64,000 nt of DNA from positions 62,001 to 126,000 of the forward strand of contig NZ_VHQH01000038.1 in NCBI RefSeq assembly GCF_006517535.1. Direction: 5' to 3'. A program made the translations under genes and the position numbers. The DNA is from Schumannella sp. 10F1B-5-1 (GTDB taxonomy: Bacteria; Actinomycetota; Actinomycetes; Actinomycetales; Microbacteriaceae). Under the pieces are notes generated by a model that was not told the origin of the DNA, searched no databases, and saw only the letters and a program-made list of their open reading frames with translations. Positions 1 to 64,000 of this stretch are shown here, in pieces. Position 1 is the stretch's first letter. Each line of letters opens with the position of its first letter.

Positions 1-1619
1 ACGGCGAGCTGACCCTGCACGTGCGCCTCGACGAGCGCGGTGCCGGCTTCTTCGCGCTGGGCCTCGCGGTCGAGTCGGGCCGGCCGGTGCCGGTCGTGAT
101 GACGAGCGGAACCGCGGTCGCCGAGCTGCACCCGGCCGTGCTCGAGGCCGCGCACTCGGGCGTTCCGCTGATCGTGCTGAGCGCCGACCGGCCCGCCGAG
201 CTGCGCGGCATCGGCTCGAACCAGACGACGGTGCAGCCGGGGATGTTCGCCTCGGCGGTCGTCGGCGAGTGGGATGTCGCCGCGCCGGATGCACAGACCG
301 ACGTGCCGGCGCGGGTCTCCGGCCTGCTCGGCCAGCTGGCCGCAGCCCTGGATGCGCGACCCGGGCCGCTGCACCTGAATCTGCAGTTCCGCGAGCCGCT
401 GTCGGGGCCCGTGCCCGCGGAGCTGGAGCTGGTCACGGGCGAGGAGCTGCTGGCGGGCACGGGCGCCGTCGCTGAGACCGCCGCTGCGGCCGGGCCCGGA
501 TCCGATGCCGCCGCTCCCGCATCCACCATCGACCCTCTCGTGCTGCGCCCCGAGCCCGGCACGGTCGTGATCGCCGGCGCCCGCGCGGGGGAGCGCGCCG
601 AGCAGCTCTCCCGCGAGCTCGGCGCCCCGCTGCTCGCCGAGGTGTCGAGCGGCGCCCGCTTCGGGCCGAACGCCGTGCCCGCCTACCGCGAGCTGCTCGA
701 CGAGCCCGGCTTCGGCGACGAGATCCGCCGGGTGGTCGTGCTCGGCCAGCCGACCCTCAACCGTCAGGTGCCCGCGCTGCTGCGGCGCGAGGGCGTCGAG
801 ACGATCGTCGTGCGCGCACCGGGCCGCGACGCCTACGATCCGGCGGCCGTCGATGGGCGGCCCGCTCGCGTCGTCGACGACGTGGTCGTCGAGGACGAGC
901 ATCCCGAGGGCACCCGCGCCTGGGTCGGACGCTGGGTGTTCGCGTCGCGCGCGCTGCTCGAGCAGCGCGCCGAGGACGTCGGCGCGGTCGACCCGCCCGC
1001 CGCGATCGACAGCACCGACTACCGCGAGCGCGCGGCGTTCGCCCGCTCGCAGCTCGAGCGGATGCGCCGCCCGGTGACGCGCGAGGAGCTGGCCGGCGCG
1101 GTCTGGTCGGCGACCTGGCCGCACGACCGCCTCGTGCTCGCGGCGTCGCGCCTCATCCGCGTCGCCGACGACACCGTGCCGGGCAAGCGCCTGCGCGTGC
1201 ACGCGAACCGCGGCCTGGCCGGGATCGACGGCACCGTCGCGACCGCGCTCGGGGTCGCCACGGAGTCGCAGCGCGAGGGTCGGTCGGCATCGGGCACGAC
1301 GCGGCTGCTCATCGGCGACCTCGCCCTGCTCCATGACGTCGGGTCGCTCGCGCTCACGCCCGGGGAGGCGCGGCCGCGCATCCAGGTCATCGTCGGCAAC
1401 GACGGCGGCGGCACGATCTTCGACGGCCTCGAGGTCGCCGGGTCAGCCGACCCGACGCTGTTCGACCGCGTGCAGCTGACGCCGCAGCAGGTCGACCTGT
1501 CGGCCCTCGCCGCCGCCTACGGCTGGGAGTTCCGTCGCATCGCGAACCGCGGCGAGCTCGACGAGGCGTTCAGCGCGAGCGCCGCGCCGACCCTGATCGA
1601 GGTCGTGCTCGGCCGGTGA
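1..1619 (+). CDS. menD: MenD, 2-succinyl-5-enolpyruvyl-6-hydroxy-3-cyclohexene-1-carboxylate synthase (5' truncated by window)
   Basis: Thiamine-diphosphate enzyme that joins isochorismate and 2-oxoglutarate in menaquinone synthesis (cytoplasm). The frame is open to the left edge (first full codon at base 3), so the true start and the beginning of the N-terminal Pyr domain lie outside the window; about 538 residues are visible. Family landmarks are TSGTAVAELHPAVLEA and LSADRPAELRGIGSNQTT near the N-terminus, and the C-terminal TPP region GDLALLHDVGSL followed by NDGGGTIFDGL. An Ala/Pro-rich linker lies near residues 150-175. The isochorismate synthase that makes its substrate and menG lie 8-10 kb downstream. 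The call is firm; only the start is missing. Confidence 0.95.
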   Translation, partial: GELTLHVRLDERGAGFFALGLAVESGRPVPVVMTSGTAVAELHPAVLEAAHSGVPLIVLSADRPAELRGIGSNQTTVQPGMFASAVVGEWDVAAPDAQTDVPARVSGLLGQLAAALDARPGPLHLNLQFREPLSGPVPAELELVTGEELLAGTGAVAETAAAAGPGSDAAAPASTIDPLVLRPEPGTVVIAGARAGERAEQLSRELGAPLLAEVSSGARFGPNAVPAYRELLDEPGFGDEIRRVVVLGQPTLNRQVPALLRREGVETIVVRAPGRDAYDPAAVDGRPARVVDDVVVEDEHPEGTRAWVGRWVFASRALLEQRAEDVGAVDPPAAIDSTDYRERAAFARSQLERMRRPVTREELAGAVWSATWPHDRLVLAASRLIRVADDTVPGKRLRVHANRGLAGIDGTVATALGVATESQREGRSASGTTRLLIGDLALLHDVGSLALTPGEARPRIQVIVGNDGGGTIFDGLEVAGSADPTLFDRVQLTPQQVDLSALAAAYGWEFRRIANRGELDEAFSASAAPTLIEVVLGR

Positions 1620-1969
1620 GCCCGGAGGTCGGCGGCGGACCGCGCGCGCCCGGTCGCTGAACGGCGCCGAGCCGCGCGCCGGCCGACGCCGACGCGTTGC
1701 TCGACGCCTGACGCGCATCTGTCACCTGCTGTCGGCAGGTCGTACCCCATTCGTACCCCGATGGCTCCCCTGCGTCCCCCTCGTTGGGGACTGGGCATGT
1801 ACCCCGCGTGACCGCACACTGACTAAAACGTTTGCGAAGCGCCGTCCCAGCGCCGCCGACGACCCGAAACGCAATACCCGCACCACCACCCGAAGCACCA
1901 CCGAACCCGACCGCGCCGCCGACACCGAAACCGGCGGCCGGCCCGGCCCTCGACACCGAAGGCACCGTC
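1620..1969 (+). promoter_or_regulatory. 350-bp leader/promoter region of the giant surface protein
   Basis: No gene is seen here. The heptamer GTACCCC occurs at 1742-1748, 1753-1759 (11 bp apart, one helical turn) and 1799-1805 in the same orientation. A short dyad CCTGC-N5-GCAGG lies just before the first copy, a small TCCCC/GGGGA hairpin lies near 1775-1790, and the octamer AAACGTTT (palindrome) lies at 1826-1833. The 11-bp spaced direct repeats look like a response-regulator type binding site upstream of the gene starting at 1970. This is inference from spacing only; no consensus was recognised. Confidence 0.4.
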
Positions 1970-4900
1970 ATGCCCGCGCTCCGCCGCATCCTGCCCGTCC
2001 GTCACGCCCGCGCGCTGACGACCGGCGGCGTCCCCGCTCTCCGCGTCCTCGCGACCCGCCGCGCCCGCGCGCTGACCGCCGGCATCGTCGCCGCGCTGGT
2101 CGCCGTCGCCGCTGTGCTGGTCGGCGTCGCGCCCGCGCAGGCCGCCGGCTCGCCGCTGCTGACCGACACCTTCACGACCGCGACCGTGGGCAACACCCAC
2201 TACGTCGAGAACGGCACCTTCACGCCGTGCCTCACGGTGCAGGGTGCGCCGAGCGGCCAGCTGCCCGGCAGCTGCGCCAACACGACCGACACGAGCGGCT
2301 CCGGCGCCCTGCGTCTCACCGCCCTGCCCGGGTCGCAGTCGAGCTACTTCCTCTACAACAGCCCGCTGCCCTCGCGCGCCGGTCTCGACATCCAGTTCAC
2401 GCAGTACCAGTACGGCGGCTCGGGCGCCGACGGCATCTCGTTCTTCCTCACCGACGGCCAGTACCCGCTCACCACCGCCGGCCCGGTGGGCGGCTCGCTC
2501 GGCTACAACACCCGCGGCGGCGTGCCCGGTCTCGCCCACGCCCTGATCGGCATCGGGCTGGATGCCTGGGGCAACTACCCGATCGAGACCAACGCAGCCG
2601 GATGCGACGCCCAGTACATCGAGACCGGCCTGATCAAGAACGTGATCGCGATCCGCGGCCCCGCCTCTGACGTCGCCGCCGCCGGCGGAACCACCTCGGG
2701 CTACTGCCTGCTCGCCAAGCGCGTGCAGCTCGCCGGCACCACCGCGCAGCCGAACGCCACGACGGCCGCGCAGACCCCGAAGCCGACCACGCGCGGCACC
2801 GGCGTGCCCGTGCGCATCGTCGTCGACCCCACGAGCGACCCGACGAACTACCCGAACCCGCAGGTGCGCGTCTACTGGAACAACGCCGCGACCCCGATCA
2901 TCACCGTGCCCGCCCCGCAGGCGCTCAAGGACGCCTCGACCTTCAAGTTCGGCTGGGCCGCCTCCACCGGCGGATCGAACGACATCCACGAGGTCAGCGC
3001 GCTCAGCATCTCGACGATCGAGCCGCTCGAGCCCGGCATCACCGTCAGCGCCTCCGCCCCGACGACCGCGGTCGCCGCGAACGGCACGACCTCGAGCCCG
3101 GCCAGCGTGACCCTCGGCTTCACCGGCACCGACGGCCCCGCCGTCTCGCCGATCCCGGTCACCGTCAGCATCGCCTCCGGTGCCTTCGCCGGCGCCCCGA
3201 GTGGCACCCGCTGGAGCTGCCCGACCCCGACCCCGACCACCGGCCAGACGAGCCTGAACTGCACCTTCACGCCGAACACCTCGGCCGACGTGCCCGGCGC
3301 GACCTCGCCCGCCCTGAGCGTGCCCGTCACCTCGACGAAGAGCGGCGCCGTCAAGGTCACCGCGACGGTGAACTACACGAACAACCAGGTCACGGACCCG
3401 ACGAAGAAGACCTCGAGCGCCAACGTGCCCTTCGCCCCCGTCGCCTCCGCCGTCAGCGGCAGCGGCGTCGCCGCGGCGACCAGCCCCGCGACCGTCACGA
3501 TGACCGCGTCGACCTCGTCGACCGCGACCTCGGGCGCCACGACCTACACGAAGGCCACCGACCCCGCCAACGGCACCGCGAGCATCAGCGGCAGCACGAT
3601 CAGCTACACGCCGAACGCCGGCTTCAGCGGCACCGACAGCTTCACCTACACCGCGAGCGCCGACAGCCAGACCAGCGCCCCCGCGACCGTCAGCGTCACG
3701 ATAACCCCGACGAACGCGGCATTCAGCGTCAGCACCTCCGCCGGCACCGCCGTGGATGCCGACCTCGCCGCCCACAGCTCGGGAACCGGCCGCAGCTACT
3801 CCACCCGCAACCCGTCCGCGGGGATCGGCTCGCTCAGCGTGACCGCCGCGGGCCTCGCGACCGTCACCCCGGCATCCGGATTCTCGGGCGACGCGACGTT
3901 CCAGTACCGGGTCAAGGACTCCGCTGACGGCCTCAGCGGCTGGAAGACCGTCACGGTGCATGTCTCGCCCGTCACGGGCGACGTCGCTGAGACCGGCACC
4001 CTGAACGCCGACGGCGACGCGACCGTCACGACCGACGCGCCCGCCACCACCGCATCCGGAACGAAGCAGTTCGCGCTCGTCGCGGGCAGCGCCTCGCCCG
4101 CCGGCGTCGGCGCGTTCTCGATCGACTCCGCGACCGGCAAGGTCACCTACGTCGCCGCGAACGGCACGAGCGGCGTCTTCACCGCGCGCTACACGGTGAC
4201 CGCCGACGGCGGCGCCAGCACCGAGCACACCGCCACGATCACCGTGCGGCCCTACGCCGACGGTGTGAGCGGCTCGACCCCGGCGAACACCGCCGTCGAC
4301 CTGCCCCGGCCCGCCCAGAAGGGCAGCGACCTGCACTGGGCCATCACGACCGCGCCGAGCCACGGCACGGCCACGGTCGACGCCGCCACCGGCGTCGTGA
4401 GCTACACCCCGAACGACGGCTACTCGGGCCCCGACAGCCTGAAGCTCACGCCGACCAGCGGAACCGGCCCGAACGCCGTCGCCGGCGACCCGGTCACCGC
4501 GAGCGTCACCGTCACGCCGGTCGCGAAGCCCGTGTCGGGCACGGCCACCGCCTCGGCCACGCCGGCCGCGGTCGACATCGCGATCGACGCGATCGGCGGC
4601 ACCGCCGCCGCGCCGCTGAGCGTCACCGCGACCACCTCCGACGCCCGCATCGCCTCGGTCTCGGTCGTGAACGGCGCCGTGCGCATCAGCCCGGCCGCCG
4701 GAGCGAGCGGCAAGCTCGTCGCGAGCTACACGGTCAGCGACGGCACCAGCTCGACCAGCTCGACCGCGACCCTCGAGGTCACGCCCGTTGCGGCCGCGGC
4801 GACCTTCAGCGTCGACAACGGTAGCGGCGACACCTTCGCCCTGCCCGCCCCGACCGGCACCGGCCCCGTGACCTACACGCTCGTCTCGGGCACCGTCGGC

Positions 4901-7900
4901 ACGATCAGCGGCTCGAGCTTCGTCGTGCCGACCCAGCCGGCCGGCACGAGCGGCGACCGCACCGCCACCTACACGGTCACGACCGACGGCCTGACCAGCG
5001 CGCCCGCGACCATCACGGTGCACGTGCTGCCGACGGCCGCGTCGACCACCGAGTCGACCGACGCGGGCCAGGCCGTCACGACCGACCTCGCCGCGCTGAG
5101 CGCCGGAACCGACCTCGGCTACACGTTCACACAGCCCGCCACCGGCACCGGCTCGGTCGTCCTGAGCGGCGGCGAGGCCACGTTCACGCCCGCCAGCGGC
5201 TTCACCGGCACGACGAGCTACACCTTCACTCCGGTGGATGCGCAGGGCAACGCCGCCGCGCAGCCCGCGACCGTCACGGTCACGGTGAAGCCCGTGCTCG
5301 CCGACCTCAGCGCCGAGGTCACGCTCGACGCCGACGGACTCGCCACGGTGAGCGCTCAGCCCGCGACGCAGGCCGGCACTCCCACGTACGAGCTGGTCGG
5401 AACGGCCGACTTCGGCAGCGCATCCATCGACCCGAACACCGGGAAGATCACCCTGCAGGTCGCCGACGGCACCTCGGGCGTCTCGACGGTCGGCTACCGC
5501 GTCACCTCGGGCGGCCAGTCCAGTGCCACGAAGCACGCCGTCTTCACGGTGCGTCCGCGCGCCACGGGCGTCTCGGGCAGCACCACCGCCGGCACGCCCA
5601 CGGGCGTCGCCGTCGACCTGCCCGCCCCGGCGAAGCAGGGCACCGACGTGACCTTCGGCATCCAGACCGGGCCGTCGCACGGCACCGCCGGCGTCAACAC
5701 CTCCACCGGCGTCGTGCACTACGTGCCCGCCGACGGCTGGTCGGGCGACGACAGCGTCGTGCTCAGCGTCACGAGCGGCAGCGGCGCCTCGGCCGTCAGC
5801 GGCGCGGCGATCACCGCCGCGGTGCGCACCTCGCCGGTCGCCCGCCCCGTCTCGACCACCGCCACGGCGTCCACCTCGGCGCAGACCGCGAGCGTGGCCG
5901 GCGACGCCACCGGCACCGGCCTCACGCTCGTGCCCGGCACCGTCACCGACCCGCGCGTCACCGGCGTCAGCGTTGTGAACGGCGAGCTCGCGATCACCCT
6001 CGCGGCGGGAGCCTCCGGCGAGATCACCGTGCCCTATTCGGTGACCGACGGCACCAGCTCGAGCGTGTCGACGACCGCGACCGTCTCGGTCGCCCCGGCC
6101 GCCGCCGGCGACGAGTTCTCGGTGAACACGGGCGCGAGCGCCACGCGTCAGCTGCCCTCCGCGGTCGGCACCGACCCGCAGTACCGGCTCGAGACGGCCT
6201 TCGGCGACGGCATCCTCGCGACCATCAGCGCGGCCGGTGAGCTGACCGTGCACACCACCTCGGGTCAGAGCGGCACCTTCACCGCCGAGTACGTCGTGTC
6301 GAGCGACGGCGTCGACAGCGCCCCGCAGACCATCACCCTGCACGTGCTGCCCACCGGCACCGCCGCGAGCCAGACCACGTCGGTCGACCACGACGCCGAC
6401 CTCGACCTCGCCGCCCGCTCGAAGGGCACCGACCTGAGCTGGAGCTACACCCAGCCCGCCGCCGGCACCGGCTCGGTGACCGTCGACCAGGCCACCGGTC
6501 TCGCGACCTACACCCCCGCCGCGGGATGGGCCGGCACCACCAGCTGGACCTACACGCCCGTCGACGCCCAGGGCAACGCCGCCGCCGCGGCGAGCACCGT
6601 CAGCGTGACGGTCGTGCCGACGGCCGGCGACACCGCCGCCTCGACCGCGCTCGACAGCGACGGGGATGCGACGGTCACCGCGACGCCGACCACCACCGGA
6701 TCGGGCACGAAGCACTACGACATCACGGTCGACCCGGCCGCGGGCTCGGCGAGCTTCGACCAGAGCACCGGCGTGCTGACCTACCAGGCCGCGAACGGCG
6801 TCTCGGGCGTCTTCACCGTGAAGTACACGATCACGAGCGGCGGCGTCACGAGCGCCGAGCACACCGCCACGATCACCGTGCGCCCCTTCGCGAAGGACGT
6901 CACCGGCAGCACCGACGTGAACACCGCGGTCACCCTGCCCGCGCCCGTCGCCCTCGGCTCGACGCCGTTCACCTGGACGGTCGCGACCGCCCCGCTGCAC
7001 GGCTCCGTCACCGCGCTGAACACGGCCACCGGCGCCGCCGTCTACGAGCCCGCCGAGGGCTTCGCCGGCGACGACAGCTTCGTGTTCGAGCTCGCCGACG
7101 GCCGCGGAGCCGCTACGCAGGTCACCGTGACCGTGCACGTGCGCCCCGCCGCCGGCGACGTCAGCGCCACCACCGCCGCGTCGACCAGCCCCGCCGAGGT
7201 GCGCATCCCGCTCGACGGCACCGGCGCGATCCACCACTACGAGATCACCACCCCGCTCGCGTCGAGCCTCGGCACCGCCGTGATCGACGGCACCGACCTG
7301 GTCATCACGCCGGCGTCGGGCGTCAGCGGCGCCCTGGTCGTCGGGTACCGCGCCGTGGATGCGGACGGCAACGTCAGCGCCCCGGCCACCGCCACGCTGA
7401 CCGTGCGCCCCGTCGCGCAAGGCGGATCGATCACCGTGCCCAGCGGCGGCACCGCCTCCGAGGCGCTCGGCGCCCCCGTCGGCAGCGGCCCGCTCACGGC
7501 GACCGTCACCGCCCCGCTGCCCGCCGGCATCCTCGCCGCGAGCGTCGACCCGAGCACCGGCCGCATCACCGTCGCGACCGCCGACGACTTCAGCGGCACC
7601 GCCACGATCACCTACACGGTGACCAGCGGCAGCGGCGCCAGCGCGGTGACCAGCGACCCGGCGACCGTGACCGTCACGGTCGACCCGACGCTCGTGCCGG
7701 CCGCCCCGGCCACGACGACGGCCACCCCGGCCGGCGCCGCCCCGCACGGCGTCACCGGCAGCCCGAAGGCGACCGGTGCGGGCCCCCGCACCTGGACGCT
7801 CGGCACCCCGGCGACGACCTCCGGCCCCGCCACGCCCTTCACGCTCGACCCCGCCGTCGGCACCGCGACGATCGACCCCGCCAGCGGCCAGATCGTCGTC

Positions 7901-8437
7901 ACCCCGGCGGCCGGCTTCAGCGGACCGATCGACGTGCCCTTCACGGTCACCGACGGCAACGGCGAGACCCGCAGCGGCACCTTCCACGTGGATGTCGACC
8001 CGCTGACCTCGGCGACGCCCGGCACCGGCGCCTCCCGCGGCGTGTACGGCGCGAGCCAGAGCTACGCGCCGCCGGCGCCCGTCGGCACCGCGCCGTTCAC
8101 CTACCGCATCTCCACGCCGCCGACCGCGGCGCAGGGCACCGCCACGATCGACCCCGCCACCGGCGTGATCACCTTCGTGCCGGCCGCCGGGTTCCACGGC
8201 GTCGCCGAGATCTCCTACGAGGTCGTCGACGCCAGCGGACTCGTCGGCGCCCCCGCGGTGGTCGCCTTCACGGTCGACCCGCCGGCCACGGTCGCGGGAC
8301 TCGCCCACACCGGTGTCGACGGCATCCTGCCCCTCGGCCTCGCGCTGGCCGGCCTGCTCGCCGGCCTCGCGATGGTGCTGACCGTGGTGCGCCGTCGCCG
8401 CCTCGAGCAGGCGGAGGTGCCCGCCGCGCAGGCGTGA
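1970..8437 (+). CDS. Giant secreted L-type lectin / Ig-like repeat protein with LAHTG sortase signal
   Basis: 2155 residues, cell-wall-anchored adhesin-like protein. An Arg-rich N-region and hydrophobic core ending near APAQAAG (about residue 60) form a signal peptide. Residues about 62-350 resemble a bacterial legume-type (L-type) lectin, including HALIGIGLDAWGNY. Then about twenty Ig/cadherin-like domains of 85-90 residues follow to about residue 2105, many with the pattern YTPxxGFxGxDSFTYT. LAHTG (residues 2111-2115), a hydrophobic helix and an RRRR tail form a class E type sortase signal. The ATG at 1970 is chosen because it directly precedes the signal peptide; an earlier in-frame ATG at 1832 would add a Pro-rich 46-residue lead that spoils it. 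Binding target unknown; glycan adhesion is inferred from the lectin domain. Confidence 0.85.
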   Translation: MPALRRILPVRHARALTTGGVPALRVLATRRARALTAGIVAALVAVAAVLVGVAPAQAAGSPLLTDTFTTATVGNTHYVENGTFTPCLTVQGAPSGQLPGSCANTTDTSGSGALRLTALPGSQSSYFLYNSPLPSRAGLDIQFTQYQYGGSGADGISFFLTDGQYPLTTAGPVGGSLGYNTRGGVPGLAHALIGIGLDAWGNYPIETNAAGCDAQYIETGLIKNVIAIRGPASDVAAAGGTTSGYCLLAKRVQLAGTTAQPNATTAAQTPKPTTRGTGVPVRIVVDPTSDPTNYPNPQVRVYWNNAATPIITVPAPQALKDASTFKFGWAASTGGSNDIHEVSALSISTIEPLEPGITVSASAPTTAVAANGTTSSPASVTLGFTGTDGPAVSPIPVTVSIASGAFAGAPSGTRWSCPTPTPTTGQTSLNCTFTPNTSADVPGATSPALSVPVTSTKSGAVKVTATVNYTNNQVTDPTKKTSSANVPFAPVASAVSGSGVAAATSPATVTMTASTSSTATSGATTYTKATDPANGTASISGSTISYTPNAGFSGTDSFTYTASADSQTSAPATVSVTITPTNAAFSVSTSAGTAVDADLAAHSSGTGRSYSTRNPSAGIGSLSVTAAGLATVTPASGFSGDATFQYRVKDSADGLSGWKTVTVHVSPVTGDVAETGTLNADGDATVTTDAPATTASGTKQFALVAGSASPAGVGAFSIDSATGKVTYVAANGTSGVFTARYTVTADGGASTEHTATITVRPYADGVSGSTPANTAVDLPRPAQKGSDLHWAITTAPSHGTATVDAATGVVSYTPNDGYSGPDSLKLTPTSGTGPNAVAGDPVTASVTVTPVAKPVSGTATASATPAAVDIAIDAIGGTAAAPLSVTATTSDARIASVSVVNGAVRISPAAGASGKLVASYTVSDGTSSTSSTATLEVTPVAAAATFSVDNGSGDTFALPAPTGTGPVTYTLVSGTVGTISGSSFVVPTQPAGTSGDRTATYTVTTDGLTSAPATITVHVLPTAASTTESTDAGQAVTTDLAALSAGTDLGYTFTQPATGTGSVVLSGGEATFTPASGFTGTTSYTFTPVDAQGNAAAQPATVTVTVKPVLADLSAEVTLDADGLATVSAQPATQAGTPTYELVGTADFGSASIDPNTGKITLQVADGTSGVSTVGYRVTSGGQSSATKHAVFTVRPRATGVSGSTTAGTPTGVAVDLPAPAKQGTDVTFGIQTGPSHGTAGVNTSTGVVHYVPADGWSGDDSVVLSVTSGSGASAVSGAAITAAVRTSPVARPVSTTATASTSAQTASVAGDATGTGLTLVPGTVTDPRVTGVSVVNGELAITLAAGASGEITVPYSVTDGTSSSVSTTATVSVAPAAAGDEFSVNTGASATRQLPSAVGTDPQYRLETAFGDGILATISAAGELTVHTTSGQSGTFTAEYVVSSDGVDSAPQTITLHVLPTGTAASQTTSVDHDADLDLAARSKGTDLSWSYTQPAAGTGSVTVDQATGLATYTPAAGWAGTTSWTYTPVDAQGNAAAAASTVSVTVVPTAGDTAASTALDSDGDATVTATPTTTGSGTKHYDITVDPAAGSASFDQSTGVLTYQAANGVSGVFTVKYTITSGGVTSAEHTATITVRPFAKDVTGSTDVNTAVTLPAPVALGSTPFTWTVATAPLHGSVTALNTATGAAVYEPAEGFAGDDSFVFELADGRGAATQVTVTVHVRPAAGDVSATTAASTSPAEVRIPLDGTGAIHHYEITTPLASSLGTAVIDGTDLVITPASGVSGALVVGYRAVDADGNVSAPATATLTVRPVAQGGSITVPSGGTASEALGAPVGSGPLTATVTAPLPAGILAASVDPSTGRITVATADDFSGTATITYTVTSGSGASAVTSDPATVTVTVDPTLVPAAPATTTATPAGAAPHGVTGSPKATGAGPRTWTLGTPATTSGPATPFTLDPAVGTATIDPASGQIVVTPAAGFSGPIDVPFTVTDGNGETRSGTFHVDVDPLTSATPGTGASRGVYGASQSYAPPAPVGTAPFTYRISTPPTAAQGTATIDPATGVITFVPAAGFHGVAEISYEVVDASGLVGAPAVVAFTVDPPATVAGLAHTGVDGILPLGLALAGLLAGLAMVLTVVRRRRLEQAEVPAAQA
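3712..7143 (+). repeat. Higher-order repeat: five-domain (about 1.32 kb) module inside the surface protein
   Basis: The Ig-like domains are not independent repeats. A block of five domain types recurs in the same order. Domain type D begins near 3712, 5029 and 6350; type A (ADGDATVT-like start) near 3970, 5289 and 6613; type B near 4246, 5551 and 6883. Spacing is about 1320 bp, or 440 residues. Two complete blocks and a third containing D, A and B are visible; downstream domains diverge. Shared words include TPVDAQGNAAA in copies 2 and 3 of type D. Confidence 0.7.
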
Positions 8438-8443
8438 CGCGCT

Positions 8444-8471
8444 CGCGGCGCGCGGTTCCCCGCGCGCCGCG
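8444..8471 (+). terminator. Perfect 12-bp GC hairpin after the surface-protein gene
   Basis: Arms 8444-8455 and 8460-8471 are exact reverse complements around the tetraloop TTCC. It starts 6 bases after the stop codon. There is no T-tract, as is common in high-GC actinobacteria. Confidence 0.6.
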
Positions 8472-8529
8472 CCGCGCGCCATCCCAGCTCGCGGGCGGTC
8501 GGATCGTCCCCTGATCGCCCGCCCGCGAC

Positions 8530-8606
8530 CGACCCCTCCGTTTCGGTGTCGTGAGGGGTCGCATCGAGCCCCTTCCCGGGAGCGTTTCGGGCCCCGGGAA
8601 GGGGCT
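8530..8606. terminator. Tandem hairpins sharing the loop word GTTTCGG
   Basis: First hairpin: arms 8530-8538 (CGACCCCTC) and 8553-8561. Second: 14-bp perfect arms 8567-8580 and 8593-8606. Both loops contain GTTTCGG. They lie between the surface-protein gene and the acetyltransferase promoter and probably insulate the two units. Confidence 0.5.
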
Positions 8607-8625
8607 TCCCCCTGCCCGCCCGCGA

Positions 8626-8631
8626 TAGCGT
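8626..8631 (+). promoter_or_regulatory. -10 box TAGCGT, leaderless start of the 8638 gene
   Basis: TAGCGT followed by 6 bases and then ATG at 8638, so the predicted transcript starts at the A of the start codon. Confidence 0.6.
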
Positions 8632-8637
8632 CGGGGC

Positions 8638-9138
8638 ATGGCCCTCGAGATCCGTCCCACCGAGGAGGACGACTGGCGGGAGGTGCGGGCGCTGCGGCTC
8701 GAGATGCTCGCCGACACCCCGATCGCGTTCGAGGAGCACCTCGAGGCGGCCGAGCGCCGCAGCGAGGAGGAGTGGCGTATGCGCGCCGCCCGCGGCTCGG
8801 CCGGCCGCAACGCCGTGACCTACGCCGCCATCCTCGACGGCCGCTGGGTCGGCACGATGGGCGTCTACATCCCCGCCGGCGGCACGCTGCCGTTCCTCGT
8901 CGCCGTCTACGTCACCCCGCGCGAGCGCGGCCGCGGCCGCGGGGTCTCGGATGCGCTTCTCGCCGCCTGCGAGGACTGGGCCCGCCAGCACGCCGACACC
9001 CTCGTGCTCGAGGTGCACGACGGCAACGCCCGCGCCCGCCGCTACTACGAGCAGCGCGGCTGGGTGCTCACCGGCCGCACCCGCCCCTACCCCTTCGATC
9101 CCGCGGCGAAGGAGCTCGAGATGGTCAAGCGGCTCTGA
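8638..9138 (+). CDS. GNAT family N-acetyltransferase
   Basis: 166 residues, a single GNAT domain over the whole length. It should transfer an acetyl group from acetyl-CoA to an unknown amine. Visible features: N-terminal IRPTEEDDWREVRALRLEML, acetyl-CoA loop region VTPRERGRGRGVSDALL (Q/RxxGxG/A type, about residues 87-103), and the C-terminal LEVHDGNARARRYYEQRGW typical of the fold. The start is set by the -10 box TAGCGT six bases upstream, which leaves no room for a ribosome binding site. It is a monocistronic unit between two hairpins upstream and the PPK2 promoter downstream. Substrate cannot be inferred. Confidence 0.85.
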   Translation: MALEIRPTEEDDWREVRALRLEMLADTPIAFEEHLEAAERRSEEEWRMRAARGSAGRNAVTYAAILDGRWVGTMGVYIPAGGTLPFLVAVYVTPRERGRGRGVSDALLAACEDWARQHADTLVLEVHDGNARARRYYEQRGWVLTGRTRPYPFDPAAKELEMVKRL

Positions 9139-9168
9139 GCATCCCTTCTCTGCGAGTGGATGCGCGGC

Positions 9169-9174
9169 TACCGT
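9169..9174 (+). promoter_or_regulatory. -10 box TACCGT, leaderless start of ppk2
   Basis: TACCGT, 6-base spacer, ATG at 9181. It decides between this ATG and an in-frame upstream ATG at 9160, which would lie before the promoter. Confidence 0.6.
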
Positions 9175-9180
9175 GAGCGC

Positions 9181-10020
9181 ATGACGGCAGAGTTCTCGGC
9201 GCAGGTGCTGCGCGCATCCCACCCGCTCGACCTGTCGGCGATCGACACGAGCGCGACGCCCGGCTTCGACGGCGGAAAGAAGGCCGGGCGCGCGGCCCTG
9301 GAGGCGGGGGAGGAGCGCCTCGCCGAGCTGCAGGAGAAGCTGTTCGCCGAATCCACGGCCGGCGGCACTCGCAGCGTGCTGCTCGTGCTGCAGGCCATGG
9401 ACACCGCGGGCAAGGGCGGCATCGTCAGCCACGTCGTCGGCGCCGTCGACCCGCAGGGCGTCGCGCTGCACGCCTTCAAGTCGCCCACCGACGAGGAGAA
9501 GGCGCACGACTTCCTCTGGCGCATCCGCCAGCAGCTGCCGCCGGCCGGCCGCATCGGCGTCTTCGACCGCTCGCACTACGAGGACGTGCTGATCCACCGG
9601 GTGCGCGGCTTCTCGACGCCCGAGGTGATCGAGGAGCGCTACGGCATCATCCGCGACTTCGAGCAGGAGCTCGTGGATGCCGGCACCAGCATCGTCAAGG
9701 TCATGCTGCACATCGGCGCCGACACCCAGAAGCAGCGGCTGGCCGACCGCCTCGCCGACCCGACGAAGCACTGGAAGTTCAACCCCGGCGACCTCGACGA
9801 GCGCGCCTTCTGGCCGCAGTACATGGAGGCCTACGAGATCGCGATCGACCGCACGGATGCCGACGTCGCGCCCTGGTACGTCATCCCCGCCGACCACAAG
9901 TGGTACGCGCGGCTGGCCGTGCAGAGCCTGCTGACCGAGGCGCTCGAGAAGCTCGACCTCGCGTGGCCCGCCGCCGACTACGATGTGGCGGCCGAGACGG
10001 CCCGCCTCGCCGCGAGCTGA
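9181..10020 (+). CDS. ppk2: PPK2 family polyphosphate kinase
   Basis: 279 residues. PPK2 enzymes move phosphate between polyphosphate and nucleotides (AMP/ADP or GDP/ADP depending on class). Walker A is MDTAGKGG (about residues 73-80), followed by the lid and base-contact segment, and Walker B is IGVFDRSHYED (about 125-135). The C-terminal NPGDLDERAFWPQYMEAYE and WYVIPADHKWYARL are typical of single-domain PPK2. The length fits the one-domain class; which nucleotide is used cannot be settled by eye. It ends 4 bases from the convergent isochorismate synthase gene. Confidence 0.9.
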   Translation: MTAEFSAQVLRASHPLDLSAIDTSATPGFDGGKKAGRAALEAGEERLAELQEKLFAESTAGGTRSVLLVLQAMDTAGKGGIVSHVVGAVDPQGVALHAFKSPTDEEKAHDFLWRIRQQLPPAGRIGVFDRSHYEDVLIHRVRGFSTPEVIEERYGIIRDFEQELVDAGTSIVKVMLHIGADTQKQRLADRLADPTKHWKFNPGDLDERAFWPQYMEAYEIAIDRTDADVAPWYVIPADHKWYARLAVQSLLTEALEKLDLAWPAADYDVAAETARLAAS

Positions 10021-10024
10021 GGGG

Positions 10025-11260
10025 TCAGCCGAAGGCCTCGACGATCGGGCGGAACTTCAGCGTCGTCTCGGCGAGCTCCCGCTCGGGGTCGCTCTCCGCG
10101 ACGATGCCGGCACCGGCATATGCCGTGATCGTGCCGTCGGCGTCGATCTCGGCCGAGCGCAGGGCGACCGCCCATTTGCCGTTGCCGGCCGCATCCACCC
10201 AGCCGACCGGGCCGCCCCAACGGGCGCGGTCGAAGGGCTCGAGCTCGGCGATCGTCGCCAGCGCCGCCGCGCGCGGGGTGCCCGCGACCGCGGCCGTCGG
10301 GTGCAGCTCGCACACCAGGTCGAGGGCGGTCGAGCCGTCGGCGAGGGTGCCCTCGACGTCGCTCGCCAGGTGCCACAGGTTCGGCAGCTTGAGCGTGAAG
10401 GGCAGCTCGCTCGCCACCAGCGACGGGCTGTGCGGCGCGAGCGCGTCGAGCACGCTCTGCACGGCGAAGCGGTGCTCGTCGAGGTCCTTCTGCGAGGTCG
10501 CCAGGGCGAGCGCCTCGGCGTGGTCGCTCTCGGCGTCCTTGCCGCGGCCCGCGCTGCCGGCCAGCACGCGCGCCGTCACGGTGCCGTGGGCGACCCGCAC
10601 GAGCGTCTCGGGACTCGAGCCGAGCAGGCCGTCGACCGCGAAGGTCCAGGTGTCGGGGTAGCCGAGCGCCAGCTCGGTCAGCACCCGACGCAGATCGGCG
10701 CCCTCGGGCAGGTGCCCGACCTTGTCGCGGGCGATGACGACCTTGCCGAGGCCGGCATCCGACTGGATGCGCTGCACCGCCGCCGCGACCGCCTCGCGAT
10801 AGGCGTCGGGACCCTGGGCGCCGGGCTTGAGCAGCAGGCGGTACTCCGGCCCGAGCGGGGTCGACTCGAGCGCGTCGTCGGCGTCGTCGATGCGGGTGAC
10901 CCAGCTCTGCCCGTCGCGCCGGCCGACGATCACGCGCGGAACGATCAGCACGCTCTCGCGGGCGCTGTCGTCGGCGAACGCGAAGGCGCCGAAGGCGATG
11001 AGCCCCGTGCCCGAGATGCCGATCGGGTCGTCGATCGTCGCGGCGGCGGCGATGCGCTTCCAGACGGCCGCCGCATCCCGGATGCGGTCGGGCCCACGGA
11101 AGGTCAGCCGCAGCGTCTCGCCCAGCCCGGCGACGCCGTCACCGCGGCGCAGGAACACGAGCGGGCGCACGCCGTCGATCAGCGGCAGCAGCGACGGCAG
11201 CTGGGCGATCGGCGTCGTGACGACCCGGAGAGCGGGAACGGAATCCGCGGGATCGGTCAC
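10025..11260 (-). CDS. menF: Isochorismate synthase (chorismate-binding enzyme)
   Basis: 411 residues. Converts chorismate to isochorismate, the entry step of menaquinone synthesis. The C-terminal chorismate-binding fold is clear: VIARDK, SSPETLVRV, LAGSAGRGKD, LWHLASDVEGTL, CELHPTAAVAGTP and GWVDAAGNGKWAVALRSAEI. The start is GTG at 11260: the -10 box TAGGCT sits 7 bases upstream and the remaining frame further upstream reads as non-coding. It is divergent from menG across a 167-bp region with a perfect palindrome. The siderophore paralogues (EntC/DhbC) have the same fold; the menD/menG context favours MenF. Confidence 0.88.
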   Translation of the reverse strand: MTDPADSVPALRVVTTPIAQLPSLLPLIDGVRPLVFLRRGDGVAGLGETLRLTFRGPDRIRDAAAVWKRIAAAATIDDPIGISGTGLIAFGAFAFADDSARESVLIVPRVIVGRRDGQSWVTRIDDADDALESTPLGPEYRLLLKPGAQGPDAYREAVAAAVQRIQSDAGLGKVVIARDKVGHLPEGADLRRVLTELALGYPDTWTFAVDGLLGSSPETLVRVAHGTVTARVLAGSAGRGKDAESDHAEALALATSQKDLDEHRFAVQSVLDALAPHSPSLVASELPFTLKLPNLWHLASDVEGTLADGSTALDLVCELHPTAAVAGTPRAAALATIAELEPFDRARWGGPVGWVDAAGNGKWAVALRSAEIDADGTITAYAGAGIVAESDPERELAETTLKFRPIVEAFG

Positions 11261-11267
11261 GCCGTCG

Positions 11268-11273
11268 AGCCTA
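11268..11273 (-). promoter_or_regulatory. -10 box TAGGCT for the isochorismate synthase gene
   Basis: On the minus strand, TAGGCT, 7 bases, GTG (11260). The box and the following CGACG are the same as upstream of the gene starting at 15841. Confidence 0.55.
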
Positions 11274-11354
11274 CGCCGGGATTCCGGGCGACAGCGCCGC
11301 TCCACCGCCGCCACGAGGCTCAGGATGCGCGTCCCCGCCGGTCCCGTCGGCGCC

Positions 11355-11370
11355 CTGCACGATCGTGCAG
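11355..11370. promoter_or_regulatory. Perfect 16-bp palindrome between divergent menF and menG
   Basis: CTGCACGATCGTGCAG is its own reverse complement. It is placed 44 bp upstream of the menG -10 box and 82 bp upstream of the menF -10 box. Candidate operator for joint control; no regulator identified. Confidence 0.4.
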
Positions 11371-11413
11371 CCCGGGCGCTCTCGCGCACCGGAAACACGC
11401 ACCCGCGCCCAAG

Positions 11414-11419
11414 TAGGAT
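11414..11419 (+). promoter_or_regulatory. -10 box TAGGAT for menG
   Basis: TAGGAT, 8 bases, GTG at 11428; the predicted leader is 0-2 bases. Confidence 0.5.
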
Positions 11420-11427
11420 GGTCGATC

Positions 11428-12189
11428 GTGAGTCGCGCCGATCTGAGCAAGAACCCCGACGAGGTGTCGGGCATGTTCTCGCAGGTCGCCAAGGGCTACG
11501 ACCGCACCAACGCGATCATGTCGCTCGGCAACGACAGCCTGTGGCGCATCGCCACCCAGCGGGCCGTCGATCCGAAGCCGGGCGAGCGCATCCTCGACAT
11601 CGCCGCCGGCACCGGCACCTCGTCGGCCAGCTTCGCCCGCAGCGGCGCCACGGTCGTCGCCGCCGACTTCTCGCCCGGCATGATCGAGGAGGGCCGCCGC
11701 CGGCATCCCGAGATCGAGTTCGTCGAGGCGGATGCCGAGAAGCTGCCGTTCGGCGACGACGAGTTCGACGCCGTCACGATCAGCTTCGGTCTGCGCAACG
11801 TCGCCCACCCCGAGGTCGCGCTCGCCGAGATGTACCGGGTGCTCAAGCCCGGCGGGCGACTCGTGATCTGCGAGTTCTCGACCCCGCCGCTGGCCGTGAT
11901 GCGCCTCGGCTACGACCTCTACATGAAGCGGTTCGCGCCGACCATCGCGCGGCTCGCCAGCTCCAACCCGGAGGCCTACACCTACCTCCGCGAGTCGATC
12001 GAGGACTGGCCCGACCAGGGCACCCTCAGCCAGTGGATCCGCGGCGTCGGGTTCACCCGCGTCGCCCACCGCAACCTCACGGGCGGCGTCGTCGCGCTGC
12101 ACCGCGGACGCAAGCCCATCGACCCGGCCGTGCGCGCCTCCGCCGCACGACGCCGGGCGAGCCGACAGCGCGCCGGCACCGAATCATGA
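11428..12189 (+). CDS. menG: Demethylmenaquinone methyltransferase (MenG/UbiE)
   Basis: 253 residues. SAM-dependent C-methylation of demethylmenaquinone, the last step of menaquinone synthesis. Family signature: MFSQVAKGYDRTNAIMSLG at the N-terminus, SAM motif I LDIAAGTGTSS (residues 57-67), VVAADFSPGMIEEG, and ISFGLRNVAHPEVALAEMYR (motif II/III). The GTG at 11428 follows the -10 box closely. The C-terminal 30 residues are Arg-rich and not part of the fold. The stop codon overlaps (ATGA) a 30-codon ORF that in turn overlaps the polyprenyl synthase start, so the three are probably one transcript. Confidence 0.93.
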   Translation: MSRADLSKNPDEVSGMFSQVAKGYDRTNAIMSLGNDSLWRIATQRAVDPKPGERILDIAAGTGTSSASFARSGATVVAADFSPGMIEEGRRRHPEIEFVEADAEKLPFGDDEFDAVTISFGLRNVAHPEVALAEMYRVLKPGGRLVICEFSTPPLAVMRLGYDLYMKRFAPTIARLASSNPEAYTYLRESIEDWPDQGTLSQWIRGVGFTRVAHRNLTGGVVALHRGRKPIDPAVRASAARRRASRQRAGTES

Positions 12190-12278
12190 ACGACGCGCGC
12201 CGAGGCACGGCCGCCGACCATCACCGCGTCGGCCGCCTCGCGCGCATCCCGGAACAGGAACTGAAGGCCACCCCGTGA
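12186..12278 (+). CDS. Possible 30-residue ORF bridging menG and the polyprenyl synthase
   Basis: ATG at 12186 overlaps the menG stop (ATGA) and its own TGA (12276-12278) overlaps the GTG start of the next gene (GTGA). The product would be Arg/His-rich and matches nothing I recognise. Both overlaps have the geometry used for translational coupling, so it may serve only to carry ribosomes across the 85-bp gap. It could equally be chance. Confidence 0.25.
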   Translation: MNDARRGTAADHHRVGRLARIPEQELKATP

Positions 12279-13339
12279 ACCCCACGCCCCTCGTGCGCCG
12301 CCGCAGCCTCAGCGGCTCGCTCGGCCTCGGCGAGAAGCTCTTCGCCTCGGCCGACGAGCGCCGCTTCGCCGACGCGATCGAACGCGGACTCGAGCAGGTC
12401 GAGCAGGGGCTCGCCGAGCAGTTCGGCTACGCCGACGACCTGGCCGACACCACGAGCCGCTACCTGTTCGAGGCCGGGGGCAAGCGCATCCGCCCCACCC
12501 TCGCGCTGCTCACGGCGCAGCTCGGCCAGGGCACGACCGACGACGTGCTCACCGGAGCCAAAGCAGTCGAGATCACGCACCTCGCCTCGCTCTACCACGA
12601 CGACGTCATGGACGACGCCGACCTGCGCCGCGGGGTGCCCAGCGCGCAGACCGTGTGGGGCAACACCGTCGCGATCCTCACCGGCGACCTGCTGTTCGCC
12701 CGCGCCGCCAGCCTCGTCGCCGAGCTCGGCCCCGAGACGGTCAAGCTGCAGGCGCAGACCTTCGAGCGCCTCTGCCTGGGCCAGCTGCACGAGACGATCG
12801 GCCCGCGCGACGACGAGGATGCGGTGACCCACTACATCCAGGTGCTCGCCGACAAGACCGGCTCGCTCATCGCCGCCGCCGCCGAGATCGGCGTGCTGCA
12901 CTCGGGCGCCCCGCAGGAGTTCCGCCCGGCGGTCACCGAGTTCGGCGAGCGCATCGGCGTCGCCTTCCAGCTGATCGACGACATCATCGACCTCTCGGCC
13001 GAGACCGGGCAGACCGGCAAGAACGCGGGCACCGACCTGCGTGCCGGTGTGCCCACCCTGCCGCTCATCCACCTGCGTCGCGAGGCGCAGACGGATGCGG
13101 CATCGGCCGACCTGCTCGCGCGCATCGAGCAGTCCGCCGCCGACGAGAGCGACGCCGGCGGCGCCGCCTTCGCCGCGGCGATCGCGGAGCTGCGCGACCA
13201 CGCCGTCACCGCCCAGACCCGCGCCGAGGCGCAGCGCTGGGCCGACGACGCCGTCGCCGCGCTCGCTCCCCTGCCCGAGGGGCCCGTCAAGAAGGCCCTG
13301 ACGAAGTTCGCCGAGGCGGTGGTGACCCGCTCCAACTGA
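12275..13339 (+). CDS. Long-chain polyprenyl diphosphate synthase (menaquinone side chain)
   Basis: 354 residues, trans-isoprenyl synthase. Adds isopentenyl diphosphate units to an allylic primer to make the menaquinone tail. The first Asp-rich motif is DDVMD (residues 109-113) and the second DDIID (235-239), with GGKRIRP (68-74) before them and KNAGTDLRAGVPTLPLI after. The residues before DDVMD (HLASLYH) are small to medium, as in medium/long-chain (C35-C45) rather than C15/C20 enzymes, but exact length is not predictable here. It sits after menG, consistent with the menaquinone pathway. Confidence 0.9.
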   Translation: MNPTPLVRRRSLSGSLGLGEKLFASADERRFADAIERGLEQVEQGLAEQFGYADDLADTTSRYLFEAGGKRIRPTLALLTAQLGQGTTDDVLTGAKAVEITHLASLYHDDVMDDADLRRGVPSAQTVWGNTVAILTGDLLFARAASLVAELGPETVKLQAQTFERLCLGQLHETIGPRDDEDAVTHYIQVLADKTGSLIAAAAEIGVLHSGAPQEFRPAVTEFGERIGVAFQLIDDIIDLSAETGQTGKNAGTDLRAGVPTLPLIHLRREAQTDAASADLLARIEQSAADESDAGGAAFAAAIAELRDHAVTAQTRAEAQRWADDAVAALAPLPEGPVKKALTKFAEAVVTRSN

Positions 13340-13395
13340 GCGGCTCCGCCTCCTCGCGTCTCGAACGACACGACATCCAGAGAAGAGACACACCC

Positions 13396-14751
13396 GTGCC
13401 CAAGCTCCGCCTCGCCGTGGTCGGCGCCGGCCCCGCCGGTATCTACGCGTCCGACATCCTGCTCAAGCACGAGCGGGCCTTCGACGTGTCGATCGACCTG
13501 TTCGACCACCTCCCGGCGCCCTACGGCCTCGTGCGCTACGGCGTCGCCCCCGACCACCCGCGCATCAAGGGCATCATCAACGCCCTGCGCGACGTGCTCG
13601 ACCGCGGCGACATCCGCATCTTCGGCAACGTGCGCTTCGGCGTCGACATCACGCTCGACGACCTCAAGAAGCACTACAACGCGGTCATCTTCGCGACCGG
13701 CGCCGTCAAGGATGCGCCCCTCGACATCCCCGGCATCGACCTGCCCGGCAGCTACGGTGCCGCCGACTTCGTCAGCTGGTACGACGGACACCCCGACTTC
13801 CCGCGCGAGTGGCCGCTCGAGGCGCAGTCGCTGGCCGTGATCGGCAACGGCAACGTCGCCCTCGACGTGGCGCGCGTGCTCGCGAAGCACGCCGACGACC
13901 TGCTGCCGACCGAGATCCCCGCGAACGTCTACGAGGGGCTCAAGAAGTCGCCCGTGACCGACGTGCACGTCTTCGGCCGCCGCGGACCCATGCAGGTGAA
14001 GTTCACCCCGCTCGAGCTGCGCGAGCTCGGCGAGCTGCGCGACGTCGACATGATCGTGCACGACGAGGATTTCGACTACGACGAGGCCTCGCTCGCCGCG
14101 ATCAAGTCGAACAAGCAGGTCATGGTGATCGACAAGGTGCTCAAGCAGTGGCGTGAGCGGCCGGTCGGCGAGGCGTCGCGACGCCTGCACCTGCACTTCT
14201 TCGCGAAGCCGCTCGAGGTCGTCGCTGGGCCGGACGGCTCCGTCGCGTCGTTCAAGTACGAGCGCACCGAGCCGGATGGCGCGGGCGGCGTGCGCGGCAC
14301 CGGCGAGATCCGCGAGGTGCCCATCCAGGCGCTCTACCGCGCCGTCGGCTACTTCGGCTCGCCCCTCGACGGCGTGCCCTTCGACGACGAGCGCGGGGTC
14401 ATCCCCAACCACGAGGGCCAGGCGCTCGACGAGCACAACCAGATCGTGCCCGGCGTCTACGCCACCGGCTGGATCAAGCGCGGACCCGTCGGCCTCATCG
14501 GCCACACCAAGTCCGACGCGATGGAGACCATCTCGCACCTGGTCAACGACCAGGCCTCGTGGTGGACCCCGGAGTCGCCGTCGGAGGACAGCGTCGTCGA
14601 GCTGCTCGACTCGCGCGGCGTGCAGTACACCGACCTCGACGGATGGCACCGCCTCGACGAGCACGAGATCGCCCTCGGCGCCGCCGAGGACCGCGCCCGC
14701 ATCAAGGTGGTGCCGCGCGACGAGATGGTGAAGGTCTCGCGCGGGGAGTAG
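13396..14751 (+). CDS. fprA: FAD-dependent ferredoxin/adrenodoxin-type NADP reductase (FprA-like)
   Basis: 451 residues. Transfers electrons between NADPH and ferredoxin via FAD. FAD-binding VVGAGPAGIYAS lies at residues 8-19, then PYGLVRYGVAPDHPRIKG, the second dinucleotide site VIGNGNVALDVARVL, and the C-terminal GVYATGWIKRGPVGLIGHTKSDA, all as in the adrenodoxin reductase/FprA family. The start GTG at 13396 is preceded by a purine-rich AGAGAAGAG. It lies 56 bp after the polyprenyl synthase and probably belongs to the same transcript, which ends at the hairpin at 14778. A menaquinone-related electron role is possible but not shown. Confidence 0.92.
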   Translation: MPKLRLAVVGAGPAGIYASDILLKHERAFDVSIDLFDHLPAPYGLVRYGVAPDHPRIKGIINALRDVLDRGDIRIFGNVRFGVDITLDDLKKHYNAVIFATGAVKDAPLDIPGIDLPGSYGAADFVSWYDGHPDFPREWPLEAQSLAVIGNGNVALDVARVLAKHADDLLPTEIPANVYEGLKKSPVTDVHVFGRRGPMQVKFTPLELRELGELRDVDMIVHDEDFDYDEASLAAIKSNKQVMVIDKVLKQWRERPVGEASRRLHLHFFAKPLEVVAGPDGSVASFKYERTEPDGAGGVRGTGEIREVPIQALYRAVGYFGSPLDGVPFDDERGVIPNHEGQALDEHNQIVPGVYATGWIKRGPVGLIGHTKSDAMETISHLVNDQASWWTPESPSEDSVVELLDSRGVQYTDLDGWHRLDEHEIALGAAEDRARIKVVPRDEMVKVSRGE

Positions 14752-14777
14752 TCGGGGGCGTCGGATGACGTGATGAC

Positions 14778-14816
14778 AGGCCCGGTGCGGCGCTTCGGCG
14801 TCGGCCGGGCCTTTTG
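14778..14816 (+). terminator. Rho-independent terminator after fprA
   Basis: Arms AGGCCCGG (14778-14785) and CCGGGCCT (14805-14812) with T residues following (CTTTTGC). One of the few T-tailed terminators here. Confidence 0.75.
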
Positions 14817-14854
14817 CGTTGCCGTCGTCGCGGTGCCCCGTGACGTGTGTGCCT

Positions 14855-14917
14855 GGTTTCGGATGCACGGCGCGCTCGGGCCGCAGGAAAGCTCGGGCGT
14901 CGCCTCCATCCGAAACC
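14855..14917. repeat. 63-bp dyad element, copy a
   Basis: Outer arms GGTTTCGGATG (14855-14865) and CATCCGAAACC (14907-14917). The inner pairing at offset +22 is degenerate in this copy. Lies between two convergent genes. Confidence 0.75.
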
Positions 14918-14932
14918 GCGCACGGTCGCGGG

Positions 14933-15841
14933 TCAGCGGCGCACGAGGTCGGCCGTCACGGGGAAGTGATCGCTCGGCCAGACCGCGCCGTCGTGCTCGG
15001 GCGACGCGCCGTGCGCATCCAGGGTCGCGGTCGCCGTGACCTCGAAGCCGCGCTGCAGGATCCAGTCGATGCGCTCGCCCGGCTCTCCGGCGTCGGTCGC
15101 CGCGGCGGGGTCTCCCGTGAAGGCGTGGAACGTCGCGTCGGGACCGGTGTGGTGCGCGGCCGGGGACTCGCGCGCATCCACGAAGCCTGCCCGGATCAGG
15201 GTTTCGTGCGTCGCGGACTGCGGGCCCGTGTTCATGTCGCCGAGCAGCACGATCGGCGCTTCGGCGGCGAGGGCGTCGAGCTCGGCGGCGATCAGCTCGG
15301 CTGAACGGATGCGCGCCCGCTCGTCGGCGGGTCGGTAGGGCAGGTGGGTGACGGCGACGAGGAGGTCGGCGGCGGCGTCGGTGCTCTCATGTGTCGGGAT
15401 CTCGCGGTCGCGGAAGCGCGCCCACGTCACCATGCGCGGGAAGAGGTTGCCCCAGGTGATGCTGCCCGGCTCGTGCAGGGTGTCCGAGAGCCAGAAGTCG
15501 CCGCCGTCGAGCAGCTCGAGGCGGTCGGGGCGGTAGAGCAGTCCGACGTGCTCGTCGTCGTGGCCGCCGCGGCGGTCGCGTCCGAACCAGGCGGTGCCGG
15601 GCATCCACGACAGCAGGTCGACGGCCGGGCCGCTGCGCAGCTCCTGAACGCCGATCACGTGCGTGCCGCTGTCGTGCAGGGTGCGGGCGAGCAGGCGGCC
15701 GCGGGCGCTCCAGGATGCGGTGCCCGCGTCGACCGGGATGCGCACGTTCGCCGTCGCCACCCGCAGCGCGGGCGCGGGGCGGGCGGTGCTCGCGGGGATC
15801 TCGGACTCGAGCGGCTCGACGGTCATGCGCGGCGCGGTCAT
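14933..15841 (-). CDS. Endonuclease/exonuclease/phosphatase (EEP) fold hydrolase
   Basis: 302 residues, single EEP domain. Landmarks: RVATANVRI near the N-terminus, VIGVQELRS (metal-binding Glu), LLVAVTHLPY, VLLGDMNTGP (catalytic Asp-x-Asn) and the C-terminal WPSDHFPVTADL (catalytic Asp-His). Family members are metal-dependent phosphodiesterases acting on DNA, RNA, phospholipids or inositol phosphates; the substrate is not evident. No signal peptide, so cytoplasmic. The start ATG 15841 is 7 bases after the -10 box TAGGCT. It has no co-directional neighbour. Confidence 0.88.
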   Translation of the reverse strand: MTAPRMTVEPLESEIPASTARPAPALRVATANVRIPVDAGTASWSARGRLLARTLHDSGTHVIGVQELRSGPAVDLLSWMPGTAWFGRDRRGGHDDEHVGLLYRPDRLELLDGGDFWLSDTLHEPGSITWGNLFPRMVTWARFRDREIPTHESTDAAADLLVAVTHLPYRPADERARIRSAELIAAELDALAAEAPIVLLGDMNTGPQSATHETLIRAGFVDARESPAAHHTGPDATFHAFTGDPAAATDAGEPGERIDWILQRGFEVTATATLDAHGASPEHDGAVWPSDHFPVTADLVRR

Positions 15842-15848
15842 CTCGTCG

Positions 15849-15854
15849 AGCCTA
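15849..15854 (-). promoter_or_regulatory. -10 box TAGGCT for the EEP gene
   Basis: Minus strand TAGGCT, 7 bases, ATG (15841). Leaderless geometry. Confidence 0.55.
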
Positions 15855-15934
15855 CGAGCCGCGTCCCTGCTCCGGGGCGTGGGGCGAGGGGTGCGCGGCG
15901 ACGAGGCGTGCCGTGCCGCGCCGCCTCGGTACGC

Positions 15935-15997
15935 GGTTGCGGATGGAGCGCGAGGGCGAGCCGTCCTGAGGCTCGGCGTGGTCCCTCATCCGAAACC
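15935..15997. repeat. 63-bp dyad element, copy b
   Basis: Outer arms GGTTGCGGATG (15935-15945) and CATCCGAAACC (15987-15997). Inner hairpin CGAGCC-N7-GGCTCG starts at offset +22 (15957). It is flanked by ACGC/GCGT, which extends the arms. Confidence 0.8.
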
Positions 15998-16001
15998 GCG
16001 T

Positions 16002-16072
16002 GCACGGAAGCTGGTCAGGAGCGGTGTCGAGGCGCAATACGGCTCGACGGTCGCGCTGACCTGCTTCCGTGC
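16002..16072. repeat. 71-bp dyad element, copy 1
   Basis: Arms of 17 bp (16002-16018 and 16056-16072, one mismatch), beginning GCACGGAAGC. It follows the 63-bp copy b at 4 bases and forms a composite unit with it. Confidence 0.65.
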
Positions 16073-16103
16073 ATGCGTGCCGCGCCGTGCCGCGCCGTTA
16101 CGC

Positions 16104-16166
16104 GGTTGCGGATGGGGCGGCAGGGCGAGCCGTCCTGGGGCTCGAGGAAGCTCCTCATCCGAAACC
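16104..16166. repeat. 63-bp dyad element, copy c
   Basis: Outer arms GGTTGCGGATG (16104-16114) and CATCCGAAACC (16156-16166). Inner CGAGCC-N7-GGCTCG starts at offset +22 (16126). It lies 169 bp after copy b. Confidence 0.8.
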
Positions 16167-16170
16167 GCGT

Positions 16171-16241
16171 GCGCGGAAACCGGTGTGGGAGTGCGGCGAG
16201 CCACAGTGCGGCGCGGTGGTGCTGCTGGCCGGTTTCCGTGC
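16171..16241. repeat. 71-bp dyad element, copy 2
   Basis: The inner part of the arms, CGGAAACCGG (16174-16183) and CCGGTTTCCG (16229-16238), pairs perfectly; the ends are GCG and TGC. Offset from copy 1 is 169 bp, the same as between 63-bp copies b and c, so the composite is a two-unit tandem array. Confidence 0.6.
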
Positions 16242-16282
16242 ACGCGCGGATACCGGTCTGGCGGGACGCGCCCGCAGCGGCG

Positions 16283-16288
16283 CAGGAT
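16283..16288 (+). promoter_or_regulatory. -10-like box CAGGAT before the triplet-repeat gene
   Basis: CAGGAT, 6 bases, ATG at 16295; same spacing as the TAnnnT boxes elsewhere. Confidence 0.4.
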
Positions 16289-16294
16289 GAGCGC

Positions 16295-16660
16295 ATGAGC
16301 ATCGCGCGCCGGATCGGCGGCCTCGGAGTCCGCCTCGGCGGCAGCGGATCGGTCGAGAGCGGATCGCTCGGCAGCGTCGGCTCCCGGGGCTCGATCCGAT
16401 CGGTCGGCAGCGTCGGGTCGGTCGGCAGCGTCGGATCGATCGGATCGGTGGGGAGCATCGGCTCGATCGGGTCCATCGGCAGCATCGGCTCGATCGCGTC
16501 CATCGGCAGCGTGGGCTCGATCGGCGGCATCGGATCGGTCGGTTCGATCGCGAGCATCCTGGCCGTCGGCGGCATCGCGGCGGTCGTCGCCGTCGGAGCG
16601 ATCGGCGTCGTCGGGGTCTCCGCGATCCGAGCGTTGCGTCGCTGGCCTCGTCGATCGTGA
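16295..16660 (+). CDS. Gly-Ser-Ile/Val triplet-repeat protein with C-terminal membrane segment
   Basis: 121 residues. After a short basic start (MSIARRIGG), residues about 17-87 consist almost entirely of GS(I/V) triplets (for example GSVGSIGSIGSIGSI). A hydrophobic segment (about 88-110, ILAVGGIAAVVAVGAIGVV) and a basic tail (RALRRWPRRS) follow, which suggests a C-terminally anchored membrane protein with the repeat outside or inside the membrane plane. The period-3 pattern with alternating small and beta-branched residues suggests an extended or beta-solenoid rod. No function is recognised. The DNA repeats gg(a/c)tcgatcgg-like words, so replication slippage is likely. Preceded by a leaderless-type box; flanked by dyad elements upstream. 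Confidence 0.6.
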   Translation: MSIARRIGGLGVRLGGSGSVESGSLGSVGSRGSIRSVGSVGSVGSVGSIGSVGSIGSIGSIGSIGSIASIGSVGSIGGIGSVGSIASILAVGGIAAVVAVGAIGVVGVSAIRALRRWPRRS

Positions 16661-16693
16661 TCGTTCCGGCCTGGCGCGGCACCGACCGACCCC

Positions 16694-16699
16694 TAGGGT
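16694..16699 (+). promoter_or_regulatory. -10 box TAGGGT for the lipoprotein gene
   Basis: TAGGGT about 48 bases upstream of GTG 16748; a GAGGAG ribosome site lies between, so this gene has a leader. Confidence 0.45.
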
Positions 16700-16747
16700 C
16701 GGGTCGGGGGAGTGAGGATTCCCCGCGAGGAACCCGAGGAGTCCGCC

Positions 16748-18076
16748 GTGCGTTCTGCCGCCCCTCGTCCTACCCGGCTGACCGCCGCCCGGGCGACCGC
16801 TCTGCGCGCCAGTGCCGCGCTCGCGGTCGGAGCGCTCGCCCTCGCATCCCTGACCGGATGCACCTTCACGGCGAAGCAGGACTGGGCGAAGTACGAGGCC
16901 GCGATCGAAGCCGTCGACGGGGTGGATGAGGCCGTCGGCGGGCTCACCTACAACCTGCCCTTCTCGCCCAGCGGTGAGATGTCGGTGCGGTTCCCGGCCG
17001 AGAAGCCGACGCTCGACGCCGTGGACGACGTGGCGTGCGCACCGCCGTCGGGCGTGCCGACGCGCGTCGACTACGACCTGGCGTCGGGGAGCGGCGTGAC
17101 CGAGGTCCCCGCGTGCGGACGTCCGGCGCCGTCGGATCCGCTGGCGCTCGCCGAGGCGTTCGGCGACTCGCTCGCCGCCTCGGGGCTGCCCGCGGCGACA
17201 TCGGATCCCTTCGACTTCCCGGCTCTTGTCGTGAGCAGCTACACCCACACCGAGTACCGCGCCGAGGTGCGCGGCACCTCGGCCGGATTCACCGCGCAGG
17301 CGGCGGCGCTCGCCGCGGCCGTCGAGCATCTGGACGGCCCGGCGGGCGAGCTGGGCGGTGACCGCATCGCCCTGGTCGGCATCCCGGCCGGCGAATGGGC
17401 CGACTACCTCGACGACGCGGTGGCGCTCGACGCGGCGTTCCCGCTCGAGCGCTTCGACATCCGCCGCGGATCGCTCGCGATCACGACGCTGCAGAGCGAT
17501 CCCGACGCGGATGCGGTGCAGCAGGTACTCGAGTCGCGGTCCGCGGCCCGCTACGCCGACCTCGATATGACGGTCGCGGGCGCCGGGGCCGGCAGCGGGG
17601 TCGGCTCGGGCGGCGTCTCGGCGGGCACGTCGCAGGCGGCGATCGATCTGGTCGCGATACTGCGGATCGCGCATCCCGATGTCGACTTCCTGGCCTACGG
17701 CGACGGCGTCAGCGCCGACGTCGACGACTGCGCCGCGCTGCTGCCGATCGCCGCCGACGCCGCCGCGGCCGGTGACGGCACCGTCGCGGTGGCGCTGCGC
17801 CCGCAAGGAACGCCGTCCTTCGGCATCCGCGAGGCGCCGTTGCTCGGTCCCGACACGAACCCCTACCCGGACTGGTGCGCCCAGTACGCCCAGATCGCGG
17901 CCGATTCGGCGGCCGCGTCGGTCTGGTTCAGCGCCGACCTGCTCGAGGTGTGGCCGACGGCCGACACGCGTCGCAGGTCGGCGGAGCTGCGCGACCTCGA
18001 AGCGCTCGTCGAACGCGTCGCACGCGCGGGCGGGTACTCGGCCTACGCGATCGCGCGGGACCGCGTCGACCTCTGA
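16748..18076 (+). CDS. Putative lipoprotein of unknown function
   Basis: 442 residues. Twenty basic/polar residues, a hydrophobic stretch and the lipobox LTGC (Cys38) mark a lipoprotein signal; the mature protein would sit on the outer face of the membrane. The rest is Ala/Asp-rich with no domain I can name; Cys pairs may form disulfides. The GTG at 16748 is chosen because GAGGAG lies 7 bases upstream and the signal peptide starts there. A Gly/Ser-rich patch (GAGAGSGVGSGGVSAG) occurs mid-protein. The downstream membrane-protein gene has its own promoter. Confidence 0.75.
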   Translation: MRSAAPRPTRLTAARATALRASAALAVGALALASLTGCTFTAKQDWAKYEAAIEAVDGVDEAVGGLTYNLPFSPSGEMSVRFPAEKPTLDAVDDVACAPPSGVPTRVDYDLASGSGVTEVPACGRPAPSDPLALAEAFGDSLAASGLPAATSDPFDFPALVVSSYTHTEYRAEVRGTSAGFTAQAAALAAAVEHLDGPAGELGGDRIALVGIPAGEWADYLDDAVALDAAFPLERFDIRRGSLAITTLQSDPDADAVQQVLESRSAARYADLDMTVAGAGAGSGVGSGGVSAGTSQAAIDLVAILRIAHPDVDFLAYGDGVSADVDDCAALLPIAADAAAAGDGTVAVALRPQGTPSFGIREAPLLGPDTNPYPDWCAQYAQIAADSAAASVWFSADLLEVWPTADTRRRSAELRDLEALVERVARAGGYSAYAIARDRVDL

Positions 18077-18170
18077 GCGGCCTCCGAGGCTGCGGAAGCT
18101 TCCGCTGACGCCGCGACTCCGTGGATGCACGTCACCCCTAGTGGGGAGCGCCGCGCCGCACGCCGCGGCG

Positions 18171-18176
18171 TAGCGT
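18171..18176 (+). promoter_or_regulatory. -10 box TAGCGT for the 18183 gene
   Basis: TAGCGT, 6 bases, GTG at 18183. Confidence 0.55.
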
Positions 18177-18182
18177 CGCCGC

Positions 18183-18800
18183 GTGACCTGGCAGCTCGGA
18201 CCGCACCCCGACGACGCCGCGCGCGCCGCGGCGGCGGCGCCGGGCGGCACGGGATCCAGCGGCACGGGCGCGGGCACCGGCCCGGGCCTCGGCGCGGGCG
18301 AAGCCGACCCGAGCGGTCCCTCCGACGCGACTCCGAGCGTCCCGCACCTGCCGACCCGTCCGCAGCTGCGGCGTCCCACCCTGGTGCTGCGCCCGCGCGC
18401 CGACACCCGTGACGCGGTCGTGCTCGAGCTGCTGCCGCTACTCGCCCCGGCGCTCGCGATCGGCGCGACGCAGCTGCTGCTGCCGTGGAGCACCCTCCTG
18501 CTCGCCGCCTGCCTGGCGGTCACGAGCCTCGCGCAGCTCGTCGTCGCCTCGCGTGACGCGGCGCTGCTGCGCTCGCGCGGATTCGTCGGCACCGCGCCGT
18601 CGGCGCTCGCGCTCGTGAGCCCGATCCTCTACCTCGCCGTGCGCGGGCGCGTCTGCTCGCAGCACGACCGCACTGCCTACGCCCCGGTGCCGTGGGCGAT
18701 CGGCTCGACGGTCGTCGCGATCGGCGCGCTGGCGCTCACGGCGTGGCTCGAGGGCTCGGTGGATGCCTCCCTCGGCGGGATGCTGACCGGCCTGTTCTGA
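18183..18800 (+). CDS. Four-helix membrane protein of unknown function
   Basis: 205 residues. Residues 1-60 are Ala/Gly/Pro-rich with acidic residues and probably disordered. Then about four hydrophobic segments follow: two near the middle (LLPLLAPALAIGATQLLLPW and TLLLAACLAVTSLAQLVVA), ALALVSPILYLAV, and WAIGSTVVAIGALALTAWL near the end. No conserved motif recognised. The start GTG 18183 is fixed by the TAGCGT box six bases upstream. It converges on the cardiolipin synthase unit. Confidence 0.65.
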   Translation: MTWQLGPHPDDAARAAAAAPGGTGSSGTGAGTGPGLGAGEADPSGPSDATPSVPHLPTRPQLRRPTLVLRPRADTRDAVVLELLPLLAPALAIGATQLLLPWSTLLLAACLAVTSLAQLVVASRDAALLRSRGFVGTAPSALALVSPILYLAVRGRVCSQHDRTAYAPVPWAIGSTVVAIGALALTAWLEGSVDASLGGMLTGLF

Positions 18801-18858
18801 AGGCCGGCGGCCAGCTCGGCAGCGTCGCGCCGCCGGCTCGATCGCGCCGTGCGTCAGC

Positions 18859-19002
18859 TCATCCGCGCCGCCGCGCGAGCTCGGCGGACCGCCGTGCGAT
18901 CATGCGCCGGCGCAGCCGCACCGCGAGCTTCATGAGCGCCGCGACACCCGCGGCGACGAGCGCGCACGCGACGATCGCGCCGAGCAGCAGGAGGGCGTTC
19001 AT
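18859..19002 (-). CDS. Small (47-residue) single-span membrane protein downstream of cls
   Basis: Begins 8 bases after the cls stop codon. One hydrophobic segment (LLLLGAIVACALVAAGVAAL) is followed by a strongly basic tail (RLRRRMIARRSAELARRRG). Third-position GC is as high as in neighbouring genes, supporting real coding. Likely cotranscribed with cls. Function unknown; a small regulator or partner of Cls is only a guess. Confidence 0.5.
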   Translation of the reverse strand: MNALLLLGAIVACALVAAGVAALMKLAVRLRRRMIARRSAELARRRG

Positions 19003-19010
19003 CCCGAGCT

Positions 19011-20480
19011 CTACTGCAGCGCCGCGGTCAGGCGGGCGAAGTTGTCGAGCACCTTGCGGCGCAGGGGGCGGGCCATCCACTCGTCGAGGGTGATCTCGCG
19101 ACTGTGGGCGCGATAGTCGTCTTCGATCGCGCGCAGGCTCTCGGTGAAGCCGCGGTCGCGCACCATGACCGAGATCTCGAGGTCGAGGGTGAAGGAGCGC
19201 ATGTCCATATTGCTCGAGCCGATGACCGAGACCTCGTCGTCGATCGTCATGTGCTTGGCGTGCAGGATGGTCGGCTTGGCGTAGAGGAAGATGCGAACCC
19301 CCGCCTTCAGCAGCGCCTCGTAGTAGCTGCGCTGCGCGTGGAAGACGAAGAACTGGTCGCCGATCTCCGACACGAACAGCTGCACCTCGACGCCCTTCTG
19401 CGCGGCCGTGGTGATGGCGTAGAGCATCGAGTCGTCGGGCACGAAGTAGGGGCTGACGACGATCGCCTTGCGCTGCGCGCCGTAGAGCAGCGCGTTGAAC
19501 AGGCGCAGGTTGTTCTCGCCGGGGAAGCCGGGTCCGCTCGGCACGACCTGGCAGTCGAGCGATCCGTGCACCTCGTCGCGCGCCTCGGCGGCCTCGCGTT
19601 CGAGCAGCTCGTCGGTCTCGCTGTACCAGTCGGTCACGAACAGCGCGTCGATGCCGGCGACGATGGGGCCCTCGAAGCGGGCCATGAAGTCCTTCCAGTG
19701 CAGCCCGCGGCGGTGGTTCTTGCGCGACTGGTAGGGCGTCTCGATGACGTTCTGCGATCCCGTCCAGGCGACCTCGCCGTCGATCACGAGCAGCTTGCGG
19801 TGGTTGCGCAGGTCGGGACGGCGCCAGTGCCCCTGCAGCGGCAGCACGGGCAGCATGAGGTGCCAGTCGGCGCCCATCTCGGTGAGTCGCTTCTTGGTGC
19901 GACGGAAGCCGGGGTAGCGGAAGTTGCCCAGGTGATCGAGCAGCACCCGCACCTTCACGCCGCGCTTCACGGCATCCTCGAGCGCCTGGAAGAACGGCTC
20001 GGTCGTGCTGTCGAGGCTGAAGATGTAGAACTCGCAGTGGATGAGGCGCTTCGCCCGCCGGATCTCCTCCGTCATCGCGCGCAGCGCCCGGTCGTTGTCG
20101 TCGTAGAGCTCGGCCGTGTTGCCGCCGACGAGCGGCATGGCGCCGAGGGTGCGGTTGAGCTCGACGATCGGGCGCAGCCAGGGCGGCCACGGGTCGCTCT
20201 CGGTGACCCGCTCGATGCCCTCGGTCTGCTCGAGGATGTACTGGTTGATCTCGCGCTGCTTCTGCCGGCGGCGTCGCGGCAGCCGGTGCGACCCGAACAG
20301 CAGGAAGATCAGGATGCCGAGGTACGGGATCAGGAAGATCGCCAGCAGCCACGCCATCGCCGTCTGCGGGCGGCGGTTGCGCGGGATGATCGCGAGCGCG
20401 GCGATGCGCGCGGCGAAGTCGATCACGAGCAGGGCGATCACGATGGCCAGCGTCAGCCAGCCGACCCATCCCTCACCCAT
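19011..20480 (-). CDS. cls: Cardiolipin synthase (PLD superfamily)
   Basis: 489 residues. Makes cardiolipin at the membrane. Two N-terminal transmembrane helices (about 8-30 and 40-62) are followed by two phospholipase D motifs: HRKLLVID (H227, K229, D234) and HAKHMTID (H407, K409, D414), each followed by G-S-x-N. Length and architecture match bacterial Cls. ATG 20480 lies 7 bases after the -10 box TAGAGT; the frame extends upstream only into the neighbouring kinase gene. The TAG stop codon of that kinase forms the first half of this -10 box. Confidence 0.92.
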   Translation of the reverse strand: MGEGWVGWLTLAIVIALLVIDFAARIAALAIIPRNRRPQTAMAWLLAIFLIPYLGILIFLLFGSHRLPRRRRQKQREINQYILEQTEGIERVTESDPWPPWLRPIVELNRTLGAMPLVGGNTAELYDDNDRALRAMTEEIRRAKRLIHCEFYIFSLDSTTEPFFQALEDAVKRGVKVRVLLDHLGNFRYPGFRRTKKRLTEMGADWHLMLPVLPLQGHWRRPDLRNHRKLLVIDGEVAWTGSQNVIETPYQSRKNHRRGLHWKDFMARFEGPIVAGIDALFVTDWYSETDELLEREAAEARDEVHGSLDCQVVPSGPGFPGENNLRLFNALLYGAQRKAIVVSPYFVPDDSMLYAITTAAQKGVEVQLFVSEIGDQFFVFHAQRSYYEALLKAGVRIFLYAKPTILHAKHMTIDDEVSVIGSSNMDMRSFTLDLEISVMVRDRGFTESLRAIEDDYRAHSREITLDEWMARPLRRKVLDNFARLTAALQ

Positions 20481-20487
20481 GTGAGGA

Positions 20488-20493
20488 ACTCTA
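20488..20493 (-). promoter_or_regulatory. -10 box TAGAGT for cls, overlapping the stop codon of the kinase gene
   Basis: Minus strand TAGAGT at 20493-20488. Its first three bases are the TAG stop of the upstream kinase (20493-20491). Spacer of 7, then ATG (20480). Confidence 0.5.
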
Positions 20494-21447
20494 GGGCGTG
20501 GGCACCGTCGGCACCGCCGCCCCGCTGAGCCGCAGCGCGTAGAGCGCGGCCCCGAGTGACGGGTCGTGCAGCGGCGCGCGCAGCTCGAACGGCAGCCCCG
20601 TCTCCTCCAGCGCGGCGGCGAAGCCCGCGACGAAGCCGGGTGCCGCGAACACGCCGCCCGAATACGACACGGGGATCGTCTCGTCGTCCGGCGCGGCCAG
20701 ACCGGCCCGCACGGCGGCGACCTGCGCGGCGAGCTCGTGCTGCGCATCCACCAGGATCTGCTGCGCCACCGGGTCGCCGGCCGCCGCCGCCGCGGTGGCG
20801 ACCTTCGACAGGTCGGCGATGAGCCCGCGCTGCGACGCCCACTCGCCCACGATGACGCCGATCGCGTCGAGGTCGTCGGCGACGCCGAGGCGCTCGCGCA
20901 TCATGCCGTGCAGCGCGGTGCGGGGCAGGCGCCCGTCGGCCATGCGGCTGAAGGCGCCGAGCGCGCGCACCGCGATCCAGTACGCCGAGCCCTCGTCGCC
21001 GAAGATCTCGCTCCAGCCGCCGGTGCGGTGGCTGACGCCGGCGCGCTCGCCGTAGGCCATCGATCCGGTGCCGGCGATCACGTTGATGCCGTCGGCGGCG
21101 CCGAGCGAGCCCGCCCATCCGCTGATCATGTCGTTGCCGCAGCGGTAGCGGTCGTGCCCGAGGATCGGCGCCGGGATCGCGTCGAGCGTCGGCACGTCGG
21201 CGCTCGCCTCGCCGTAGCCGGGCATCGCGTAGAAGACGAAGTCGAGCTGGTCGCGGGTCACGCCGCTCTGCGCCTCGATGTCGGCGAGGCCGTCGGCGAG
21301 CACGTCGCCGACGAGCTGGATGCCGCGCTCGGTTCCGAAGTAGTAGCAGGTGCGCTGGCGCGACTCGGCGATGCGGGCGCCGGTCTCGTCGATCAGCAGG
21401 AACGCGGTCTTGGTGCCGCCGCCGTCGATGCCGAGGTAGTGCGGCAT
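20491..21447 (-). CDS. BadF/BadG/BcrA/BcrD-type ATPase, N-acetylglucosamine-kinase-like sugar kinase
   Basis: 318 residues, ASKHA fold. Phosphate-1 motif LGIDGGGTKTAF (residues 5-16), phosphate-2 VIAGTGSMAYGE, GGWSEIFGDEGSAYWIAVRAL (typical of GlcNAc-kinase-like members), and the adenosine loop VSYSGGVFAAPGF. Most likely a cytoplasmic ATP-dependent kinase of N-acetylglucosamine or a related amino sugar in wall recycling. The sugar itself is not certain. It is followed by cls, which has its own promoter inside the stop codon region. Confidence 0.85.
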   Translation of the reverse strand: MPHYLGIDGGGTKTAFLLIDETGARIAESRQRTCYYFGTERGIQLVGDVLADGLADIEAQSGVTRDQLDFVFYAMPGYGEASADVPTLDAIPAPILGHDRYRCGNDMISGWAGSLGAADGINVIAGTGSMAYGERAGVSHRTGGWSEIFGDEGSAYWIAVRALGAFSRMADGRLPRTALHGMMRERLGVADDLDAIGVIVGEWASQRGLIADLSKVATAAAAAGDPVAQQILVDAQHELAAQVAAVRAGLAAPDDETIPVSYSGGVFAAPGFVAGFAAALEETGLPFELRAPLHDPSLGAALYALRLSGAAVPTVPTP

Positions 21448-21496
21448 GCAGAACTCGCTTCGCTGTGAGGGGATGTCTCGCTCACACTCGCGGTTT

Positions 21497-21554
21497 CTGC
21501 GCGTCGGCGCAAGATCCTGCGCGAAAGCGACAGTCGGCCTGCGCGGACGCGCAG
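21497..21554. repeat. 58-bp dyad element (single copy)
   Basis: Arms CTGCGCGTC (21497-21505) and GACGCGCAG (21546-21554), with a near-palindrome GCGCAAGATCCTGCGC inside. Similar scale to the multi-copy dyads. Lies between the kinase start and the yajQ-like stop. Confidence 0.45.
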
Positions 21555-21593
21555 TCTGCGTGGAAGATTCGGGGGTCAGCGGCCTCAGCGGCC

Positions 21594-22085
21594 TCAGCGC
21601 ATGTTGACGAACTGCAGCGCTACGTCGAGGTCCTTGCCCTTCAGCAACGCGATGACCGACTGCAGGTCGTCGCGGCTCTTCGACTGCACGCGCAGCTCGT
21701 CGCCCTGGATCTGGCTCTTGACGCTCTTGGGGCCCTCGTCGCGGATGATCTTCGAGATCTTCTTCGCATCCTCGCTCGAGATGCCGTTCTTCAGGCCCAC
21801 CTCGATGCGGTACTCCTTGCCGCTCGGGTACGGGTCGCCCTCATCGAGCGAGCGGATGCCGATGCCCCGCTTGATGAACTTCGCCTCGAGCACCTCGAGC
21901 ACGGCCTTGACGCGCTCCTCGGCGCTGGCCTTGAGCAGGATCTTCTCGTCACCCGACCAGTCGATCGACGCGCCGACGCCCTTGAAGTCGTAGCGCTGGG
22001 CGATCTCCTTCTGCGCCTGGTTGACCGCGTTCTGGGCCTCCATGTGGTCGACCTTGCTCACGATGTCGAAAGAGGAATCAGCCAT
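21594..22085 (-). CDS. YajQ family (UPF0234) nucleotide-binding protein
   Basis: 163 residues, the usual length. Signature regions: [20 protein letters not shown] at the N-terminus, [41 protein letters not shown] and the C-terminal [17 protein letters not shown]. Family members fold as two ferredoxin-like domains and some bind cyclic di-GMP or RNA; the role here is unknown. ATG 22085 is placed 6 bases after the -10 box TACCCT. Confidence 0.92.
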
Positions 22086-22091
22086 GAACCC

Positions 22092-22097
22092 AGGGTA
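22092..22097 (-). promoter_or_regulatory. -10 box TACCCT for the yajQ-like gene
   Basis: Minus strand TACCCT, 6 bases, ATG (22085). Confidence 0.5.
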
Positions 22098-22180
22098 GCG
22101 GGATGGTCACCGGCACCCTGCGCGACCTGTATTCTGTTGCGTGCGCGTTCGGTCGGTGCCTACACGGGTCGGGAGCGTCT

Positions 22181-22262
22181 GGCGGGTTACCCAAGCGGCC
22201 AAAGGGATCTGACTGTAAATCAGACTGCACTGCATTCGGGGGTTCGAATCCCTCACCCGCCA
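22181..22262 (+). tRNA. tRNA-Tyr (anticodon GTA)
   Basis: Acceptor GGCGGGT pairs with ACCCGCC; anticodon stem TCTGA/TCAGA encloses the loop CTGTAAA with GTA at 22215-22217. A long variable arm (class II) and T-loop GGTTCGAATCC are present; discriminator A at 22262. The CCA end is not encoded. A GC hairpin terminator follows at 22282. Confidence 0.96.
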
Positions 22263-22281
22263 CATCAGCGTGAGACGCACG

Positions 22282-22305
22282 AGGCCCCGGTTCGCCGGGG
22301 CCTTC
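22282..22305 (+). terminator. Terminator of tRNA-Tyr
   Basis: AGGCCCCGG, loop TTCG, CCGGGGCCT (to 22303), then TCG-rich sequence. Confidence 0.7.
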
Positions 22306-22399
22306 GTCGTGTGCGGGGTGCTGCGCGGGTGCTGCGGTGTCGGGATGCGCGCGCGGCGTCGGCGGAACTCCGCGCATCCATCAGGGCTCGCTCATCCAT

Positions 22400-22405
22400 C
22401 AGGAT
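22400..22405 (+). promoter_or_regulatory. -10-like box CAGGAT for the 22412 gene
   Basis: CAGGAT, 6 bases, GTG at 22412. Confidence 0.4.
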
Positions 22406-22411
22406 GGTCGC

Positions 22412-22957
22412 GTGAGCAGCGTGCCCCTCGAGATCCGCGTCGACGACCTGAGCGGCGCGGCGACGCGGGCGCTCATCGCCCACCACCTCGACGGGATGCA
22501 CGACGGGTCACCCGAGGAGAGCATCCACGCGCTCGACCTGGCCGGGCTGCAGTCGCCGGCGATCACGGTGTGGTCGGCGTGGGCTTCGTCGGCGGGTGCG
22601 TCGGCGTTGAGGTCGGCGGATGCGGCGGGCGGCGCGGGTGCGGAAGCGGACGCGAGCCCGGAGTCGCGGCTCGCCGGCATCGGCGCGCTCAAGCGCCTCG
22701 ACGCGACCCGCGGCGAGCTCAAGTCGATGCGGGTCGCCGGCGCGTTCCTCGGCAAGGGCGTGGGCCGCGCGATCCTGCGCCACATCGTCGCCGAGGCCCA
22801 GGCGGAGGGTCTGCGCACGCTCTGGCTCGAGACCGGCGCCGGCCCGCAGTTCACCCCGGCGCAGCGCCTCTACGCGAGCGAGGGCTTCGGCTTCTGCGGC
22901 CCCTTCGACGGCTACGTGGATGACCCGCTCTCGGTCTTCATGACCCGCGCGATCTGA
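22412..22957 (+). CDS. GNAT family N-acetyltransferase
   Basis: 181 residues. GNAT core: IGALKRLDATRGELKSMRVA, then FLGKGVGRAILRHIVAEA (acetyl-CoA loop GKGVGR) and FTPAQRLYASEGFGFCGPF. Similar proteins (PhnO/ElaA-like GNATs) acetylate small amines; the substrate here is unknown. Between the N-terminal strand and the core there is a 25-residue Ala/Gly/Glu-rich insertion. The GTG at 22412 fits the leaderless spacing from CAGGAT; an upstream in-frame start at 22337 would read through the promoter. Confidence 0.8.
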   Translation: MSSVPLEIRVDDLSGAATRALIAHHLDGMHDGSPEESIHALDLAGLQSPAITVWSAWASSAGASALRSADAAGGAGAEADASPESRLAGIGALKRLDATRGELKSMRVAGAFLGKGVGRAILRHIVAEAQAEGLRTLWLETGAGPQFTPAQRLYASEGFGFCGPFDGYVDDPLSVFMTRAI

Positions 22958-23088
22958 GGGCGCCTTCGCGGGGGTCTCTCGTCGCTCTGATGGTCCGGCG
23001 AGCGGATGGTCCACCGCACCGACTGTCGCCCGCGCTGATCTCTCGCCCGTTGGGTAGTCGGGGCGTCGGACTGGATTCGGTCCGTTTC

Positions 23089-23103
23089 TTGCTGTTTCAG
23101 CAA
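23089..23103. promoter_or_regulatory. Operator-like palindrome TTGCTG-TTT-CAGCAA
   Basis: Perfect 6-bp arms around TTT, 42 bp upstream of the flavoprotein start at 23145. Candidate binding site for a local regulator, possibly the XRE-cupin protein on the other side of the gene. Confidence 0.4.
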
Positions 23104-23144
23104 GGATGATTGCCGGAGCGCGCTGCTGGCGTCACGGTGGGACC

Positions 23145-24242
23145 ATGACCGAACCCCATCCCGAGCCCCTCGACCACGATCCCGTCCCCGCTCTCGCCGC
23201 TGCCGACGCCTCCGATCTCTGGGACGCCGTCGTGATCGGCGGGGGAGCCGCCGGCCTCAACGCCGCGCTCATGCTCGCGCGGTCGCGCCGGCGGGTGCTC
23301 GTGGTCGACGCGGGGAGCCCGCGCAACCGCTTCGCCGAGGGCGTGCACGGACTGCTCGCCCGCGAGGGGACGCCGCCGGCCGAGCTGCTCGCGCGCGGTC
23401 GCGCCGAGGTGCAGAGCTACGGCGGGGTCATGCGATCCGGGCGCGTCCGCTCGGTGAGTGGTGCCGACGGCGCGTTCGCGGTCGAGGCCGATGCGCTCGA
23501 GGCGGCGGGCGGCGAGGGCCGCGCATCCACCGGACCGATCGCGCTCGCCGCGCGGCAGGTGATCGTCGCGGCGGGCGTGAGCGACGCGCTGCCCGACATT
23601 TCGGGGCTCGCCGAGCTGTGGGGGAGCGGGGTGCTGCACTGCCCCTACTGCCACGGCTGGGAGGTGCGCGACCGCCGCATCGCCGTGCTCGCCCAGGACC
23701 CGGCGGCCGCCGTGCATCAGGCGCAGCTGTTCCGGCAGCTGAGCGCCGAGGTGGTCGTGCTGCAGCACTCGGCGGCTCCGTTCGGCGACGTGGATGCGCG
23801 GGGCCTGGCCGCCCGCGGCATCCGGGTGATCCCGGGGGAAGTGGTCGCGCTCGAGCAGGCGCACGGCGATGCCAATGGCGATGCCGACGCCGACGCCGGC
23901 TCCGGTCGCCCGACACTGAACGGCGCCCGCCTCGCCAACGGCACGGTCGTGCCGATCGACGCGCTCGTGGTGGCGTCGGTGCCCGAGGCGCACCTCGACT
24001 TCCTCGCGCCTCTCGGCCTCGGCGCCGAGCCGCATCCGAGCGGACGCGGACAGCACCTGCCGACGACCCCGTTCGGCGTCACGAGCGTGCCCGGGCTCTG
24101 GGCCGCCGGCAACGCGACGGACCTCATGGCGCAGGTCGGCGCGGCGGCCGCGACGGGGGCGATGGTGGGCGCGCAGGTCAACGCGGCGCTCGTGGCCGCC
24201 GAGGTCGCGGCCGCCGTCGAGGGCGTGCGCACCGCATCCTGA
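23145..24242 (+). CDS. Thioredoxin-reductase-like NAD(P)/FAD-dependent oxidoreductase
   Basis: 365 residues. FAD site VVIGGGAAGLNAALMLARS (about residues 28-46), NRFAEGVHGLL, redox pair HCPYCHGWEV (CxxC) and the C-terminal GLWAAGNATDLMAQVGAAAATG. This is the compact TrxR-like group lacking an obvious second Rossmann GxGxxA motif (the region reads AVLAQDPAAA), so the NADPH site looks degenerate. Partner unknown. The ATG at 23145 is chosen over 23106 because it starts the acidic N-terminus and follows a CACGGT box at 6 bases. The convergent XRE-cupin gene may regulate it. Confidence 0.85.
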   Translation: MTEPHPEPLDHDPVPALAAADASDLWDAVVIGGGAAGLNAALMLARSRRRVLVVDAGSPRNRFAEGVHGLLAREGTPPAELLARGRAEVQSYGGVMRSGRVRSVSGADGAFAVEADALEAAGGEGRASTGPIALAARQVIVAAGVSDALPDISGLAELWGSGVLHCPYCHGWEVRDRRIAVLAQDPAAAVHQAQLFRQLSAEVVVLQHSAAPFGDVDARGLAARGIRVIPGEVVALEQAHGDANGDADADAGSGRPTLNGARLANGTVVPIDALVVASVPEAHLDFLAPLGLGAEPHPSGRGQHLPTTPFGVTSVPGLWAAGNATDLMAQVGAAAATGAMVGAQVNAALVAAEVAAAVEGVRTAS

Positions 24243-24267
24243 ACTCGCGCGCGAGCCCGCCCGTCGC

Positions 24268-24909
24268 TCAGCGCTCGGGCGACGCGGCCTCGGCATCCTC
24301 GTCGTCGGCGCTGATCGGCGCGACCGCGGCGGTGACCGGCGGCACGCCGTGCACGCGGCGTCCTTCGGCGTCGAAGAGTCCGAGGAACTCGACCGTCTCA
24401 CCGTCGGCGCTCGCGAGCCAGTGCGGGGTGCGGCAGTCGAACTCGGCGGCCTCGCCCGAGGTCAGCAGGAACTCCTCGTCGTCGAGCACGAGCCGCAGGG
24501 TGCCCTGCAGCACGTAGAGCCACTCCCATCCGTGGTGCTCGCGTCGCTGCTCGACCTCGGTCGCGGTGCGCCCGGGAAGCACGAACTTGACCGCCTGCAC
24601 GCCGTTCGCGCCGCGCCCGAGCGGCAGGATCGTGCGGCCCGCGTGCCGCACCGGACGGATGTGGATGCGCGGGTCGCCGGTCGGCGGCGCCCCGACCAGG
24701 TCGTCGAGCGGCACCCCGTACTCCCGCGCGAGCGGCAGCAGCAGCTCGAGCGCGGGGCGGCGCGTGCCGGACTCCAGTCGCGACAGGGTGCTGGTCGAGA
24801 TGCCGGTCACCGCGGTGACGTCGGCGAGCGTGAGGTTGCGGTTGACCCGCAGCCGGCGCAGGCGCTCGCCCACTCCCGCGAGGGTGCGCTCGATCGGCTC
24901 GTCGGCCAT
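24268..24909 (-). CDS. XRE family transcriptional regulator with C-terminal cupin domain
   Basis: 213 residues. Helix-turn-helix at about 12-66 (LRRLRVNRNLTLADVTAVTG and STSTLSRLESGTRRPAL), then a cupin barrel at about 100-185 (HHGWEWLYVLQGTLRLVLDD). Such XRE-cupin proteins act as ligand-responsive repressors or activators. The ATG at 24909 follows a CAGGGT box by 6 bases; the frame runs further upstream but reads as non-coding. It converges with the flavoprotein gene, which carries the TTGCTG/CAGCAA palindrome. Confidence 0.88.
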   Translation of the reverse strand: MADEPIERTLAGVGERLRRLRVNRNLTLADVTAVTGISTSTLSRLESGTRRPALELLLPLAREYGVPLDDLVGAPPTGDPRIHIRPVRHAGRTILPLGRGANGVQAVKFVLPGRTATEVEQRREHHGWEWLYVLQGTLRLVLDDEEFLLTSGEAAEFDCRTPHWLASADGETVEFLGLFDAEGRRVHGVPPVTAAVAPISADDEDAEAASPER

Positions 24910-24915
24910 GACCCC

Positions 24916-24921
24916 ACCCTG
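24916..24921 (-). promoter_or_regulatory. -10-like box CAGGGT for the XRE-cupin gene
   Basis: Minus strand CAGGGT, 6 bases, ATG (24909). Confidence 0.4.
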
Positions 24922-25082
24922 CCACGGGGATGCGCGGCACGCCCGGGCTCGCGCGGAGTCTCGGCGAGCCGTTACCGACGGCGGGCTGGAGTGGCCCGGG
25001 CGGGCGCGGCGTGGCGTCGCGGCGCGGCGCGGCGCAGGGAATGGTGTCGCACCACGCGGTCCTCCCTGCCGCCCCATCCCGT

Positions 25083-25150
25083 CGTAACTCAGCAGGACCG
25101 GGCCGGGATGCCCCGCGCGGGTCGGCAACCGCAGTTCCTGCTGAGTTGCG
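25083..25150. repeat. 68-bp dyad element, copy 1
   Basis: Arms AACTCAGCAGGA (25086-25097) and TCCTGCTGAGTT (25136-25147), exact reverse complements; ends CGT/GCG. It lies in the 371-bp divergent gap 24910-25280, which holds no gene. Confidence 0.7.
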
Positions 25151-25175
25151 TCACGCGTGCTCCCGCCAGTGCGAT

Positions 25176-25243
25176 CGCAATTCAGCACAGATCGTGCCGG
25201 ACGACCGAGCCGGGGCGTGACTGACGTCCCCTGCTGAATTGCG
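25176..25243. repeat. 68-bp dyad element, copy 2
   Basis: Arms CGCAATTCAGCA (25176-25187) and TGCTGAATTGCG (25232-25243), exact. Same total length as copy 1 and the same core (AAyTCAGCA...TGCTGArTT), with 93 bp between starts. Confidence 0.7.
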
Positions 25244-25268
25244 TGGCGCGCGGAGCCGGGGCGCGCAA

Positions 25269-25274
25269 TAGCGT
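25269..25274 (+). promoter_or_regulatory. -10 box TAGCGT for the GrpB-like gene
   Basis: TAGCGT, 6 bases, ATG at 25281; identical arrangement to 8626. Confidence 0.6.
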
Positions 25275-25280
25275 GGGGGC

Positions 25281-25985
25281 ATGGTCGACGACGTCCGAGA
25301 CGGATCCGCACATCACGCGAGCGGCGTCGACCCGGGCCCCGCGCCGAGCCTCGACCCGGGCCTCGCCCACATCGTCGACCGGCCGACGGGCGCCGACCGC
25401 GAGCGCATCACGGCGCACTCCGACTTCGACCCCGACGACGCCGAGTGGATGCGCCCGGCCCGGCCCGAGCACGTCGTCATCGCCGAGCCCGACCCCGCGT
25501 GGCCCGAGCGGTTCGCCGCGCTGCGGACGCGCATCCGCGACGCCCTGGGCGATGCCGCGCAGAGCATCGAGCACGTCGGCTCGACGTCGGTGCCGGGGAT
25601 GTCGGCGAAGCCGATCATCGACATCGATCTGACGGTCGCCGACAGCGCCGACGAGGCGGCCTACGCCGAGCGTCTGCAGGCGGCGGGCTTCGTGTTCGTG
25701 CTGCGCGAGCGGCGCTGGCACGAGCACCGGCTGTTCACGGCCGACGAGCCGCGGGCGAACATCCACGTCTGGAGTCCCCACAGTCCCGAGGCGGTGCGGC
25801 ACCGGATGCTGCGCGACTGGCTGACCGAGCACGCCGACGATCGTGAGCTCTACGCGGCCGCGAAGCGCGAGGCCGCGGCGCCGACGGCCGACGCGCCGGG
25901 GCTCGTGCAGGCCTACAACCAGCGCAAGGAGCCGGTGATCCGCGAGATCCTCGACCGGATGTTCCGCGCCCACGGGCTCCTCTGA
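25281..25985 (+). CDS. GrpB family (UPF0157) protein, nucleotidyltransferase fold
   Basis: 234 residues. The conserved domain spans about residues 65-225: VVIAEPDPAWPERFAALR, IEHVGSTSVPGMSAKPIIDID (nucleotidyltransferase-like G-S and D-x-D positions), RANIHVW, and LRDWLTEHADDRELYAAAK. The family is widespread; its reaction is not established. The first 60 residues (acidic, Gly/Pro-rich) are extra. The start is set by the leaderless -10 box. Confidence 0.88.
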   Translation: MVDDVRDGSAHHASGVDPGPAPSLDPGLAHIVDRPTGADRERITAHSDFDPDDAEWMRPARPEHVVIAEPDPAWPERFAALRTRIRDALGDAAQSIEHVGSTSVPGMSAKPIIDIDLTVADSADEAAYAERLQAAGFVFVLRERRWHEHRLFTADEPRANIHVWSPHSPEAVRHRMLRDWLTEHADDRELYAAAKREAAAPTADAPGLVQAYNQRKEPVIREILDRMFRAHGLL

Positions 25986-26027
25986 GCGCGACGACCGCAC
26001 CGCGGCCCCACCCCACGACGCGCGTGA

Positions 26028-26033
26028 TTGAGT
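26028..26033 (+). promoter_or_regulatory. -10-like box TTGAGT for the inositol monophosphatase gene
   Basis: TTGAGT, 6 bases, ATG at 26040. Confidence 0.4.
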
Positions 26034-26039
26034 GGAGCC

Positions 26040-26942
26040 ATGACCGACGCCAGCGCACCCCGCGAGCAGTCCGCCGCGGCCGAGCAGCCCGCCCCCGCCG
26101 ACCTGCTCGCGCTCGCCCGCGAGATCGCGCTCGAGGCCGGAGAGCTGGCCGCGCGCCGGCGCGCCGAGGGCGTCGAGGTCGCGGCCGCGAAGTCGAGCCC
26201 GGTCGACATCGTCACCGCCGCCGACCGCGAGGTCGAGCAGCTGGTGCGCGCGCGTCTCGCCGCAGCCCGCCCCGACGACGGCATCCTCGGCGAGGAGGGC
26301 GGGTCGGCGGGCGGCACCTCCGGCCTCACCTGGGTCGTCGACCCGATCGACGGCACCGTCAACTACCTCTACGGCATCCCGCACTACGGCGTCAGCATCG
26401 CGGTCGTGCAGGGTGACCCCGACCCGCAGCGCTGGACCGCCCTGGCCGGCTGCGTCTTCTCTCCGGGCGAGGGCGAGCTGTTCACGGCCTCCCGCGGCGG
26501 CGGCGCCCACCTCGAGACGCGGCCGCGAGCGGGGGTGGATGCGCCGCTCCCGTCACCCGAGTCGGGAGCCGTGCGTGCGCTGCAGGTGCGCGAGCCGATG
26601 CCGCTCGGCCAGGTGCTCATGGCGACCGGCTTCAGCTACGACGCCGAGCGCCGTGCGCACCAGGCTCAGGTGATCGAGCGGCTCATGCCGCATCTGCGCG
26701 ACATCCGCCGCTTCGGCGCCGCCGCGCTCGACCTGACCGCGCTCGCCGCGGGCCGCGTCGACCTCTACGCCGAGCGCTACACGAACGCCTGGGACTTCGC
26801 GGCGGGTGTGCTGATCGCCCGGGAGGCGGGAGCCGCGGTCGTCGGCCACGGCGGGGCGGAGCCGGACACGCGGATGGTGCTGGGCGGGCATCCCGAGGTC
26901 GTGGCGGCGTTCGCGCCGCTGCTCGCGGACGCGGGGTTCTGA
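26040..26942 (+). CDS. Inositol monophosphatase family protein
   Basis: 300 residues. Mg-dependent sugar/inositol phosphatase. Metal ligands visible: GEEGG (Glu85/86), the signature VVDPIDGTVNYLYG (Asp101, Asp104), and the C-terminal YTNAWDFAAGVLIAREAG (Asp). KSSPVDIVTAAD near residue 51 is the usual first loop. Actinobacterial relatives act on inositol-1-phosphate or histidinol phosphate; the exact substrate is not resolved. An insertion (PRAGVDAPLPSPESGA) occurs mid-protein. An upstream in-frame ATG (26028) would precede the promoter. Confidence 0.9.
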   Translation: MTDASAPREQSAAAEQPAPADLLALAREIALEAGELAARRRAEGVEVAAAKSSPVDIVTAADREVEQLVRARLAAARPDDGILGEEGGSAGGTSGLTWVVDPIDGTVNYLYGIPHYGVSIAVVQGDPDPQRWTALAGCVFSPGEGELFTASRGGGAHLETRPRAGVDAPLPSPESGAVRALQVREPMPLGQVLMATGFSYDAERRAHQAQVIERLMPHLRDIRRFGAAALDLTALAAGRVDLYAERYTNAWDFAAGVLIAREAGAAVVGHGGAEPDTRMVLGGHPEVVAAFAPLLADAGF

Positions 26943-26968
26943 CGCGGTTCGACAGCCCTTCGGCGCCG

Positions 26969-26994
26969 GCCCACCCGCCCGAGGGGTGGCGGGC
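26969..26994 (+). terminator. GC-rich alternative hairpins after the inositol monophosphatase gene
   Basis: CCACCC (26971-26976) can pair with GGGTGG (26984-26989), or CCCGCC (26974-26979) with GGCGGG (26988-26993). They are mutually exclusive. No T-tract. Confidence 0.35.
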
Positions 26995-27009
26995 TCGAAG
27001 CACCCCTTC

Positions 27010-27015
27010 TACAAT
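27010..27015 (+). promoter_or_regulatory. -10 box TACAAT for the M23 peptidase unit
   Basis: Near-consensus TACAAT; predicted start near 27022. Unlike most neighbours this gene has a leader of about 165 bases, containing the short ORF at 27105. Confidence 0.55.
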
Positions 27016-27104
27016 CGCGGGGTACGTTCGTGCGCCTGAACCCGAAGTCCGGGCGCCGCGAGAGCCGCTCCGCCGCCGTGCGGACCATCTTCTGGAGCCT
27101 TCCG

Positions 27105-27185
27105 ATGACCACTGACGCGCTGGTCATCGCCGCGACCCTGGACGGCTCGCTCGCCGCCGCATCCCTCTTCAGCGAGGGCGTCTAA
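27105..27185 (+). CDS. Possible 26-residue leader ORF upstream of the M23 peptidase
   Basis: ATG at 27105 has a good ribosome site (GGAG, 7-base spacer). It encodes MTTDALVIAATLDGSLAAAS plus six more residues and ends with TAA one base before the peptidase ATG (TAATATG). A GTG further upstream in the same frame (27030) would give 51 residues. The tight junction suggests translational coupling. It may also be a small membrane-active peptide or chance. Confidence 0.4.
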   Translation: MTTDALVIAATLDGSLAAASLFSEGV

Positions 27186-27186
27186 T

Positions 27187-28071
27187 ATGCCCCCCGCCTC
27201 CGAGAGCTCTCCGCTGACCCGCCGCGACCTGCGGGCCCGTCAGCAGAGCGCGGAGGCGACCCGAGCCGCCCGCACGGCGCGTCCGCTCGCCCGCGCGGGA
27301 CGCGCATCCCGACCCGCCCGCGGGGCCGGCTATCGTCGCGGATTCGCCCGACAGGTGCTCTCGGCCGGCGTGCTCATCGCCGTCTTCGCCCTGGTCGTGT
27401 CGGTGTCGGTGCCCGCGTCGGTGTTCGGCACCCCGTCGGCGGATGCGGCGACCACGGGCGCGCCGCTCGTCGGCAGCGTCGGCGACACCCAGACCTTCCG
27501 CGTCTCGGCCGACGCCGCGGCCGACGACACCAGCCGCGACGCCTACGGCGCGACCAGCCGCGCGGAGTTCCTGGCCGCCGCCAACGCGGCCGCGGCGAAG
27601 AAGGCCAAGGCGAGCGCCTCGCAGTACTCGAGCACCTGGAACCCGGGCATCGGACCGGTGCGCTGGCCGTACCAGGTGATGCCCAAGCTCGGCCCCGGGT
27701 TCGGCGCTCCCGCCACCTGCTCGACCTGCATGTCGGTGCACCAGGGTCAGGACTACCTGGCCGCGAGCGGCACCCCGATCTACAGCATCGCGACGGGCAT
27801 CGTCACGAAGCGCCAGGAGGACGGCTACGGCTGGGGCAACCACATCGTCATCACCTCGTCGGTGAACGGGCAGACGGTGTCGTTCCTCTATGCGCACACG
27901 CAGAGCGGCTCGATCTCGCTGCAGGTCGGCGACACCGTCGAGGTCGGCCAGTTCGTCGGGCTCACCGGCTCGACCGGATCGGTCACGGCCCCGCACCTGC
28001 ACCTCGAGCTGCAGCTCAACGGCACCAAGGTGAACCCGCACACCTGGCTGCAGGCGAACGTCACCGGCTGA
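27187..28071 (+). CDS. M23 (LytM-type) peptidase, exported
   Basis: 294 residues. Zinc endopeptidase of the peptidoglycan class. A basic N-terminus of about 50 residues, then one membrane/signal segment (about 57-80, LSAGVLIAVFALVVSVSVPA), a linker with an Ala/Lys-rich stretch (AANAAAAKKAKASASQ), and the M23 domain: HQGQD (His185, Asp189), YAHTQSGSISLQVGDTVEVG, and HLHLEL (His270, His272). The zinc-ligand set is complete, so it is predicted active in cell-wall remodelling. Two Cys in CSTC just before the first zinc ligand may form a disulfide. Start: ribosome site GAGGG within the leader ORF. Confidence 0.9.
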   Translation: MPPASESSPLTRRDLRARQQSAEATRAARTARPLARAGRASRPARGAGYRRGFARQVLSAGVLIAVFALVVSVSVPASVFGTPSADAATTGAPLVGSVGDTQTFRVSADAAADDTSRDAYGATSRAEFLAAANAAAAKKAKASASQYSSTWNPGIGPVRWPYQVMPKLGPGFGAPATCSTCMSVHQGQDYLAASGTPIYSIATGIVTKRQEDGYGWGNHIVITSSVNGQTVSFLYAHTQSGSISLQVGDTVEVGQFVGLTGSTGSVTAPHLHLELQLNGTKVNPHTWLQANVTG

Positions 28072-28126
28072 GTCGGCTGAATTCGATCGTCTGACCGCGG
28101 GCGTGAGCCGCGCATCCCGGCGGTGA

Positions 28127-28132
28127 GACAAT
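28127..28132 (+). promoter_or_regulatory. -10 box GACAAT for the FUSC gene
   Basis: GACAAT, 7 bases, ATG at 28140. Confidence 0.45.
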
Positions 28133-28139
28133 CGAGGGG

Positions 28140-29207
28140 ATGAACCTCTCCGACTTCGCTCGGAGTCTCGTCGCCTTCTCCCCCTCACCGCGCCGCTGGC
28201 CGGTCGCGGTGCAGGCGGGCCTGTCGATGCTGATCCCCGTGACGGCGTTCGCGCTGGCCGGGCATCTGGCGCTCGGCGCGGCGGCGAGCCTCGGAGCCTT
28301 CACCGCGATCTACGCGGGCGCGCTGCCCCGACGCCACCGACTGCGCACGATCGCCTTCGTCGCCGCGGGGTTGATCGCGTCGGCCGCGGTCGGCGCGCTG
28401 CTCGCGTTCTCGGCGGTGACGTCGGTCGTCGGCGTCATCCTCGTCGCGGGCGCGGCGGCGTGGCTGTGCTCGGCCGTGCGCCTCGGCCCGCCCGGGCCGA
28501 TGTTCTTCGTGCTCGTCTCGGGGGTGGCCGCGCAGGCGGCTCGGCCGGCCGATCTCGGGGGAGCGGGCGGCAGCGGGCTGCTGACCGTGGGCCTGGTGGC
28601 GCTGGGATGCGCGATCTCGTGGATCATCGCCGCGGTCGTCATGCGCGTGCCCCGGGTGCGTTGGCAGACCGGCCCCATCCCGGTCGTGCGGGCGCCGCGC
28701 CTGAGCTCGCGCGCCGACGGGGTCGAGGTGCTGCGCCAGGTGCTGGCCGCGGCGATCGCGACGCTCGTGACCGTGCCGTTCGATCTCTCGCACGCCTACT
28801 GGTCGGCGGCGTCGGCGCTGGCCGTGCTGGCGGTCGCGCGCGGCAGCCGGGTGACGCTGTCGCGGGCCGTGCACCGCGTGCTGGGCACGGTCGTCGGCGC
28901 GGCCGTGTTCCTGGGGCTCGCGGCGCTGCACGTCTCCGACCTCGGGACGCCGCCCGGGCTCGTGCTCGCGCTCGTGCTGGGCCTGCTGCAGTTCGCCGTC
29001 GAGCTGCTCGTGGTGCGGCACTACGCGCTCGCGCTCGTGCTGATCACCCCGCTCGTGCTGCTCATCGCGCACGCGGCGCATCCCTCCGACCCGGTGCCGA
29101 TCGCGCTGCAGCGCCTGGCCGAGACGGCGGTGGGCGCGGCGGTCGCGGTGCTCGTCGGGCTCGCGACGATTCCGCTCGCGCGCCGCGCGGCGGCCGACCC
29201 GCGCTGA
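28140..29207 (+). CDS. FUSC-family integral membrane protein
   Basis: 355 residues. Two bundles of about five helices separated by a cytoplasmic stretch (about residues 180-205, VPRVRWQTGPIPVVRAPRLS). The second bundle contains SHAYWSAASALAVLA, RVTLSRAVHRVLGTVVGA and LLQFAVELLVVRHYALALV, the pattern of FUSC/aromatic-acid-exporter-like proteins. A transport (efflux) role is inferred from the family only. Leaderless start. It ends in front of a strong bidirectional hairpin facing the GH92 gene. Confidence 0.8.
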   Translation: MNLSDFARSLVAFSPSPRRWPVAVQAGLSMLIPVTAFALAGHLALGAAASLGAFTAIYAGALPRRHRLRTIAFVAAGLIASAAVGALLAFSAVTSVVGVILVAGAAAWLCSAVRLGPPGPMFFVLVSGVAAQAARPADLGGAGGSGLLTVGLVALGCAISWIIAAVVMRVPRVRWQTGPIPVVRAPRLSSRADGVEVLRQVLAAAIATLVTVPFDLSHAYWSAASALAVLAVARGSRVTLSRAVHRVLGTVVGAAVFLGLAALHVSDLGTPPGLVLALVLGLLQFAVELLVVRHYALALVLITPLVLLIAHAAHPSDPVPIALQRLAETAVGAAVAVLVGLATIPLARRAAADPR

Positions 29208-29281
29208 GCCCCGTCCCGCGCCGAGCCGGCCCCGACCCGAAGCCGACCTGCGCTGAGCCGTCCCGCCGCATCCCGAACATG

Positions 29282-29320
29282 ACGGCGGCGCCCGCACCGG
29301 ATCGGTGCGGACGCCGCCGT
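29282..29320. terminator. Large bidirectional hairpin between convergent genes
   Basis: Arms 29282-29299 and 29303-29320 pair over 18 positions with one mismatch (ACGGCGGCG and CCGCACCG blocks) around the loop GAT. It serves the FUSC gene and possibly the GH92 gene. Confidence 0.7.
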
Positions 29321-29359
29321 GGCCCGAGCTCGGCCCACCCGAAAGGCGAGCACGGGCGG

Positions 29360-29386
29360 GGGAGGGCCCGTGATGACGGCCCTCCC
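29360..29386 (-). terminator. Hairpin just after the GH92 stop codon
   Basis: GGGAGGGCC (29360-29368) pairs with GGCCCTCCC (29378-29386), 8 bp beyond the end of the GH92 gene on the minus strand. Confidence 0.55.
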
Positions 29387-29393
29387 AGCCTGC

Positions 29394-32300
29394 TCAGCTC
29401 TCGCTGTCGGTGATCGTCGGGTCGCCCGCGTCGCCGCGGCGACGACGCACGATCCAGGCGCCGGCCAGCACGGCCAGCACGCCGGCCCCGATGGCGCCGA
29501 ACGCGAGGGCTCCGACCGGCTGGGCGCCGTCGACGCCCGTCGCGGCCAGTCCGCCGTAGGCACCCGGCAGGATCGGCGCCTGCCCGTCGACCTGCGGCAG
29601 CGCGGCGGCGATGCGCAGCGGCGTCGAGGCGCTGAGGCCCGAGGTGAGCCCCACGACCTCGATCGTGTGGTCGCCCAGCGGCACGTCGCTCGGCAGGCTC
29701 ACCGAGGTGGTGAGCACGCCGTCGCCGTTGGCCTGCGCCTCGGCGAGCACGATCGGGTCGGAGTGCAGGATGATCCGCACGCGCTCCCCGGCGAGGAATC
29801 CGCTGATCGTCACCTGGAAGGTGTCGCCCGGGCGGGCGATCTCGACCGAGATGCTCACCGTGCAGCTGCCCTCCGGCGGCGTGGTCGGCTTCGCGGTGAC
29901 CGCGAGGATGCCGTCGGCCGGCACCGCCGAGACGGCGCCGATCGCGCGCACCGGGTAGCTGCCCGCATCCGCGGCGGCCGGCACGGTGACGGGGGCCGAG
30001 ATGGCGCCCGAGCCGTTCGCGATCGCGTCGACGACCACGGCCGGGTCGCTCGACAGCGTCACCTTCACCTTCTCGCCGGCGGCGAAGCCGCTGCCGGTGA
30101 TCGTGACGGTGTCGCCGGGGTGGGCCCCCTCGCGCGGCACCTGGATACTCGGCGTGTACGTCACCGGGTCGGCGACGACGACCGTCGTGACGCCGGCGGC
30201 GCTGCGGATGCCGTCATCCACCGTGACCGTGACCGTGTAGCGGCCGGCCGTCGCGTAGCGGTGCGTTCCCGCGACCCGGGCTCCGCCCGCCTCGCCCGCG
30301 GCCGCCGTGACGGCGCCCTCGGTCGTGGCGGTGCCGTCGCCCCAGTTCACCGTGGCGGTGCTGTCGGCGCCGGCGTGGCCGCCGGTCGCGGTGGCGAGGT
30401 CGGCCGTGAACTCGACGCCGGTGACCTGCTGGCCCACGACCTCGCCGCTCACGCTCAGCGCCGCGGTCTCGGGGGCGCGGTCGCCGTCCGAGGCGATCGC
30501 GAACACGTGGATGCGGCCGTCGGGGCGCGGCGAGCCGGGCTCCTTCGGCAGCGTCACCGAGGCGACCGTCTTGCCGGCCGGGATCTCGTAGGCGGCGGTG
30601 GCGTAGATCGCCGCGACGGCCGTGTCGGTGCCCGTGGCGCCGCGGCTGCGGCCCTCGGACTTCGCCACGATCGTGTTGCCGAACTGCGGGGTGGTCGCGG
30701 CGCCCGTCCAGTCGCCGAAGGCGATCGTGATCGGGGCCGAGGTGCCGTCGGTGAAGTTCACCGTGCCGCCGTCGCGCGAGAGGTGCTTCTCGGTCGCCGT
30801 TCCGATGAACGACAGCTTCGTCGCACCCGCGCCGAGGTCGACCGCGATGGTCTGGCCGCGGCCGGTGGCGTTGTCGGGCTGACCCGGCTCGACCTGCGGC
30901 AGGTCGAAGTCGAGGTCGGTTCCCGGAACGGCCACGGTCGAGCCCTGCACGAAGCCGTTCGCGGCGAGCTTCGCGCGCAGGAAGCCCGCGTCGAGGTCGT
31001 CGCAGTCGGCCGTCACGCCGTCGCCGCCGATGCACACGCTGTCGAAGGCGCCGGTGAGCGACTGGTCGCGGCTGATCGCGATGGATGCGGTGGCGCTGGC
31101 CTGCTGCATCCCCTCGGTCACCGTGATCTTCGCCGAGTAGGTGCCGGCATCCGCGAAGGTGTGCGGGGCCGAGATCTGCCAGGCGCCGAGCGGCGACTTC
31201 GTCAGCTTCGCCGCCTGCGGGCCGCTGCCGTCGAGGTAGTCGACGGTCGCGGTGTAGTCGGCCGCGTCGGACGAGGTGCCGCCCGAGAGCGTGGCGAGCG
31301 TGCTCGTCAGCTCCACGCCGGCGGTGCCGGTGATCGACGGGGCGGCGTCGAGTCGGAACTCGCTCGCCTTCGCCGCCGGGTCGGCCAGCAGCTCGACCTC
31401 GGCGAGCGTGGCCGGCTTGCCGTCGCTCGTCGCGGTGATGTGCAGGCGGTAGTGGTCGAAGGCGACGGTCTCGTCGACCTTCGATCCGCTGCCGGAGCCG
31501 TCGCCCGAGAGCACGAAGGGCCGCGTCTGCGTGGCCCAGGCGAACTTCTCGCCCGTGCGCTCATCCAGCTTCAACCAGGTCTGCCCGTCGCTGGAGCCCT
31601 CGAGGGTCCAGGCGGTCGGGGTCGACCCGGTCGCGCCGTTCGTCAGCGTGTACGAGGTCAGCTGCACGGGGCCGCTGGCCGAGGTCCACTCGATCGAGGG
31701 CGTGGCGCTCGTGAAGGTCGCCGACGAGCGCGAGTTGTCGTCGACCAGGGCCGTCGCATCCGTCTCGGCGGTGGTTCCCGACTCCGAGACCGTCGTGGTG
31801 CCGTAGGCCGGCTTGGTGGCGTCGACGTGCGGCACGCGCGCGCCCTGGTCGGCGGTGCGGGTGCCCCACTCCGACGGGGATGCGCCCATCTGCAGGTTCA
31901 GCGTGCCGCCCTGGTTGAGCGTGGTGGTCGGGATGACCGCCGAGTCGATCGCCTGGCCGTCGAAGCTCGCCGACTGCACGAAGACGTTCTTCGTGCTGTT
32001 GCCGGGAGCGTTCACCACGAGGTCCTTGCCGTTGGCGAGGTGCACGGTGGCCTTGTCGAACAGCGGCGAGCCGATCACGTACTCGCCCGAGCCGACGGCC
32101 TCGGGGTAGAAGCCGAGCGCCGAGAAGATGAACCACGCGCTGGTCTCGCCGTTGTCCTCGTCGCCGGCGTAACCCTGGCCGATGTCGCTGCCCACGAACA
32201 GGCGCTGGGTGATCTCGCGCACGACCGCCTGCGTCTTCGACGGCTCACCGGCCGCCGCGTACAGGTACGGGATGTGGTGCGAGACCTGGTTGCTGAAGCC

Positions 32301-35300
32301 CAGCTGGCCCATGCGCACGTCGCGCGCCTCGAGCATCTCGTGGATCACGCCGCCGTAACCGCCGGGCTTGTCAGCCTTCTCCGGGGTGGCGAAGAACTGG
32401 TCGAGCTTGGCGATCAGCCCGTCGGTGCCGCCGTAGAGCGCGGCCATCCCGTCGATGTCGAACGGAGCGTGGAACGCGAAGTTCCAGCCGTCGCTCTCGG
32501 TGAAGGCGTCGCCCCACGAGCCCGGGTCGAACTCGTCGCTCGGGATGTGCCAGCTGCCGTCGGCATTGCGGGCCTGGAAGAAGTCCGCATCCTGGTCGAA
32601 CAGGTTCACGTAGCTCCACGAGCGGGCCAGGAAGTAGTCGGCCTCCTCCTTCAGCTGCGCGCGGCGCGACTCGGGCGTGGCCGGGTCGTCGGCGAGCTTC
32701 GCCGCCATCCGCCCGATCCCGTAGTCGTTCGTGCCGCCCTCGAGACCCCACGAGACGCTCTCGCCCGTGCTCGCCGGCGTGTAGCCGAGGAAGGTGGAGG
32801 TGTCGAGGCCCTTGCGGCCCACGGCGCTCGAGGTCGGCAGCACGGTCGCGTTCTTCAGCGCCGCGTCGTAGGCCTCGAGGGCGGTCTTCGTGTCGAGCGC
32901 GCCGTTGAGGTACGCGTCGGCGAAGGCCACGTCAGAGCTCGTGCCGGTCATCAGGTCGGCGTAGCCGGGCGACGACCAGCGGGCGACCCAGCCCGCGTCA
33001 CGGTACTGCTGCACGAATCCGTCGACGAGCTCCTGCTCCATCTCGGGGTAGAGCAGCGAGTAGGCCGGCCACACGGTGCGGTAGGTGTCCCAGAAGCCGT
33101 TGTTGACGTAGACCTTGCCGTCCTTGACCTGTGCGTTCGTCGTCGTCGCGGTCGGCTCGCCGACCTTCGGCGCGACGGGGCTCGCGTACTGGTACTTCGG
33201 CGCGGCGGCCGTGCCCGTGTTCTCGAACTGCGAGTTCGGGTAGAGGTTCAGGCGGTAGAGGTTCGAGTAGAGCGACTGCTTCTGCGCGTCCGTCGCCCCC
33301 TCGACCTCGATCACGCCGAGGCGGTCGTTCCACTGCTGCTCGGCGTCGTTCTGCACGGTGTCGAAGCTGCGGCCGGTGACCTCGAGGTCGAGGTTCTTCG
33401 TGGCCTGCGCCTGCGAGATGAACGAGGTGGCGAGGCGCAGGGTCACGACCTTGTCGGCGCCGCTCGTGTCGAAGGCGGCGTAGCGGGCCGAGTCGCTGCG
33501 GTTGCCCGTCGCGCTGCCCGCGCCGGTCGGGGTCTTGTCGAACTGACCCGAGACGAACATCCGGCTGCGTCCCGCGCTGAGTCCGCTGCCGCCGTCGACC
33601 CAGCCGGTGACGGCGCCGCTGGCGCTGACCGCGAGGCCCGAGAGCGAGTTCGAGGCGACCTTGTCGAGCAGCACGCTGCCCGTGCTCCCCGTGAACTGGA
33701 AGCGGTAGATGCCGCCGTGGTCGGTCGGGGTGACCTCGGCGATCATGCCGTTCGTGAACTTCACGCTGTAGAGGTCGGGGCGGGCGATCTCCTGCCCGTG
33801 GCTGAACTCGAGCTGACGGTCGGTCAGCGTCGAGGTGGGCACGGCGGATGCGGAGGGCAGCACCGCGAGCTGGTTGCGGTCGCCCATCCACGGGCTGGGC
33901 TCGTGCGAGATGCCGATGCCCTGCAGGCGCGGCAGGTTCGCCGCGTTGTTGTCGCTGAGGTAGCTGTAGAGCCACGAGTCGGTGTTCGCGTTCGTCATCG
34001 GCGTGAAGAAGTTGAAGCCGTTCGGAACCGCGGCGGCGGGGATGTTGTTGCCGCGCGAGAAGCCGCCGCTCGACTGGGTGCCGCGGCGGGTGTCGACCCA
34101 GTTGACGAGGCTCGAGTCATCCACCTGCACCTTGGGCGCGAGGGCGATGTCGTCGACCCAGCCCGAGAAGCCGTGGCCGGCCCGGCCGTTCGGGTCGTCG
34201 TAGCTGAACAGGATCTTGTCGATCTTCTGGCCCTCGAGGCCGCTCAAGTCGACCTTGACCGAGTTCCACTGGCTGGCGTAGAGCGCCTTCGCGGTGCCCT
34301 GCTCGCGCGCCGAGGCGCCGAAGCCGTTGCCGTCGACGAGGCCCTTCTGCGACAGGCGCGAGCCGTCGGCGAAGACGAGGTCGATGGCCGCGTAGGTGGC
34401 CGAGTAGGTGAGCGCGTCATCCAGGATCGGCAGGATCTTGTAGCTCAGCTCGGTGTCGGCGCCGACCGTGAGATCGACGTTGTAGAGCAGGTTCTGCCCG
34501 GTCGTGGCGCCGTCGGCGATCGGGGCGCCCGCGTAGCGCAGCGCCTTGAGGCCGCTGAAGCCGGCGTTGGGCTTGATGTTGTAGCCCGAGACCGGGCCGT
34601 TGCCGACCGCGGTGACCATCGGCGTCACGGGCGGCGTCGGCTGGGTCGAGTCGAGGATGTCCCAGTCGGCCAGCTGCGTCAGGCTGTCGCCGCTGTTGGC
34701 GGTGACGTTCAGGCGGTAGCGGCTGTAGGTCTGCGGCGCGCTCAGCGTGTAGCTGTTCTTCGCGAAGCGGTCGCGGAAGGTCTGGTTCGCGCGGGTGTCG
34801 AGATCGGTCCAGGTCTGGCCGTCGTTCGAGCCCTGCAGCGTGAAGTTCTTCGGGTCGCGCCCGGGGGTGTCGTTCGCGCTCGTGAGCGTGTAGCTGTCGA
34901 TCGTGGTGGCGCCGCTGAGCTCGTAGGCGACCCATCCGGTCCTCGCGCGGGTCAGCCACTTGGTGCTGCTGGCGCCGTCGGCCAGGTTCGCGGCGACCTC
35001 ACCGGGAGGGTTCTCGCCCGAGGTGGTGACCTTGCCGACCTTGCCGAGCTGGCTGCCGGCGCCGAAGCTCGAGCCGGTGACGTTCGTCTGATCGCCCTCG
35101 GGCTGGCTCGTCTTCGCCGGCGCGTCGGACTCCTCGAACGAGCTGAGGAACAGCGGCTCGTCCGATGCGGCGGCGTTCGCCGCGGTGGGCTGCGCGAGGC
35201 TCAGGCCGGCGGCCGCGGTGGCGGCGGCGACGAGCAGCGCGAGCGCGGCGGCGGGGCGCACGGGCGCGGCGGCGCGCAGGCGGCGCGCTGTGCTGGCGGC

Positions 35301-35411
35301 GGCGATGCCAGCGCTGCGGGTCGCGGTGCCGATGTCGCGCGCGGGGCGGCGGTCGGGCGGGGATGCGGGGCGCTCGTGTCGAGGCGTGAGCGCACGGAGG
35401 ATCGACGGCAT
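29394..35411 (-). CDS. Secreted GH92 (alpha-1,2-mannosidase-type) glycosidase, LAATG wall-anchored
   Basis: 2005 residues. Long basic N-region, hydrophobic core and cleavage near residue 80 (PTAANAA). An F5/8-type carbohydrate-binding domain at about 125-260, a GH92 N-domain from about residue 436 (VNWVDTRRGTQSSGGFSRG), and a catalytic domain to about 1180, with DEDNGETSAWFIFSALGFYP typical of the family's acid/base region. A second F5/8 domain lies at about 1195-1340, then PKD-like and sugar-binding-like domains, and two repeats with HPGDTVTITGSGFAAGEKV. LAATG (residues 1955-1959) plus helix and RRRR form a class E type sortase signal. Predicted to trim mannose from glycans at the surface. 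The promoter carries two LacI-type operators matching the one before the LacI gene. Confidence 0.9.
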   Translation of the reverse strand: MPSILRALTPRHERPASPPDRRPARDIGTATRSAGIAAASTARRLRAAAPVRPAAALALLVAAATAAAGLSLAQPTAANAAASDEPLFLSSFEESDAPAKTSQPEGDQTNVTGSSFGAGSQLGKVGKVTTSGENPPGEVAANLADGASSTKWLTRARTGWVAYELSGATTIDSYTLTSANDTPGRDPKNFTLQGSNDGQTWTDLDTRANQTFRDRFAKNSYTLSAPQTYSRYRLNVTANSGDSLTQLADWDILDSTQPTPPVTPMVTAVGNGPVSGYNIKPNAGFSGLKALRYAGAPIADGATTGQNLLYNVDLTVGADTELSYKILPILDDALTYSATYAAIDLVFADGSRLSQKGLVDGNGFGASAREQGTAKALYASQWNSVKVDLSGLEGQKIDKILFSYDDPNGRAGHGFSGWVDDIALAPKVQVDDSSLVNWVDTRRGTQSSGGFSRGNNIPAAAVPNGFNFFTPMTNANTDSWLYSYLSDNNAANLPRLQGIGISHEPSPWMGDRNQLAVLPSASAVPTSTLTDRQLEFSHGQEIARPDLYSVKFTNGMIAEVTPTDHGGIYRFQFTGSTGSVLLDKVASNSLSGLAVSASGAVTGWVDGGSGLSAGRSRMFVSGQFDKTPTGAGSATGNRSDSARYAAFDTSGADKVVTLRLATSFISQAQATKNLDLEVTGRSFDTVQNDAEQQWNDRLGVIEVEGATDAQKQSLYSNLYRLNLYPNSQFENTGTAAAPKYQYASPVAPKVGEPTATTTNAQVKDGKVYVNNGFWDTYRTVWPAYSLLYPEMEQELVDGFVQQYRDAGWVARWSSPGYADLMTGTSSDVAFADAYLNGALDTKTALEAYDAALKNATVLPTSSAVGRKGLDTSTFLGYTPASTGESVSWGLEGGTNDYGIGRMAAKLADDPATPESRRAQLKEEADYFLARSWSYVNLFDQDADFFQARNADGSWHIPSDEFDPGSWGDAFTESDGWNFAFHAPFDIDGMAALYGGTDGLIAKLDQFFATPEKADKPGGYGGVIHEMLEARDVRMGQLGFSNQVSHHIPYLYAAAGEPSKTQAVVREITQRLFVGSDIGQGYAGDEDNGETSAWFIFSALGFYPEAVGSGEYVIGSPLFDKATVHLANGKDLVVNAPGNSTKNVFVQSASFDGQAIDSAVIPTTTLNQGGTLNLQMGASPSEWGTRTADQGARVPHVDATKPAYGTTTVSESGTTAETDATALVDDNSRSSATFTSATPSIEWTSASGPVQLTSYTLTNGATGSTPTAWTLEGSSDGQTWLKLDERTGEKFAWATQTRPFVLSGDGSGSGSKVDETVAFDHYRLHITATSDGKPATLAEVELLADPAAKASEFRLDAAPSITGTAGVELTSTLATLSGGTSSDAADYTATVDYLDGSGPQAAKLTKSPLGAWQISAPHTFADAGTYSAKITVTEGMQQASATASIAISRDQSLTGAFDSVCIGGDGVTADCDDLDAGFLRAKLAANGFVQGSTVAVPGTDLDFDLPQVEPGQPDNATGRGQTIAVDLGAGATKLSFIGTATEKHLSRDGGTVNFTDGTSAPITIAFGDWTGAATTPQFGNTIVAKSEGRSRGATGTDTAVAAIYATAAYEIPAGKTVASVTLPKEPGSPRPDGRIHVFAIASDGDRAPETAALSVSGEVVGQQVTGVEFTADLATATGGHAGADSTATVNWGDGTATTEGAVTAAAGEAGGARVAGTHRYATAGRYTVTVTVDDGIRSAAGVTTVVVADPVTYTPSIQVPREGAHPGDTVTITGSGFAAGEKVKVTLSSDPAVVVDAIANGSGAISAPVTVPAAADAGSYPVRAIGAVSAVPADGILAVTAKPTTPPEGSCTVSISVEIARPGDTFQVTISGFLAGERVRIILHSDPIVLAEAQANGDGVLTTSVSLPSDVPLGDHTIEVVGLTSGLSASTPLRIAAALPQVDGQAPILPGAYGGLAATGVDGAQPVGALAFGAIGAGVLAVLAGAWIVRRRRGDAGDPTITDSES

Positions 35412-35457
35412 TGTCCTGAGCTCCAGGTTTCGGGGGTGGAACGACGCCGTCCGGAGA

Positions 35458-35471
35458 TGACAGCGCTGTCA
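35458..35471. promoter_or_regulatory. LacI-type operator O2 of the GH92 gene
   Basis: TGACAGCGCTGTCA, a perfect 14-bp palindrome with central CG, at the predicted transcription start. Confidence 0.7.
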
Positions 35472-35476
35472 CGGGG

Positions 35477-35506
35477 AGTCTGGACGCAACCTGGCAACGC
35501 TGTCAA
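35477..35506 (-). promoter_or_regulatory. Promoter of the GH92 gene
   Basis: Minus strand -35 TTGACA (35506-35501), 18-base spacer, -10 CAGACT (35482-35477). The -35 lies in operator O1 and the start lies in O2, as for a repressed promoter. Confidence 0.6.
35492..35505. promoter_or_regulatory. LacI-type operator O1 of the GH92 gene
   Basis: TGGCAACGCTGTCA, imperfect version of TGACAnCGnTGTCA, overlapping the -35 box. Confidence 0.6.
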
Positions 35507-35584
35507 CCCACTGCGGCGCGCCGTGCCGTTCCGGCATCCGTCACCCGCGGTTCACCGGGCGCTCAGCTGTCGTGCTGATCTCGC

Positions 35585-35640
35585 GAGTTGCCCACTTCTG
35601 CTGGGTTGGCGGCCTGCAACCCAGCAGAAGTGGGCAACTC
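35585..35640. repeat. 56-bp dyad element, copy 1 (perfect)
   Basis: Arms of 24 bp (35585-35608 and 35617-35640), exact reverse complements, loop of 8. Begins GAGTTGCCCACTTCTGC. It lies 44 bp beyond the serine dehydratase stop and could also act as its terminator. Confidence 0.85.
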
Positions 35641-35684
35641 GGTGGGGCTCGGCGACGGGGAGCCGATGTCGTTTGGGAGCCTCG

Positions 35685-37322
35685 TCAGCACTCGACGACG
35701 TTGACGGCCAGGCCGCCCTCGCTCGTCTCCTTGTACTTGGTCGACATGTCGGCGCCGGTCTGGCGCATCGTCTCGACGACCGTGTCGAGCGAGACGTGGT
35801 GAACGCCGTCGCCGCGCAGGGCCAGGCGCGCCGCCGTCACGGCCGTGGATGCGGCGATCGCGTTGCGCTCGATGCACGGGATCTGCACGAGCCCGCCGAC
35901 CGGGTCGCAGGTGAGGCCGAGGTGGTGCTCCATCGCGATCTCGGCCGCGTTCTCGACCTGCGCGGGCGTGCCGCCGAGCACGGCCGTGAGCCCGCCGGCC
36001 GCCATCGCGCTCGCCGAGCCGACCTCGGCCTGGCAGCCGCCCTCGGCTCCCGAGATCGACGCGTTCGCGCGGAACAGCGAGCCGAGCGCCGTCGCAGTCA
36101 GCAGGAAGTCGTGGATGCCGGAGCGCGCGTCGGCGGCGGGGTCGGGCTGGTCGGCTTGATCAGCCTGGTCGGCGAGGTCGTCGTCGCTCGTCATGCCGTC
36201 GGCGGCCCGCGCCGCGCACAGGAAGTCGACCCAGTAGCGCGCGACCGCGGGCAGGATGCCGGCCGCGCCGTTGGTCGGCGCCGTCACGACGCGTCCGCCG
36301 GCGGCGTTCTGCTCGTTGACCGCGAGCGCGTAGATGCCGAGCCAGTCGCCGGGCAGCGCCGTCGCGGGCTCCGCCTCGAGCTGGGCGCGGATCGCCGCCG
36401 CGCGTCGCCGCACCCGCAGCCCGCCGGGCAGCTCGCCGCCGCTCTGCAGGCCGGCGTCGATGCAGTCGGACATGGCGGTCCAGATCGCGTCGAGGCCCGC
36501 ATCCAGCTCGCCCGCGGTGCGGCGCTCGAGCTCGGCACGACGCGCGACCTCGGCGATCGACTCGCCCGTGGCGGCGCACAGGGCGAGCAGATCGTCGGCC
36601 GTCGCGAAGCGGGCCGGCGGGAGCGCGGTCGGGGCATCGCCGGTGTCGGCGGCATCCGCCGTGTCGGTCGCAGGGATCGCTGCGCTCGCCGACGGCGCGC
36701 TCTCCGGTGCCGGAACCGCGGCCGCGTGGTCGGCATCCGCCGCGTCGTCGCGCCGGATGAACCCGCCGCCGACCGAGTAGTAGGTGCGCCGCAGCAGCTC
36801 GTCGCCGGCGGCGTCGACCGCGACGACGGTCAGGGCGTTGGGATGCGCGGGCAGCCGCGTGAACGGACGGAACACGATGTCGCCGCGCGAGAACGGCACC
36901 GGATGCGCGCCGCCGAGCAGCAGCGTCGCGCCGTCGGTCCACGAGCCCCAGGCATCGCGCACGACGGCGGGGTCGACGGTCTCGGGCTCGGCGCCGGCGA
37001 GTCCCGCGACGACGGCGTCGGGCGTGCCGTGGCCGATGCCGGTGGCGCCGAGCGATCCGAAGAGCTCGACCGTGACGTGGGCGACCCCGGCGAGGCGGCC
37101 GTCGGCGCGCAGCTGCTCGATCGCATCCCGGGCCGCGCGCATGGGGCCGACGGTGTGCGAGCTCGACGGGCCGATGCCGATCGAGAACAGCTCGAGCGCC
37201 GAGACGTAGGCGCCGTCGGGGGAGCGCGGCGGGCGCGGGGCGTGGACCGGAGGAGCGGGCGGGGCCGCCGGGGTGCTCACGGGCGGCGCGACGGGGGCGG
37301 TGGATGCGGTGCTCGCGGTCAT
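35685..37322 (-). CDS. sdaA: L-serine dehydratase, iron-sulfur type, single chain
   Basis: 545 residues, longer than the usual about 460. Deaminates L-serine to pyruvate and ammonia using a [4Fe-4S] cluster. Beta-like part: [21 protein letters not shown]; alpha-like part: [48 protein letters not shown] (cluster cysteines) and [10 protein letters not shown] at the C-terminus. Extra length comes from an Ala/Pro/Ser N-terminus, an acidic Ala-rich insert near 215-260 and a DQADQADQ insert near 405-425. ATG 37322 has GAGG at 8 bases. It lies between GH92 and the divergent LacI gene; no LacI operator is visible directly upstream of its start. Confidence 0.93.
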
Positions 37323-37529
37323 GGGCGTGCCTCGGGCCGGAGCGCCGCGGGGTGCGGCGGCGCGGATGGCGAGCGGCGGATCCGGCGGTCCGTCGCGGCG
37401 GCGGCGCCGGTCGTGGCGGCGTCGCACTCCGCAGGCTACCCGCCGCGCATCCCGGTCGGGCGGAGCGCGCGAGCGCCGCGCACGGGTGGCGTCGACGCTC
37501 GGCCCCGGGGCGAGTCCGCCCCGCCCGGC

Positions 37530-37558
37530 GTGACAGCGTTGTCATCGGATGTCAGACT
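37530..37558 (+). promoter_or_regulatory. Promoter of the LacI-family gene
   Basis: GTGACA, 17 bases, CAGACT (37553-37558). Same -10 word as the GH92 promoter; the operator at 37531 overlaps the -35. Confidence 0.5.
37531..37544. promoter_or_regulatory. LacI-type operator in front of its own gene
   Basis: TGACAGCGTTGTCA, a near-perfect palindrome matching the two sites before the GH92 gene. Suggests autoregulation. Confidence 0.65.
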
Positions 37559-37683
37559 GGGCGCCGATCTCCGGCCGCGCGGCCGGCGGTGCCCGATCCG
37601 GGCCGCCCGCCGATCCGCCGCCGACCACCCGCCACCTGCCGACCGACCGCCACCCGCCGACCGACCGAACCGAGGAGGACGCC

Positions 37684-38766
37684 GTGGGGATCCCCGCCTC
37701 CGGAGCGACGACGCTCGCCGACGTCGCGGCGCGCGCCGGCGTCAGCCTCAAGACCGCGTCGCGCGCCGTGAACGGCGAGCAGCACGTACGGGAGGAGACG
37801 CGCGCGAAGGTGCTCGCGGCGGCCGCCGACCTCGGCTTCCAGCTGAACTCCTCGGCGAGCCTGCTCGCGCGCGGCATCGCGTCGAGCTTCGTCGGCGTCG
37901 TGACGGGCGACCTCGCCAACCCCTTCTACGCGGCGCTCGCGCAGGGCGCCGCGAGCGAGCTGCGCAGCCACGGGCTCAGCGTGACGCTCGGCAGCTCCGA
38001 CGAGTCGTCAGCGCAGGAGGGCGTGCTCGTCGACGAGCTCGCCCGCCGCTCGGTGCGCGCCGTGATCGCGGCGTCGGCGATGACGTCGCACGCGCCTTAC
38101 GAGGCGCTGCAGCGGCGCGGCGTTCCGGTCGTGTTCGTCGACCGCGCGCCGACCGACATCGCGGCCGACTCGATCGTGCTCGACAACGTCGCCGGAGCCC
38201 GCGTCGCCGCCGAGCACCTCGTCTCCGGCGGGCACCGCCGCATCGCGTTCCTCGGCGACTTCGAGCGCCTGCCCACCTACCGCGAGCGCCTCGACGGGTT
38301 CCGCGCGGCGATGCAGGCGATGGATGCGCGGCTCGCGTCCGACGCGGCGCCCGCCACCTCGGCTGCGGACGCCCCCGCCGGCGGGGCCCGCACCGCAGCC
38401 TGGGCCGACCTCGTGCGCGAGGGCGCCCACGATCCGGAGGTCGCGGCGCGGGTGACGCGCGAGCTGCTGGATTCCGCGCATCCGCCGACCGCGATCCTGG
38501 CCAGCAACAACCGGGCGACGCTCGGCGTTCTGCGCGAGCTGGCCCGCCGCGGCGACACGACGACGGCGCTGGTCGGCTTCGACGACTTCGACCTGGCCGA
38601 GGTGCTCGGCGTCACGGTCATCGCGCACGACGCCCGCGCGATGGGAGCGCAGGCCGCGCGGCTCGTGGTCGAGCGCCTCGCCGACCCGCGCCGCGAACCC
38701 GAGCTCGTGCGCCTGCCGACGCGCCTCATCGAGCGCGGCTCGGGCGAGCGTCCGCCGCGCGCCTGA
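37684..38766 (+). CDS. LacI family transcriptional regulator, likely repressor of the GH92 gene
   Basis: 360 residues. N-terminal HTH: TTLADVAARAGVSLKTASRAVNG (about residues 8-30), hinge LGFQLNSSASLLARG, and a periplasmic-binding-protein-like sensor domain (FVGVVTGDLANPFYAALAQG to VGFDDFDLAEVLGVTVIAHD). The GTG at 37684 follows GAGGAGG; earlier in-frame starts overlap the promoter. Its own promoter and that of the GH92 gene share TGACAnCGnTGTCA. The inducer is probably a mannose-containing sugar, by inference. An Ala/Thr-rich insert near 222-240 is unusual. The leader holds imperfect repeats of CCGACCGACCGCCACC. Confidence 0.9.
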   Translation: MGIPASGATTLADVAARAGVSLKTASRAVNGEQHVREETRAKVLAAAADLGFQLNSSASLLARGIASSFVGVVTGDLANPFYAALAQGAASELRSHGLSVTLGSSDESSAQEGVLVDELARRSVRAVIAASAMTSHAPYEALQRRGVPVVFVDRAPTDIAADSIVLDNVAGARVAAEHLVSGGHRRIAFLGDFERLPTYRERLDGFRAAMQAMDARLASDAAPATSAADAPAGGARTAAWADLVREGAHDPEVAARVTRELLDSAHPPTAILASNNRATLGVLRELARRGDTTTALVGFDDFDLAEVLGVTVIAHDARAMGAQAARLVVERLADPRREPELVRLPTRLIERGSGERPPRA

Positions 38767-38789
38767 GCCCGCGCATCCCGCGGGGCCGC

Positions 38790-38845
38790 GAGTTGCCCAC
38801 TTCGCTCGGGTCGGCGCCCCTCAACCCGGCAGAACTGGGCAATTC
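38790..38845. repeat. 56-bp dyad element, copy 2 (diverged)
   Basis: GAGTTGCCCA at the left and TGGGCAATTC at the right; several mismatches inside but the length is the same as copy 1. It lies between convergent lacI and metQ genes. Confidence 0.7.
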
Positions 38846-38882
38846 GGCAGATCAGCGGACCCCAGCCCAGCTCTGAATACGC

Positions 38883-38938
38883 GAGTTGCCCGCTTCTGCG
38901 GCTTCCCGGGAGGGACATGCCGCGGAAGCGGGCAACTC
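38883..38938. repeat. 56-bp dyad element, copy 3
   Basis: GAGTTGCCCGCTTCTGCGG at the left and its near reverse complement at the right (ending GGGCAACTC). Total again 56 bp, 93 bp after copy 2. Confidence 0.75.
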
Positions 38939-38972
38939 ACGAACCAGGTGGGCGAGCGCCCACCCCGCGCGC

Positions 38973-39875
38973 CTACTTCGCGTCGAGCGGCAGCAGGATG
39001 TTCTTCACGTCCTTGTTCGTCGCGAGGAACTCCTGCACCTCCGGGTCCTTGAAGGCCTTGATGAGCTGCTGGATGTTCTTGCTCTTGAGGTACTTCGTGC
39101 CGACCGTCAGCTGGCCCGCGAACTCGTCGGGCGCGGCGGGCGCGAAGATCTGCTTCTCGATCGGGATGCCGGCGGCGAGGTAGTACTCGGTGTAGCCGAC
39201 GGCCGCATCCAGGTCAGGAAGCGAACGGGACTGCGCGGCGAAGTCGAGCAGCGTGAACTTGAGGTTCTTCGGGTTGGTGGCGATGTCGTCCTGCGTCGCC
39301 TCCCACTTGTTCACGCCGTCCTTGAGCGTGATCAGGCCGGCGCGCTCGAGCACCCAGAGGCCCTGGGCCTCGTTGGCCGGGTCGGAGTAGAGCGAGATGT
39401 TCGCGCCGTCGGGGATGTCGTCGACCGAGCTGTACTTGTCGCTCCAGAGCCCGAAGCCCCAGCGGAACACGGGCGTCGCCGCCGTCTCCTCGAAGTCGGG
39501 GTTGGCCTCGAGCACCTGGCTCAGCCAGAGCTTGTGCTGGTAGACGGTGCCGGCGACCTCTCCCTCGCTCACGGCGCGGTTGAGGGTGGTGCTGTCGCTG
39601 AGGCCCTTGAACTCGACCTTGATGCCGTACTTCGGCGCGATCTTCTCGCCGACGAACTTCACGAGGGCCTCTTCGCTCGCGTTGCCCTCGGCGGTGACGA
39701 CGGTGAGGGTGGCGCCCTCGGTGTCGTTGGCCGAGGCGGGGGCGGCGAAGCGGGGCACGACGATCGCGGCGGCGACGCCGAGCACGACGACGGCGGCGCC
39801 GGCGATCCAGGGCCAGCGGCGCTTCTTCGTGACGGTGAAGCCGTGGTCGGCGGCGGGGGTGCTGTTCTCGGACAT
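38973..39875 (-). CDS. metQ: MetQ/NlpA-family substrate-binding protein without a lipobox
   Basis: 300 residues. Binds methionine (or a close analogue) for the MetNI transporter. NlpA-family regions: VGEKIAPKYGIKVEFKGLSD, EVAGTVYQHKLWL, ISLYSDPANEAQGLWVLE, AAVGYTEYYLAAG. Residues 22-43 form a hydrophobic segment after KKRR, but there is no lipobox cysteine and in fact no cysteine anywhere, so anchoring must be by an uncleaved helix or the protein is released. Downstream of metN and metI in the same direction. Confidence 0.88.
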   Translation of the reverse strand: MSENSTPAADHGFTVTKKRRWPWIAGAAVVVLGVAAAIVVPRFAAPASANDTEGATLTVVTAEGNASEEALVKFVGEKIAPKYGIKVEFKGLSDSTTLNRAVSEGEVAGTVYQHKLWLSQVLEANPDFEETAATPVFRWGFGLWSDKYSSVDDIPDGANISLYSDPANEAQGLWVLERAGLITLKDGVNKWEATQDDIATNPKNLKFTLLDFAAQSRSLPDLDAAVGYTEYYLAAGIPIEKQIFAPAAPDEFAGQLTVGTKYLKSKNIQQLIKAFKDPEVQEFLATNKDVKNILLPLDAK

Positions 39876-39907
39876 GAGGTCTCCAGGTGCGGTGCAGGGG
39901 TCGGTGA

Positions 39908-39932
39908 CGGGATGCGCGCGGTGCGCATCCCG
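39908..39932. terminator. Intercistronic hairpin between metI and metQ
   Basis: CGGGATGCGC (39908-39917), loop GCGGT, GCGCATCCCG (39923-39932). Could attenuate or stabilise the transcript. Confidence 0.45.
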
Positions 39933-39988
39933 GGATCTGAGGTGTCGGGACGACGGGTTAGGTGCGGGCGGCGGCTCGAGCCGCGGCC

Positions 39989-40042
39989 GGTCGGGGGTGC
40001 GCGGACCAGGCCGCTGTCGGTCGGGGTGCGCGGCTAGGCCGC
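39989..40042. repeat. Imperfect 30-bp-period direct duplication at the metI 3' end
   Basis: GGTCGGGGGTGCGCGG...AGGCCGC at 39989-40014 and a near copy at 40019-40042, the second containing the metI stop codon. Confidence 0.5.
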
Positions 40043-40855
40043 GACGGGCATTCGCTCCTCGGCGACGCGGCCGTTGCCGGTGCGGCCCCCGCGATCGCCG
40101 CGTCCGGCGCGGCGCCTGTCGCGCGAGGCCGGCGTCAGCGCCCGGGCGACGCGGTCGCCGAGCAGCTGGGTGAGGGCGACGGTCGCGACCAGGATGATGA
40201 TCGTCGCGATCATCACGGCGTGGTCGAAGCGCTGGTAGCCGTAGGTGACGGCGACGTAGCCGATACCGCCGGCGCCGATCGTGCCGGCGATGGCCGAGTA
40301 CTCGATCATCGCGATCGTGTTGATCGTGAGTCCGCCGATGATCGACGGCACGGCCTCGGCGAGCTGCGCGGTGATGATCACCTGCACGGTCGACCCGCCC
40401 GACGCGATCGACACCTTCGCGTACTCGCGCGGCACGCTGCGCAGCGAGTTCTCGACGATGCGCGTGAAGAACGCGATGCCGGCGATCGACATCGGCACGA
40501 CCGCGGCCGGGATGCCGATGTTGGTGCCCGTGATGAGTCGCGTGAACGGGATGATCGACGCCATCAGCACGAGGAACGGCAGCGAGCGGCCGATGCTGAT
40601 GATCCAGCTGAGCACGGTGTGACCGGCGCGGTGCGGGAACAGCCCGTCGGGGCCGAGGTTGTGCACGATCGCGCCCAGCGGGATGCCGACGAGGACGACG
40701 ATCGCCATCGTCACGCCGACCATGATCAGCGTGTCGCCGAGTGCCGGGATGACGAGGGCCGGGATGTCGGGCAGCGGCACGCGGTTGTCGGCGCGCACCG
40801 CTCCGGCGGCGTGAGCGGTTCCGGCGGCGCTCGCGGCGAGGGTGAGGGCGCTCAT
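40034..40855 (-). CDS. metI: MetI-family ABC transporter permease
   Basis: 273 residues. Membrane subunit of the methionine importer. About five helices; EAA-type loop region YAKVSIASGGSTVQVIITAQLAEAVPSIIGG, preceded by GRSLPFLVLMASIIPFTRLI, and followed by MIEYSAIAGTIGAGGIGYVAV typical of MetI. A 40-residue periplasm-side N-terminus precedes the first helix, and the tail is Arg-rich. ATG 40855 overlaps the metN stop (ATGA), so the two are translationally coupled. Confidence 0.92.
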   Translation of the reverse strand: MSALTLAASAAGTAHAAGAVRADNRVPLPDIPALVIPALGDTLIMVGVTMAIVVLVGIPLGAIVHNLGPDGLFPHRAGHTVLSWIISIGRSLPFLVLMASIIPFTRLITGTNIGIPAAVVPMSIAGIAFFTRIVENSLRSVPREYAKVSIASGGSTVQVIITAQLAEAVPSIIGGLTINTIAMIEYSAIAGTIGAGGIGYVAVTYGYQRFDHAVMIATIIILVATVALTQLLGDRVARALTPASRDRRRAGRGDRGGRTGNGRVAEERMPVAA

Positions 40856-41934
40856 GCGCGGACTCCGATCAGCTCGGTCAGGTCGTCGGCGGCGGGCTCG
40901 GCGGGCTCGGCGGCCGGTTGCGCATCCACGTCGTTCTTCGACGCGCTCGACGCGACCGCAGCTCGCCGCACGGCCAGACCGAGCTCGCTGAGCGCGGCCG
41001 CGACGTCGTCGGCGACGAGCGAGGCCGGGATGCCGAGGCTCGCGCGGCCGACCGGCACGCCGTCGATCTGCTCGACCGCGGCGCCGAGCAGCGCGATCGG
41101 CGCGGCGAGGCGGGCGCCGAGGCGGCCGATCCAGTCGCCGGGAACGTCGCCGGCGTAGGAGACGGTCCAGACGCGGTCGCCGTCGGCCGCGGGCAGCGCG
41201 GCGCGCGCGGGCCGCAGCTGCGCGCCGAGGGCGGAGTCGGGGTCGCGCAGCAGCGCGGTCAGCTCGCCCTGCTCGACGATGCGGCCGTGGTCGAGACGGG
41301 CGACCGAGTCGGCGACCTGCAGCACGGTGTCCATCTCGTGCGTGATGAACAGGATCGACAGGCCGAGGTCGTCGCGCAGCTCGCGCAGCAGACGCACGAT
41401 CGACGCGGTCGAGTCGGGGTCGAGGCCCGAGGTGGCCTCGTCGCTGAGCAGCACGCTGGGGCGCAGGGCGAGCGCGCGGGCGATGCCGACGCGCTGGCGC
41501 TGGCCGCCCGAGAGCTGGTGCGGGTAGTGCTTCGCCTTGTCGGCGAGGCCGACGCGGTCGAGCAGCTCGGCGACGCGGGCGCGCGTCTCGGCCTTGGTCA
41601 CGCCGAGGTACTGCAGCGGCAGGGCGACGTTGTCGGCGGCGGTGCGACGCGAGAACAGGCCGTCCTGCTGGAAGATCGTGCCGATGCGACGGCGGGCGAC
41701 GCGCAGATCGTCGGCGCCGAGGGCGGTGAGGTCGTCGCCGTTCACGACGACGCGGCCCGAGGTCGGCTTCTCGAGCAGGGTGACGCACTGCGCGAGGGTC
41801 GACTTGCCGGCGCCCGAGGGTCCGACCACGGCGAAGACGCGACCGGTGTCGACGGCGAGGTCGAGGCGGTCGAGCACGGTGGCGGCGGCGTCACCGGAGC
41901 CGTACACCTTGCTGAGCTGGTCGAGGCGGATCAT
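40852..41934 (-). CDS. metN: MetN-type ABC transporter ATPase
   Basis: 360 residues. Walker A GPSGAGKST, Q-loop IFQQDGLF, signature LSGGQRQRVGIARAL, Walker B VLLSDEATSGLD and switch His FITHEMDTV. The C-terminal about 90 residues (from WTVSYAGDVPGD) match the position of the NIL methionine-sensing domain, which inhibits uptake when methionine is high. ATG 41934 lies 6 bases after TACTGT, so the mRNA is leaderless and no S-box or other leader riboswitch can fit. Confidence 0.94.
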   Translation of the reverse strand: MIRLDQLSKVYGSGDAAATVLDRLDLAVDTGRVFAVVGPSGAGKSTLAQCVTLLEKPTSGRVVVNGDDLTALGADDLRVARRRIGTIFQQDGLFSRRTAADNVALPLQYLGVTKAETRARVAELLDRVGLADKAKHYPHQLSGGQRQRVGIARALALRPSVLLSDEATSGLDPDSTASIVRLLRELRDDLGLSILFITHEMDTVLQVADSVARLDHGRIVEQGELTALLRDPDSALGAQLRPARAALPAADGDRVWTVSYAGDVPGDWIGRLGARLAAPIALLGAAVEQIDGVPVGRASLGIPASLVADDVAAALSELGLAVRRAAVASSASKNDVDAQPAAEPAEPAADDLTELIGVRA

Positions 41935-41940
41935 GCGGCG

Positions 41941-41946
41941 ACAGTA
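41941..41946 (-). promoter_or_regulatory. -10 box TACTGT for metN
   Basis: Minus strand TACTGT, 6 bases, ATG (41934). Confidence 0.55.
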
Positions 41947-42120
41947 GGGCCGTCGCGCCCGGTTCTCGAGCGCCGTCGTCACGATGCGTCGCGTCGCGTC
42001 ACGCGACGAAACACAGCGCAACCGAGCGACGCGCAGAGCCCCCGGATGCCCGACGGACGTCGCTCATCCGATCGAGTTCCCGCGCTGTCCGCGGCGTGGT
42101 CTGGCAGCTGGCGTGGTGGC

Positions 42121-42292
42121 AGGATCGCCGCGCGATCCTGGCTTCGCCGCCCGATATCGTGACGCGCGACCGAGATCGTGCGGCGCTCTCGGGAGATCGC
42201 TCCCGTACGCCCTCCGGTTCGTGCGGGATCGCCGCGCGATCCTGTTATCGCCGTGCGATGTCGGCGCGCGATTCCAAGATCATGCGGCGCTC
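42121..42292. repeat. 104-bp tandem duplication with GATCGC-rich dyads
   Basis: The word GGATCGCCGCGCGATCCTG (9-bp arms in copy 1) recurs 104 bp later (start 42225). TGCGGCGCTC at 42179-42188 recurs at 42283-42292, the same 104-bp offset. Lies between the metN start and the TetR gene end, and runs into the last bases of the latter. Confidence 0.65.
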
Positions 42293-43010
42293 AGGCGGAC
42301 GGTGCCGCAGAATCTGCGGATGCGGCGGCCGTCGCGCGCAGGGTGCCGGGGGCGAGGCCGAGCGTCCACTCGGCCACGTCGGCGACGAAGCCGCGCTGCA
42401 CGGGGTCGACCTCGGCCGAGCTGTTGATGTACGAGCCGGTGCCGTCGACGGCGAGCAGGATGCGCCGGGCCGCGGTCTCGACGTCGAGCTGGGTCTGCTC
42501 GGTGCCGCGGCGGTTCGCCGCGATGCCGGCCCCGGCAGGGCGCCCGAAGTCGCCGCTCGCGACACCGTCGACGATGATCGACCGCAGCCGCTCGCGGTCG
42601 AGGGCGTCCTGCTGCTGCAGCGCCGTATCCAGCGCCGGCACGAAGCGCGACAGGTGCTGCGCGTTGAGCCAGAGGCGGGCGAGCGGCGCGGAGAGTCCGC
42701 GCTCCATGTGGTCGACGAAGTGCGCGAGCCGTCCGACGGGGGTGCGGTCGCCGGTCGGGAAGAACAGCTCGCGCTCGGTCGCCGAGGCGCGGGTGAAGGC
42801 CTCGACCACGAGGTCCTCGGCGGCCGGGAAGTAGTGCGTGATCAGGCCCGGACGCACGCCGAGGCGCTCGGCGACGGCGCGCAGGGTGATGCGCTCCATG
42901 CCCTCGTCGAGGGCGATCGCGGCGGCCGCGTCGACGATCTCCGCGCGGCGCTCCTCGGGGCGCTTGCGGGTGCGATTCGACGTCGTCGTCGAGGCGGGTC
43001 TTGACGGCAT
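42291..43010 (-). CDS. TetR family transcriptional regulator
   Basis: 239 residues. HTH at about 20-65: RRAEIVDAAAAIALDEGMER, TLRAVAERLGVRPGLITHYFPAAEDLV. The C-terminal ligand domain is unremarkable except for a low-complexity tail. Divergent from the NCS1 permease gene, which it probably controls; inverted GACCAA/TTGGTC motifs lie between. ATG 43010 is 7 bases after TAGCCT. The frame continues far upstream but codes nothing recognisable. Confidence 0.88.
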   Translation of the reverse strand: MPSRPASTTTSNRTRKRPEERRAEIVDAAAAIALDEGMERITLRAVAERLGVRPGLITHYFPAAEDLVVEAFTRASATERELFFPTGDRTPVGRLAHFVDHMERGLSAPLARLWLNAQHLSRFVPALDTALQQQDALDRERLRSIIVDGVASGDFGRPAGAGIAANRRGTEQTQLDVETAARRILLAVDGTGSYINSSAEVDPVQRGFVADVAEWTLGLAPGTLRATAAASADSAAPSA

Positions 43011-43017
43011 GGTCCTC

Positions 43018-43023
43018 AGGCTA
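43018..43023 (-). promoter_or_regulatory. -10 box TAGCCT for the TetR gene
   Basis: Minus strand TAGCCT, 7 bases, ATG (43010). Confidence 0.5.
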
Positions 43024-43033
43024 TTGAATGACT

Positions 43034-43062
43034 GACCAACAGTCCATTGGTCGCATGGCCAA
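43034..43062. promoter_or_regulatory. TetR-type operator region (divergent promoter)
   Basis: GACCAA-N7-TTGGTC (43034-43052) and the overlapping TTGGTC-GCAT-GGCCAA (43047-43062) form two linked dyads between the TetR gene and the permease. The preceding bases are among the few AT-rich ones here. Confidence 0.5.
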
Positions 43063-43119
43063 TAAGCGAATCCCGCCCCGAGCACCACTCCGCATCCCGC
43101 ATCCCTCGGAAGGCCGCCG

Positions 43120-44598
43120 ATGTCCGCAGAACCCCAGCTCGACGCGCCGAGCCCCGGCGCGAGTGCCGACCCCGGCGCCCCCGCGCGCCCCGCCGACCAC
43201 GTCGACTCCGCCGCCCGCCCCGAGACCCGGGGCATCGAGCTCATCGCCGACTCCGAGCGGCACGGCCGCGCCCGCGACCTGTTCCTGATCTGGGCGGCGC
43301 CGAGCTTCAGCATCCTGAACTTCACGGTGGGCGCGACGCTGATCCTGCTCGGACTCGAGGTCTGGCAGGCGGTGCTGGTGATCCTCGCCGCATCCACGCT
43401 CTGGGTGCTTCCGGGCGTGATCGCGGTGAGCGGTCCGTCGTCGGGCACATCGGGCTCGGTCGTCACCCGCGCCATGTACGGGATGCGCGGCAACCGCGTC
43501 TTCGTCGTGCTGGTCGGCTGGTTCATCGGCGCCGTGTTCCTGGCGCTCACCTGGCTCGGCTCGTCGTTCCTGGGCGCCGATCTGCTGCGGCGCGTCGGCG
43601 TCGACGACCCGGTGTGGGCGCCGATCGGCGTGACGATCGTGATCTCGGCGATCACGGTGCTCGTCGCGATCTTCGGGCACGGGCTGATCCTGCGCATCTA
43701 CCCCTACATCGCGGCCGCGATCTTCGTGGTCTTCGTGCTGGTCGCGGTGTTCATCCTGCCGACCGTCGACTGGGCGTACCGTGCGCCCGCGACCCTGCAC
43801 GGCGTGCCGCTCTGGGCTGCGGTCAGCGTCGGCTTCACGATCCTCGCCTCGACGCCGCTGTCGTTCATCAACAGCCCCGACATCGCCCGCTACCTGCCGC
43901 GCGACACCCGCCCCGGCGGCATCGTCGCGGCGACCGCGCTCGGCGGCGCGCTGCCGGCGATCGTGTTCACGACGCTCGGCGCGCTGCTCGCGACCGGACT
44001 CAGCGCCGAGGCGATCGCGGGCGGCATCGACGCCGCCCTGTTCGACGTGCTGCCCGCCTGGCTCGGCCCGGTGCTCGTGATCGGCGTGATCCTCAACACG
44101 ATCGCGCTCAACGCCATGACGGCCTACACCTCGAGCATGTCGCTGCAGTCGATCGGGCTGAAGCTGCGGCGCATCCCGGCGACCATCATCGTCGGGCTGG
44201 TCGGCACCGCCCTCACGGTCTACCTGGTGCTGTCGTCGAGCCTGCTCGACGCGGTCAACCTGATGATGCAGTTCCTGGTGATCGTGTCGGGCCCGTCGAT
44301 GGCGATCTTCGTCGTCGACGTCGTGCGCCGGCGCTTCGCCTACGAGGGCGTCGAGCTCTTCGACGAGCGCCGCGGCGGCGCCTTCTGGTTCAGCGGCGGA
44401 TGGTCGCTGCCCGGTGTCATCGCCGTGCTGCTCGGCGGCGTCGTCACGGCGCTCAGCCTGTCGACCGACGTGTCGACCGGGCCTCTCGCCGCCGCGCTCG
44501 GCGGCATCGACCTCTCGGTTCCGCTGGGCATGATCGTCTCGGCGGTCGTCTACGCGGCGCTGAAGCGAACCACTCTCGGACGGGAGGAGCGGTCATGA
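43120..44598 (+). CDS. NCS1-family nucleobase/allantoin-type permease
   Basis: 492 residues, about 12 helices. N-terminal cytoplasmic tail of 50 residues, then FLIWAAPSFSILNFTVGATLILLG, PSSGTSGSVVTRAMYGMRGN (substrate-site loop), SFINSPDIARYLPR and NTIALNAMTAYTSSMSLQ as in NCS1 transporters of cytosine, purines, hydantoins or allantoin. The substrate is not resolved. Ribosome site GGAAGG upstream. Stop overlaps the amidohydrolase start (ATGA), so the two are coupled. Confidence 0.88.
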   Translation: MSAEPQLDAPSPGASADPGAPARPADHVDSAARPETRGIELIADSERHGRARDLFLIWAAPSFSILNFTVGATLILLGLEVWQAVLVILAASTLWVLPGVIAVSGPSSGTSGSVVTRAMYGMRGNRVFVVLVGWFIGAVFLALTWLGSSFLGADLLRRVGVDDPVWAPIGVTIVISAITVLVAIFGHGLILRIYPYIAAAIFVVFVLVAVFILPTVDWAYRAPATLHGVPLWAAVSVGFTILASTPLSFINSPDIARYLPRDTRPGGIVAATALGGALPAIVFTTLGALLATGLSAEAIAGGIDAALFDVLPAWLGPVLVIGVILNTIALNAMTAYTSSMSLQSIGLKLRRIPATIIVGLVGTALTVYLVLSSSLLDAVNLMMQFLVIVSGPSMAIFVVDVVRRRFAYEGVELFDERRGGAFWFSGGWSLPGVIAVLLGGVVTALSLSTDVSTGPLAAALGGIDLSVPLGMIVSAVVYAALKRTTLGREERS

Positions 44599-46235
44599 CG
44601 ACCACCCTGTACACGAACGCGCGCGTCTTCACGGCGACCGATGCGGCCGCGGGGGCGGTGGATGCGCGGACCTGGGCCGAGGCCGTGCTGGTCGACGGCT
44701 CCACGATCGCCTGGGTCGGCGCCGCCGCGGACGTGCCGAGCATCCCGGCCCCCGATCGCACGGTCGACCTGGGCGGCCGCCTGCTGATGCCGGGCTTCAC
44801 CGACGCCCACGTGCACCTCGTGATGATGGGCGCCGCGCTCGCGCAGGTGAACCTCGACGACGCGCGCACGCTGCCCGAGATCCAGGAGCGGCTGCGGTCG
44901 GCGCGCGACGCCGCGCCCGACGCCGAGCGCATCTGGGGGCGCGGCTGGCTGTTCGACGCCGTGCCGGGTGGCCGCCCGACCGCCGCGATGATCGACGAGG
45001 CCGTCGGCGACCTGCCGGTGTTCCTCGACGCGAACGACTACCACTCCTGCTGGGTCAACGCGGCCGGGCTCGAGGCGCTCGGCATCACCCGCGACACCCC
45101 CGACCCGCTCGGCGGCGAGATCGTGCGCGACGCCGCCGGCGATGCGTCCGGACTGCTGCTCGAGACGGCCGCGACCGAGATCGCCTGGGCCTACCGCGAC
45201 CGCATCACGAGCGACGACGACCGCGATGCGGCGGCCGACCGCGCGATCGACAGCTACCTCGCCGCGGGCGTCACCGGCGTCGTCGACATGATGCTCGACG
45301 AGCACAACCTCGCCGCGCTGCAGCGGGCGAGCGCGCGACACGGTGGGGAGCTGCCGATCCGCGTCGCGGGGCACTGGCTCGTCGAGAACCGCGGCGACGA
45401 CGCCGCCAACCTCGCCCAGGTGGCGCGCGCGGCCGAGCTGGCCGCCGCATCCGCATCGCACTGGCTGCGGGTCATCGGCATCAAGCTCGTGCTCGACGGC
45501 GTGATCGACGCCTGCACGGCCGCGATGCGCCACCCCTACAGCGACGGCTCGAACGCCGGGCCGATCTGGCCGCTCGAGCAGCTGACGCCCGTGGTCGTGG
45601 CGGCGGATGCGGCGGGCCTGCAGATCGCGCAGCACGCGATCGGCGACCGGGCCAGCGACATCGCCCTCGACGCGCTCGAGCGCGCGATCGAGGTCAACGG
45701 CGACCGCCCGCGCCGGCACCGCATCGAGCACCTCGAATACGCGGCGCCCGAGACGCCCGCGCGGATGGCGCGGCTCGGGGTGACCGCATCCATGCAGCCC
45801 GTGCACTCCGACCCGGCGATCTTCGCCAACTGGGCGGCGATGCTCGGCGACGAGCGGGTCGAGCGGGCGTTCCCGTGGCCCGAGTACGAAGGCGCGGGCG
45901 CGCTGCTCGCCTTCGGAACCGACGCGCCGACCGCGCCCTACGCGGCGCTCGCGAACATGTACGTGGCGACGACCCGGGCGTCGGCGCTCGACCCGCGGGT
46001 GCCGGCGACGCATCCGCAGTTCGCGCTGCCGATCGAGCGCGCGCTCGGGCACGCCACGCGCGACGCCGCGGCATCGATCGGCGACGGCTCCTGGCGCGGA
46101 CGCATCGCGCCCGGATTCGCCGCCGACCTCATCGTGCTCGACCGCGACCCCTTCGTCGACGGGCCCGCCTCGCTGCTCGAGGCGCGCGTCGCCGAGACGA
46201 TCGTGGCGGGGGAGTCGCGGTACCGGGCGGAGTGA
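44595..46235 (+). CDS. Amidohydrolase, YtcJ-like
   Basis: 546 residues. Metal-dependent hydrolase of the amidohydrolase superfamily: LLMPGFTDAHVHLVMMG (HxH motif), long middle domain, QIAQHAIGDRASDIALDALE (metal His), HRIEHLEYA, LLAFGTDAPTAPYAALANM (catalytic Asp) and a C-terminal GFAADLIVLDRDPF. YtcJ-type enzymes act on amides, formamides or ring lactams. With an NCS1 permease in the same operon, a cyclic amide such as a hydantoin or purine breakdown product is a reasonable inference. ATGA overlap and GGAGGAG set the start. Confidence 0.88.
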   Translation: MTTTLYTNARVFTATDAAAGAVDARTWAEAVLVDGSTIAWVGAAADVPSIPAPDRTVDLGGRLLMPGFTDAHVHLVMMGAALAQVNLDDARTLPEIQERLRSARDAAPDAERIWGRGWLFDAVPGGRPTAAMIDEAVGDLPVFLDANDYHSCWVNAAGLEALGITRDTPDPLGGEIVRDAAGDASGLLLETAATEIAWAYRDRITSDDDRDAAADRAIDSYLAAGVTGVVDMMLDEHNLAALQRASARHGGELPIRVAGHWLVENRGDDAANLAQVARAAELAAASASHWLRVIGIKLVLDGVIDACTAAMRHPYSDGSNAGPIWPLEQLTPVVVAADAAGLQIAQHAIGDRASDIALDALERAIEVNGDRPRRHRIEHLEYAAPETPARMARLGVTASMQPVHSDPAIFANWAAMLGDERVERAFPWPEYEGAGALLAFGTDAPTAPYAALANMYVATTRASALDPRVPATHPQFALPIERALGHATRDAAASIGDGSWRGRIAPGFAADLIVLDRDPFVDGPASLLEARVAETIVAGESRYRAE

Positions 46236-46239
46236 GGGT

Positions 46240-46245
46240 TAGCCT
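46240..46245 (+). promoter_or_regulatory. -10 box TAGCCT for the CBM9-like gene
   Basis: TAGCCT, 6 bases, GTG at 46252. Confidence 0.5.
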
Positions 46246-46251
46246 GCCCGC

Positions 46252-47148
46252 GTGAGCGAGTCGACCGCGCCCGCCGAGCCCGCCCCTGACCCCGCCGCCG
46301 GGCCCACCCAGACCAGCGAGCGCGTCGCGGTCGCGGCGCCTTCGCCCTACACGGCGCTGCGCACGGCCGAGGCGCCCGTGCTCGACGGGCGTCTCGCCTC
46401 CCCGTGCTGGAGGCGGGCACCGCGCTCGCCGCGCTTCGTCGACCTGGTGAGCGGCGCATCCACGGCTCTCGACACCCGCGCGGCGATCCTCTGGGACGAC
46501 GCGAACCTCTACGTCGGCGCCTGGCTCGAGCAGCCGTCGGTCACCGCGACGCTGACCGAGCGCGACGCCGAGATCTGGCACGACGACGACGTCGAGCTGT
46601 TCATCGCCGGGCCCGACGGCGCCGGCGGCCGCGCCTACTACGAGCTCGAGGTCAACGCCTTCGGCACGATCTACGAGGTGCTGTTCGCCTGGGGTCGCGA
46701 GCGCTCTCCCTTCGGCGTGGATGCACCGCCCGAGCTGCACGCCGACCACGAGCTGGCGCGGGAGTTCCCGGGCGTCGGATACGCGCATCCCCGCGGCCCG
46801 CGCACCGGATTCTGGGGCTGGGATCTGCCGGGCCTGCGCACCGCCGTGCACGTCGACGGCGCGATCAACGACCCGTCGGTCGTCGACCGCGGCTGGAACG
46901 TCGAGATCGCGGTGCCGTGGGCGTCGCTCGGGGTCGTGATGGGCGGTGACGGGGGCCCGGATGCGCGGCTCGCGCCCGGGCACGCGCCGAGCCCCGGCGA
47001 CGAGTGGAGCATCGAGGTCTCGCGCTTCAACGTCGCGCGCCACGGCGAGGGCGATTCGGGCGGCTGGTCGTGGAGCCCGCACGGCGTCTGGGACTCGCAC
47101 CTGCCCGAGCTGTTCCCGCGCATCCGCTTCTCCGACGACCTGGTCTGA
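46252..47148 (+). CDS. CBM9-like domain protein (cytoplasmic)
   Basis: 298 residues. CBM9-like fold: LRTAEAPVLDGRLASPCW, AILWDDANLYVGAWLEQP, DAEIWHDDDVELFIAG, YYELEVNAFGTIYE and WNVEIAVPWASLGV, with the Trp and acidic positions of the family. No signal peptide, so the ligand would be inside the cell. Function of these stand-alone proteins is unclear. Leaderless start; 16 bp after the amidohydrolase stop but with its own promoter. Confidence 0.8.
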   Translation: MSESTAPAEPAPDPAAGPTQTSERVAVAAPSPYTALRTAEAPVLDGRLASPCWRRAPRSPRFVDLVSGASTALDTRAAILWDDANLYVGAWLEQPSVTATLTERDAEIWHDDDVELFIAGPDGAGGRAYYELEVNAFGTIYEVLFAWGRERSPFGVDAPPELHADHELAREFPGVGYAHPRGPRTGFWGWDLPGLRTAVHVDGAINDPSVVDRGWNVEIAVPWASLGVVMGGDGGPDARLAPGHAPSPGDEWSIEVSRFNVARHGEGDSGGWSWSPHGVWDSHLPELFPRIRFSDDLV

Positions 47149-47168
47149 CCCGCTCTCCCGCTCCGGGA

Positions 47169-47187
47169 GTTGCATCCGCCCTGCAAC
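47169..47187. promoter_or_regulatory. Operator-like dyad GTTGCA-N7-TGCAAC before the alcohol dehydrogenase
   Basis: Perfect 6-bp arms at 47169-47174 and 47182-47187, at the expected -35 of the TAGCGT box. Confidence 0.4.
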
Positions 47188-47208
47188 GGCCCGCAACCCC
47201 GGCCTGCC

Positions 47209-47214
47209 TAGCGT
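47209..47214 (+). promoter_or_regulatory. -10 box TAGCGT for the alcohol dehydrogenase
   Basis: TAGCGT about 60 bases before ATG 47274; this gene has a leader and a GGAGAG ribosome site. Confidence 0.45.
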
Positions 47215-47273
47215 CGGCGGTGCCGCATCCCCTCCGATGCGGCGCCACCACGACGACGAAGTCTGGAGAGTCG

Positions 47274-48368
47274 ATGTCGACCATCACCCCCGCCCCCACC
47301 ACCGGCGCCGCACCCGGCGTCCGCGGATCCGTCCCGACCGGCACGATGCGCGCCGCCGTGGTCACCGCCCCCGGCGCCCCGCTCACCGTGACCGAGGTGC
47401 CCATCCCGACCCCCGGGCCGCACCAGGCGCTCGTGCGCGTGCAGACCACGGGCGTCTGCCACACCGACCTGCACGCGGCGAAGGGCGACTGGCCGGTCGC
47501 GCCGAAGGCCGACCTCATCCCCGGCCACGAGGGCTACGGCGAGGTCGTCGCCGTCGGCGACCAGGTCACCCTGCTCGAGGTCGGCCAGATCGTCGGCAAC
47601 GCCTGGCTCTGGTCGGCCTGCGGCACCTGCCAGTACTGCCGCACCGGCTGGGAGACGCTCTGCGAGGAGCAGCAGAACGGCGGCTACAGCGTCGACGGCA
47701 GCTTCGGCGAGTACATGCTCGTCGATGAGAAGTTCGCCGCGCGCATCCCCGGCGGAGCCGACCCGGTCGAGGTCGCGCCCGTGCTCTGCGCCGGCGTCAC
47801 CGTCTACAAGGGGCTCAAGATGACCCAGGCCCGACCCGGCGAGTGGGTCGTGATCTCGGGCATCGGCGGGCTCGGTCACATCGCGGTGCAGTACGCGGTC
47901 GCGATGGGGATGCGCGTCGCCGCCGTCGACATCGACGACGCCAAGCTGGCCCTGGCGAAGAAGCACGGCGCCGAGCTGGTCGTGAACGCGGCCGAGCACG
48001 ACCCGGCCGAGTACATCCAGGCGCACACCGGCGGAGCGCACGGCGTGCTCGTCACGGCGGTGCACCCGAAGGCCTTCGGCCAGGCGCTGGGCGTCGCTCG
48101 CCGCGGCGCCACGATCGTCTTCAACGGGCTGCCCCCGGGCGACTTCCCGGCGAACATCTTCGACATCGTGCTGCGCGCCATCACGATCCGCGGCTCGATC
48201 GTCGGCACCCGCCAGGACCTCGCCGAGGCGCTCGAGTTCTACGCCCAGGGCAAGATCCACCCGACCGTCGCGGTCGAGTCGATCGACGACATCAACGACA
48301 TCTTCGAGCGCATGGAGCACGGCCAGATCGACGGCCGCATCGTCATGAAGTTCGACCGCGCCTCGTAG
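47274..48368 (+). CDS. adhP: Zinc-dependent alcohol dehydrogenase (AdhP type)
   Basis: 364 residues. NAD-dependent oxidation of primary alcohols. Catalytic zinc: GVCHTDLHAA, PGHEGYGEV; structural zinc: four Cys in SACGTCQYCRTGWETLC; Rossmann motif ISGIGGLGHIAVQYAV; ending FERMEHGQIDGRIVMKF. Residues 1-24 are an extra Thr/Pro/Ala leader. The length otherwise fits the propanol-preferring class. Two hairpins follow the stop. Confidence 0.92.
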   Translation: MSTITPAPTTGAAPGVRGSVPTGTMRAAVVTAPGAPLTVTEVPIPTPGPHQALVRVQTTGVCHTDLHAAKGDWPVAPKADLIPGHEGYGEVVAVGDQVTLLEVGQIVGNAWLWSACGTCQYCRTGWETLCEEQQNGGYSVDGSFGEYMLVDEKFAARIPGGADPVEVAPVLCAGVTVYKGLKMTQARPGEWVVISGIGGLGHIAVQYAVAMGMRVAAVDIDDAKLALAKKHGAELVVNAAEHDPAEYIQAHTGGAHGVLVTAVHPKAFGQALGVARRGATIVFNGLPPGDFPANIFDIVLRAITIRGSIVGTRQDLAEALEFYAQGKIHPTVAVESIDDINDIFERMEHGQIDGRIVMKFDRAS

Positions 48369-48380
48369 CGCGACCCCGAC

Positions 48381-48410
48381 TCGGCCGGGCGGCTCATCAC
48401 GCCCGGCCGA
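48381..48410 (+). terminator. Terminator hairpin after the alcohol dehydrogenase
   Basis: TCGGCCGGGCG (48381-48391), 8-base loop, exact complement 48400-48410. Confidence 0.65.
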
Positions 48411-48463
48411 TCCGCTCGGGCCGGATGCGCTTCAGGGAAGGTGCGCCTCCGGCCCGGAACCCT

Positions 48464-48501
48464 CCCGGGGCGGCCGCTCGTGTGCGCGGGGCCGCCCCGG
48501 G
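48464..48501. terminator. Second GC hairpin after the alcohol dehydrogenase
   Basis: CCCGGGGCGGCC (48464-48475) and its exact reverse complement (48490-48501), 14-base loop. Confidence 0.5.
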
Positions 48502-48525
48502 TTCGCGCGAGCTCGTGAACCCCAT

Positions 48526-48582
48526 CGAGATGTCAGAGATGTCTCGCTCGCGCGGCGTGTCGCGTGGATCTTCGACATCTCG
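48526..48582. repeat. 57-bp dyad element (single copy)
   Basis: Arms CGAGATGTC (48526-48534) and GACATCTCG (48574-48582). Inside, AGATGTC recurs directly. Between convergent genes. Confidence 0.45.
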
Positions 48583-48606
48583 AGCGGGTCGCGTGGCACC
48601 GCGCGC

Positions 48607-49083
48607 TCAGCCCGCCCCGCCCGCGCGCCGCTCGAGCAGCGGACCCACGCGATACGGCAGTGCCTCGTCGAGCACGATCGCCGTGCTCGACCGCAGCACT
48701 CCGTCGACCTCGAGCATCGCGTTCGTGACGCGGTAGAGGTCGGGGGTGTCGCGGGCGACGACGCGCGCGAGCAGGTCGGCGCGGCCCGTCGTCGCGTGCA
48801 GCTCGACGACCTCGGGGATGCGCGCCAGCTCGCTCACCGCCGAGCTCGAGTGCCCCTGGCTCAGCACGACCTCGACGAAGGCGAGCAGCTCGTAGCCGAG
48901 CGCCCGGGCGTCGACCCGCGCGCTCGGAACGGCGAGGTGCCCCTCGCGCTGCAGCCGGGCGAGCCGCGCGTGCACCGTGTTGCGGGCGATGCCGAGGGTG
49001 CGCGCGAGTGCGACGGCGGATGCGGTCGGATCGTCGTCGAGCGCGAGCAGCAGGCGGGCATCCAGGGGATCGATCGAGCTCAT
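48607..49083 (-). CDS. Lrp/AsnC family transcriptional regulator
   Basis: 158 residues. HTH (IDPLDARLLLALDDDPTASAV and LGIARNTVHARLARLQREG) then the RAM ligand domain (LLAFVEVVLSQG, VELHATTGRADLLARVVARD). Typical length. ATG 49083 is preferred; ATG 49092 is possible. The start lies inside a palindrome TGAGCA-TTC-TGCTCA, suggesting autorepression. Divergent from the YitT-type gene. Confidence 0.9.
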   Translation of the reverse strand: MSSIDPLDARLLLALDDDPTASAVALARTLGIARNTVHARLARLQREGHLAVPSARVDARALGYELLAFVEVVLSQGHSSSAVSELARIPEVVELHATTGRADLLARVVARDTPDLYRVTNAMLEVDGVLRSSTAIVLDEALPYRVGPLLERRAGGAG

Positions 49084-49085
49084 GG

Positions 49086-49100
49086 TGAGCATTCTGCTCA
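49086..49100. promoter_or_regulatory. Lrp-type palindrome TGAGCA-TTC-TGCTCA
   Basis: Perfect 6-bp arms immediately upstream of the Lrp start codon; GCTC/GAGC words repeat further upstream. Confidence 0.5.
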
Positions 49101-49171
49101 ATAGACACGCTCAATGCGAGCAGATCGATGCATCCGGGCCCATCGAGTGGAACGGGCGCCCTGCCGCGTCC

Positions 49172-49177
49172 GATGAT
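49172..49177 (+). promoter_or_regulatory. -10-like box GATGAT for the YitT-type gene
   Basis: GATGAT, 6 bases, ATG at 49184. Confidence 0.4.
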
Positions 49178-49183
49178 CGGGGG

Positions 49184-49960
49184 ATGCGCCTCCGCCGCCT
49201 CACACCCGACCCGCCAGCCGCTGCATCGGCCGACGTCACGTCGGTCGGCACGGCGGCGGAGGCGCCGGGGGACGCCGATCGCATCCGCGACGACGCTCCC
49301 GACACCGCACCCGACGCGCGCGACGAGCCGGCCGAGGCCCCGCATCCCGAGCCCGCTCCCGCGATCCCGCTGCCGCACGGCCGCGTCGAAGACGTCGCGG
49401 GCCTGATCGTCGGCTGCCTGCTCGCCTCGTTCGGGCTGTTCGTGCTCAAGGCCGGCGGCGTCGTCACCGGCGGCACGGCCGGTGTCGCGCTGACGATCAG
49501 CTACGCGAGCGGCTGGTCGTTCCCGATCCTCTTCGTGCTGGTGAACCTGCCGTTCTTCGCGCTGGCGATCCGCCGCCGCGGCTGGAGCTTCTCGATCCGC
49601 TCGCTGCTCAGCATCGCCGCCGTCTCCGCCGGGGCGGCGGGTCACGCGCTCGTCTGGCCGCACGTCGAGATCCCGCCGATCTACGCCGCGATCGTCGGCA
49701 ACGTGCTGGCCGGCGTCGGGCTGATCGTGCTGTTCCGGCACAAGTCGAGCGTCGGAGGCTTCGGCATCCTCGCGCTCATCGCTCAAGACGCCCTGGGCTG
49801 GCGCGCCGGCTGGGTGCTGCTCGTGCTCGACGCGATCGTGCTGCTCGTGTCGCTGCTCGTCATGCCGCCGCTCGTGATCCTGGTGTCGACGCTCGGCGCC
49901 GTCATCCTGAACGGCATCATCTCGCTCAACCACCGCCCCGGCCGCTACACCGGCAGCTGA
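49184..49960 (+). CDS. YitT-family membrane protein
   Basis: 258 residues. An acidic/Pro-rich N-terminus of about 60 residues, then five helices: VAGLIVGCLLASFGLFVLKA, GVVTGGTAGVALTISYASG, FPILFVLVNLPFFALAI, IYAAIVGNVLAGVGLIVLF and WVLLVLDAIVLLVSLLV. The GGVVTGGTAG loop is typical of YitT-like proteins, whose role is unknown. The start is fixed by the leaderless spacing; upstream in-frame starts overlap the divergent Lrp gene. Confidence 0.8.
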   Translation: MRLRRLTPDPPAAASADVTSVGTAAEAPGDADRIRDDAPDTAPDARDEPAEAPHPEPAPAIPLPHGRVEDVAGLIVGCLLASFGLFVLKAGGVVTGGTAGVALTISYASGWSFPILFVLVNLPFFALAIRRRGWSFSIRSLLSIAAVSAGAAGHALVWPHVEIPPIYAAIVGNVLAGVGLIVLFRHKSSVGGFGILALIAQDALGWRAGWVLLVLDAIVLLVSLLVMPPLVILVSTLGAVILNGIISLNHRPGRYTGS

Positions 49961-50004
49961 GCGCGGCGGTCTCTCTCCGCCTCGCGACCCATCCCGGCTC
50001 GCTC

Positions 50005-50284
50005 GAAGGTGGCCACGAACGCCCGCCTCGCGCGGCGTGTTGCGAGCTTTTCCGGCCATCCTCGCTTCTCGCCGGATCGAGGGCGGCCACGAATGCACGC
50101 CTTTCACGGCGTGTCCGGTGCATCTCTGGCCACCCTCCGGCGTGCGCATGACGAGGGTGGCCGCGAATGCCCGCTTGCGGCGGCGTGTCCGGTGCATCTC
50201 TGGCCACCCTCCGGCGTGCGCATGACGAGGGTGGCCACGAATGCTCGCGGGATCCGGCGCGTCGCGTGCATTTCTGGCCACCTC
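50005..50284. repeat. 74-bp tandem array of four 59-bp dyad elements
   Basis: Elements at 50005-50063, 50079-50137, 50153-50211 and 50227-50284 (the last 1 bp shorter). Each is bounded by GAGGGTGGCC-type and GGCCACCCTC-type arms, with starts exactly 74 bp apart. The interior contains GAATGC and GTGCATCT words. A degenerate fifth unit may begin near 50301. The 437-bp region 49961-50397 has no gene. Confidence 0.85.
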
Positions 50285-50320
50285 GCGCTGCTCGAGCGAC
50301 GAGAGGTGGATGCGGTGCCG

Positions 50321-50326
50321 GTATAC
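50321..50326. promoter_or_regulatory. GTATAC core, candidate GntR operator
   Basis: GTATAC lies 60 bp upstream of the GntR -10 box. TGTATACA-type sites are common for FCD-type GntR proteins; here the flanks are poor. Confidence 0.25.
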
Positions 50327-50385
50327 AGAAGGTGGCCGCGAGGCATCGGAAGTAGGCCGACGGGCACGCTCGGGATACACGGGCG

Positions 50386-50391
50386 TAGAGT
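50386..50391 (+). promoter_or_regulatory. -10 box TAGAGT for the GntR-prp operon
   Basis: TAGAGT, 6 bases, GTG at 50398. Confidence 0.55.
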
Positions 50392-50397
50392 GACCGC

Positions 50398-51114
50398 GTG
50401 CGAGCGAGCGATGCGGCCTACACGCGACTGCGTGACGACATCGTCGCGTGGCGGCGCCGCCCCGGCGCGGTGCTCAGCGAGATCGACCTCGCCGCCGAGC
50501 TCGGCGTCTCGCGCACGCCCCTGCGCAGCGCTCTCGCCCGGCTCGCGATCGAGGGGCTGGTCGACACGAGCCGTCGCACGGCCGTCGTCTCGGCCGTCTC
50601 GAGCGACGGCGTGCGCGAGCAGTTCGAGGTGCGCGAGGCGCTCGAGGTGCAGGCCGCCCGGCTCGCGGCGCGCCGCGGCGACCCCGCCGTCTTCGCCGAG
50701 CTCGCCGAGCGCTTCGCCGCCGCATCCACGACCCTGAGCGACGCGGGCGTCGACGCCTACTACGCGGTCGTCGCCGACTTCGACGACGCGGTGGGGGATG
50801 CGGTGGGCAATTCCGCGCTGCGCTCCGCCCTCGCCGGCATCCGCACGCACCTGCAGCGCGCGCGCCGCAACGCCGCCGACGACGTCGACCGGCTGCTGCG
50901 CGCGGCCGACGAGCACCGGCTGATCTGCCTCGCGATCGGCGACCGCGACGAGGTGCTGGCGGCCTCGGCCACGACCGTGCACCTGCGCGCCTCGCTCGCG
51001 CACCTGCTGGCGACCCTCGGCCGCGCCGACGCCGCCGACGCTGCCCGCGAATACGCCCCGCAACCCGACTCCGACACGAACCCCCGCCCCACCTCGAAGG
51101 AAGGCCGTCGATGA
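50398..51114 (+). CDS. GntR family regulator (FCD type), regulator of the prp operon
   Basis: 238 residues. Winged [47 protein letters not shown] ligand domain from about residue 80 ([19 protein letters not shown]). First gene of the operon, with prpD overlapping its stop (ATGA); it therefore probably senses a propionate-pathway metabolite (2-methylcitrate or propionyl-CoA), by inference. Leaderless start. Confidence 0.88.
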
Positions 51115-52631
51115 ACCTGCACCCCCTGCGCGTCTACCGCAGCGAGGAGCCCCTGCCGCGCGAGCAGCAGCTGGCCTGGAAGGTCGCCGAGGTCGCGGCC
51201 GATCCGGTCGCGGTCGAGCCCGAGGTGGTCGACATGATCATCAACCGCGTGATCGACAACGCGGCGGTGGCCACCGCATCCCTCGGCCGGGCGCCGGTCG
51301 TCGCGGCCCGCGGCCAGGCGGAGGCGAACCCGAAGACCCCGGGCGCGACGGTGTTCGGCCGCGAGCAGGAAGCCCGCTTCAGCCCCGAGTGGGCCGCCTT
51401 CGCGAACGGCGTGGCCGTGCGCGAGCTCGACTTCCACGACACCTTCCTGGCGGCCGACTACTCGCATCCGGGCGACAACATCCCGCCGATCCTGGCCGTC
51501 GCCCAGCACACCGGCGCGGACGGCGCGGCGCTCGTGCGCGGCATCGCGACGGGATACGAGATCCAGGTCGATCTGGTGAAGGCGATCTCGCTGCACAAGC
51601 ACAAGATCGACCACGTCGCGCACCTCGGCCCGAGCGCCGCCGCGGGCATCGGCACGCTGCTCGGCCTCGACCCGGCCGTGATCTACCAGGCGGTCGGCCA
51701 GGCGCTGCACACGACGACCGCCACGCGTCAGTCGCGCAAGGGCGAGATCTCGACCTGGAAGGCCTACGCCCCGGCCTTCGCCGGCAAGATGGCGATCGAG
51801 GCCGTCGACCGGGCGATCCGCGGGCAGTCGAGCCCGAGCCCGATCTGGGAGGGCGAAGACGGCGTGATCGCGTGGCTGCTCGACGGTCCGGATGCGCGCT
51901 ACGAGGTTCCGCTGCCCGGTGCCGGCGAGGCCAAGCGCGGCATCCTCGACACCTACACGAAGGAGCACTCGGCCGAATACCAGGCGCAGGCCTGGATCGA
52001 CCTGGCTCGCAAGCTGGGGTCCGAGCATCCCGAGCTGCGCGACCCCGCGAACGTCGAGCGCATCGTGATCGCGACCAGCCATCACACGCACTACGTGATC
52101 GGCTCGGGCGCGAACGACCCGCAGAAGTACGACCCGACCGCGAGCCGCGAGACGCTCGACCACTCGGTGCCGTACATCTTCGCGGTGGCCCTGCAAGACG
52201 GCACATGGCACCACGCCGACTCCTACGCTCCCGAGCGCGCGGCCCGCCCCGACACAGTCGCACTGTGGCACAGGATCACCACGACCGAGGATGCGGAGTG
52301 GACCCGCCGCTACCACTCGATCGACCCGGACGAGAAGGCCTTCGGCGGTCGCGTCGAGATCGAGCTGACCGACGGTCGCCGCATCGTCGACGAGATCGCG
52401 GTGGCGGATGCGCATCCGCTCGGAGCCCGGCCCTTCGCCCGGGCCGACTATGTGCAGAAGTTCCGCGAGCTGGCCGAGCCGGTGCTCGCGGGCACCGAGA
52501 TCGAGCGCTTCCTCGAGCTGGCCCAGCGCCTGCCCGAGCTGAGCGCCGCCGAGCTCGGCGGCCTGACCGTGTCCGTGACCGAGGGCGCGCCGATCGGCGA
52601 CCTGCCCGTCTCCCCGAAGGGACTGCTCTGA
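51111..52631 (+). CDS. prpD: 2-methylcitrate dehydratase PrpD
   Basis: 506 residues. Dehydrates 2-methylcitrate to 2-methyl-cis-aconitate in propionate catabolism. MmgE/PrpD signatures: VREDFHD-like [57 protein letters not shown] and the C-terminal [14 protein letters not shown]. Coupled by ATGA to the GntR gene and by TGATG to prpB. A GAAGGAAGG ribosome site precedes it. Confidence 0.95.
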
Positions 52632-53551
52632 TGCTGCAGTCGACCCTGCCCCCGCACGAGAAGCGCGCCGCCTTCCGCAGGGCGCTCGCGAGCGGGCGCC
52701 TGCTACGCCTGCCGGGGGCCTTCAACCCGCTGAGCGCGCAGCTCATCCAGGAGAAGGGCTTCGAGGGCGTCTACGTCTCGGGCGCCGTGCTCAGCGCCGA
52801 TCTCGGCCTGCCCGACATCGGGCTGACGACGCTGACCGAGGTGTCGCAGCGCGCCGGTCAGATCGCGCGCGTGACCGATCTGCCCACCCTGGTGGATGCC
52901 GACACCGGCTTCGGCGAGCCGATGAACGTCGCGCGCACCGTGCAGCTGATGGAGGATGCGGGCGTCGCCGGCATCCACATCGAAGACCAGGTGAATCCGA
53001 AGCGCTGCGGCCACCTCGACGGCAAGGAGGTCGTCGACACCTCGACCGCGCTGAAGCGCATCGCCGCCGCGGTCGCCGGACGGCGCGACGAGAACTTCCT
53101 GATCATGGCGCGCACCGACATCCGCGGTGTCGCCGGGGGAGAGCAGGGGCTGCGCGATGCGGTCGACCGGGCGAAGCAGCTGGTGGATGCGGGGGCCGAC
53201 GCGATCTTCCCCGAGGCGATGGCGACGCTCGAGGAGTTCGCCGCCATCCGCGCCGCCGTCGACGTGCCCGTGCTGGCGAACATGACCGAGTTCGGCAAGA
53301 GCGAGCTGTTCACGACCGAGCAGCTCGCGGGCGTCGGCGTGAACCTCGTGATCTTCCCGGTGTCGCTGCTGCGCCTCGCGATGGGCGCCGCCGAGCGCGG
53401 GCTCGACGCGCTCGCCGCCGAGGGATCGCTGCAGAGCCAGGTGCCCGCGATGCAGACCCGCGCGCGGCTCTACGAGCTCGTGGACTACTCCGGCTACTCG
53501 TCGTTCGACGAGGGCATCTTCACCTTCGATCTCTCGAACAACAGGAGCTGA
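52631..53551 (+). CDS. prpB: 2-methylisocitrate lyase PrpB
   Basis: 306 residues. Cleaves 2-methylisocitrate to pyruvate and succinate. Signature KRCGH (residues 124-128), LVDADTGFGE (metal site), GIHIEDQ, and IMARTDIRGVAGGEQG. Isocitrate-lyase fold; prpD and prpC on each side settle the assignment. TGATG overlap with prpD, 1-bp gap to prpC. Confidence 0.95.
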   Translation: MLQSTLPPHEKRAAFRRALASGRLLRLPGAFNPLSAQLIQEKGFEGVYVSGAVLSADLGLPDIGLTTLTEVSQRAGQIARVTDLPTLVDADTGFGEPMNVARTVQLMEDAGVAGIHIEDQVNPKRCGHLDGKEVVDTSTALKRIAAAVAGRRDENFLIMARTDIRGVAGGEQGLRDAVDRAKQLVDAGADAIFPEAMATLEEFAAIRAAVDVPVLANMTEFGKSELFTTEQLAGVGVNLVIFPVSLLRLAMGAAERGLDALAAEGSLQSQVPAMQTRARLYELVDYSGYSSFDEGIFTFDLSNNRS

Positions 53552-53552
53552 G

Positions 53553-54668
53553 ATGACCGACATCAAGAAGGGGCTCGCGGGCGTCGTCGTCGACACCACC
53601 GCGATCTCGAAGGTCAACCCCGACACCAACTCGCTGCTCTACCGCGGCTATCCCGTGCAGGAGCTCGCCGCGGCGCTCTCGTACGAGGAGGTCGCGTGGC
53701 TGCTCTGGCACGGCGAGCTGCCGAGCGACGCCGAGCTCGCGGCGTTCGTCGACCGTGAGCGCGCCGGGCGCGCCCTGGCCGACAACGTGAAGGCGGCGAT
53801 CGATCTGACGCCGCTGAGCGCGCATCCCATGGATGTCGTGCGCACCGCGGTCAGCGTGATCGGCGCGAACGACGCCGAGGCCCACGACTCCAGTCCGGAG
53901 GCGAACCTGGCCAAGGCCGAGCGGCTGTTCGCGGCGATCCCGGCGGTCGTCGCCTACGACCAGCGCCGCCGTCGCGGCGAGGACATCGTGCCGCCGCGCG
54001 ACGACCTCGACTACTCGCGCAACTTCCTCTGGATGACCTTCGGCGAGGAGCCGAGCGACACGGCCGCCGACGTCTTCCGCATCTCGATGGTGCTCTACGC
54101 CGAGCACTCCTTCAACGCCTCGACGTTCACGGCCCGCGTCGTCACGTCGACGCTCGCCGACCTGCACTCGGCCGTGGTCGCGGCGATCGGCGCGCTCAAG
54201 GGGCCGCTGCACGGCGGAGCGAACGAGGCCGTCATGGACGTCTTCGACGAGATCGGCGACGCCGACGGCGCCGGGGCGTGGCTCGAGAGCGCGCTCGCCG
54301 AGAAGCGCAAGATCATGGGCTTCGGCCACCGCGTCTACAAGAACGGCGACTCGCGGGTGCCGACCATGCAGGCGGCCTTCGAGCGCCTCGTGGCCGAGCA
54401 GGGCGGGTCGGCGGATGCGCTGCTCGCGCTCTACCACCGCCTGGCCGACGCGATGGATGCCGCGAAGAGCATCAAACCGAACCTCGACTACCCGAGCGGC
54501 CCGGCCTACCACCTGCTCGGCTTCGACACGACGACGTTCACGCCGCTGTTCGTGGCGGCGCGCGTCGTCGGCTGGACCGCGCACGTGATGGAGCAGCTCG
54601 AAGCCAACGCCCTCATCCGCCCGCTGTCGGAGTACGTCGGACCCGACGAGCGGCACCTCGAGGACTGA
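53553..54668 (+). CDS. prpC: 2-methylcitrate synthase PrpC
   Basis: 371 residues. Condenses propionyl-CoA and oxaloacetate. Citrate-synthase fold catalytic His: GPLHGGANEAV (His220) and GFGHRVYKNGDSR (His259), with Asp in KPNLDYPSG. Short length and operon context favour 2-methylcitrate synthase over housekeeping citrate synthase. RBS AGGAG in the end of prpB. The last 21 bases including the stop are repeated after the gene. Confidence 0.93.
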   Translation: MTDIKKGLAGVVVDTTAISKVNPDTNSLLYRGYPVQELAAALSYEEVAWLLWHGELPSDAELAAFVDRERAGRALADNVKAAIDLTPLSAHPMDVVRTAVSVIGANDAEAHDSSPEANLAKAERLFAAIPAVVAYDQRRRRGEDIVPPRDDLDYSRNFLWMTFGEEPSDTAADVFRISMVLYAEHSFNASTFTARVVTSTLADLHSAVVAAIGALKGPLHGGANEAVMDVFDEIGDADGAGAWLESALAEKRKIMGFGHRVYKNGDSRVPTMQAAFERLVAEQGGSADALLALYHRLADAMDAAKSIKPNLDYPSGPAYHLLGFDTTTFTPLFVAARVVGWTAHVMEQLEANALIRPLSEYVGPDERHLED

Positions 54669-54692
54669 GCCGAGCGGCACCTCGAGGACTGA
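54648..54692 (+). repeat. 24-bp-period duplication of the prpC 3' end
   Basis: GAGCGGCACCTCGAGGACTG plus A occurs at 54648-54668 and again at 54672-54692, including the stop codon and in the same frame. Confidence 0.85.
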
Positions 54693-54708
54693 ACCGCGCC
54701 GTCACGCA

Positions 54709-54745
54709 CGAAGGGCCGCCGATCGCGATGATCGGCGGCCCTTCG
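54709..54745. terminator. Bidirectional terminator between prpC and HPr
   Basis: 16-bp perfect arms (54709-54724 and 54730-54745, CGAAGGGCCGCCGATC type), loop GCGAT. Serves both convergent units. Confidence 0.75.
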
Positions 54746-54770
54746 TGATCAGAGCGAGTGGATGCGCCCC

Positions 54771-55049
54771 TCAGGCCGCGTCGAGGTCGCTCGCGAGCAG
54801 GTCGACCAGCTCGGCGAGCACCTCGTCCTCGCGTTCGCCCGTGACGGTCAGCTCGACCTCGGCGCCGTGGCCGGCTCCGAGCGTGAGCAGCGCGATGAGG
54901 CTGGCGGCGTTGACGGCCGGCTTCTCGCCCGCGGTCAGCCGCAGCGTCACGGTGTGACCCGACTTGGCCGCGGCCTGCGCGAACAGCGAGGCGGGGCGGG
55001 CGTGGAGTCCCGAGGCGGAGGCGACGGCGACGGTCGCGGCGGCGGTCAC
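54771..55049 (-). CDS. ptsH: HPr phosphocarrier protein
   Basis: 92 residues. Passes phosphate from enzyme I to EIIA components. Active site SGLHARPASLFAQAA (His16) and NAASLIALLTLGA around the serine that is regulatory in Firmicutes (NaaSLI type). GTG 55049 overlaps the transketolase stop (GTGA). Its place beside an ascorbate-type PTS suggests it serves that system, though one HPr usually serves all. Confidence 0.92.
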   Translation of the reverse strand: MTAAATVAVASASGLHARPASLFAQAAAKSGHTVTLRLTAGEKPAVNAASLIALLTLGAGHGAEVELTVTGEREDEVLAELVDLLASDLDAA

Positions 55050-57112
55050 GCGCGGGCTCCGATCGCCTCGCGCACGGTGGCGACGACGTTCTCGACCGTC
55101 ATGCCGCGCGCGGCCAGGGCGTCGGCGGCGGGCGCCGAGAGGCCGAAGCCGTCGATGCTCACGATGCGGCCGTGCGGTCCGGCCACGTCGTGCCAGCCGA
55201 ACGAGGTCGCGGCCTCGACGACGACGCGCACATCCATCCCGGCCGGCAGCACCGACGCGCGGTAGGCGGCGTCCTGCTCGGCGAACCATTCCCGCGACGG
55301 CATGGAGACGACGCGCAGCTGGGTTCCCTCGGCGGCGAGCTGCTCGGCGGCGGCGAGCGCGAGGCTCACCTCCGAGCCGGTCGCGACGATCACGGCGGCG
55401 GGAGCGGCGGCGTCGCGCACGACGTAGGCGCCGCGGCGCACGCCCTCGGCGACGACCTCGGCCGGGGTCGCGGCGACCTCGATCGGCTGGCGGGCCAGCA
55501 CGAGTCCGGCCGGGCCGCGGCGCTGCAGGATCGCGAGCCAGGCGGCGGCGGTCTCGGCGGCATCCGCGGGGCGCACGACGCTGAAGCCGGGCATCGCGCG
55601 CAGGGCGGCGAGGTGCTCGATCGGCTGGTGGGTGGGGCCGTCGGAGCCGAGGGCGACCGAGTCGTGGCTCCACAGGTAGGTGACCGGCAGGCCCATGAGG
55701 CTGGCCAGGCGGATCGACGGGCGCTGGTAGTCGCTGAACACCAGGAAGGTGCCGGCGAAGAAGCGGTTGCCCGACACGAGCGAGATGCCGTTCATCGCGG
55801 CGGCCATGGCGTGCTCGCGCACGCCCCAGTGCACGTTGCGGCCGGCCGGGGTGGCGGGCAGGAAGGATCCGCCGCCGTGGATGGCGGTGCGGTTCGGCTC
55901 GGCCAGGTCGGCCGACCCGCCCCACAGCTCGGGCATGAGCGCGGCGAGCGCCTGGATGACCTTGCCCGAGGCGTCGCGCGTGGCGAGCGCGTCGCCGGGG
56001 GCGAAGGTCGGCAGCGCGGCCTCGAGTCCCTCGGGCAGCAGGCCCGACTGGGCGCGGTGCAGCTGCGCGGCGGCCTCGGGATGCGCGGCCGTCCACCCCT
56101 CGAACGACTCCTGCCAAGCGGAGCTCAGCTCGGCCCCGCGGGTGAGCGCCCGGCGCGACTCGGCGAGCACCTCGTCGGCGACCTCGAACGGTCCGGTGGT
56201 GACGCCGAGCACGTCACGGAGTGCGGCGGCCTCGGTGGCGCCGAGCGGGGCGCCGTGCGAGGCGGCCATGCCGACGGCGTTGGGGGCGGGCCAGGCGATC
56301 TGCGACTTCAGCACCACGAGGCGGGGCTTGCCGGCGCGGGGTGCGGAGAGCGCCGCATCCAGGGCCTCGATGTCGACGTCGCCGTCGGCCGCGAGCTCGA
56401 CGCGCGCGACGTCCCAGCCGTGAGCGGTGAAGCGTCCGGCGACGTCCTCCGAGCTCGACAGCGTGGTCGCGCCCTCGATCTGGATGTCGTTGTCGTCGTA
56501 GATGACGACGAGGTTGTCGAGGCGGTGGTGCCCGGCGATAGCGGCGGCCTCGGCCGAGATCCCCTCCTGGATGTCGCCGTCGGAGGCGAGCACCCAGACG
56601 GTGCGGTCGAAGGGCGAGGCGCCCGCGGCGGCGTCGGCGTCGTAGACGGCGCGCTCGTGCTTCATGGCCATCGCCATGCCGACGGCCGTCGCGAAGCCCT
56701 GGCCGAGCGGACCGGTCGTGGTCTCGACGCCGGGGGTGTGGCCGTACTCCGGGTGGCCGGGCGTGAGCGAGTCGAGCGCGCGGAACGAGCGCAGGTCGTC
56801 GAGCTCGAGGCCGTAGCCGGTGAGGAAGAGCTGGGTGTAGAGCAGGATGCTGGCGTGCCCGCACGAGAGCACGAAGCGGTCGCGGCCGGCCCAGTCGGGC
56901 TGCGCGGGGTCGTGGCGCAGGTGCTTGCGGAACAGCAGCTCGGCGACCGGCGCGAGTGCGATCGCGGTGCCGGGGTGGCCCGAGCCGGCGGCCTCGACGG
57001 CGTCGAGCGCGAGCAGGCGGGCGGTGGTGACGGTGTCGACGGCGGGTGCGGTCGCGGTGCCGGCGGCGTCGCTCGGGGCGACTCCGGGGGCGGCGGGGGC
57101 GGCGGTGCTCAT
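55046..57112 (-). CDS. tkt: Transketolase
   Basis: 688 residues, full length. TPP-dependent two-carbon transfer in the pentose phosphate pathway. DAVEAAGSGHPGTAIALAP at the N-terminus, TPGHPEYGHTPGVETTTGPLGQG, TPP motif ASDGDIQEGISAEAAAIAGH to YDDNDIQIEG, and SHDSVALGSDGPTHQPIEHL (central domain). ATG preceded by AGGAGAG. Divergent from the GntR-PTS operon and coupled to ptsH, so possibly dedicated to the sugar imported by that PTS rather than being the housekeeping copy. Confidence 0.94.
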   Translation of the reverse strand: MSTAAPAAPGVAPSDAAGTATAPAVDTVTTARLLALDAVEAAGSGHPGTAIALAPVAELLFRKHLRHDPAQPDWAGRDRFVLSCGHASILLYTQLFLTGYGLELDDLRSFRALDSLTPGHPEYGHTPGVETTTGPLGQGFATAVGMAMAMKHERAVYDADAAAGASPFDRTVWVLASDGDIQEGISAEAAAIAGHHRLDNLVVIYDDNDIQIEGATTLSSSEDVAGRFTAHGWDVARVELAADGDVDIEALDAALSAPRAGKPRLVVLKSQIAWPAPNAVGMAASHGAPLGATEAAALRDVLGVTTGPFEVADEVLAESRRALTRGAELSSAWQESFEGWTAAHPEAAAQLHRAQSGLLPEGLEAALPTFAPGDALATRDASGKVIQALAALMPELWGGSADLAEPNRTAIHGGGSFLPATPAGRNVHWGVREHAMAAAMNGISLVSGNRFFAGTFLVFSDYQRPSIRLASLMGLPVTYLWSHDSVALGSDGPTHQPIEHLAALRAMPGFSVVRPADAAETAAAWLAILQRRGPAGLVLARQPIEVAATPAEVVAEGVRRGAYVVRDAAAPAAVIVATGSEVSLALAAAEQLAAEGTQLRVVSMPSREWFAEQDAAYRASVLPAGMDVRVVVEAATSFGWHDVAGPHGRIVSIDGFGLSAPAADALAARGMTVENVVATVREAIGARA

Positions 57113-57171
57113 GCGTTCTCTCCTGGTGTCGCGTCCGCGCCGGGTCTCGGCGGCGGTGTTGTCGGCAGGGG

Positions 57172-57216
57172 CGACGATAGTGTAATAATCATGTCGTCAT
57201 AACGAATCAGGATGAT
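57172..57216. promoter_or_regulatory. Divergent promoter/operator region of tkt and the GntR-PTS operon
   Basis: An AT-rich pocket in a GC-rich genome. TCGT-CATA-ACGA (57194-57205) is a perfect dyad, and GACGA/TCGTC (57172-57176, 57194-57198) is a wider one. The tkt -10 may be TACACT (57184-57179, minus). Likely bound by the GntR protein encoded at 57304. Confidence 0.5.
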
Positions 57217-57303
57217 CTGCTCCGGGATGACCGCCAACGTCACCGCGCGGCCTCGGCCCCGCGGCACCCATCGCGAAACGCATCACTCAACGGGGAGGCG
57301 CCG

Positions 57304-58032
57304 ATGCCCACCGCCACCGGCACGAGCAAGTACGTCGCCGTGCGCGAGCACCTGCTCACGCGCATCCGCGACCTCGAGGTCGGCACCCGCCTGCCCGCCG
57401 AGCCGGTGCTCTGCGACGAGTACGGCGTCAGCCGCATCACCCTGCGCCACGCGGTCGACGGCCTCATCGCCGACGGCGTGCTCGTGCGCGAGCAGGGCCG
57501 CGGCACCTTCGTCTCGGCGCCGCGCTACGCCTCGCGCTACCCCGAGCGCTTCGCCGACCAGGTCAGCGGATTCCACACCCAGCAGAGTCGCGAGGGGCAC
57601 CGGGTGCACACCCGCGTCGTCGGCTTCGAGGATGCGCCGGCCGGCTCGTTCAGCAGCGACCGGCTCGACGTGAGCAGCGCCGACCGCGTCGCCCGCCTCA
57701 CCCGTCTGCGCTACGTCAACGACGCCCTGCACCACCTCGCGATCACCGACCTGCCGCTCGACCGCTTCCCCGGCATCCTCGAGGTCGACTTCACCGACGG
57801 CTCGCTTTTCGACTGGCTGCGCGGGCAGGGCGTCAAGCTCGCCCGCAACGAGGTCGTCGTGTCGATCGACACCGCCGACACGGCGCTCGCCGAGCACCTC
57901 GGCGTCGATGTCGGCGAGAAGGTGCTGCGCGTCGACTCCACCGTGTTCGACGCCGACGACCGCGCCGTCAGCTACGGCACCTCGCACTTCACCCCGCAGA
58001 ACAGCGAGATCGCGTTCGGCCTGCACGGCTGA
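57304..58032 (+). CDS. GntR family regulator (HutC/UTRA type)
   Basis: 242 residues. Winged HTH: KYVAVREHLLTRIRDLEVGTRLP, LCDEYGVSRITLRHAVDGLI, REQGRGTFV; UTRA domain from about residue 90 (HRVHTRVVGFEDAP to RAVSYGTSHFTPQNSEIAF). Such proteins bind sugar phosphates and control PTS genes. GGGGAGG upstream. It heads the PTS operon and shares the control region with tkt. Confidence 0.9.
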   Translation: MPTATGTSKYVAVREHLLTRIRDLEVGTRLPAEPVLCDEYGVSRITLRHAVDGLIADGVLVREQGRGTFVSAPRYASRYPERFADQVSGFHTQQSREGHRVHTRVVGFEDAPAGSFSSDRLDVSSADRVARLTRLRYVNDALHHLAITDLPLDRFPGILEVDFTDGSLFDWLRGQGVKLARNEVVVSIDTADTALAEHLGVDVGEKVLRVDSTVFDADDRAVSYGTSHFTPQNSEIAFGLHG

Positions 58033-58108
58033 GCCGAACCCGCCGCCACGCCCCGACCGCATCCCGCCACCCCGACCCGCACCGATCCGACCGAGAGAAC
58101 CGCACCGC

Positions 58109-58561
58109 ATGCTGAGCGACAACCTCACCCCCGAGCGCATCCAGTTCGCCGAGAACGTGGATGGCTGGCGCACCGCCGTCGAGCAGGTCGCCGCCCCGCT
58201 GCTGGCCGACGGCTCGATCGAACCGGGCTACGTCACCGCCATGACCGACTCGATCGCGAACGGCGGCACCTACATCGACCTCGGCTTCGGCATCGCGCTC
58301 GCGCACGCCCGCCCCGAGGCCGGCGTGAACCGCACCGGCCTGTCGTACCTGCGCGTCACCCCCGCGGTGCTGCTCAACGACGAGGCCGCGCATCCCATCG
58401 ACCTCTTCCTGTGCCTCGCCGCGACCGACCCGAGCGGGCACCTGGAGACCATGCAGGAGCTCGCCGGCCTGCTCACCGACGCCGAGCAGCGCGACGCGCT
58501 GCTCGCGGCCACCACGCCCGCCGAGGTCTCGGCGGTCATCCACCAGAACGGACACGAATGA
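58109..58561 (+). CDS. PTS EIIA component (mannitol/fructose/ascorbate class)
   Basis: 150 residues. Phospho-His expected in GFGIALAHARPEAGVN (His66). Conserved TPERIQFAENVDGWRTAVEQV and EAAHPIDLFLCLAATDPSGHL match PTS EIIA type 2. Passes phosphate from HPr to IIB. Next gene overlaps its stop. Confidence 0.9.
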   Translation: MLSDNLTPERIQFAENVDGWRTAVEQVAAPLLADGSIEPGYVTAMTDSIANGGTYIDLGFGIALAHARPEAGVNRTGLSYLRVTPAVLLNDEAAHPIDLFLCLAATDPSGHLETMQELAGLLTDAEQRDALLAATTPAEVSAVIHQNGHE

Positions 58562-58857
58562 TGAAGTTCCTCGCGGTCTGCAGCACGGGGCTGGGTTCCA
58601 GCTTCATGGTGCACATGAACATCGAGAAGGTGCTCAAGGAGCTCGGGATCACCGGGGTCGACGTCGACCACGCCGACCTCGGATCCGTCGCCAAGGGCGA
58701 CGCCGATGCGGTCTTCGTCGGAGCCGACCTCGCCGAGGCCGCCGCCGGGCTCGGGGATGTCGTGGTGCTCGACAGCATCATCGACATCAATGAGCTGAAG
58801 ACCAAGGTCAAGGCCACCGCCGAGCGCAAGGGCCTCATCGCGGGAGGTGCCGAGTGA
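58558..58857 (+). CDS. PTS EIIB component (lactose/ascorbate class)
   Basis: About 99 residues. Phospho-Cys in FLAVCSTGLGSSFMV. Either ATG 58558 (overlapping the IIA stop) or ATG 58561 may start it; the former gives the usual ATGA coupling. Overlaps the IIC start by GTGA. Confidence 0.9.
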   Translation: MMKFLAVCSTGLGSSFMVHMNIEKVLKELGITGVDVDHADLGSVAKGDADAVFVGADLAEAAAGLGDVVVLDSIIDINELKTKVKATAERKGLIAGGAE

Positions 58858-60302
58858 ACCCGGTCGTCGACGGCATCCTCTCCGTCTTCCTCGACATCTT
58901 CCGTCAGCCGGCGATCATCGTCGCGCTGATCTCGCTCATCGGCCTCGCCGTGCAGCGCAAGACCTTCAGCGACGTGCTCAAGGGCACCGTGCGCACCCTC
59001 GTCGGCTTCCTCGTGCTCGCCGCGGGCGCCGGCGTCGTGGTCGGCTCGCTCGGCTTCTTCGGCGACATGTTCCAGCACGCCTTCGACGTGCAGGGCGTCG
59101 TGCCGAACAACGAGGCGATCGTCGGCCAGGTGCTGCTCGAGTACGGCTCGGCCGCCGCGCTGATCTTCTTCTTCGGCATGATCGTCAACATCGCCCTGGC
59201 GGCGCTGACGCGCTTCAAGTTCATCTACCTGTCGGGTCACGTGGCGTTCTACATCGCGGCGATGATCGCCGTGATCCTCGGCGTCGCCGGCTTCGACACC
59301 TGGGCCGTCGTGCTCTGGGGCTCGCTCGCGCAGGGCGTCTACATGACCCTGTCGCCGGCGCTCATCCAGCCCTTCATGCGCAAGGTCACCGGCAACGACG
59401 ACGTGGCCCTCGGCCACACCGGCGGCGTCGGCATCGCGCTGAGCGGCCTGGTCGCCACGGTCACCCGCGGCAAGGGCACCTCGAAGTCGACCGAGGAGAT
59501 CAAGTTCCCGAACGGCCTCGGCTTCCTGCGCGACACGACCGTGATCGTCGCCCTCTCGATGGCCGTGATCTACGTGATCGTCGGACTCTTCGCGGGCGCC
59601 GCCTACATCGAGGGCGAGCTCAGCGACGGGCAGAACTTCATCGTCTTCCTGCTCATGCAGGCGGCGACGTTCTCGGCTGGAGTGTTCATCATCCTCGCCG
59701 GCGTGCGGGTCGTGCTCGCCGAGATCATCCCGGCGTTCAAGGGCATCTCCGACCGCCTGGTCAAGAACGCCAAGCCCGCCCTGGATGTGCCGATCGTCTT
59801 CCCGTTCGCCCCGAACGCGGTGCTCATCGGATTCCTGTCGAGCTTCGTCGGCGGCATCGTCGGCCTGGTCGCGATGGTGTTCATGGGCGGCGCGATCATC
59901 GTGCCGGGCGTCGTGGCGCACTTCATGACCGGTGCCGCCTCGGGCGTCATCGGCAACGCCGCCGGCGGACGTCGCGGTGCGATCCTCGGCGCCTTCGCCA
60001 ACGGCATCGCGATCACCTTCCTGCCGCTGCTGCTCCTGCCGGTGCTGGGCGAGATCGGATTCGCCAACTCGACCTTCTCCGACGCCGACTACGGCATCGT
60101 CGGCCTGTTCCTCGGCTGGCTGTCGGTCGGCGGCGGGCAGATCGCCGTCATCGCGGGCATCCTCGTGTCGATCGTCGCGATGTTCGTCGCGACGGTGGCG
60201 CTGCGCGGTCGCGACCGCCGCCGCGCCGCGGGCGAGGGCGCGTCGGACGCCGAGTCGGCTGGCGCGTCGGCCGACGCTGCTGAGGCTTCGGCGAGCAAGT
60301 GA
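58854..60302 (+). CDS. PTS EIIC component, UlaA/SgaT (ascorbate) family
   Basis: 482 residues, about 11 helices. Channel subunit of the L-ascorbate PTS class: FRQPAIIVALISLIGLAVQRK, PNNEAIVGQVLLEYGSAAAL, HTGGVGIALSGLVAT, FPNGLGFLRDT, FPFAPNAVLIGFLSSF and GFANSTFSDADYGIVGLFLG. Members carry L-ascorbate or unknown carbohydrates. No ulaD/E/F-type genes (keto-gulonate pathway) are nearby, only a transketolase and a HAD phosphatase, so a pentose-related sugar is possible. The Ala/Ser/Glu C-terminal tail is probably disordered. Confidence 0.9.
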   Translation: MNPVVDGILSVFLDIFRQPAIIVALISLIGLAVQRKTFSDVLKGTVRTLVGFLVLAAGAGVVVGSLGFFGDMFQHAFDVQGVVPNNEAIVGQVLLEYGSAAALIFFFGMIVNIALAALTRFKFIYLSGHVAFYIAAMIAVILGVAGFDTWAVVLWGSLAQGVYMTLSPALIQPFMRKVTGNDDVALGHTGGVGIALSGLVATVTRGKGTSKSTEEIKFPNGLGFLRDTTVIVALSMAVIYVIVGLFAGAAYIEGELSDGQNFIVFLLMQAATFSAGVFIILAGVRVVLAEIIPAFKGISDRLVKNAKPALDVPIVFPFAPNAVLIGFLSSFVGGIVGLVAMVFMGGAIIVPGVVAHFMTGAASGVIGNAAGGRRGAILGAFANGIAITFLPLLLLPVLGEIGFANSTFSDADYGIVGLFLGWLSVGGGQIAVIAGILVSIVAMFVATVALRGRDRRRAAGEGASDAESAGASADAAEASASK

Positions 60303-60345
60303 ATCGGCTCTCGGCGCGCTGACACCGGCGGGCTGAGACCATAGG

Positions 60346-60375
60346 GATGCGGGGCGGCTTCGGTCGCCCCGCATC
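60346..60375 (+). terminator. Terminator after the PTS operon
   Basis: GATGCGGGGCG (60346-60356), loop GCTTCGGT, exact complement 60365-60375. Confidence 0.65.
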
Positions 60376-60492
60376 GTCATGAACGGCGCCGCCCTGCGCC
60401 TCGGGCATCGAGCGCGGGCGGCGCGAGCGCGCTGCCGACCGCGGCGCCGAGCGCCCCGCCACCGCGAGCGGGGCGAGCTGAGGAGAGAACCC

Positions 60493-61146
60493 ATGGTGCG
60501 CATCCCCGTCGAGGGTCTGCTGTTCGACTGCGACGGCGTGCTCGTCGACTCGATCGAGTCGGCCGGGCGCGCCTGGGGTGTCTGGTCGGAGCGCTGGGCG
60601 CCCGAGTTCGACTTCCACCGCGACATCGTGCACGGCGTGCGCGCCGTCGAGACCGTGCGCACCCTCGTCGCCGCCGACGACGTCGAGCGCGCCAACGCCG
60701 AGCTCGAGCGCCTCGAGATCGAGCACGTCGAGGGCACCGCCGCGATCCCGGGCGCCGTCGAGCTGACGGATGCGCTGCCCCAGGGAGCCTGGACGGTCGT
60801 CACCTCGGGCGCGCGCGAGCTCGCCGCCCGCCGCCTCGCCTCGGCCGGCATCGCCCGCCCCGACGGCATCGTCGCCGCCGAGGACGTGTCGAACGGCAAG
60901 CCCGACCCCGAGCCCTACCGCCGCGGCGCCGAGCTGATCGGCATCGATCCCGCCGCCTGCGTCGTCTTCGAAGACGCGCCGGCCGGCATCGCCGCGGCCC
61001 GCGCCGCCGGCGTCGGCACGATCGTCGGCGTCGGAGCGGGCGCCGCCGCGGGATCGCCCGACGTGCTCGTCGCCGACCTGCGCGACGTGAGCTGGGACGG
61101 CGCGGCGCTCGTCGTCACCCCGGCCGAGCCCGCGCCCGTGGCCTGA
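60493..61146 (+). CDS. HAD-superfamily sugar phosphatase / phosphomutase-like
   Basis: 217 residues, HAD subfamily IA. Nucleophile motif FDCDGVLVDSIESAGRAW, motif II VVTSGARELAARRLASAG, motif III/IV GKPDPEPYRRGAELIGIDP and VVFEDAPAGIAAARAAG. Acts on a sugar phosphate, probably the PTS product. AGGAGAG sets the ATG at 60493. A hairpin separates it from the PTS operon, so it may have its own promoter. Confidence 0.88.
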   Translation: MVRIPVEGLLFDCDGVLVDSIESAGRAWGVWSERWAPEFDFHRDIVHGVRAVETVRTLVAADDVERANAELERLEIEHVEGTAAIPGAVELTDALPQGAWTVVTSGARELAARRLASAGIARPDGIVAAEDVSNGKPDPEPYRRGAELIGIDPAACVVFEDAPAGIAAARAAGVGTIVGVGAGAAAGSPDVLVADLRDVSWDGAALVVTPAEPAPVA

Positions 61147-61211
61147 GCCGCTGCGGCGGCCGTGCCGCCCGCGGCCCCGCGTTCCGCGCCCGCGCCCCGC
61201 GCGCCGTACGC

Positions 61212-61274
61212 CGTTTCGGATGGAGCGGATCGCCGAGCCCGATGGCGGCTCGGCGGTGCGGTGCATCCGAAACC
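61212..61274. repeat. 63-bp dyad element, copy d
   Basis: Arms CGTTTCGGATG (61212-61222) and CATCCGAAACC (61264-61274), 10 of 11 positions paired; inner CGAGCC-N7-GGCTCG at offset +22 (61234). Part of the 641-bp region 61147-61787, which has no firm gene. Confidence 0.8.
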
Positions 61275-61355
61275 GCGCACGTCGCGGGGCGGCACCGCGC
61301 CAGGTCGTCGCGCCCGGCGCTCGGCGCCCGAGCCTCGGCGTCGCGCGCCGTACGC

Positions 61356-61418
61356 CGTTTCGGATGAGTGGGGTCGCCGAGCCTGATAGCGGCTCGGAGG
61401 GCTCGTGCTTCCGAAACC
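61356..61418. repeat. 63-bp dyad element, copy e
   Basis: Arms CGTTTCGGATG (61356-61366) and CTTCCGAAACC (61408-61418); inner CGAGCC-N7-GGCTCG at offset +22 (61378). 144 bp after copy d; both are preceded by GCGCGCCGTACGC. Confidence 0.8.
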
Positions 61419-61505
61419 GCGTACGCGAACGACGCGACGCGACGCGACGCGGCGCGGAGCGGTTGGGCGCTCGGCGCCGCGCGTGCGGTTCGCGTGGAAC
61501 GGGCG

Positions 61506-61511
61506 TACCGT
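61506..61511 (+). promoter_or_regulatory. -10 box TACCGT in front of a 23-codon leader ORF
   Basis: TACCGT, 8 bases, GTG at 61520. The only promoter-like box found ahead of the FBP gene. Confidence 0.4.
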
Positions 61512-61519
61512 GGCCTCTC

Positions 61520-61591
61520 GTGAACACCGGGATCGCGACGCCCCACGGGCGTGAGGAGGTCGCCGGCGCCGTCTGCGCCGGCACCAGGTAG
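61520..61591 (+). CDS. Possible 23-residue leader peptide upstream of the FBP gene
   Basis: GTG start directly after a -10 box, TAG stop at 61589-61591, product VNTGIATPHGREEVAGAVCA plus three. The last codons lie in an 8-bp hairpin (GCCGGCGC 61562-61569, GCGCCGGC 61575-61582). It may act as an attenuation peptide for the gene 196 bases downstream, or be chance. Confidence 0.35.
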   Translation: MNTGIATPHGREEVAGAVCAGTR

Positions 61592-61787
61592 CCGCGGTCA
61601 CCCGACCCCGCGCATCCACTGCTCTCCGACACCCGGCCTCGCTGTGCCGGGGTCCCGCTCGAGCCATCGCCCTCGCGTTTGCCGTGAACGCGATCGAGCC
61701 GACGCGGGTCGATCAATGGATGCGCGTCCTCACCGACCGTCGCCCGCTCCGCGACCGCGCGCGGGCATCCCGAAAGGCTTCACACCC

Positions 61788-62318
61788 ATGCACTCCTTCG
61801 ACGAGAAGGCTCTCCGTGCCGCGTTCGTCAACGCGTCGCGCAAGGATCTCAGCGACATGACCCCGCCCGACCTCGGCGTGGTCGACTTCGACCGGCTCGA
61901 CTACCTGGGCTGGCGCGACCGCAAGCTCGCCCGCCGGGCGTATCTCGTGGTGCCCGTTCCTGAGCTCGATCCGAGCGGCGCACCCGTGCCCGACGGCGCC
62001 GAGCGCCTGGTCGGCATCGTGCTGCGCCAGGCCGAGGCCGCGCCGCGCGCGCGGGCCCAGTGCTCCTGGTGCCAGGACGTGCGCCTGCCCAACGACGTCG
62101 TGTTCTTCAGCGCCAAGCGCGCCGGTGCGGCCGGCCGCAAGGGCGACACGGTCGGCACCCTGATGTGCTCGGAGTTCGAGTGCTCGGCGAACGTGCGCAC
62201 TCCGCCGCCGCCGGCCTATCTCGGCTTCGACGTGGATGCGGCGGTGCGAGAGCGCACCGGCCGCCTCCGCGAGCTGGCGGCGAACTTCGGCCGCACGCTG
62301 CTCGGCGACGAGGGCTGA
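61788..62318 (+). CDS. FBP-domain (elongation factor G-binding, FusB-like) protein
   Basis: 176 residues. N-terminal helical part (FDEKALRAAFVNASRKDLSDM), then LDYLGWRDRKLARRAYLVV and a four-Cys zinc site: CSWCQ and later CSEFEC. These proteins bind EF-G and help release it from the ribosome; some relatives confer fusidic acid tolerance. The role here is inferred from the family. ATG 61788 with AAAGG 11 bases upstream. It converges on the MFS gene at 12 bp. Confidence 0.85.
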   Translation: MHSFDEKALRAAFVNASRKDLSDMTPPDLGVVDFDRLDYLGWRDRKLARRAYLVVPVPELDPSGAPVPDGAERLVGIVLRQAEAAPRARAQCSWCQDVRLPNDVVFFSAKRAGAAGRKGDTVGTLMCSEFECSANVRTPPPPAYLGFDVDAAVRERTGRLRELAANFGRTLLGDEG

Positions 62319-62330
62319 CGTTCGCCCGGC

Positions 62331-63590
62331 TCAGGTGGCGCTGCTCCTCAGGCGCAGCGCCACCGCGGTCGCGCACGCCGCGATCACGACGGCCGTGCCG
62401 ATCAGCACCGCCGGGAACGAGAACAGCGGCGCGAGCACGGCCAGGATCGCGGGCAGGAAGAAGCCGGCGTAGGTCATCGAGTAGTAGACGGCGGTGAGTC
62501 CGGCGAGGTCGTGCGGGGTCGCCATGTCCTGCACGGCGCCAAGCCCGAACACCATGCAGGGGCCGTAGCCCGCGCCGAACAGGGGCGCCGCGATGAGCAC
62601 GGCCGCGATCGCCGTGCCGCCCGAGCCGACGGCTGCCGCGATGAGCAGCAGTGCGCCGCCCGCGATGAACGCGAGTCCGACCACGCCGCTGCGACCGCGG
62701 GTGAGTCGCGCGATCGGCGCCGACAGCAGCTGCACGACCGTGCCCGTGCCGAGCGTCACGACGGTCGCGAGCGTCGCGAAGCCGACCCGGAGCGCCCCGG
62801 TCTGCTCGGCGACGAGACTCGGCCCGACCGCGAAGGCGAGCGCCGGCGCCGCGAACACCCAGGGGGCGAGCGGCAGCACGACGCGCACGAATCGACGACG
62901 GGCGTGGCGCGGGATGCGCAGGTCGCCGAGCAGGGATCGCACGGCCGGGTCGGGCATCCGCGTCTCGGGCGCGCGCAGCAGCACGACGCCGGCGAGCATC
63001 GTCGCCGCGATCTGCACCAGGTAGGGCAGCAGGGTCGGCAGGGGAGCGAACTGCGCCAGTACTCCCGCGATGCCGGCGCCGCCGCCGAAGCCGGCCGTGA
63101 GCGAGAGCGCCGATCGACGGGCGCCCGACGACGAGCGGCCGGAGGTGACCGACAGCTCCTTGATCCAGCTGCTGCCGACGACCATCCCGACCGCGACGCT
63201 GACGCCGCTGACCAGGCGGCCGACGCTCATCCCGATCACGCTGAAGCTGGCGGTCGCCAGGATCACGCTGCCGATCACGCCGATCAGCAGGCCGACGAGC
63301 ATGACCGGCTTGCGGCCGAAGCGGTCGCTCCAGGCGCCCGCGAGCGCGAATCCAGGCACGAGTCCGATCACGTACGACGCGAGGAACAGGTCGACCTCGA
63401 CGGTCGAATAGCCGAACACCTGCTCATAGAGCTGCATGAGCGGCACGAAGTGGTTGCCGCCCCAGGCCAGGGCGACGACGATCGGGGCGACCCGCAGCCA
63501 GCCGTGCGGTGCGGTGATGCCGGATGCGGGGGAGCCGTTCGATCCGCCGGTTCCGCCGGTTCCGCTCGACGGATCCGGCGTGCTGCTCAC
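62331..63590 (-). CDS. MFS transporter
   Basis: 419 residues, 12 helices. A Gly/Ser/Thr N-tail, then GWLRVAPIVVALAWGGNHFVPL, the MFS loop GAWSDRFGRKPVMLVG between helices 2 and 3, and a second half starting near FVRVVLPLAPWVFAAPALAF. Looks like a drug/metabolite exporter-type MFS; substrate unknown. GTG 63590 is 6 bases after TAGGGT. Divergent from the ArsR-type gene, which may control it. Confidence 0.85.
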   Translation of the reverse strand: MSSTPDPSSGTGGTGGSNGSPASGITAPHGWLRVAPIVVALAWGGNHFVPLMQLYEQVFGYSTVEVDLFLASYVIGLVPGFALAGAWSDRFGRKPVMLVGLLIGVIGSVILATASFSVIGMSVGRLVSGVSVAVGMVVGSSWIKELSVTSGRSSSGARRSALSLTAGFGGGAGIAGVLAQFAPLPTLLPYLVQIAATMLAGVVLLRAPETRMPDPAVRSLLGDLRIPRHARRRFVRVVLPLAPWVFAAPALAFAVGPSLVAEQTGALRVGFATLATVVTLGTGTVVQLLSAPIARLTRGRSGVVGLAFIAGGALLLIAAAVGSGGTAIAAVLIAAPLFGAGYGPCMVFGLGAVQDMATPHDLAGLTAVYYSMTYAGFFLPAILAVLAPLFSFPAVLIGTAVVIAACATAVALRLRSSAT

Positions 63591-63596
63591 CGCTCG

Positions 63597-63602
63597 ACCC
63601 TA
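63597..63602 (-). promoter_or_regulatory. -10 box TAGGGT for the MFS gene
   Basis: Minus strand TAGGGT, 6 bases, GTG (63590). Confidence 0.5.
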
Positions 63603-63717
63603 GCGGCGCGGCGGTTGCGCTCGCGTTGCAGGCGGCGGTCCGCCCGGGCGCGGGTGGACCGGTCGCCGAAGGCCGATCTCGCGCAGAGCTTGACGCGCGC
63701 ATCCCCGAGGCCGATAG

Positions 63718-63733
63718 TTAACGCAGTCGTTAA
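63718..63733. promoter_or_regulatory. ArsR-type operator TTAACG-CAGT-CGTTAA
   Basis: Perfect 6-bp arms, 16 bp upstream of the ArsR start. Likely self-binding site, possibly also acting on the divergent MFS gene. Confidence 0.55.
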
Positions 63734-63749
63734 GTGAAACGAGGATGCC

Positions 63750-64000
63750 ATGCCCGCCGACCAGCTCAGCCTCACCTTCGCGGCGCTCGCCGACCCCACG
63801 CGACGCGCGATCCTGGGCCGGCTGATCGACGGCGAGGCGACCGTGACCGAGCTCGCCGCCCCGCACGCCATGAGCCTGCCCGCCATCTCGCGCCACCTGA
63901 AGGTGCTCGAGCACGCGGGGCTGATCGCGCGGGGGCGCGAGGCGCGCTGGCGTCCGTGTCGGCTCGAGACCGCGGCGCTCGCCGATGCCGACGCGTGGAT
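63750..64000 (+). CDS. ArsR family transcriptional regulator (3' cut by window)
   Basis: The first 83 residues are visible. Winged HTH: FAALADPTRRAILGRLIDGEATVTELA, LPAISRHLKVLEHAGLIARGR. This is the subgroup without the metal-binding Cys box (no Cys in the HTH region), often next to a transporter or SRPBCC protein. ATG 63750 is chosen; ATG 63745 is in another frame. Confidence 0.9.
   Translation, partial: MPADQLSLTFAALADPTRRAILGRLIDGEATVTELAAPHAMSLPAISRHLKVLEHAGLIARGREARWRPCRLETAALADADAW

Follow-up and report, generated by a model that had tools for sequence, protein, structure and literature searches.

The five 63-bp intergenic dyads reported in a preliminary description of a 64,000-nt stretch of Schumannella sp. 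10F1B-5-1 (contig NZ_VHQH01000038.1; this whole stretch is the window, positions are given in it, and the host genome is labelled G000) are one arm class, class A, of a larger family. We favor, at about even confidence, the possibility that the family consists of genus-restricted, REPIN-like interspersed dyads that are read as duplex targets and were dispersed by some enzyme that is not a RAYT. We regard the dyads as REPIN-like repeats without a RAYT, possibly co-opted as protein-binding sites. A full dyad measures 77 bp, the 63-bp core plus an outer tier, and the window holds the following copies, scored with our covariance model R1.

14848..14924 (core 14855-14917), unstranded: class A dyad, 77 bp, in a convergent gap, with a degenerate inner hairpin; R1 70 bits.
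15928..16004 (core 15935-15997), unstranded: class A dyad in a divergent gap, opening the first A-B composite; R1 75 bits.
15999..16075 (core 16006-16068), unstranded: class B dyad with arms GGAAGCTGGTC and GACCTGCTTCC and inner CGAGGC-N7-GGCTCG; R1 70 bits.
16097..16173 (core 16104-16166), unstranded: class A dyad opening the second A-B composite; R1 73 bits.
16168..16244 (core 16175-16237), unstranded: class B dyad with arms GGAAACCGGTG and GGCCGGTTTCC and inner CGAGCC-N7-GGCGCG; R1 68 bits.
61205..61281 (core 61212-61274), unstranded: class A dyad, first of a pair matching the place of the pair G003:C1:133676-133899; R1 81 bits.
61349..61425 (core 61356-61418), unstranded: class A dyad, second of the pair matching that place; R1 77 bits.

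The coordinates and length given previously hold for all five class A cores (5/5), as do their 11-bp arms, which are GGTTTCGGATG and CATCCGAAACC or differ by one letter: the copies at 15935 and 16104 start with GGTTGCGGATG, those at 61212 and 61356 start with CGTTTCGGATG, and the copy at 61356 finishes with CTTCCGAAACC. The inner CGAGCC-N7-GGCTCG was found at offset +22 in four of the five copies, as described, and the copy called degenerate, at 14855, carries CGGGCC-N7-AGCTCG. Independent gene calls reproduced the convergent, divergent and co-oriented contexts. The remark that the dyads are not just terminators was also supported. What had been missed is that the conserved letters run outward to about 77 bp (GTNC...GNAC) and that two class B dyads (16006-16068 and 16175-16237) each adjoin an A copy. 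The A and B starts of such a composite lie 71 bp apart; besides the two in the window, G004 has one composite with this offset, at a locus that shares none of the flanking proteins.

Constant length despite drifting spacers, also proposed in the preliminary description, was borne out. An arm search that permitted gaps of 25-55 found eight exact class A arm pairs genome-wide, with a gap of 41 in 8/8 (reversed control, 0), and 31 pairs at gap 41 when up to three mismatches were allowed (control, 0). With at most one mismatch per arm, 27 of 47 pairs in 282,929 bases of G000 (the window and stretches round copies) have the 41-bp gap; in the remaining 20 the gap is anywhere from 7 to 190, and eight of these lie inside a single tandem array (L054). 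With R1, which was trained on 77-bp sequences and was run after the arm search, the length is 77 bp at 42/42 G000 places (E <= 0.1) and at 13/14 G003 and 7/8 G004 places (E <= 1e-4). Forty-two A and B sequences align over 77 columns without gaps, in a layout with an outer tier GTNC/GNAC, a distance of 52 bp between the centres of the outer arms and one of 13 bp between the inner half-sites. Mean pairwise identity in class A (20 loci) is 0.87 and 0.86 for the arms, 0.84 and 0.71 for the inner blocks, 0.39 and 0.38 for the spacers and 0.34 for the flanks; thus the arms and inner blocks retain their letters and the 11-bp spacers drift in letters at constant length. The inner pattern CGAGCY-N7-RGCTCG by itself is unspecific (31 matches, 26 in the reversed control).

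The genome-wide covariance search suggested earlier as a check did reveal more copies, with 42 places in 22 loci of G000; because R1 scoring was limited to the 150 best candidates in each genome, copy numbers may be underestimates. Classes A and B are present in three of the five species sampled in the genus (G000, G003, G004), and class C, which has the spacing of A and B and different letters, in a fourth (G002). Over 149 relatives (E <= 1e-4, stricter filters) R1 matched in G000, G003 and G004 only, and in no other genus. A first search of relatives had given five positive genomes, two of which, G009 and G029, have a single 3-mismatch site each that we count as chance. G001 has just two weak R1 matches, which were excluded as copies together with weak in-gene matches in G004 (1238802, 48498) and G002:408528; G003:17262 (E 0.008) was retained among the 12 G003 loci.

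Class C was discovered via R1 and thereafter followed by its repeated word: G002 has 14 exact CGGCTSAG-N37-CTSAGCCG sites, with the 53-bp span of class A. A de novo geometry search by complementarity only, in 400 kb of G002, did not favor 77 bp (5 against 4-8 at other lengths). Counts of the class C pattern in G000, G001, G003 and G004 were not above control, and we therefore claim class C just for G002. In a scan of named genomes, which may omit records close to the window's genome, class A arms at gaps of 28-55 gave 36 stretches in many phyla, two of them actinobacterial (Nocardia, Paraeggerthella); spans were 61 in one (L103), 60 in seven and 75 in six, and we read the 36 as chance or coding matches. 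Viral scans gave 10 class A stretches, none with span 61, and no class B stretch. These repeats were absent among the matches listed in a literature search that included the arm letters.

One alternative, which we consider quite improbable, is that the dyads are RNA elements at gene 3' ends, either bidirectional terminators or mRNA-stabilising hairpins. The seven window copies are predicted to fold strongly (z -4.4 to -7.7), but the score largely echoes the inverted repeats themselves. Divergent gaps are avoided, as expected of such elements, at 4/42 intergenic dyad loci against 83/241 background gaps (by our own codon-usage gene calls, which lack tRNA genes), and among the class C 77-mers 8/15 begin 0-14 bp past a called stop and another three share 19 bp with the called 3' end of a gene; yet one divergent locus is common to G000 and G003, and several copies lie within genes. 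Covariation, another check proposed at the outset, was strong in a joint A+B alignment (0/500 shuffles as high for three out of five measures), weak within class B (12 and 14 of 500 shuffles) and absent in class A, where T->G at position 5 is uncompensated and 15 Watson-Crick pairs were observed against 18.2 expected; we attribute the joint signal to the one difference between classes A and B. Spacer complementarity is at chance (112/500, 496/500 and 148/500 shuffles as high for A, B and C). Spacers that pair at chance and a class A that does not covary point to recognition of duplex DNA, although the strong joint A+B pairing speaks for an RNA element instead. Terminators, moreover, require neither fixed letters nor fixed length, and a scan for intrinsic terminators (GC stem plus T-run) across 14700-16400 gave a sole match at 14794, off the dyads; at the 61 kb copies, judged by inspection only, there is likewise no terminator T-run. 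In the window only a tRNA reached the gathering score of an Rfam covariance model, and we reject an Rfam element there.

The REPIN/MITE-like reading offered earlier held in part: the classes, tandem clusters, few divergent sites and in-frame gene copies agree with an organisation like that of REPINs and REPs, and the RAYT-type transposase and target duplications that were to be looked for did not appear. The dyads have inverted, letter-conserved ends at a fixed distance round a variable spacer, as REPINs do, and terminal inverted repeats, as MITEs do; the ends start with GTNC, and by inspection only no conserved stem longer than 3 bp was seen within one half. A search with PF01797 (Y1/RAYT), the sole profile used, gave no match in G000, G002, G003 or G004; the control gave matches in E. 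coli and four others of 14, and G001, which is without clear dyad copies, has one match with an internal stop. We reject a strict RAYT-driven REPIN because PF01797 is lacking in the carrier genomes. Scanning 90 copies for target duplications (k=2, 3, 4, 5, 6, 8; boundaries placed from -8 to +15 relative to the 77-mer) revealed none that was convincing: large excesses occurred solely inside the element, where GTGCAC is self-complementary, and outside it only 2-mers were slightly in excess (9 versus 5.4 for class A, 6 versus 2.8 for class B), without p-values. Older copies could have lost such a duplication. We are very doubtful that the dyads are fossil MITEs from a lost DDE transposon, without present function; this idea would suit the terminal repeats, the dispersal, the in-frame gene copies and the patchy occurrence, but target duplications were unconvincing and the parts of the genome that were read showed no parent element bearing these ends.

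Comparison of species bears on the same question. Some dyad places, recognized by flanking proteins, are common to species, at times with a different class (four A copies in G000 against D in G004; A in G000 against B in G004). For same-class, frame-aligned pairings at common places (n=14, some of them alternative pairings of one copy pair), arm identity was 0.73-0.91 in 13 and 0.59 in one, and identity of spacers plus loop was 0.34-0.66 in 12; the other two, class B pairs that retain their spacers also, gave 0.97 and 0.76. Arms thus mostly persist longer than spacers, which argues further against functionless fossils. Common places speak for age, not for present mobility, and the retention of arms at orthologous places is equally consistent with a host binding site.

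It is possible, though on balance unlikely, that the dyads are host chromosome-organisation sites, which are bound by a nucleoid protein of this genus and mark the part of the chromosome near the origin, so as to serve segregation, looping or the exclusion of division from the nucleoid, with local duplication and turnover accounting for their spread. Common places would suit such sites, as would the clustering of A and B near the origin. In G003 (one contig) all 12 loci (16 copies) lie -751 to +371 kb from dnaA, at a mean distance of 342 kb that was equalled or undercut in 1/200000 uniform simulations; 28 tRNA loci (37/45 tRNAs) served as control and have no such bias (173172/200000). In G000, mapped approximately onto oriC by tRNA anchors, 18/22 loci are no more than 700 kb from oriC, and a stretch of about 590 kb to either side of the opposite point has none (32/200000 simulations). 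We placed the origin by dnaA, parS and coding-strand bias; dnaA adjoins parS and the switch in that bias (20 samples), the last with exceptions. Against this explanation, (i) class C, with the same geometry, is evenly spread in G002 (15 copies, mean 0.47 of the half-chromosome, 36041/100000 simulations as low), and on this ground we reject a general origin bias; (ii) six G000 loci lie at 676-1288 kb; (iii) slower gene turnover near the origin could produce the bias; (iv) G001 has only its two weak matches; (v) GC skew in G003 (20 samples) has a sign opposite to the usual one and (vi) in-gene copies would be odd for such a role. The dyads resemble parS/ParB sites in being palindromic and origin-proximal but differ in sequence and extend over hundreds of kb; parS-like sites (TGTTTCACGTGAAACA, up to two mismatches) number 4-5 per genome in four genomes, each about 7 kb or less from dnaA, and none was found at the dyads.

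Returning to duplex targets spread by another enzyme, the letters, geometry, copy numbers, positions and distribution are what we observed, and the protein, spread by insertion and any present role are inferred. Each copy would be a two-fold-symmetric duplex-DNA target whose 11-bp spacers are free in letters and fixed in length, and a trans-acting protein (dimer or tetramer) would recognize the blocks of conserved letters at a constant helical phase. Both the fixed length and the former spread of copies would follow from this recognition, the spreading enzyme being other than a Y1/RAYT transposase; pairs and arrays would arise afterwards by local tandem duplication. The arm classes (A, B and D; C elsewhere) may be targets of related proteins, interchangeable at one intergenic place. 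Rather less probable, in our estimation, is the wider proposal of a genus-wide code, in which the helical layout is selected, the letters fall into interchangeable classes that candidate related DNA-binding proteins recognize, and some species mark the origin half.

There is precedent for several of these features. REPINs are described in passages of PMC3116915 as REP doublets that form hairpins, with 71 bp between the first residues of the 16-mers in a GI doublet of SBW25, and the dyads share with what is described there the inverted letter-conserved ends, the less conserved spacer between them, the fixed distance, the presence of several classes in a genome, the extragenic location and the clusters. 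Unlike REPINs, the dyads occur in carriers without a PF01797 match and have an extra conserved inner dyad mid-element and spacers that pair at chance; on inspection only, they also appear to lack a tagged REP hairpin at each end. CGTC-tagged REPs, in the portions of PMC3733652 that treat them, consist of one stem of 8-9 bp with a 4-5 bp loop; they too are palindromic, mostly in co-directional or convergent gaps, near 3' ends and sometimes in genes, and have no dedicated transposase known, whereas the dyads are of fixed 77-bp length, two- to three-tier and genus-restricted. Rickettsia palindromic elements, about 150 bp long and noted for intragenic insertion in sections of PMC10969869 and PMC3733652, likewise form several palindromic families found in frame in unrelated genes; the dyads, at 77 bp and mainly intergenic, are set apart from them by description, not by sequence comparison. 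RAYT-less REP-type repeats are an open problem; CGTC REPs, too, have no dedicated transposase (PMC3733652). With a small set of equal-length, letter-conserved dyads whose sister classes occupy one place in related species, it becomes directly testable which protein reads them and whether they move. Should further species show the origin bias, the dyads would be candidates for a mark of chromosome domains in addition to parS.

Within genes, seven in-frame copies were found in five genes of G000, G003 and G004.

Alpha-amylase-family gene: in-frame copy in G000 and G003.
Class-III aminotransferase fusion: in-frame copy in G000.
STAND NTPase gene: in-frame copy in G000.
Second amylase-family gene: in-frame copy in G003.
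Penicillin amidase gene: in-frame copy in G003 and G004.

About 56 residues of the STAND NTPase, including the dyad, are missing from the G003 and G004 orthologues, a segment that exceeds the dyad in length, and the G003 version of the second amylase-family gene is just 16 residues longer than that of G000, where the dyad encodes 26; insertion of the dyad alone therefore does not follow. The penicillin amidase copies are close to the C-terminus and codon usage downstream of them is poor, so that they are perhaps a 3' extension. Two loci called divergent (G000 C323:104127 and G004 C8:122303) sit among tRNA genes.

All five class A dyads that the preliminary description had placed in the window, as a 63-bp family, are real and lie at the coordinates given there. 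When the arm pair was sought without mismatches in G000, the genome of the window (3,280,410 bases in 324 contigs), eight pairs were found and the gap was 41 in all eight, though 25-55 was allowed; the control gave none. At a gap of 41, up to three mismatches gave 31 dyads against a control of 0, and their arms account for 35 of the 43 exact GTTTCGGATG words in G000. A per-column count found conserved letters outside the 63 bp, with G at -5 in 30 and T at -4 in 25 of the 31, plus their mirror images, and the unit is therefore about 77 bp. One array (G000:C13:339978-340399; L054:3978-4400) holds four class A copies with a 115-bp period and an extra CATCCGAAAC word in its linkers, and is probably a recent tandem expansion. 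Of 36 named-genome stretches that contain class A arm words, seven (L105, L108, L116, L120, L125, L126 and L130) show span 60, three of them from Bradyrhizobium.

Scanning genome stretches for the class A layout brought out class B, which has the same spacing, arms of the type CGTGCAC-GGAARCNGGTN and, inside, a block of the CGAGCC-N7-GGCTCG type from which both window copies deviate by one letter:

Window 16006 and 16175: class B dyads adjoining A copies (layout scan)

Classes A and B align without gaps over 77 columns (42 sequences). Further copies, for which a covariance-model search had been proposed, do exist: R1, the joint A and B model, returned 42 places in G000 at E <= 0.1 (by inspection, some 32 of class A and 10 of class B). 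At that threshold G003 gave 16, G004 17, G002 a single one and G001 two weak ones, all these being species of the same genus. These counts rest on the best 150 candidates per genome, and two weak G004 matches inside genes were left out of the copies used. Constancy of length also held, as all 42 G000 places are 77 bp, and at E <= 1e-4 so are 13 of 14 in G003 and 7 of 8 in G004; R1, whose training sequences were 77 bp long, itself leans towards that length, the free-gap tests being the separate arm-pair scans. Over 149 relatives in 120 genera, R1 at E <= 1e-4 matched only G000, G003 and G004, within one genus.

Applied to the 400 kb round dnaA in G002, R1 pointed to dyads with other letters (class C, CGGCTSAG-N37-CTSAGCCG), whose span of 53 is that of CGGATG...CATCCG in class A. 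Genome-wide, G002 has 14 exact and two one-mismatch sites against two in the control; the set used was 15 copies, the site at 408528, without the inner dyad, being excluded. Most have an inner block of the CGCGGCG-N5-CGCCGCG type, not CGAGCC, so that arms and inner block differ from those of A and B at the same spacing. G003 carries a class D (GGATACTG), as does G004 by inspection; its span of 64 makes it one base longer.

Mean identity over 20 A loci was 0.87 and 0.86 in the arms, 0.84 and 0.71 in the inner blocks, 0.53 in the outer seven, 0.39 and 0.38 in the spacers and 0.34 in the flanks. The rival explanation, that the dyads are RNA elements, is favoured by the joint A and B alignment, where paired cells, two-sided changes and the covariation score exceeded all 500 shuffles and the slid controls. 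We attribute this signal to the single difference between the two classes, since the shuffles do not allow for relatedness. The covariation anticipated for a selected structure did not appear within class A, where observed pairs were about those expected from column composition; in class B, two-sided changes affected 10 cells, compared with 6.2 in shuffles, and 12 of 500 shuffles were as high. Spacer complementarity in A, B and C was at chance, and the strong RNA folding scores arise because the dyads are inverted repeats. We conclude from these alignments that it would be the letters and distances of duplex half-sites, rather than an RNA structure, that are conserved.

A small mobile element of REPIN or MITE type had also been envisaged. 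A RAYT-type transposase was not found, there being no PF01797 match in G000, G003 or G004, and no target duplication round the dyads was convincing. PMC3116915 describes REPINs as having conserved ends, a drifting spacer and a fixed distance, all of which the dyads share. According to PMC3733652, most REPs sit between co-directional or convergent genes, some lie within genes, and no transposase is known for CGTC REPs; PMC10969869 reports in-frame insertion of RPEs. We therefore call the dyads REPIN-like in organisation and not a member of the REPIN/RAYT system.

With copies in one 3-kb bin counted as one locus, the 42 intergenic loci of G000, G003 and G004 comprise 28 co-directional, 10 convergent and 4 divergent gaps, against 123, 35 and 83 among 241 background gaps drawn from the window, G003 samples and the G002 400 kb. 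The dyads avoid divergent gaps (Fisher p 0.0009), and convergent gaps showed no enrichment in this comparison (p 0.17). Nine more loci, three per genome, overlap called genes; two are the weak G004 matches, and the remaining seven copies are in-frame parts of five genes. Class C copies are co-directional in nine cases, convergent in six and divergent in none; 8 of the 15 begin 0-14 bp past a called stop and 7 partly overlap a called gene. In the case of a STAND NTPase gene, the G003 and G004 orthologues lack some 56 residues surrounding the dyad; this copy is the best sign of past insertion, though the absent segment exceeds the dyad in length. The second dyad-bearing amylase-family gene of G003, which we take to be TreY, exceeds its G000 orthologue by only 16 residues. 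The penicillin-amidase gene has its dyad close to the C-terminus, where codon usage is poor.

In G003, a single contig, dnaA lies at 768 kb and parS sites at 772-775 kb; coding-strand bias (20 samples) switches at dnaA and near 2.7 Mb, with exceptions, and GC skew has an unexpected sign. All 12 G003 loci fall within -751 to +371 kb of dnaA at a mean distance of 342 kb, a value as low being reached in 1 of 200000 uniform draws; for 28 tRNA loci (37 of 45 tRNAs) the figure was 173172 of 200000. By approximate tRNA-anchor mapping, the 22 G000 loci average 531 kb from dnaA (32 of 200000 draws as low), with 18 within 700 kb and none within about 590 kb of the point opposite dnaA. G004 has matches at 545-1239 kb of C1, where dnaA is at 866 kb, and four more on C8 and C9. 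A general origin-bias rule is contradicted by the even distribution of the 15 class C copies in G002, and the bias therefore belongs to A and B in their carrier species. Slow turnover close to the origin may account for it.

Judged by one or both flanking proteins, eight of the 22 G000 loci are matched by a copy in the corresponding gap or gene of G003 or G004; for one more, C2:243 kb, the matching copy lies one gene away. Several loci of G003 also correspond to loci of G004. The window pair 61212/61356 corresponds to the G003 pair 133676/133823, and the window cluster at 15.9-16.2 kb to G003:191331. At some common places the class differs: four A copies at G000 C13:340 kb face D in G004, and A at C323:104127 faces B in G004. 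A class C locus of G002, at 2177221, lies one gene away from the position of G000 C13:299 kb; for the remaining class C loci no common place with other species was seen. Among 14 same-class, frame-aligned pairings, some of them alternatives, arm identity was 0.73-0.91 in 13 and 0.59 in one, and spacer plus loop identity was 0.34-0.66 in 12, the exceptions being G003:1079123/G004:545603 (0.97, intragenic) and G003:944456/G004:682537 (0.76). One cross-class and one shifted pairing gave lower identities. In the window two A-B composites have their starts 71 bp apart, and G004 has a third of this kind, at a locus that shares no flanking protein with them; other A/B neighbours are 69-101 bp apart.

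The genus seems rich in such elements, the finding being one family among several. Further fixed-span dyads came to light in G000, G002 and G003 when 8-base inverted words recurring at one span were sought de novo. In two other genera, each sampled over 400 kb, classes reached at most three copies (G005) and two (G018). Repeated word-span classes per 400 kb numbered 55 in G005 and 12 in G018 against 170 in G002, in part because G+C is lower (0.68 and 0.67 against 0.73). The further features are:

Window 50007-50285: array with about four members of a different dyad family (span 55); a GntR/FCD gene lies downstream
Window 35584-35641 (25 bp, perfect) and 38880-38941 (23 bp, 91%): two long inverted repeats with arms AGTTGCCCRCTTCTGC
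Window 54707-54747: hairpin in a convergent gap, with a perfect 18-bp stem and a loop of 5 bases
G002:C1:1842001-2242000 (L214-L233): CTTCCGAAATGCAGGA dyad family, span 89, 5 copies in this 400 kb
G002:C1:1842001-2242000 (L214-L233): AGACATGTCT dyad family, span 62, 4 copies in this 400 kb
G003, L175:3606, L188:6260 and L261:6710: GAGAGTACGYA... dyad family, span 58

The array at 50007-50285 is laid out as GGGTGGCCA-CGAATGC ... GGCGTGTC ... TGCATCT-CTGGCCACCC, and its family occurs elsewhere in G000 and, at span 56, in G003. The two long inverted repeats have a span of 54 between AGTTGCCC words, and the hairpin is a candidate terminator. The inner GGCGTRTC of the GAGAGTACGYA... family is also present in the GGGTGGCC family. 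In G001, where R1 gave only the two weak matches among its best 150 candidates, a Y1 transposase match on contig C47 (L098) contains an internal stop.
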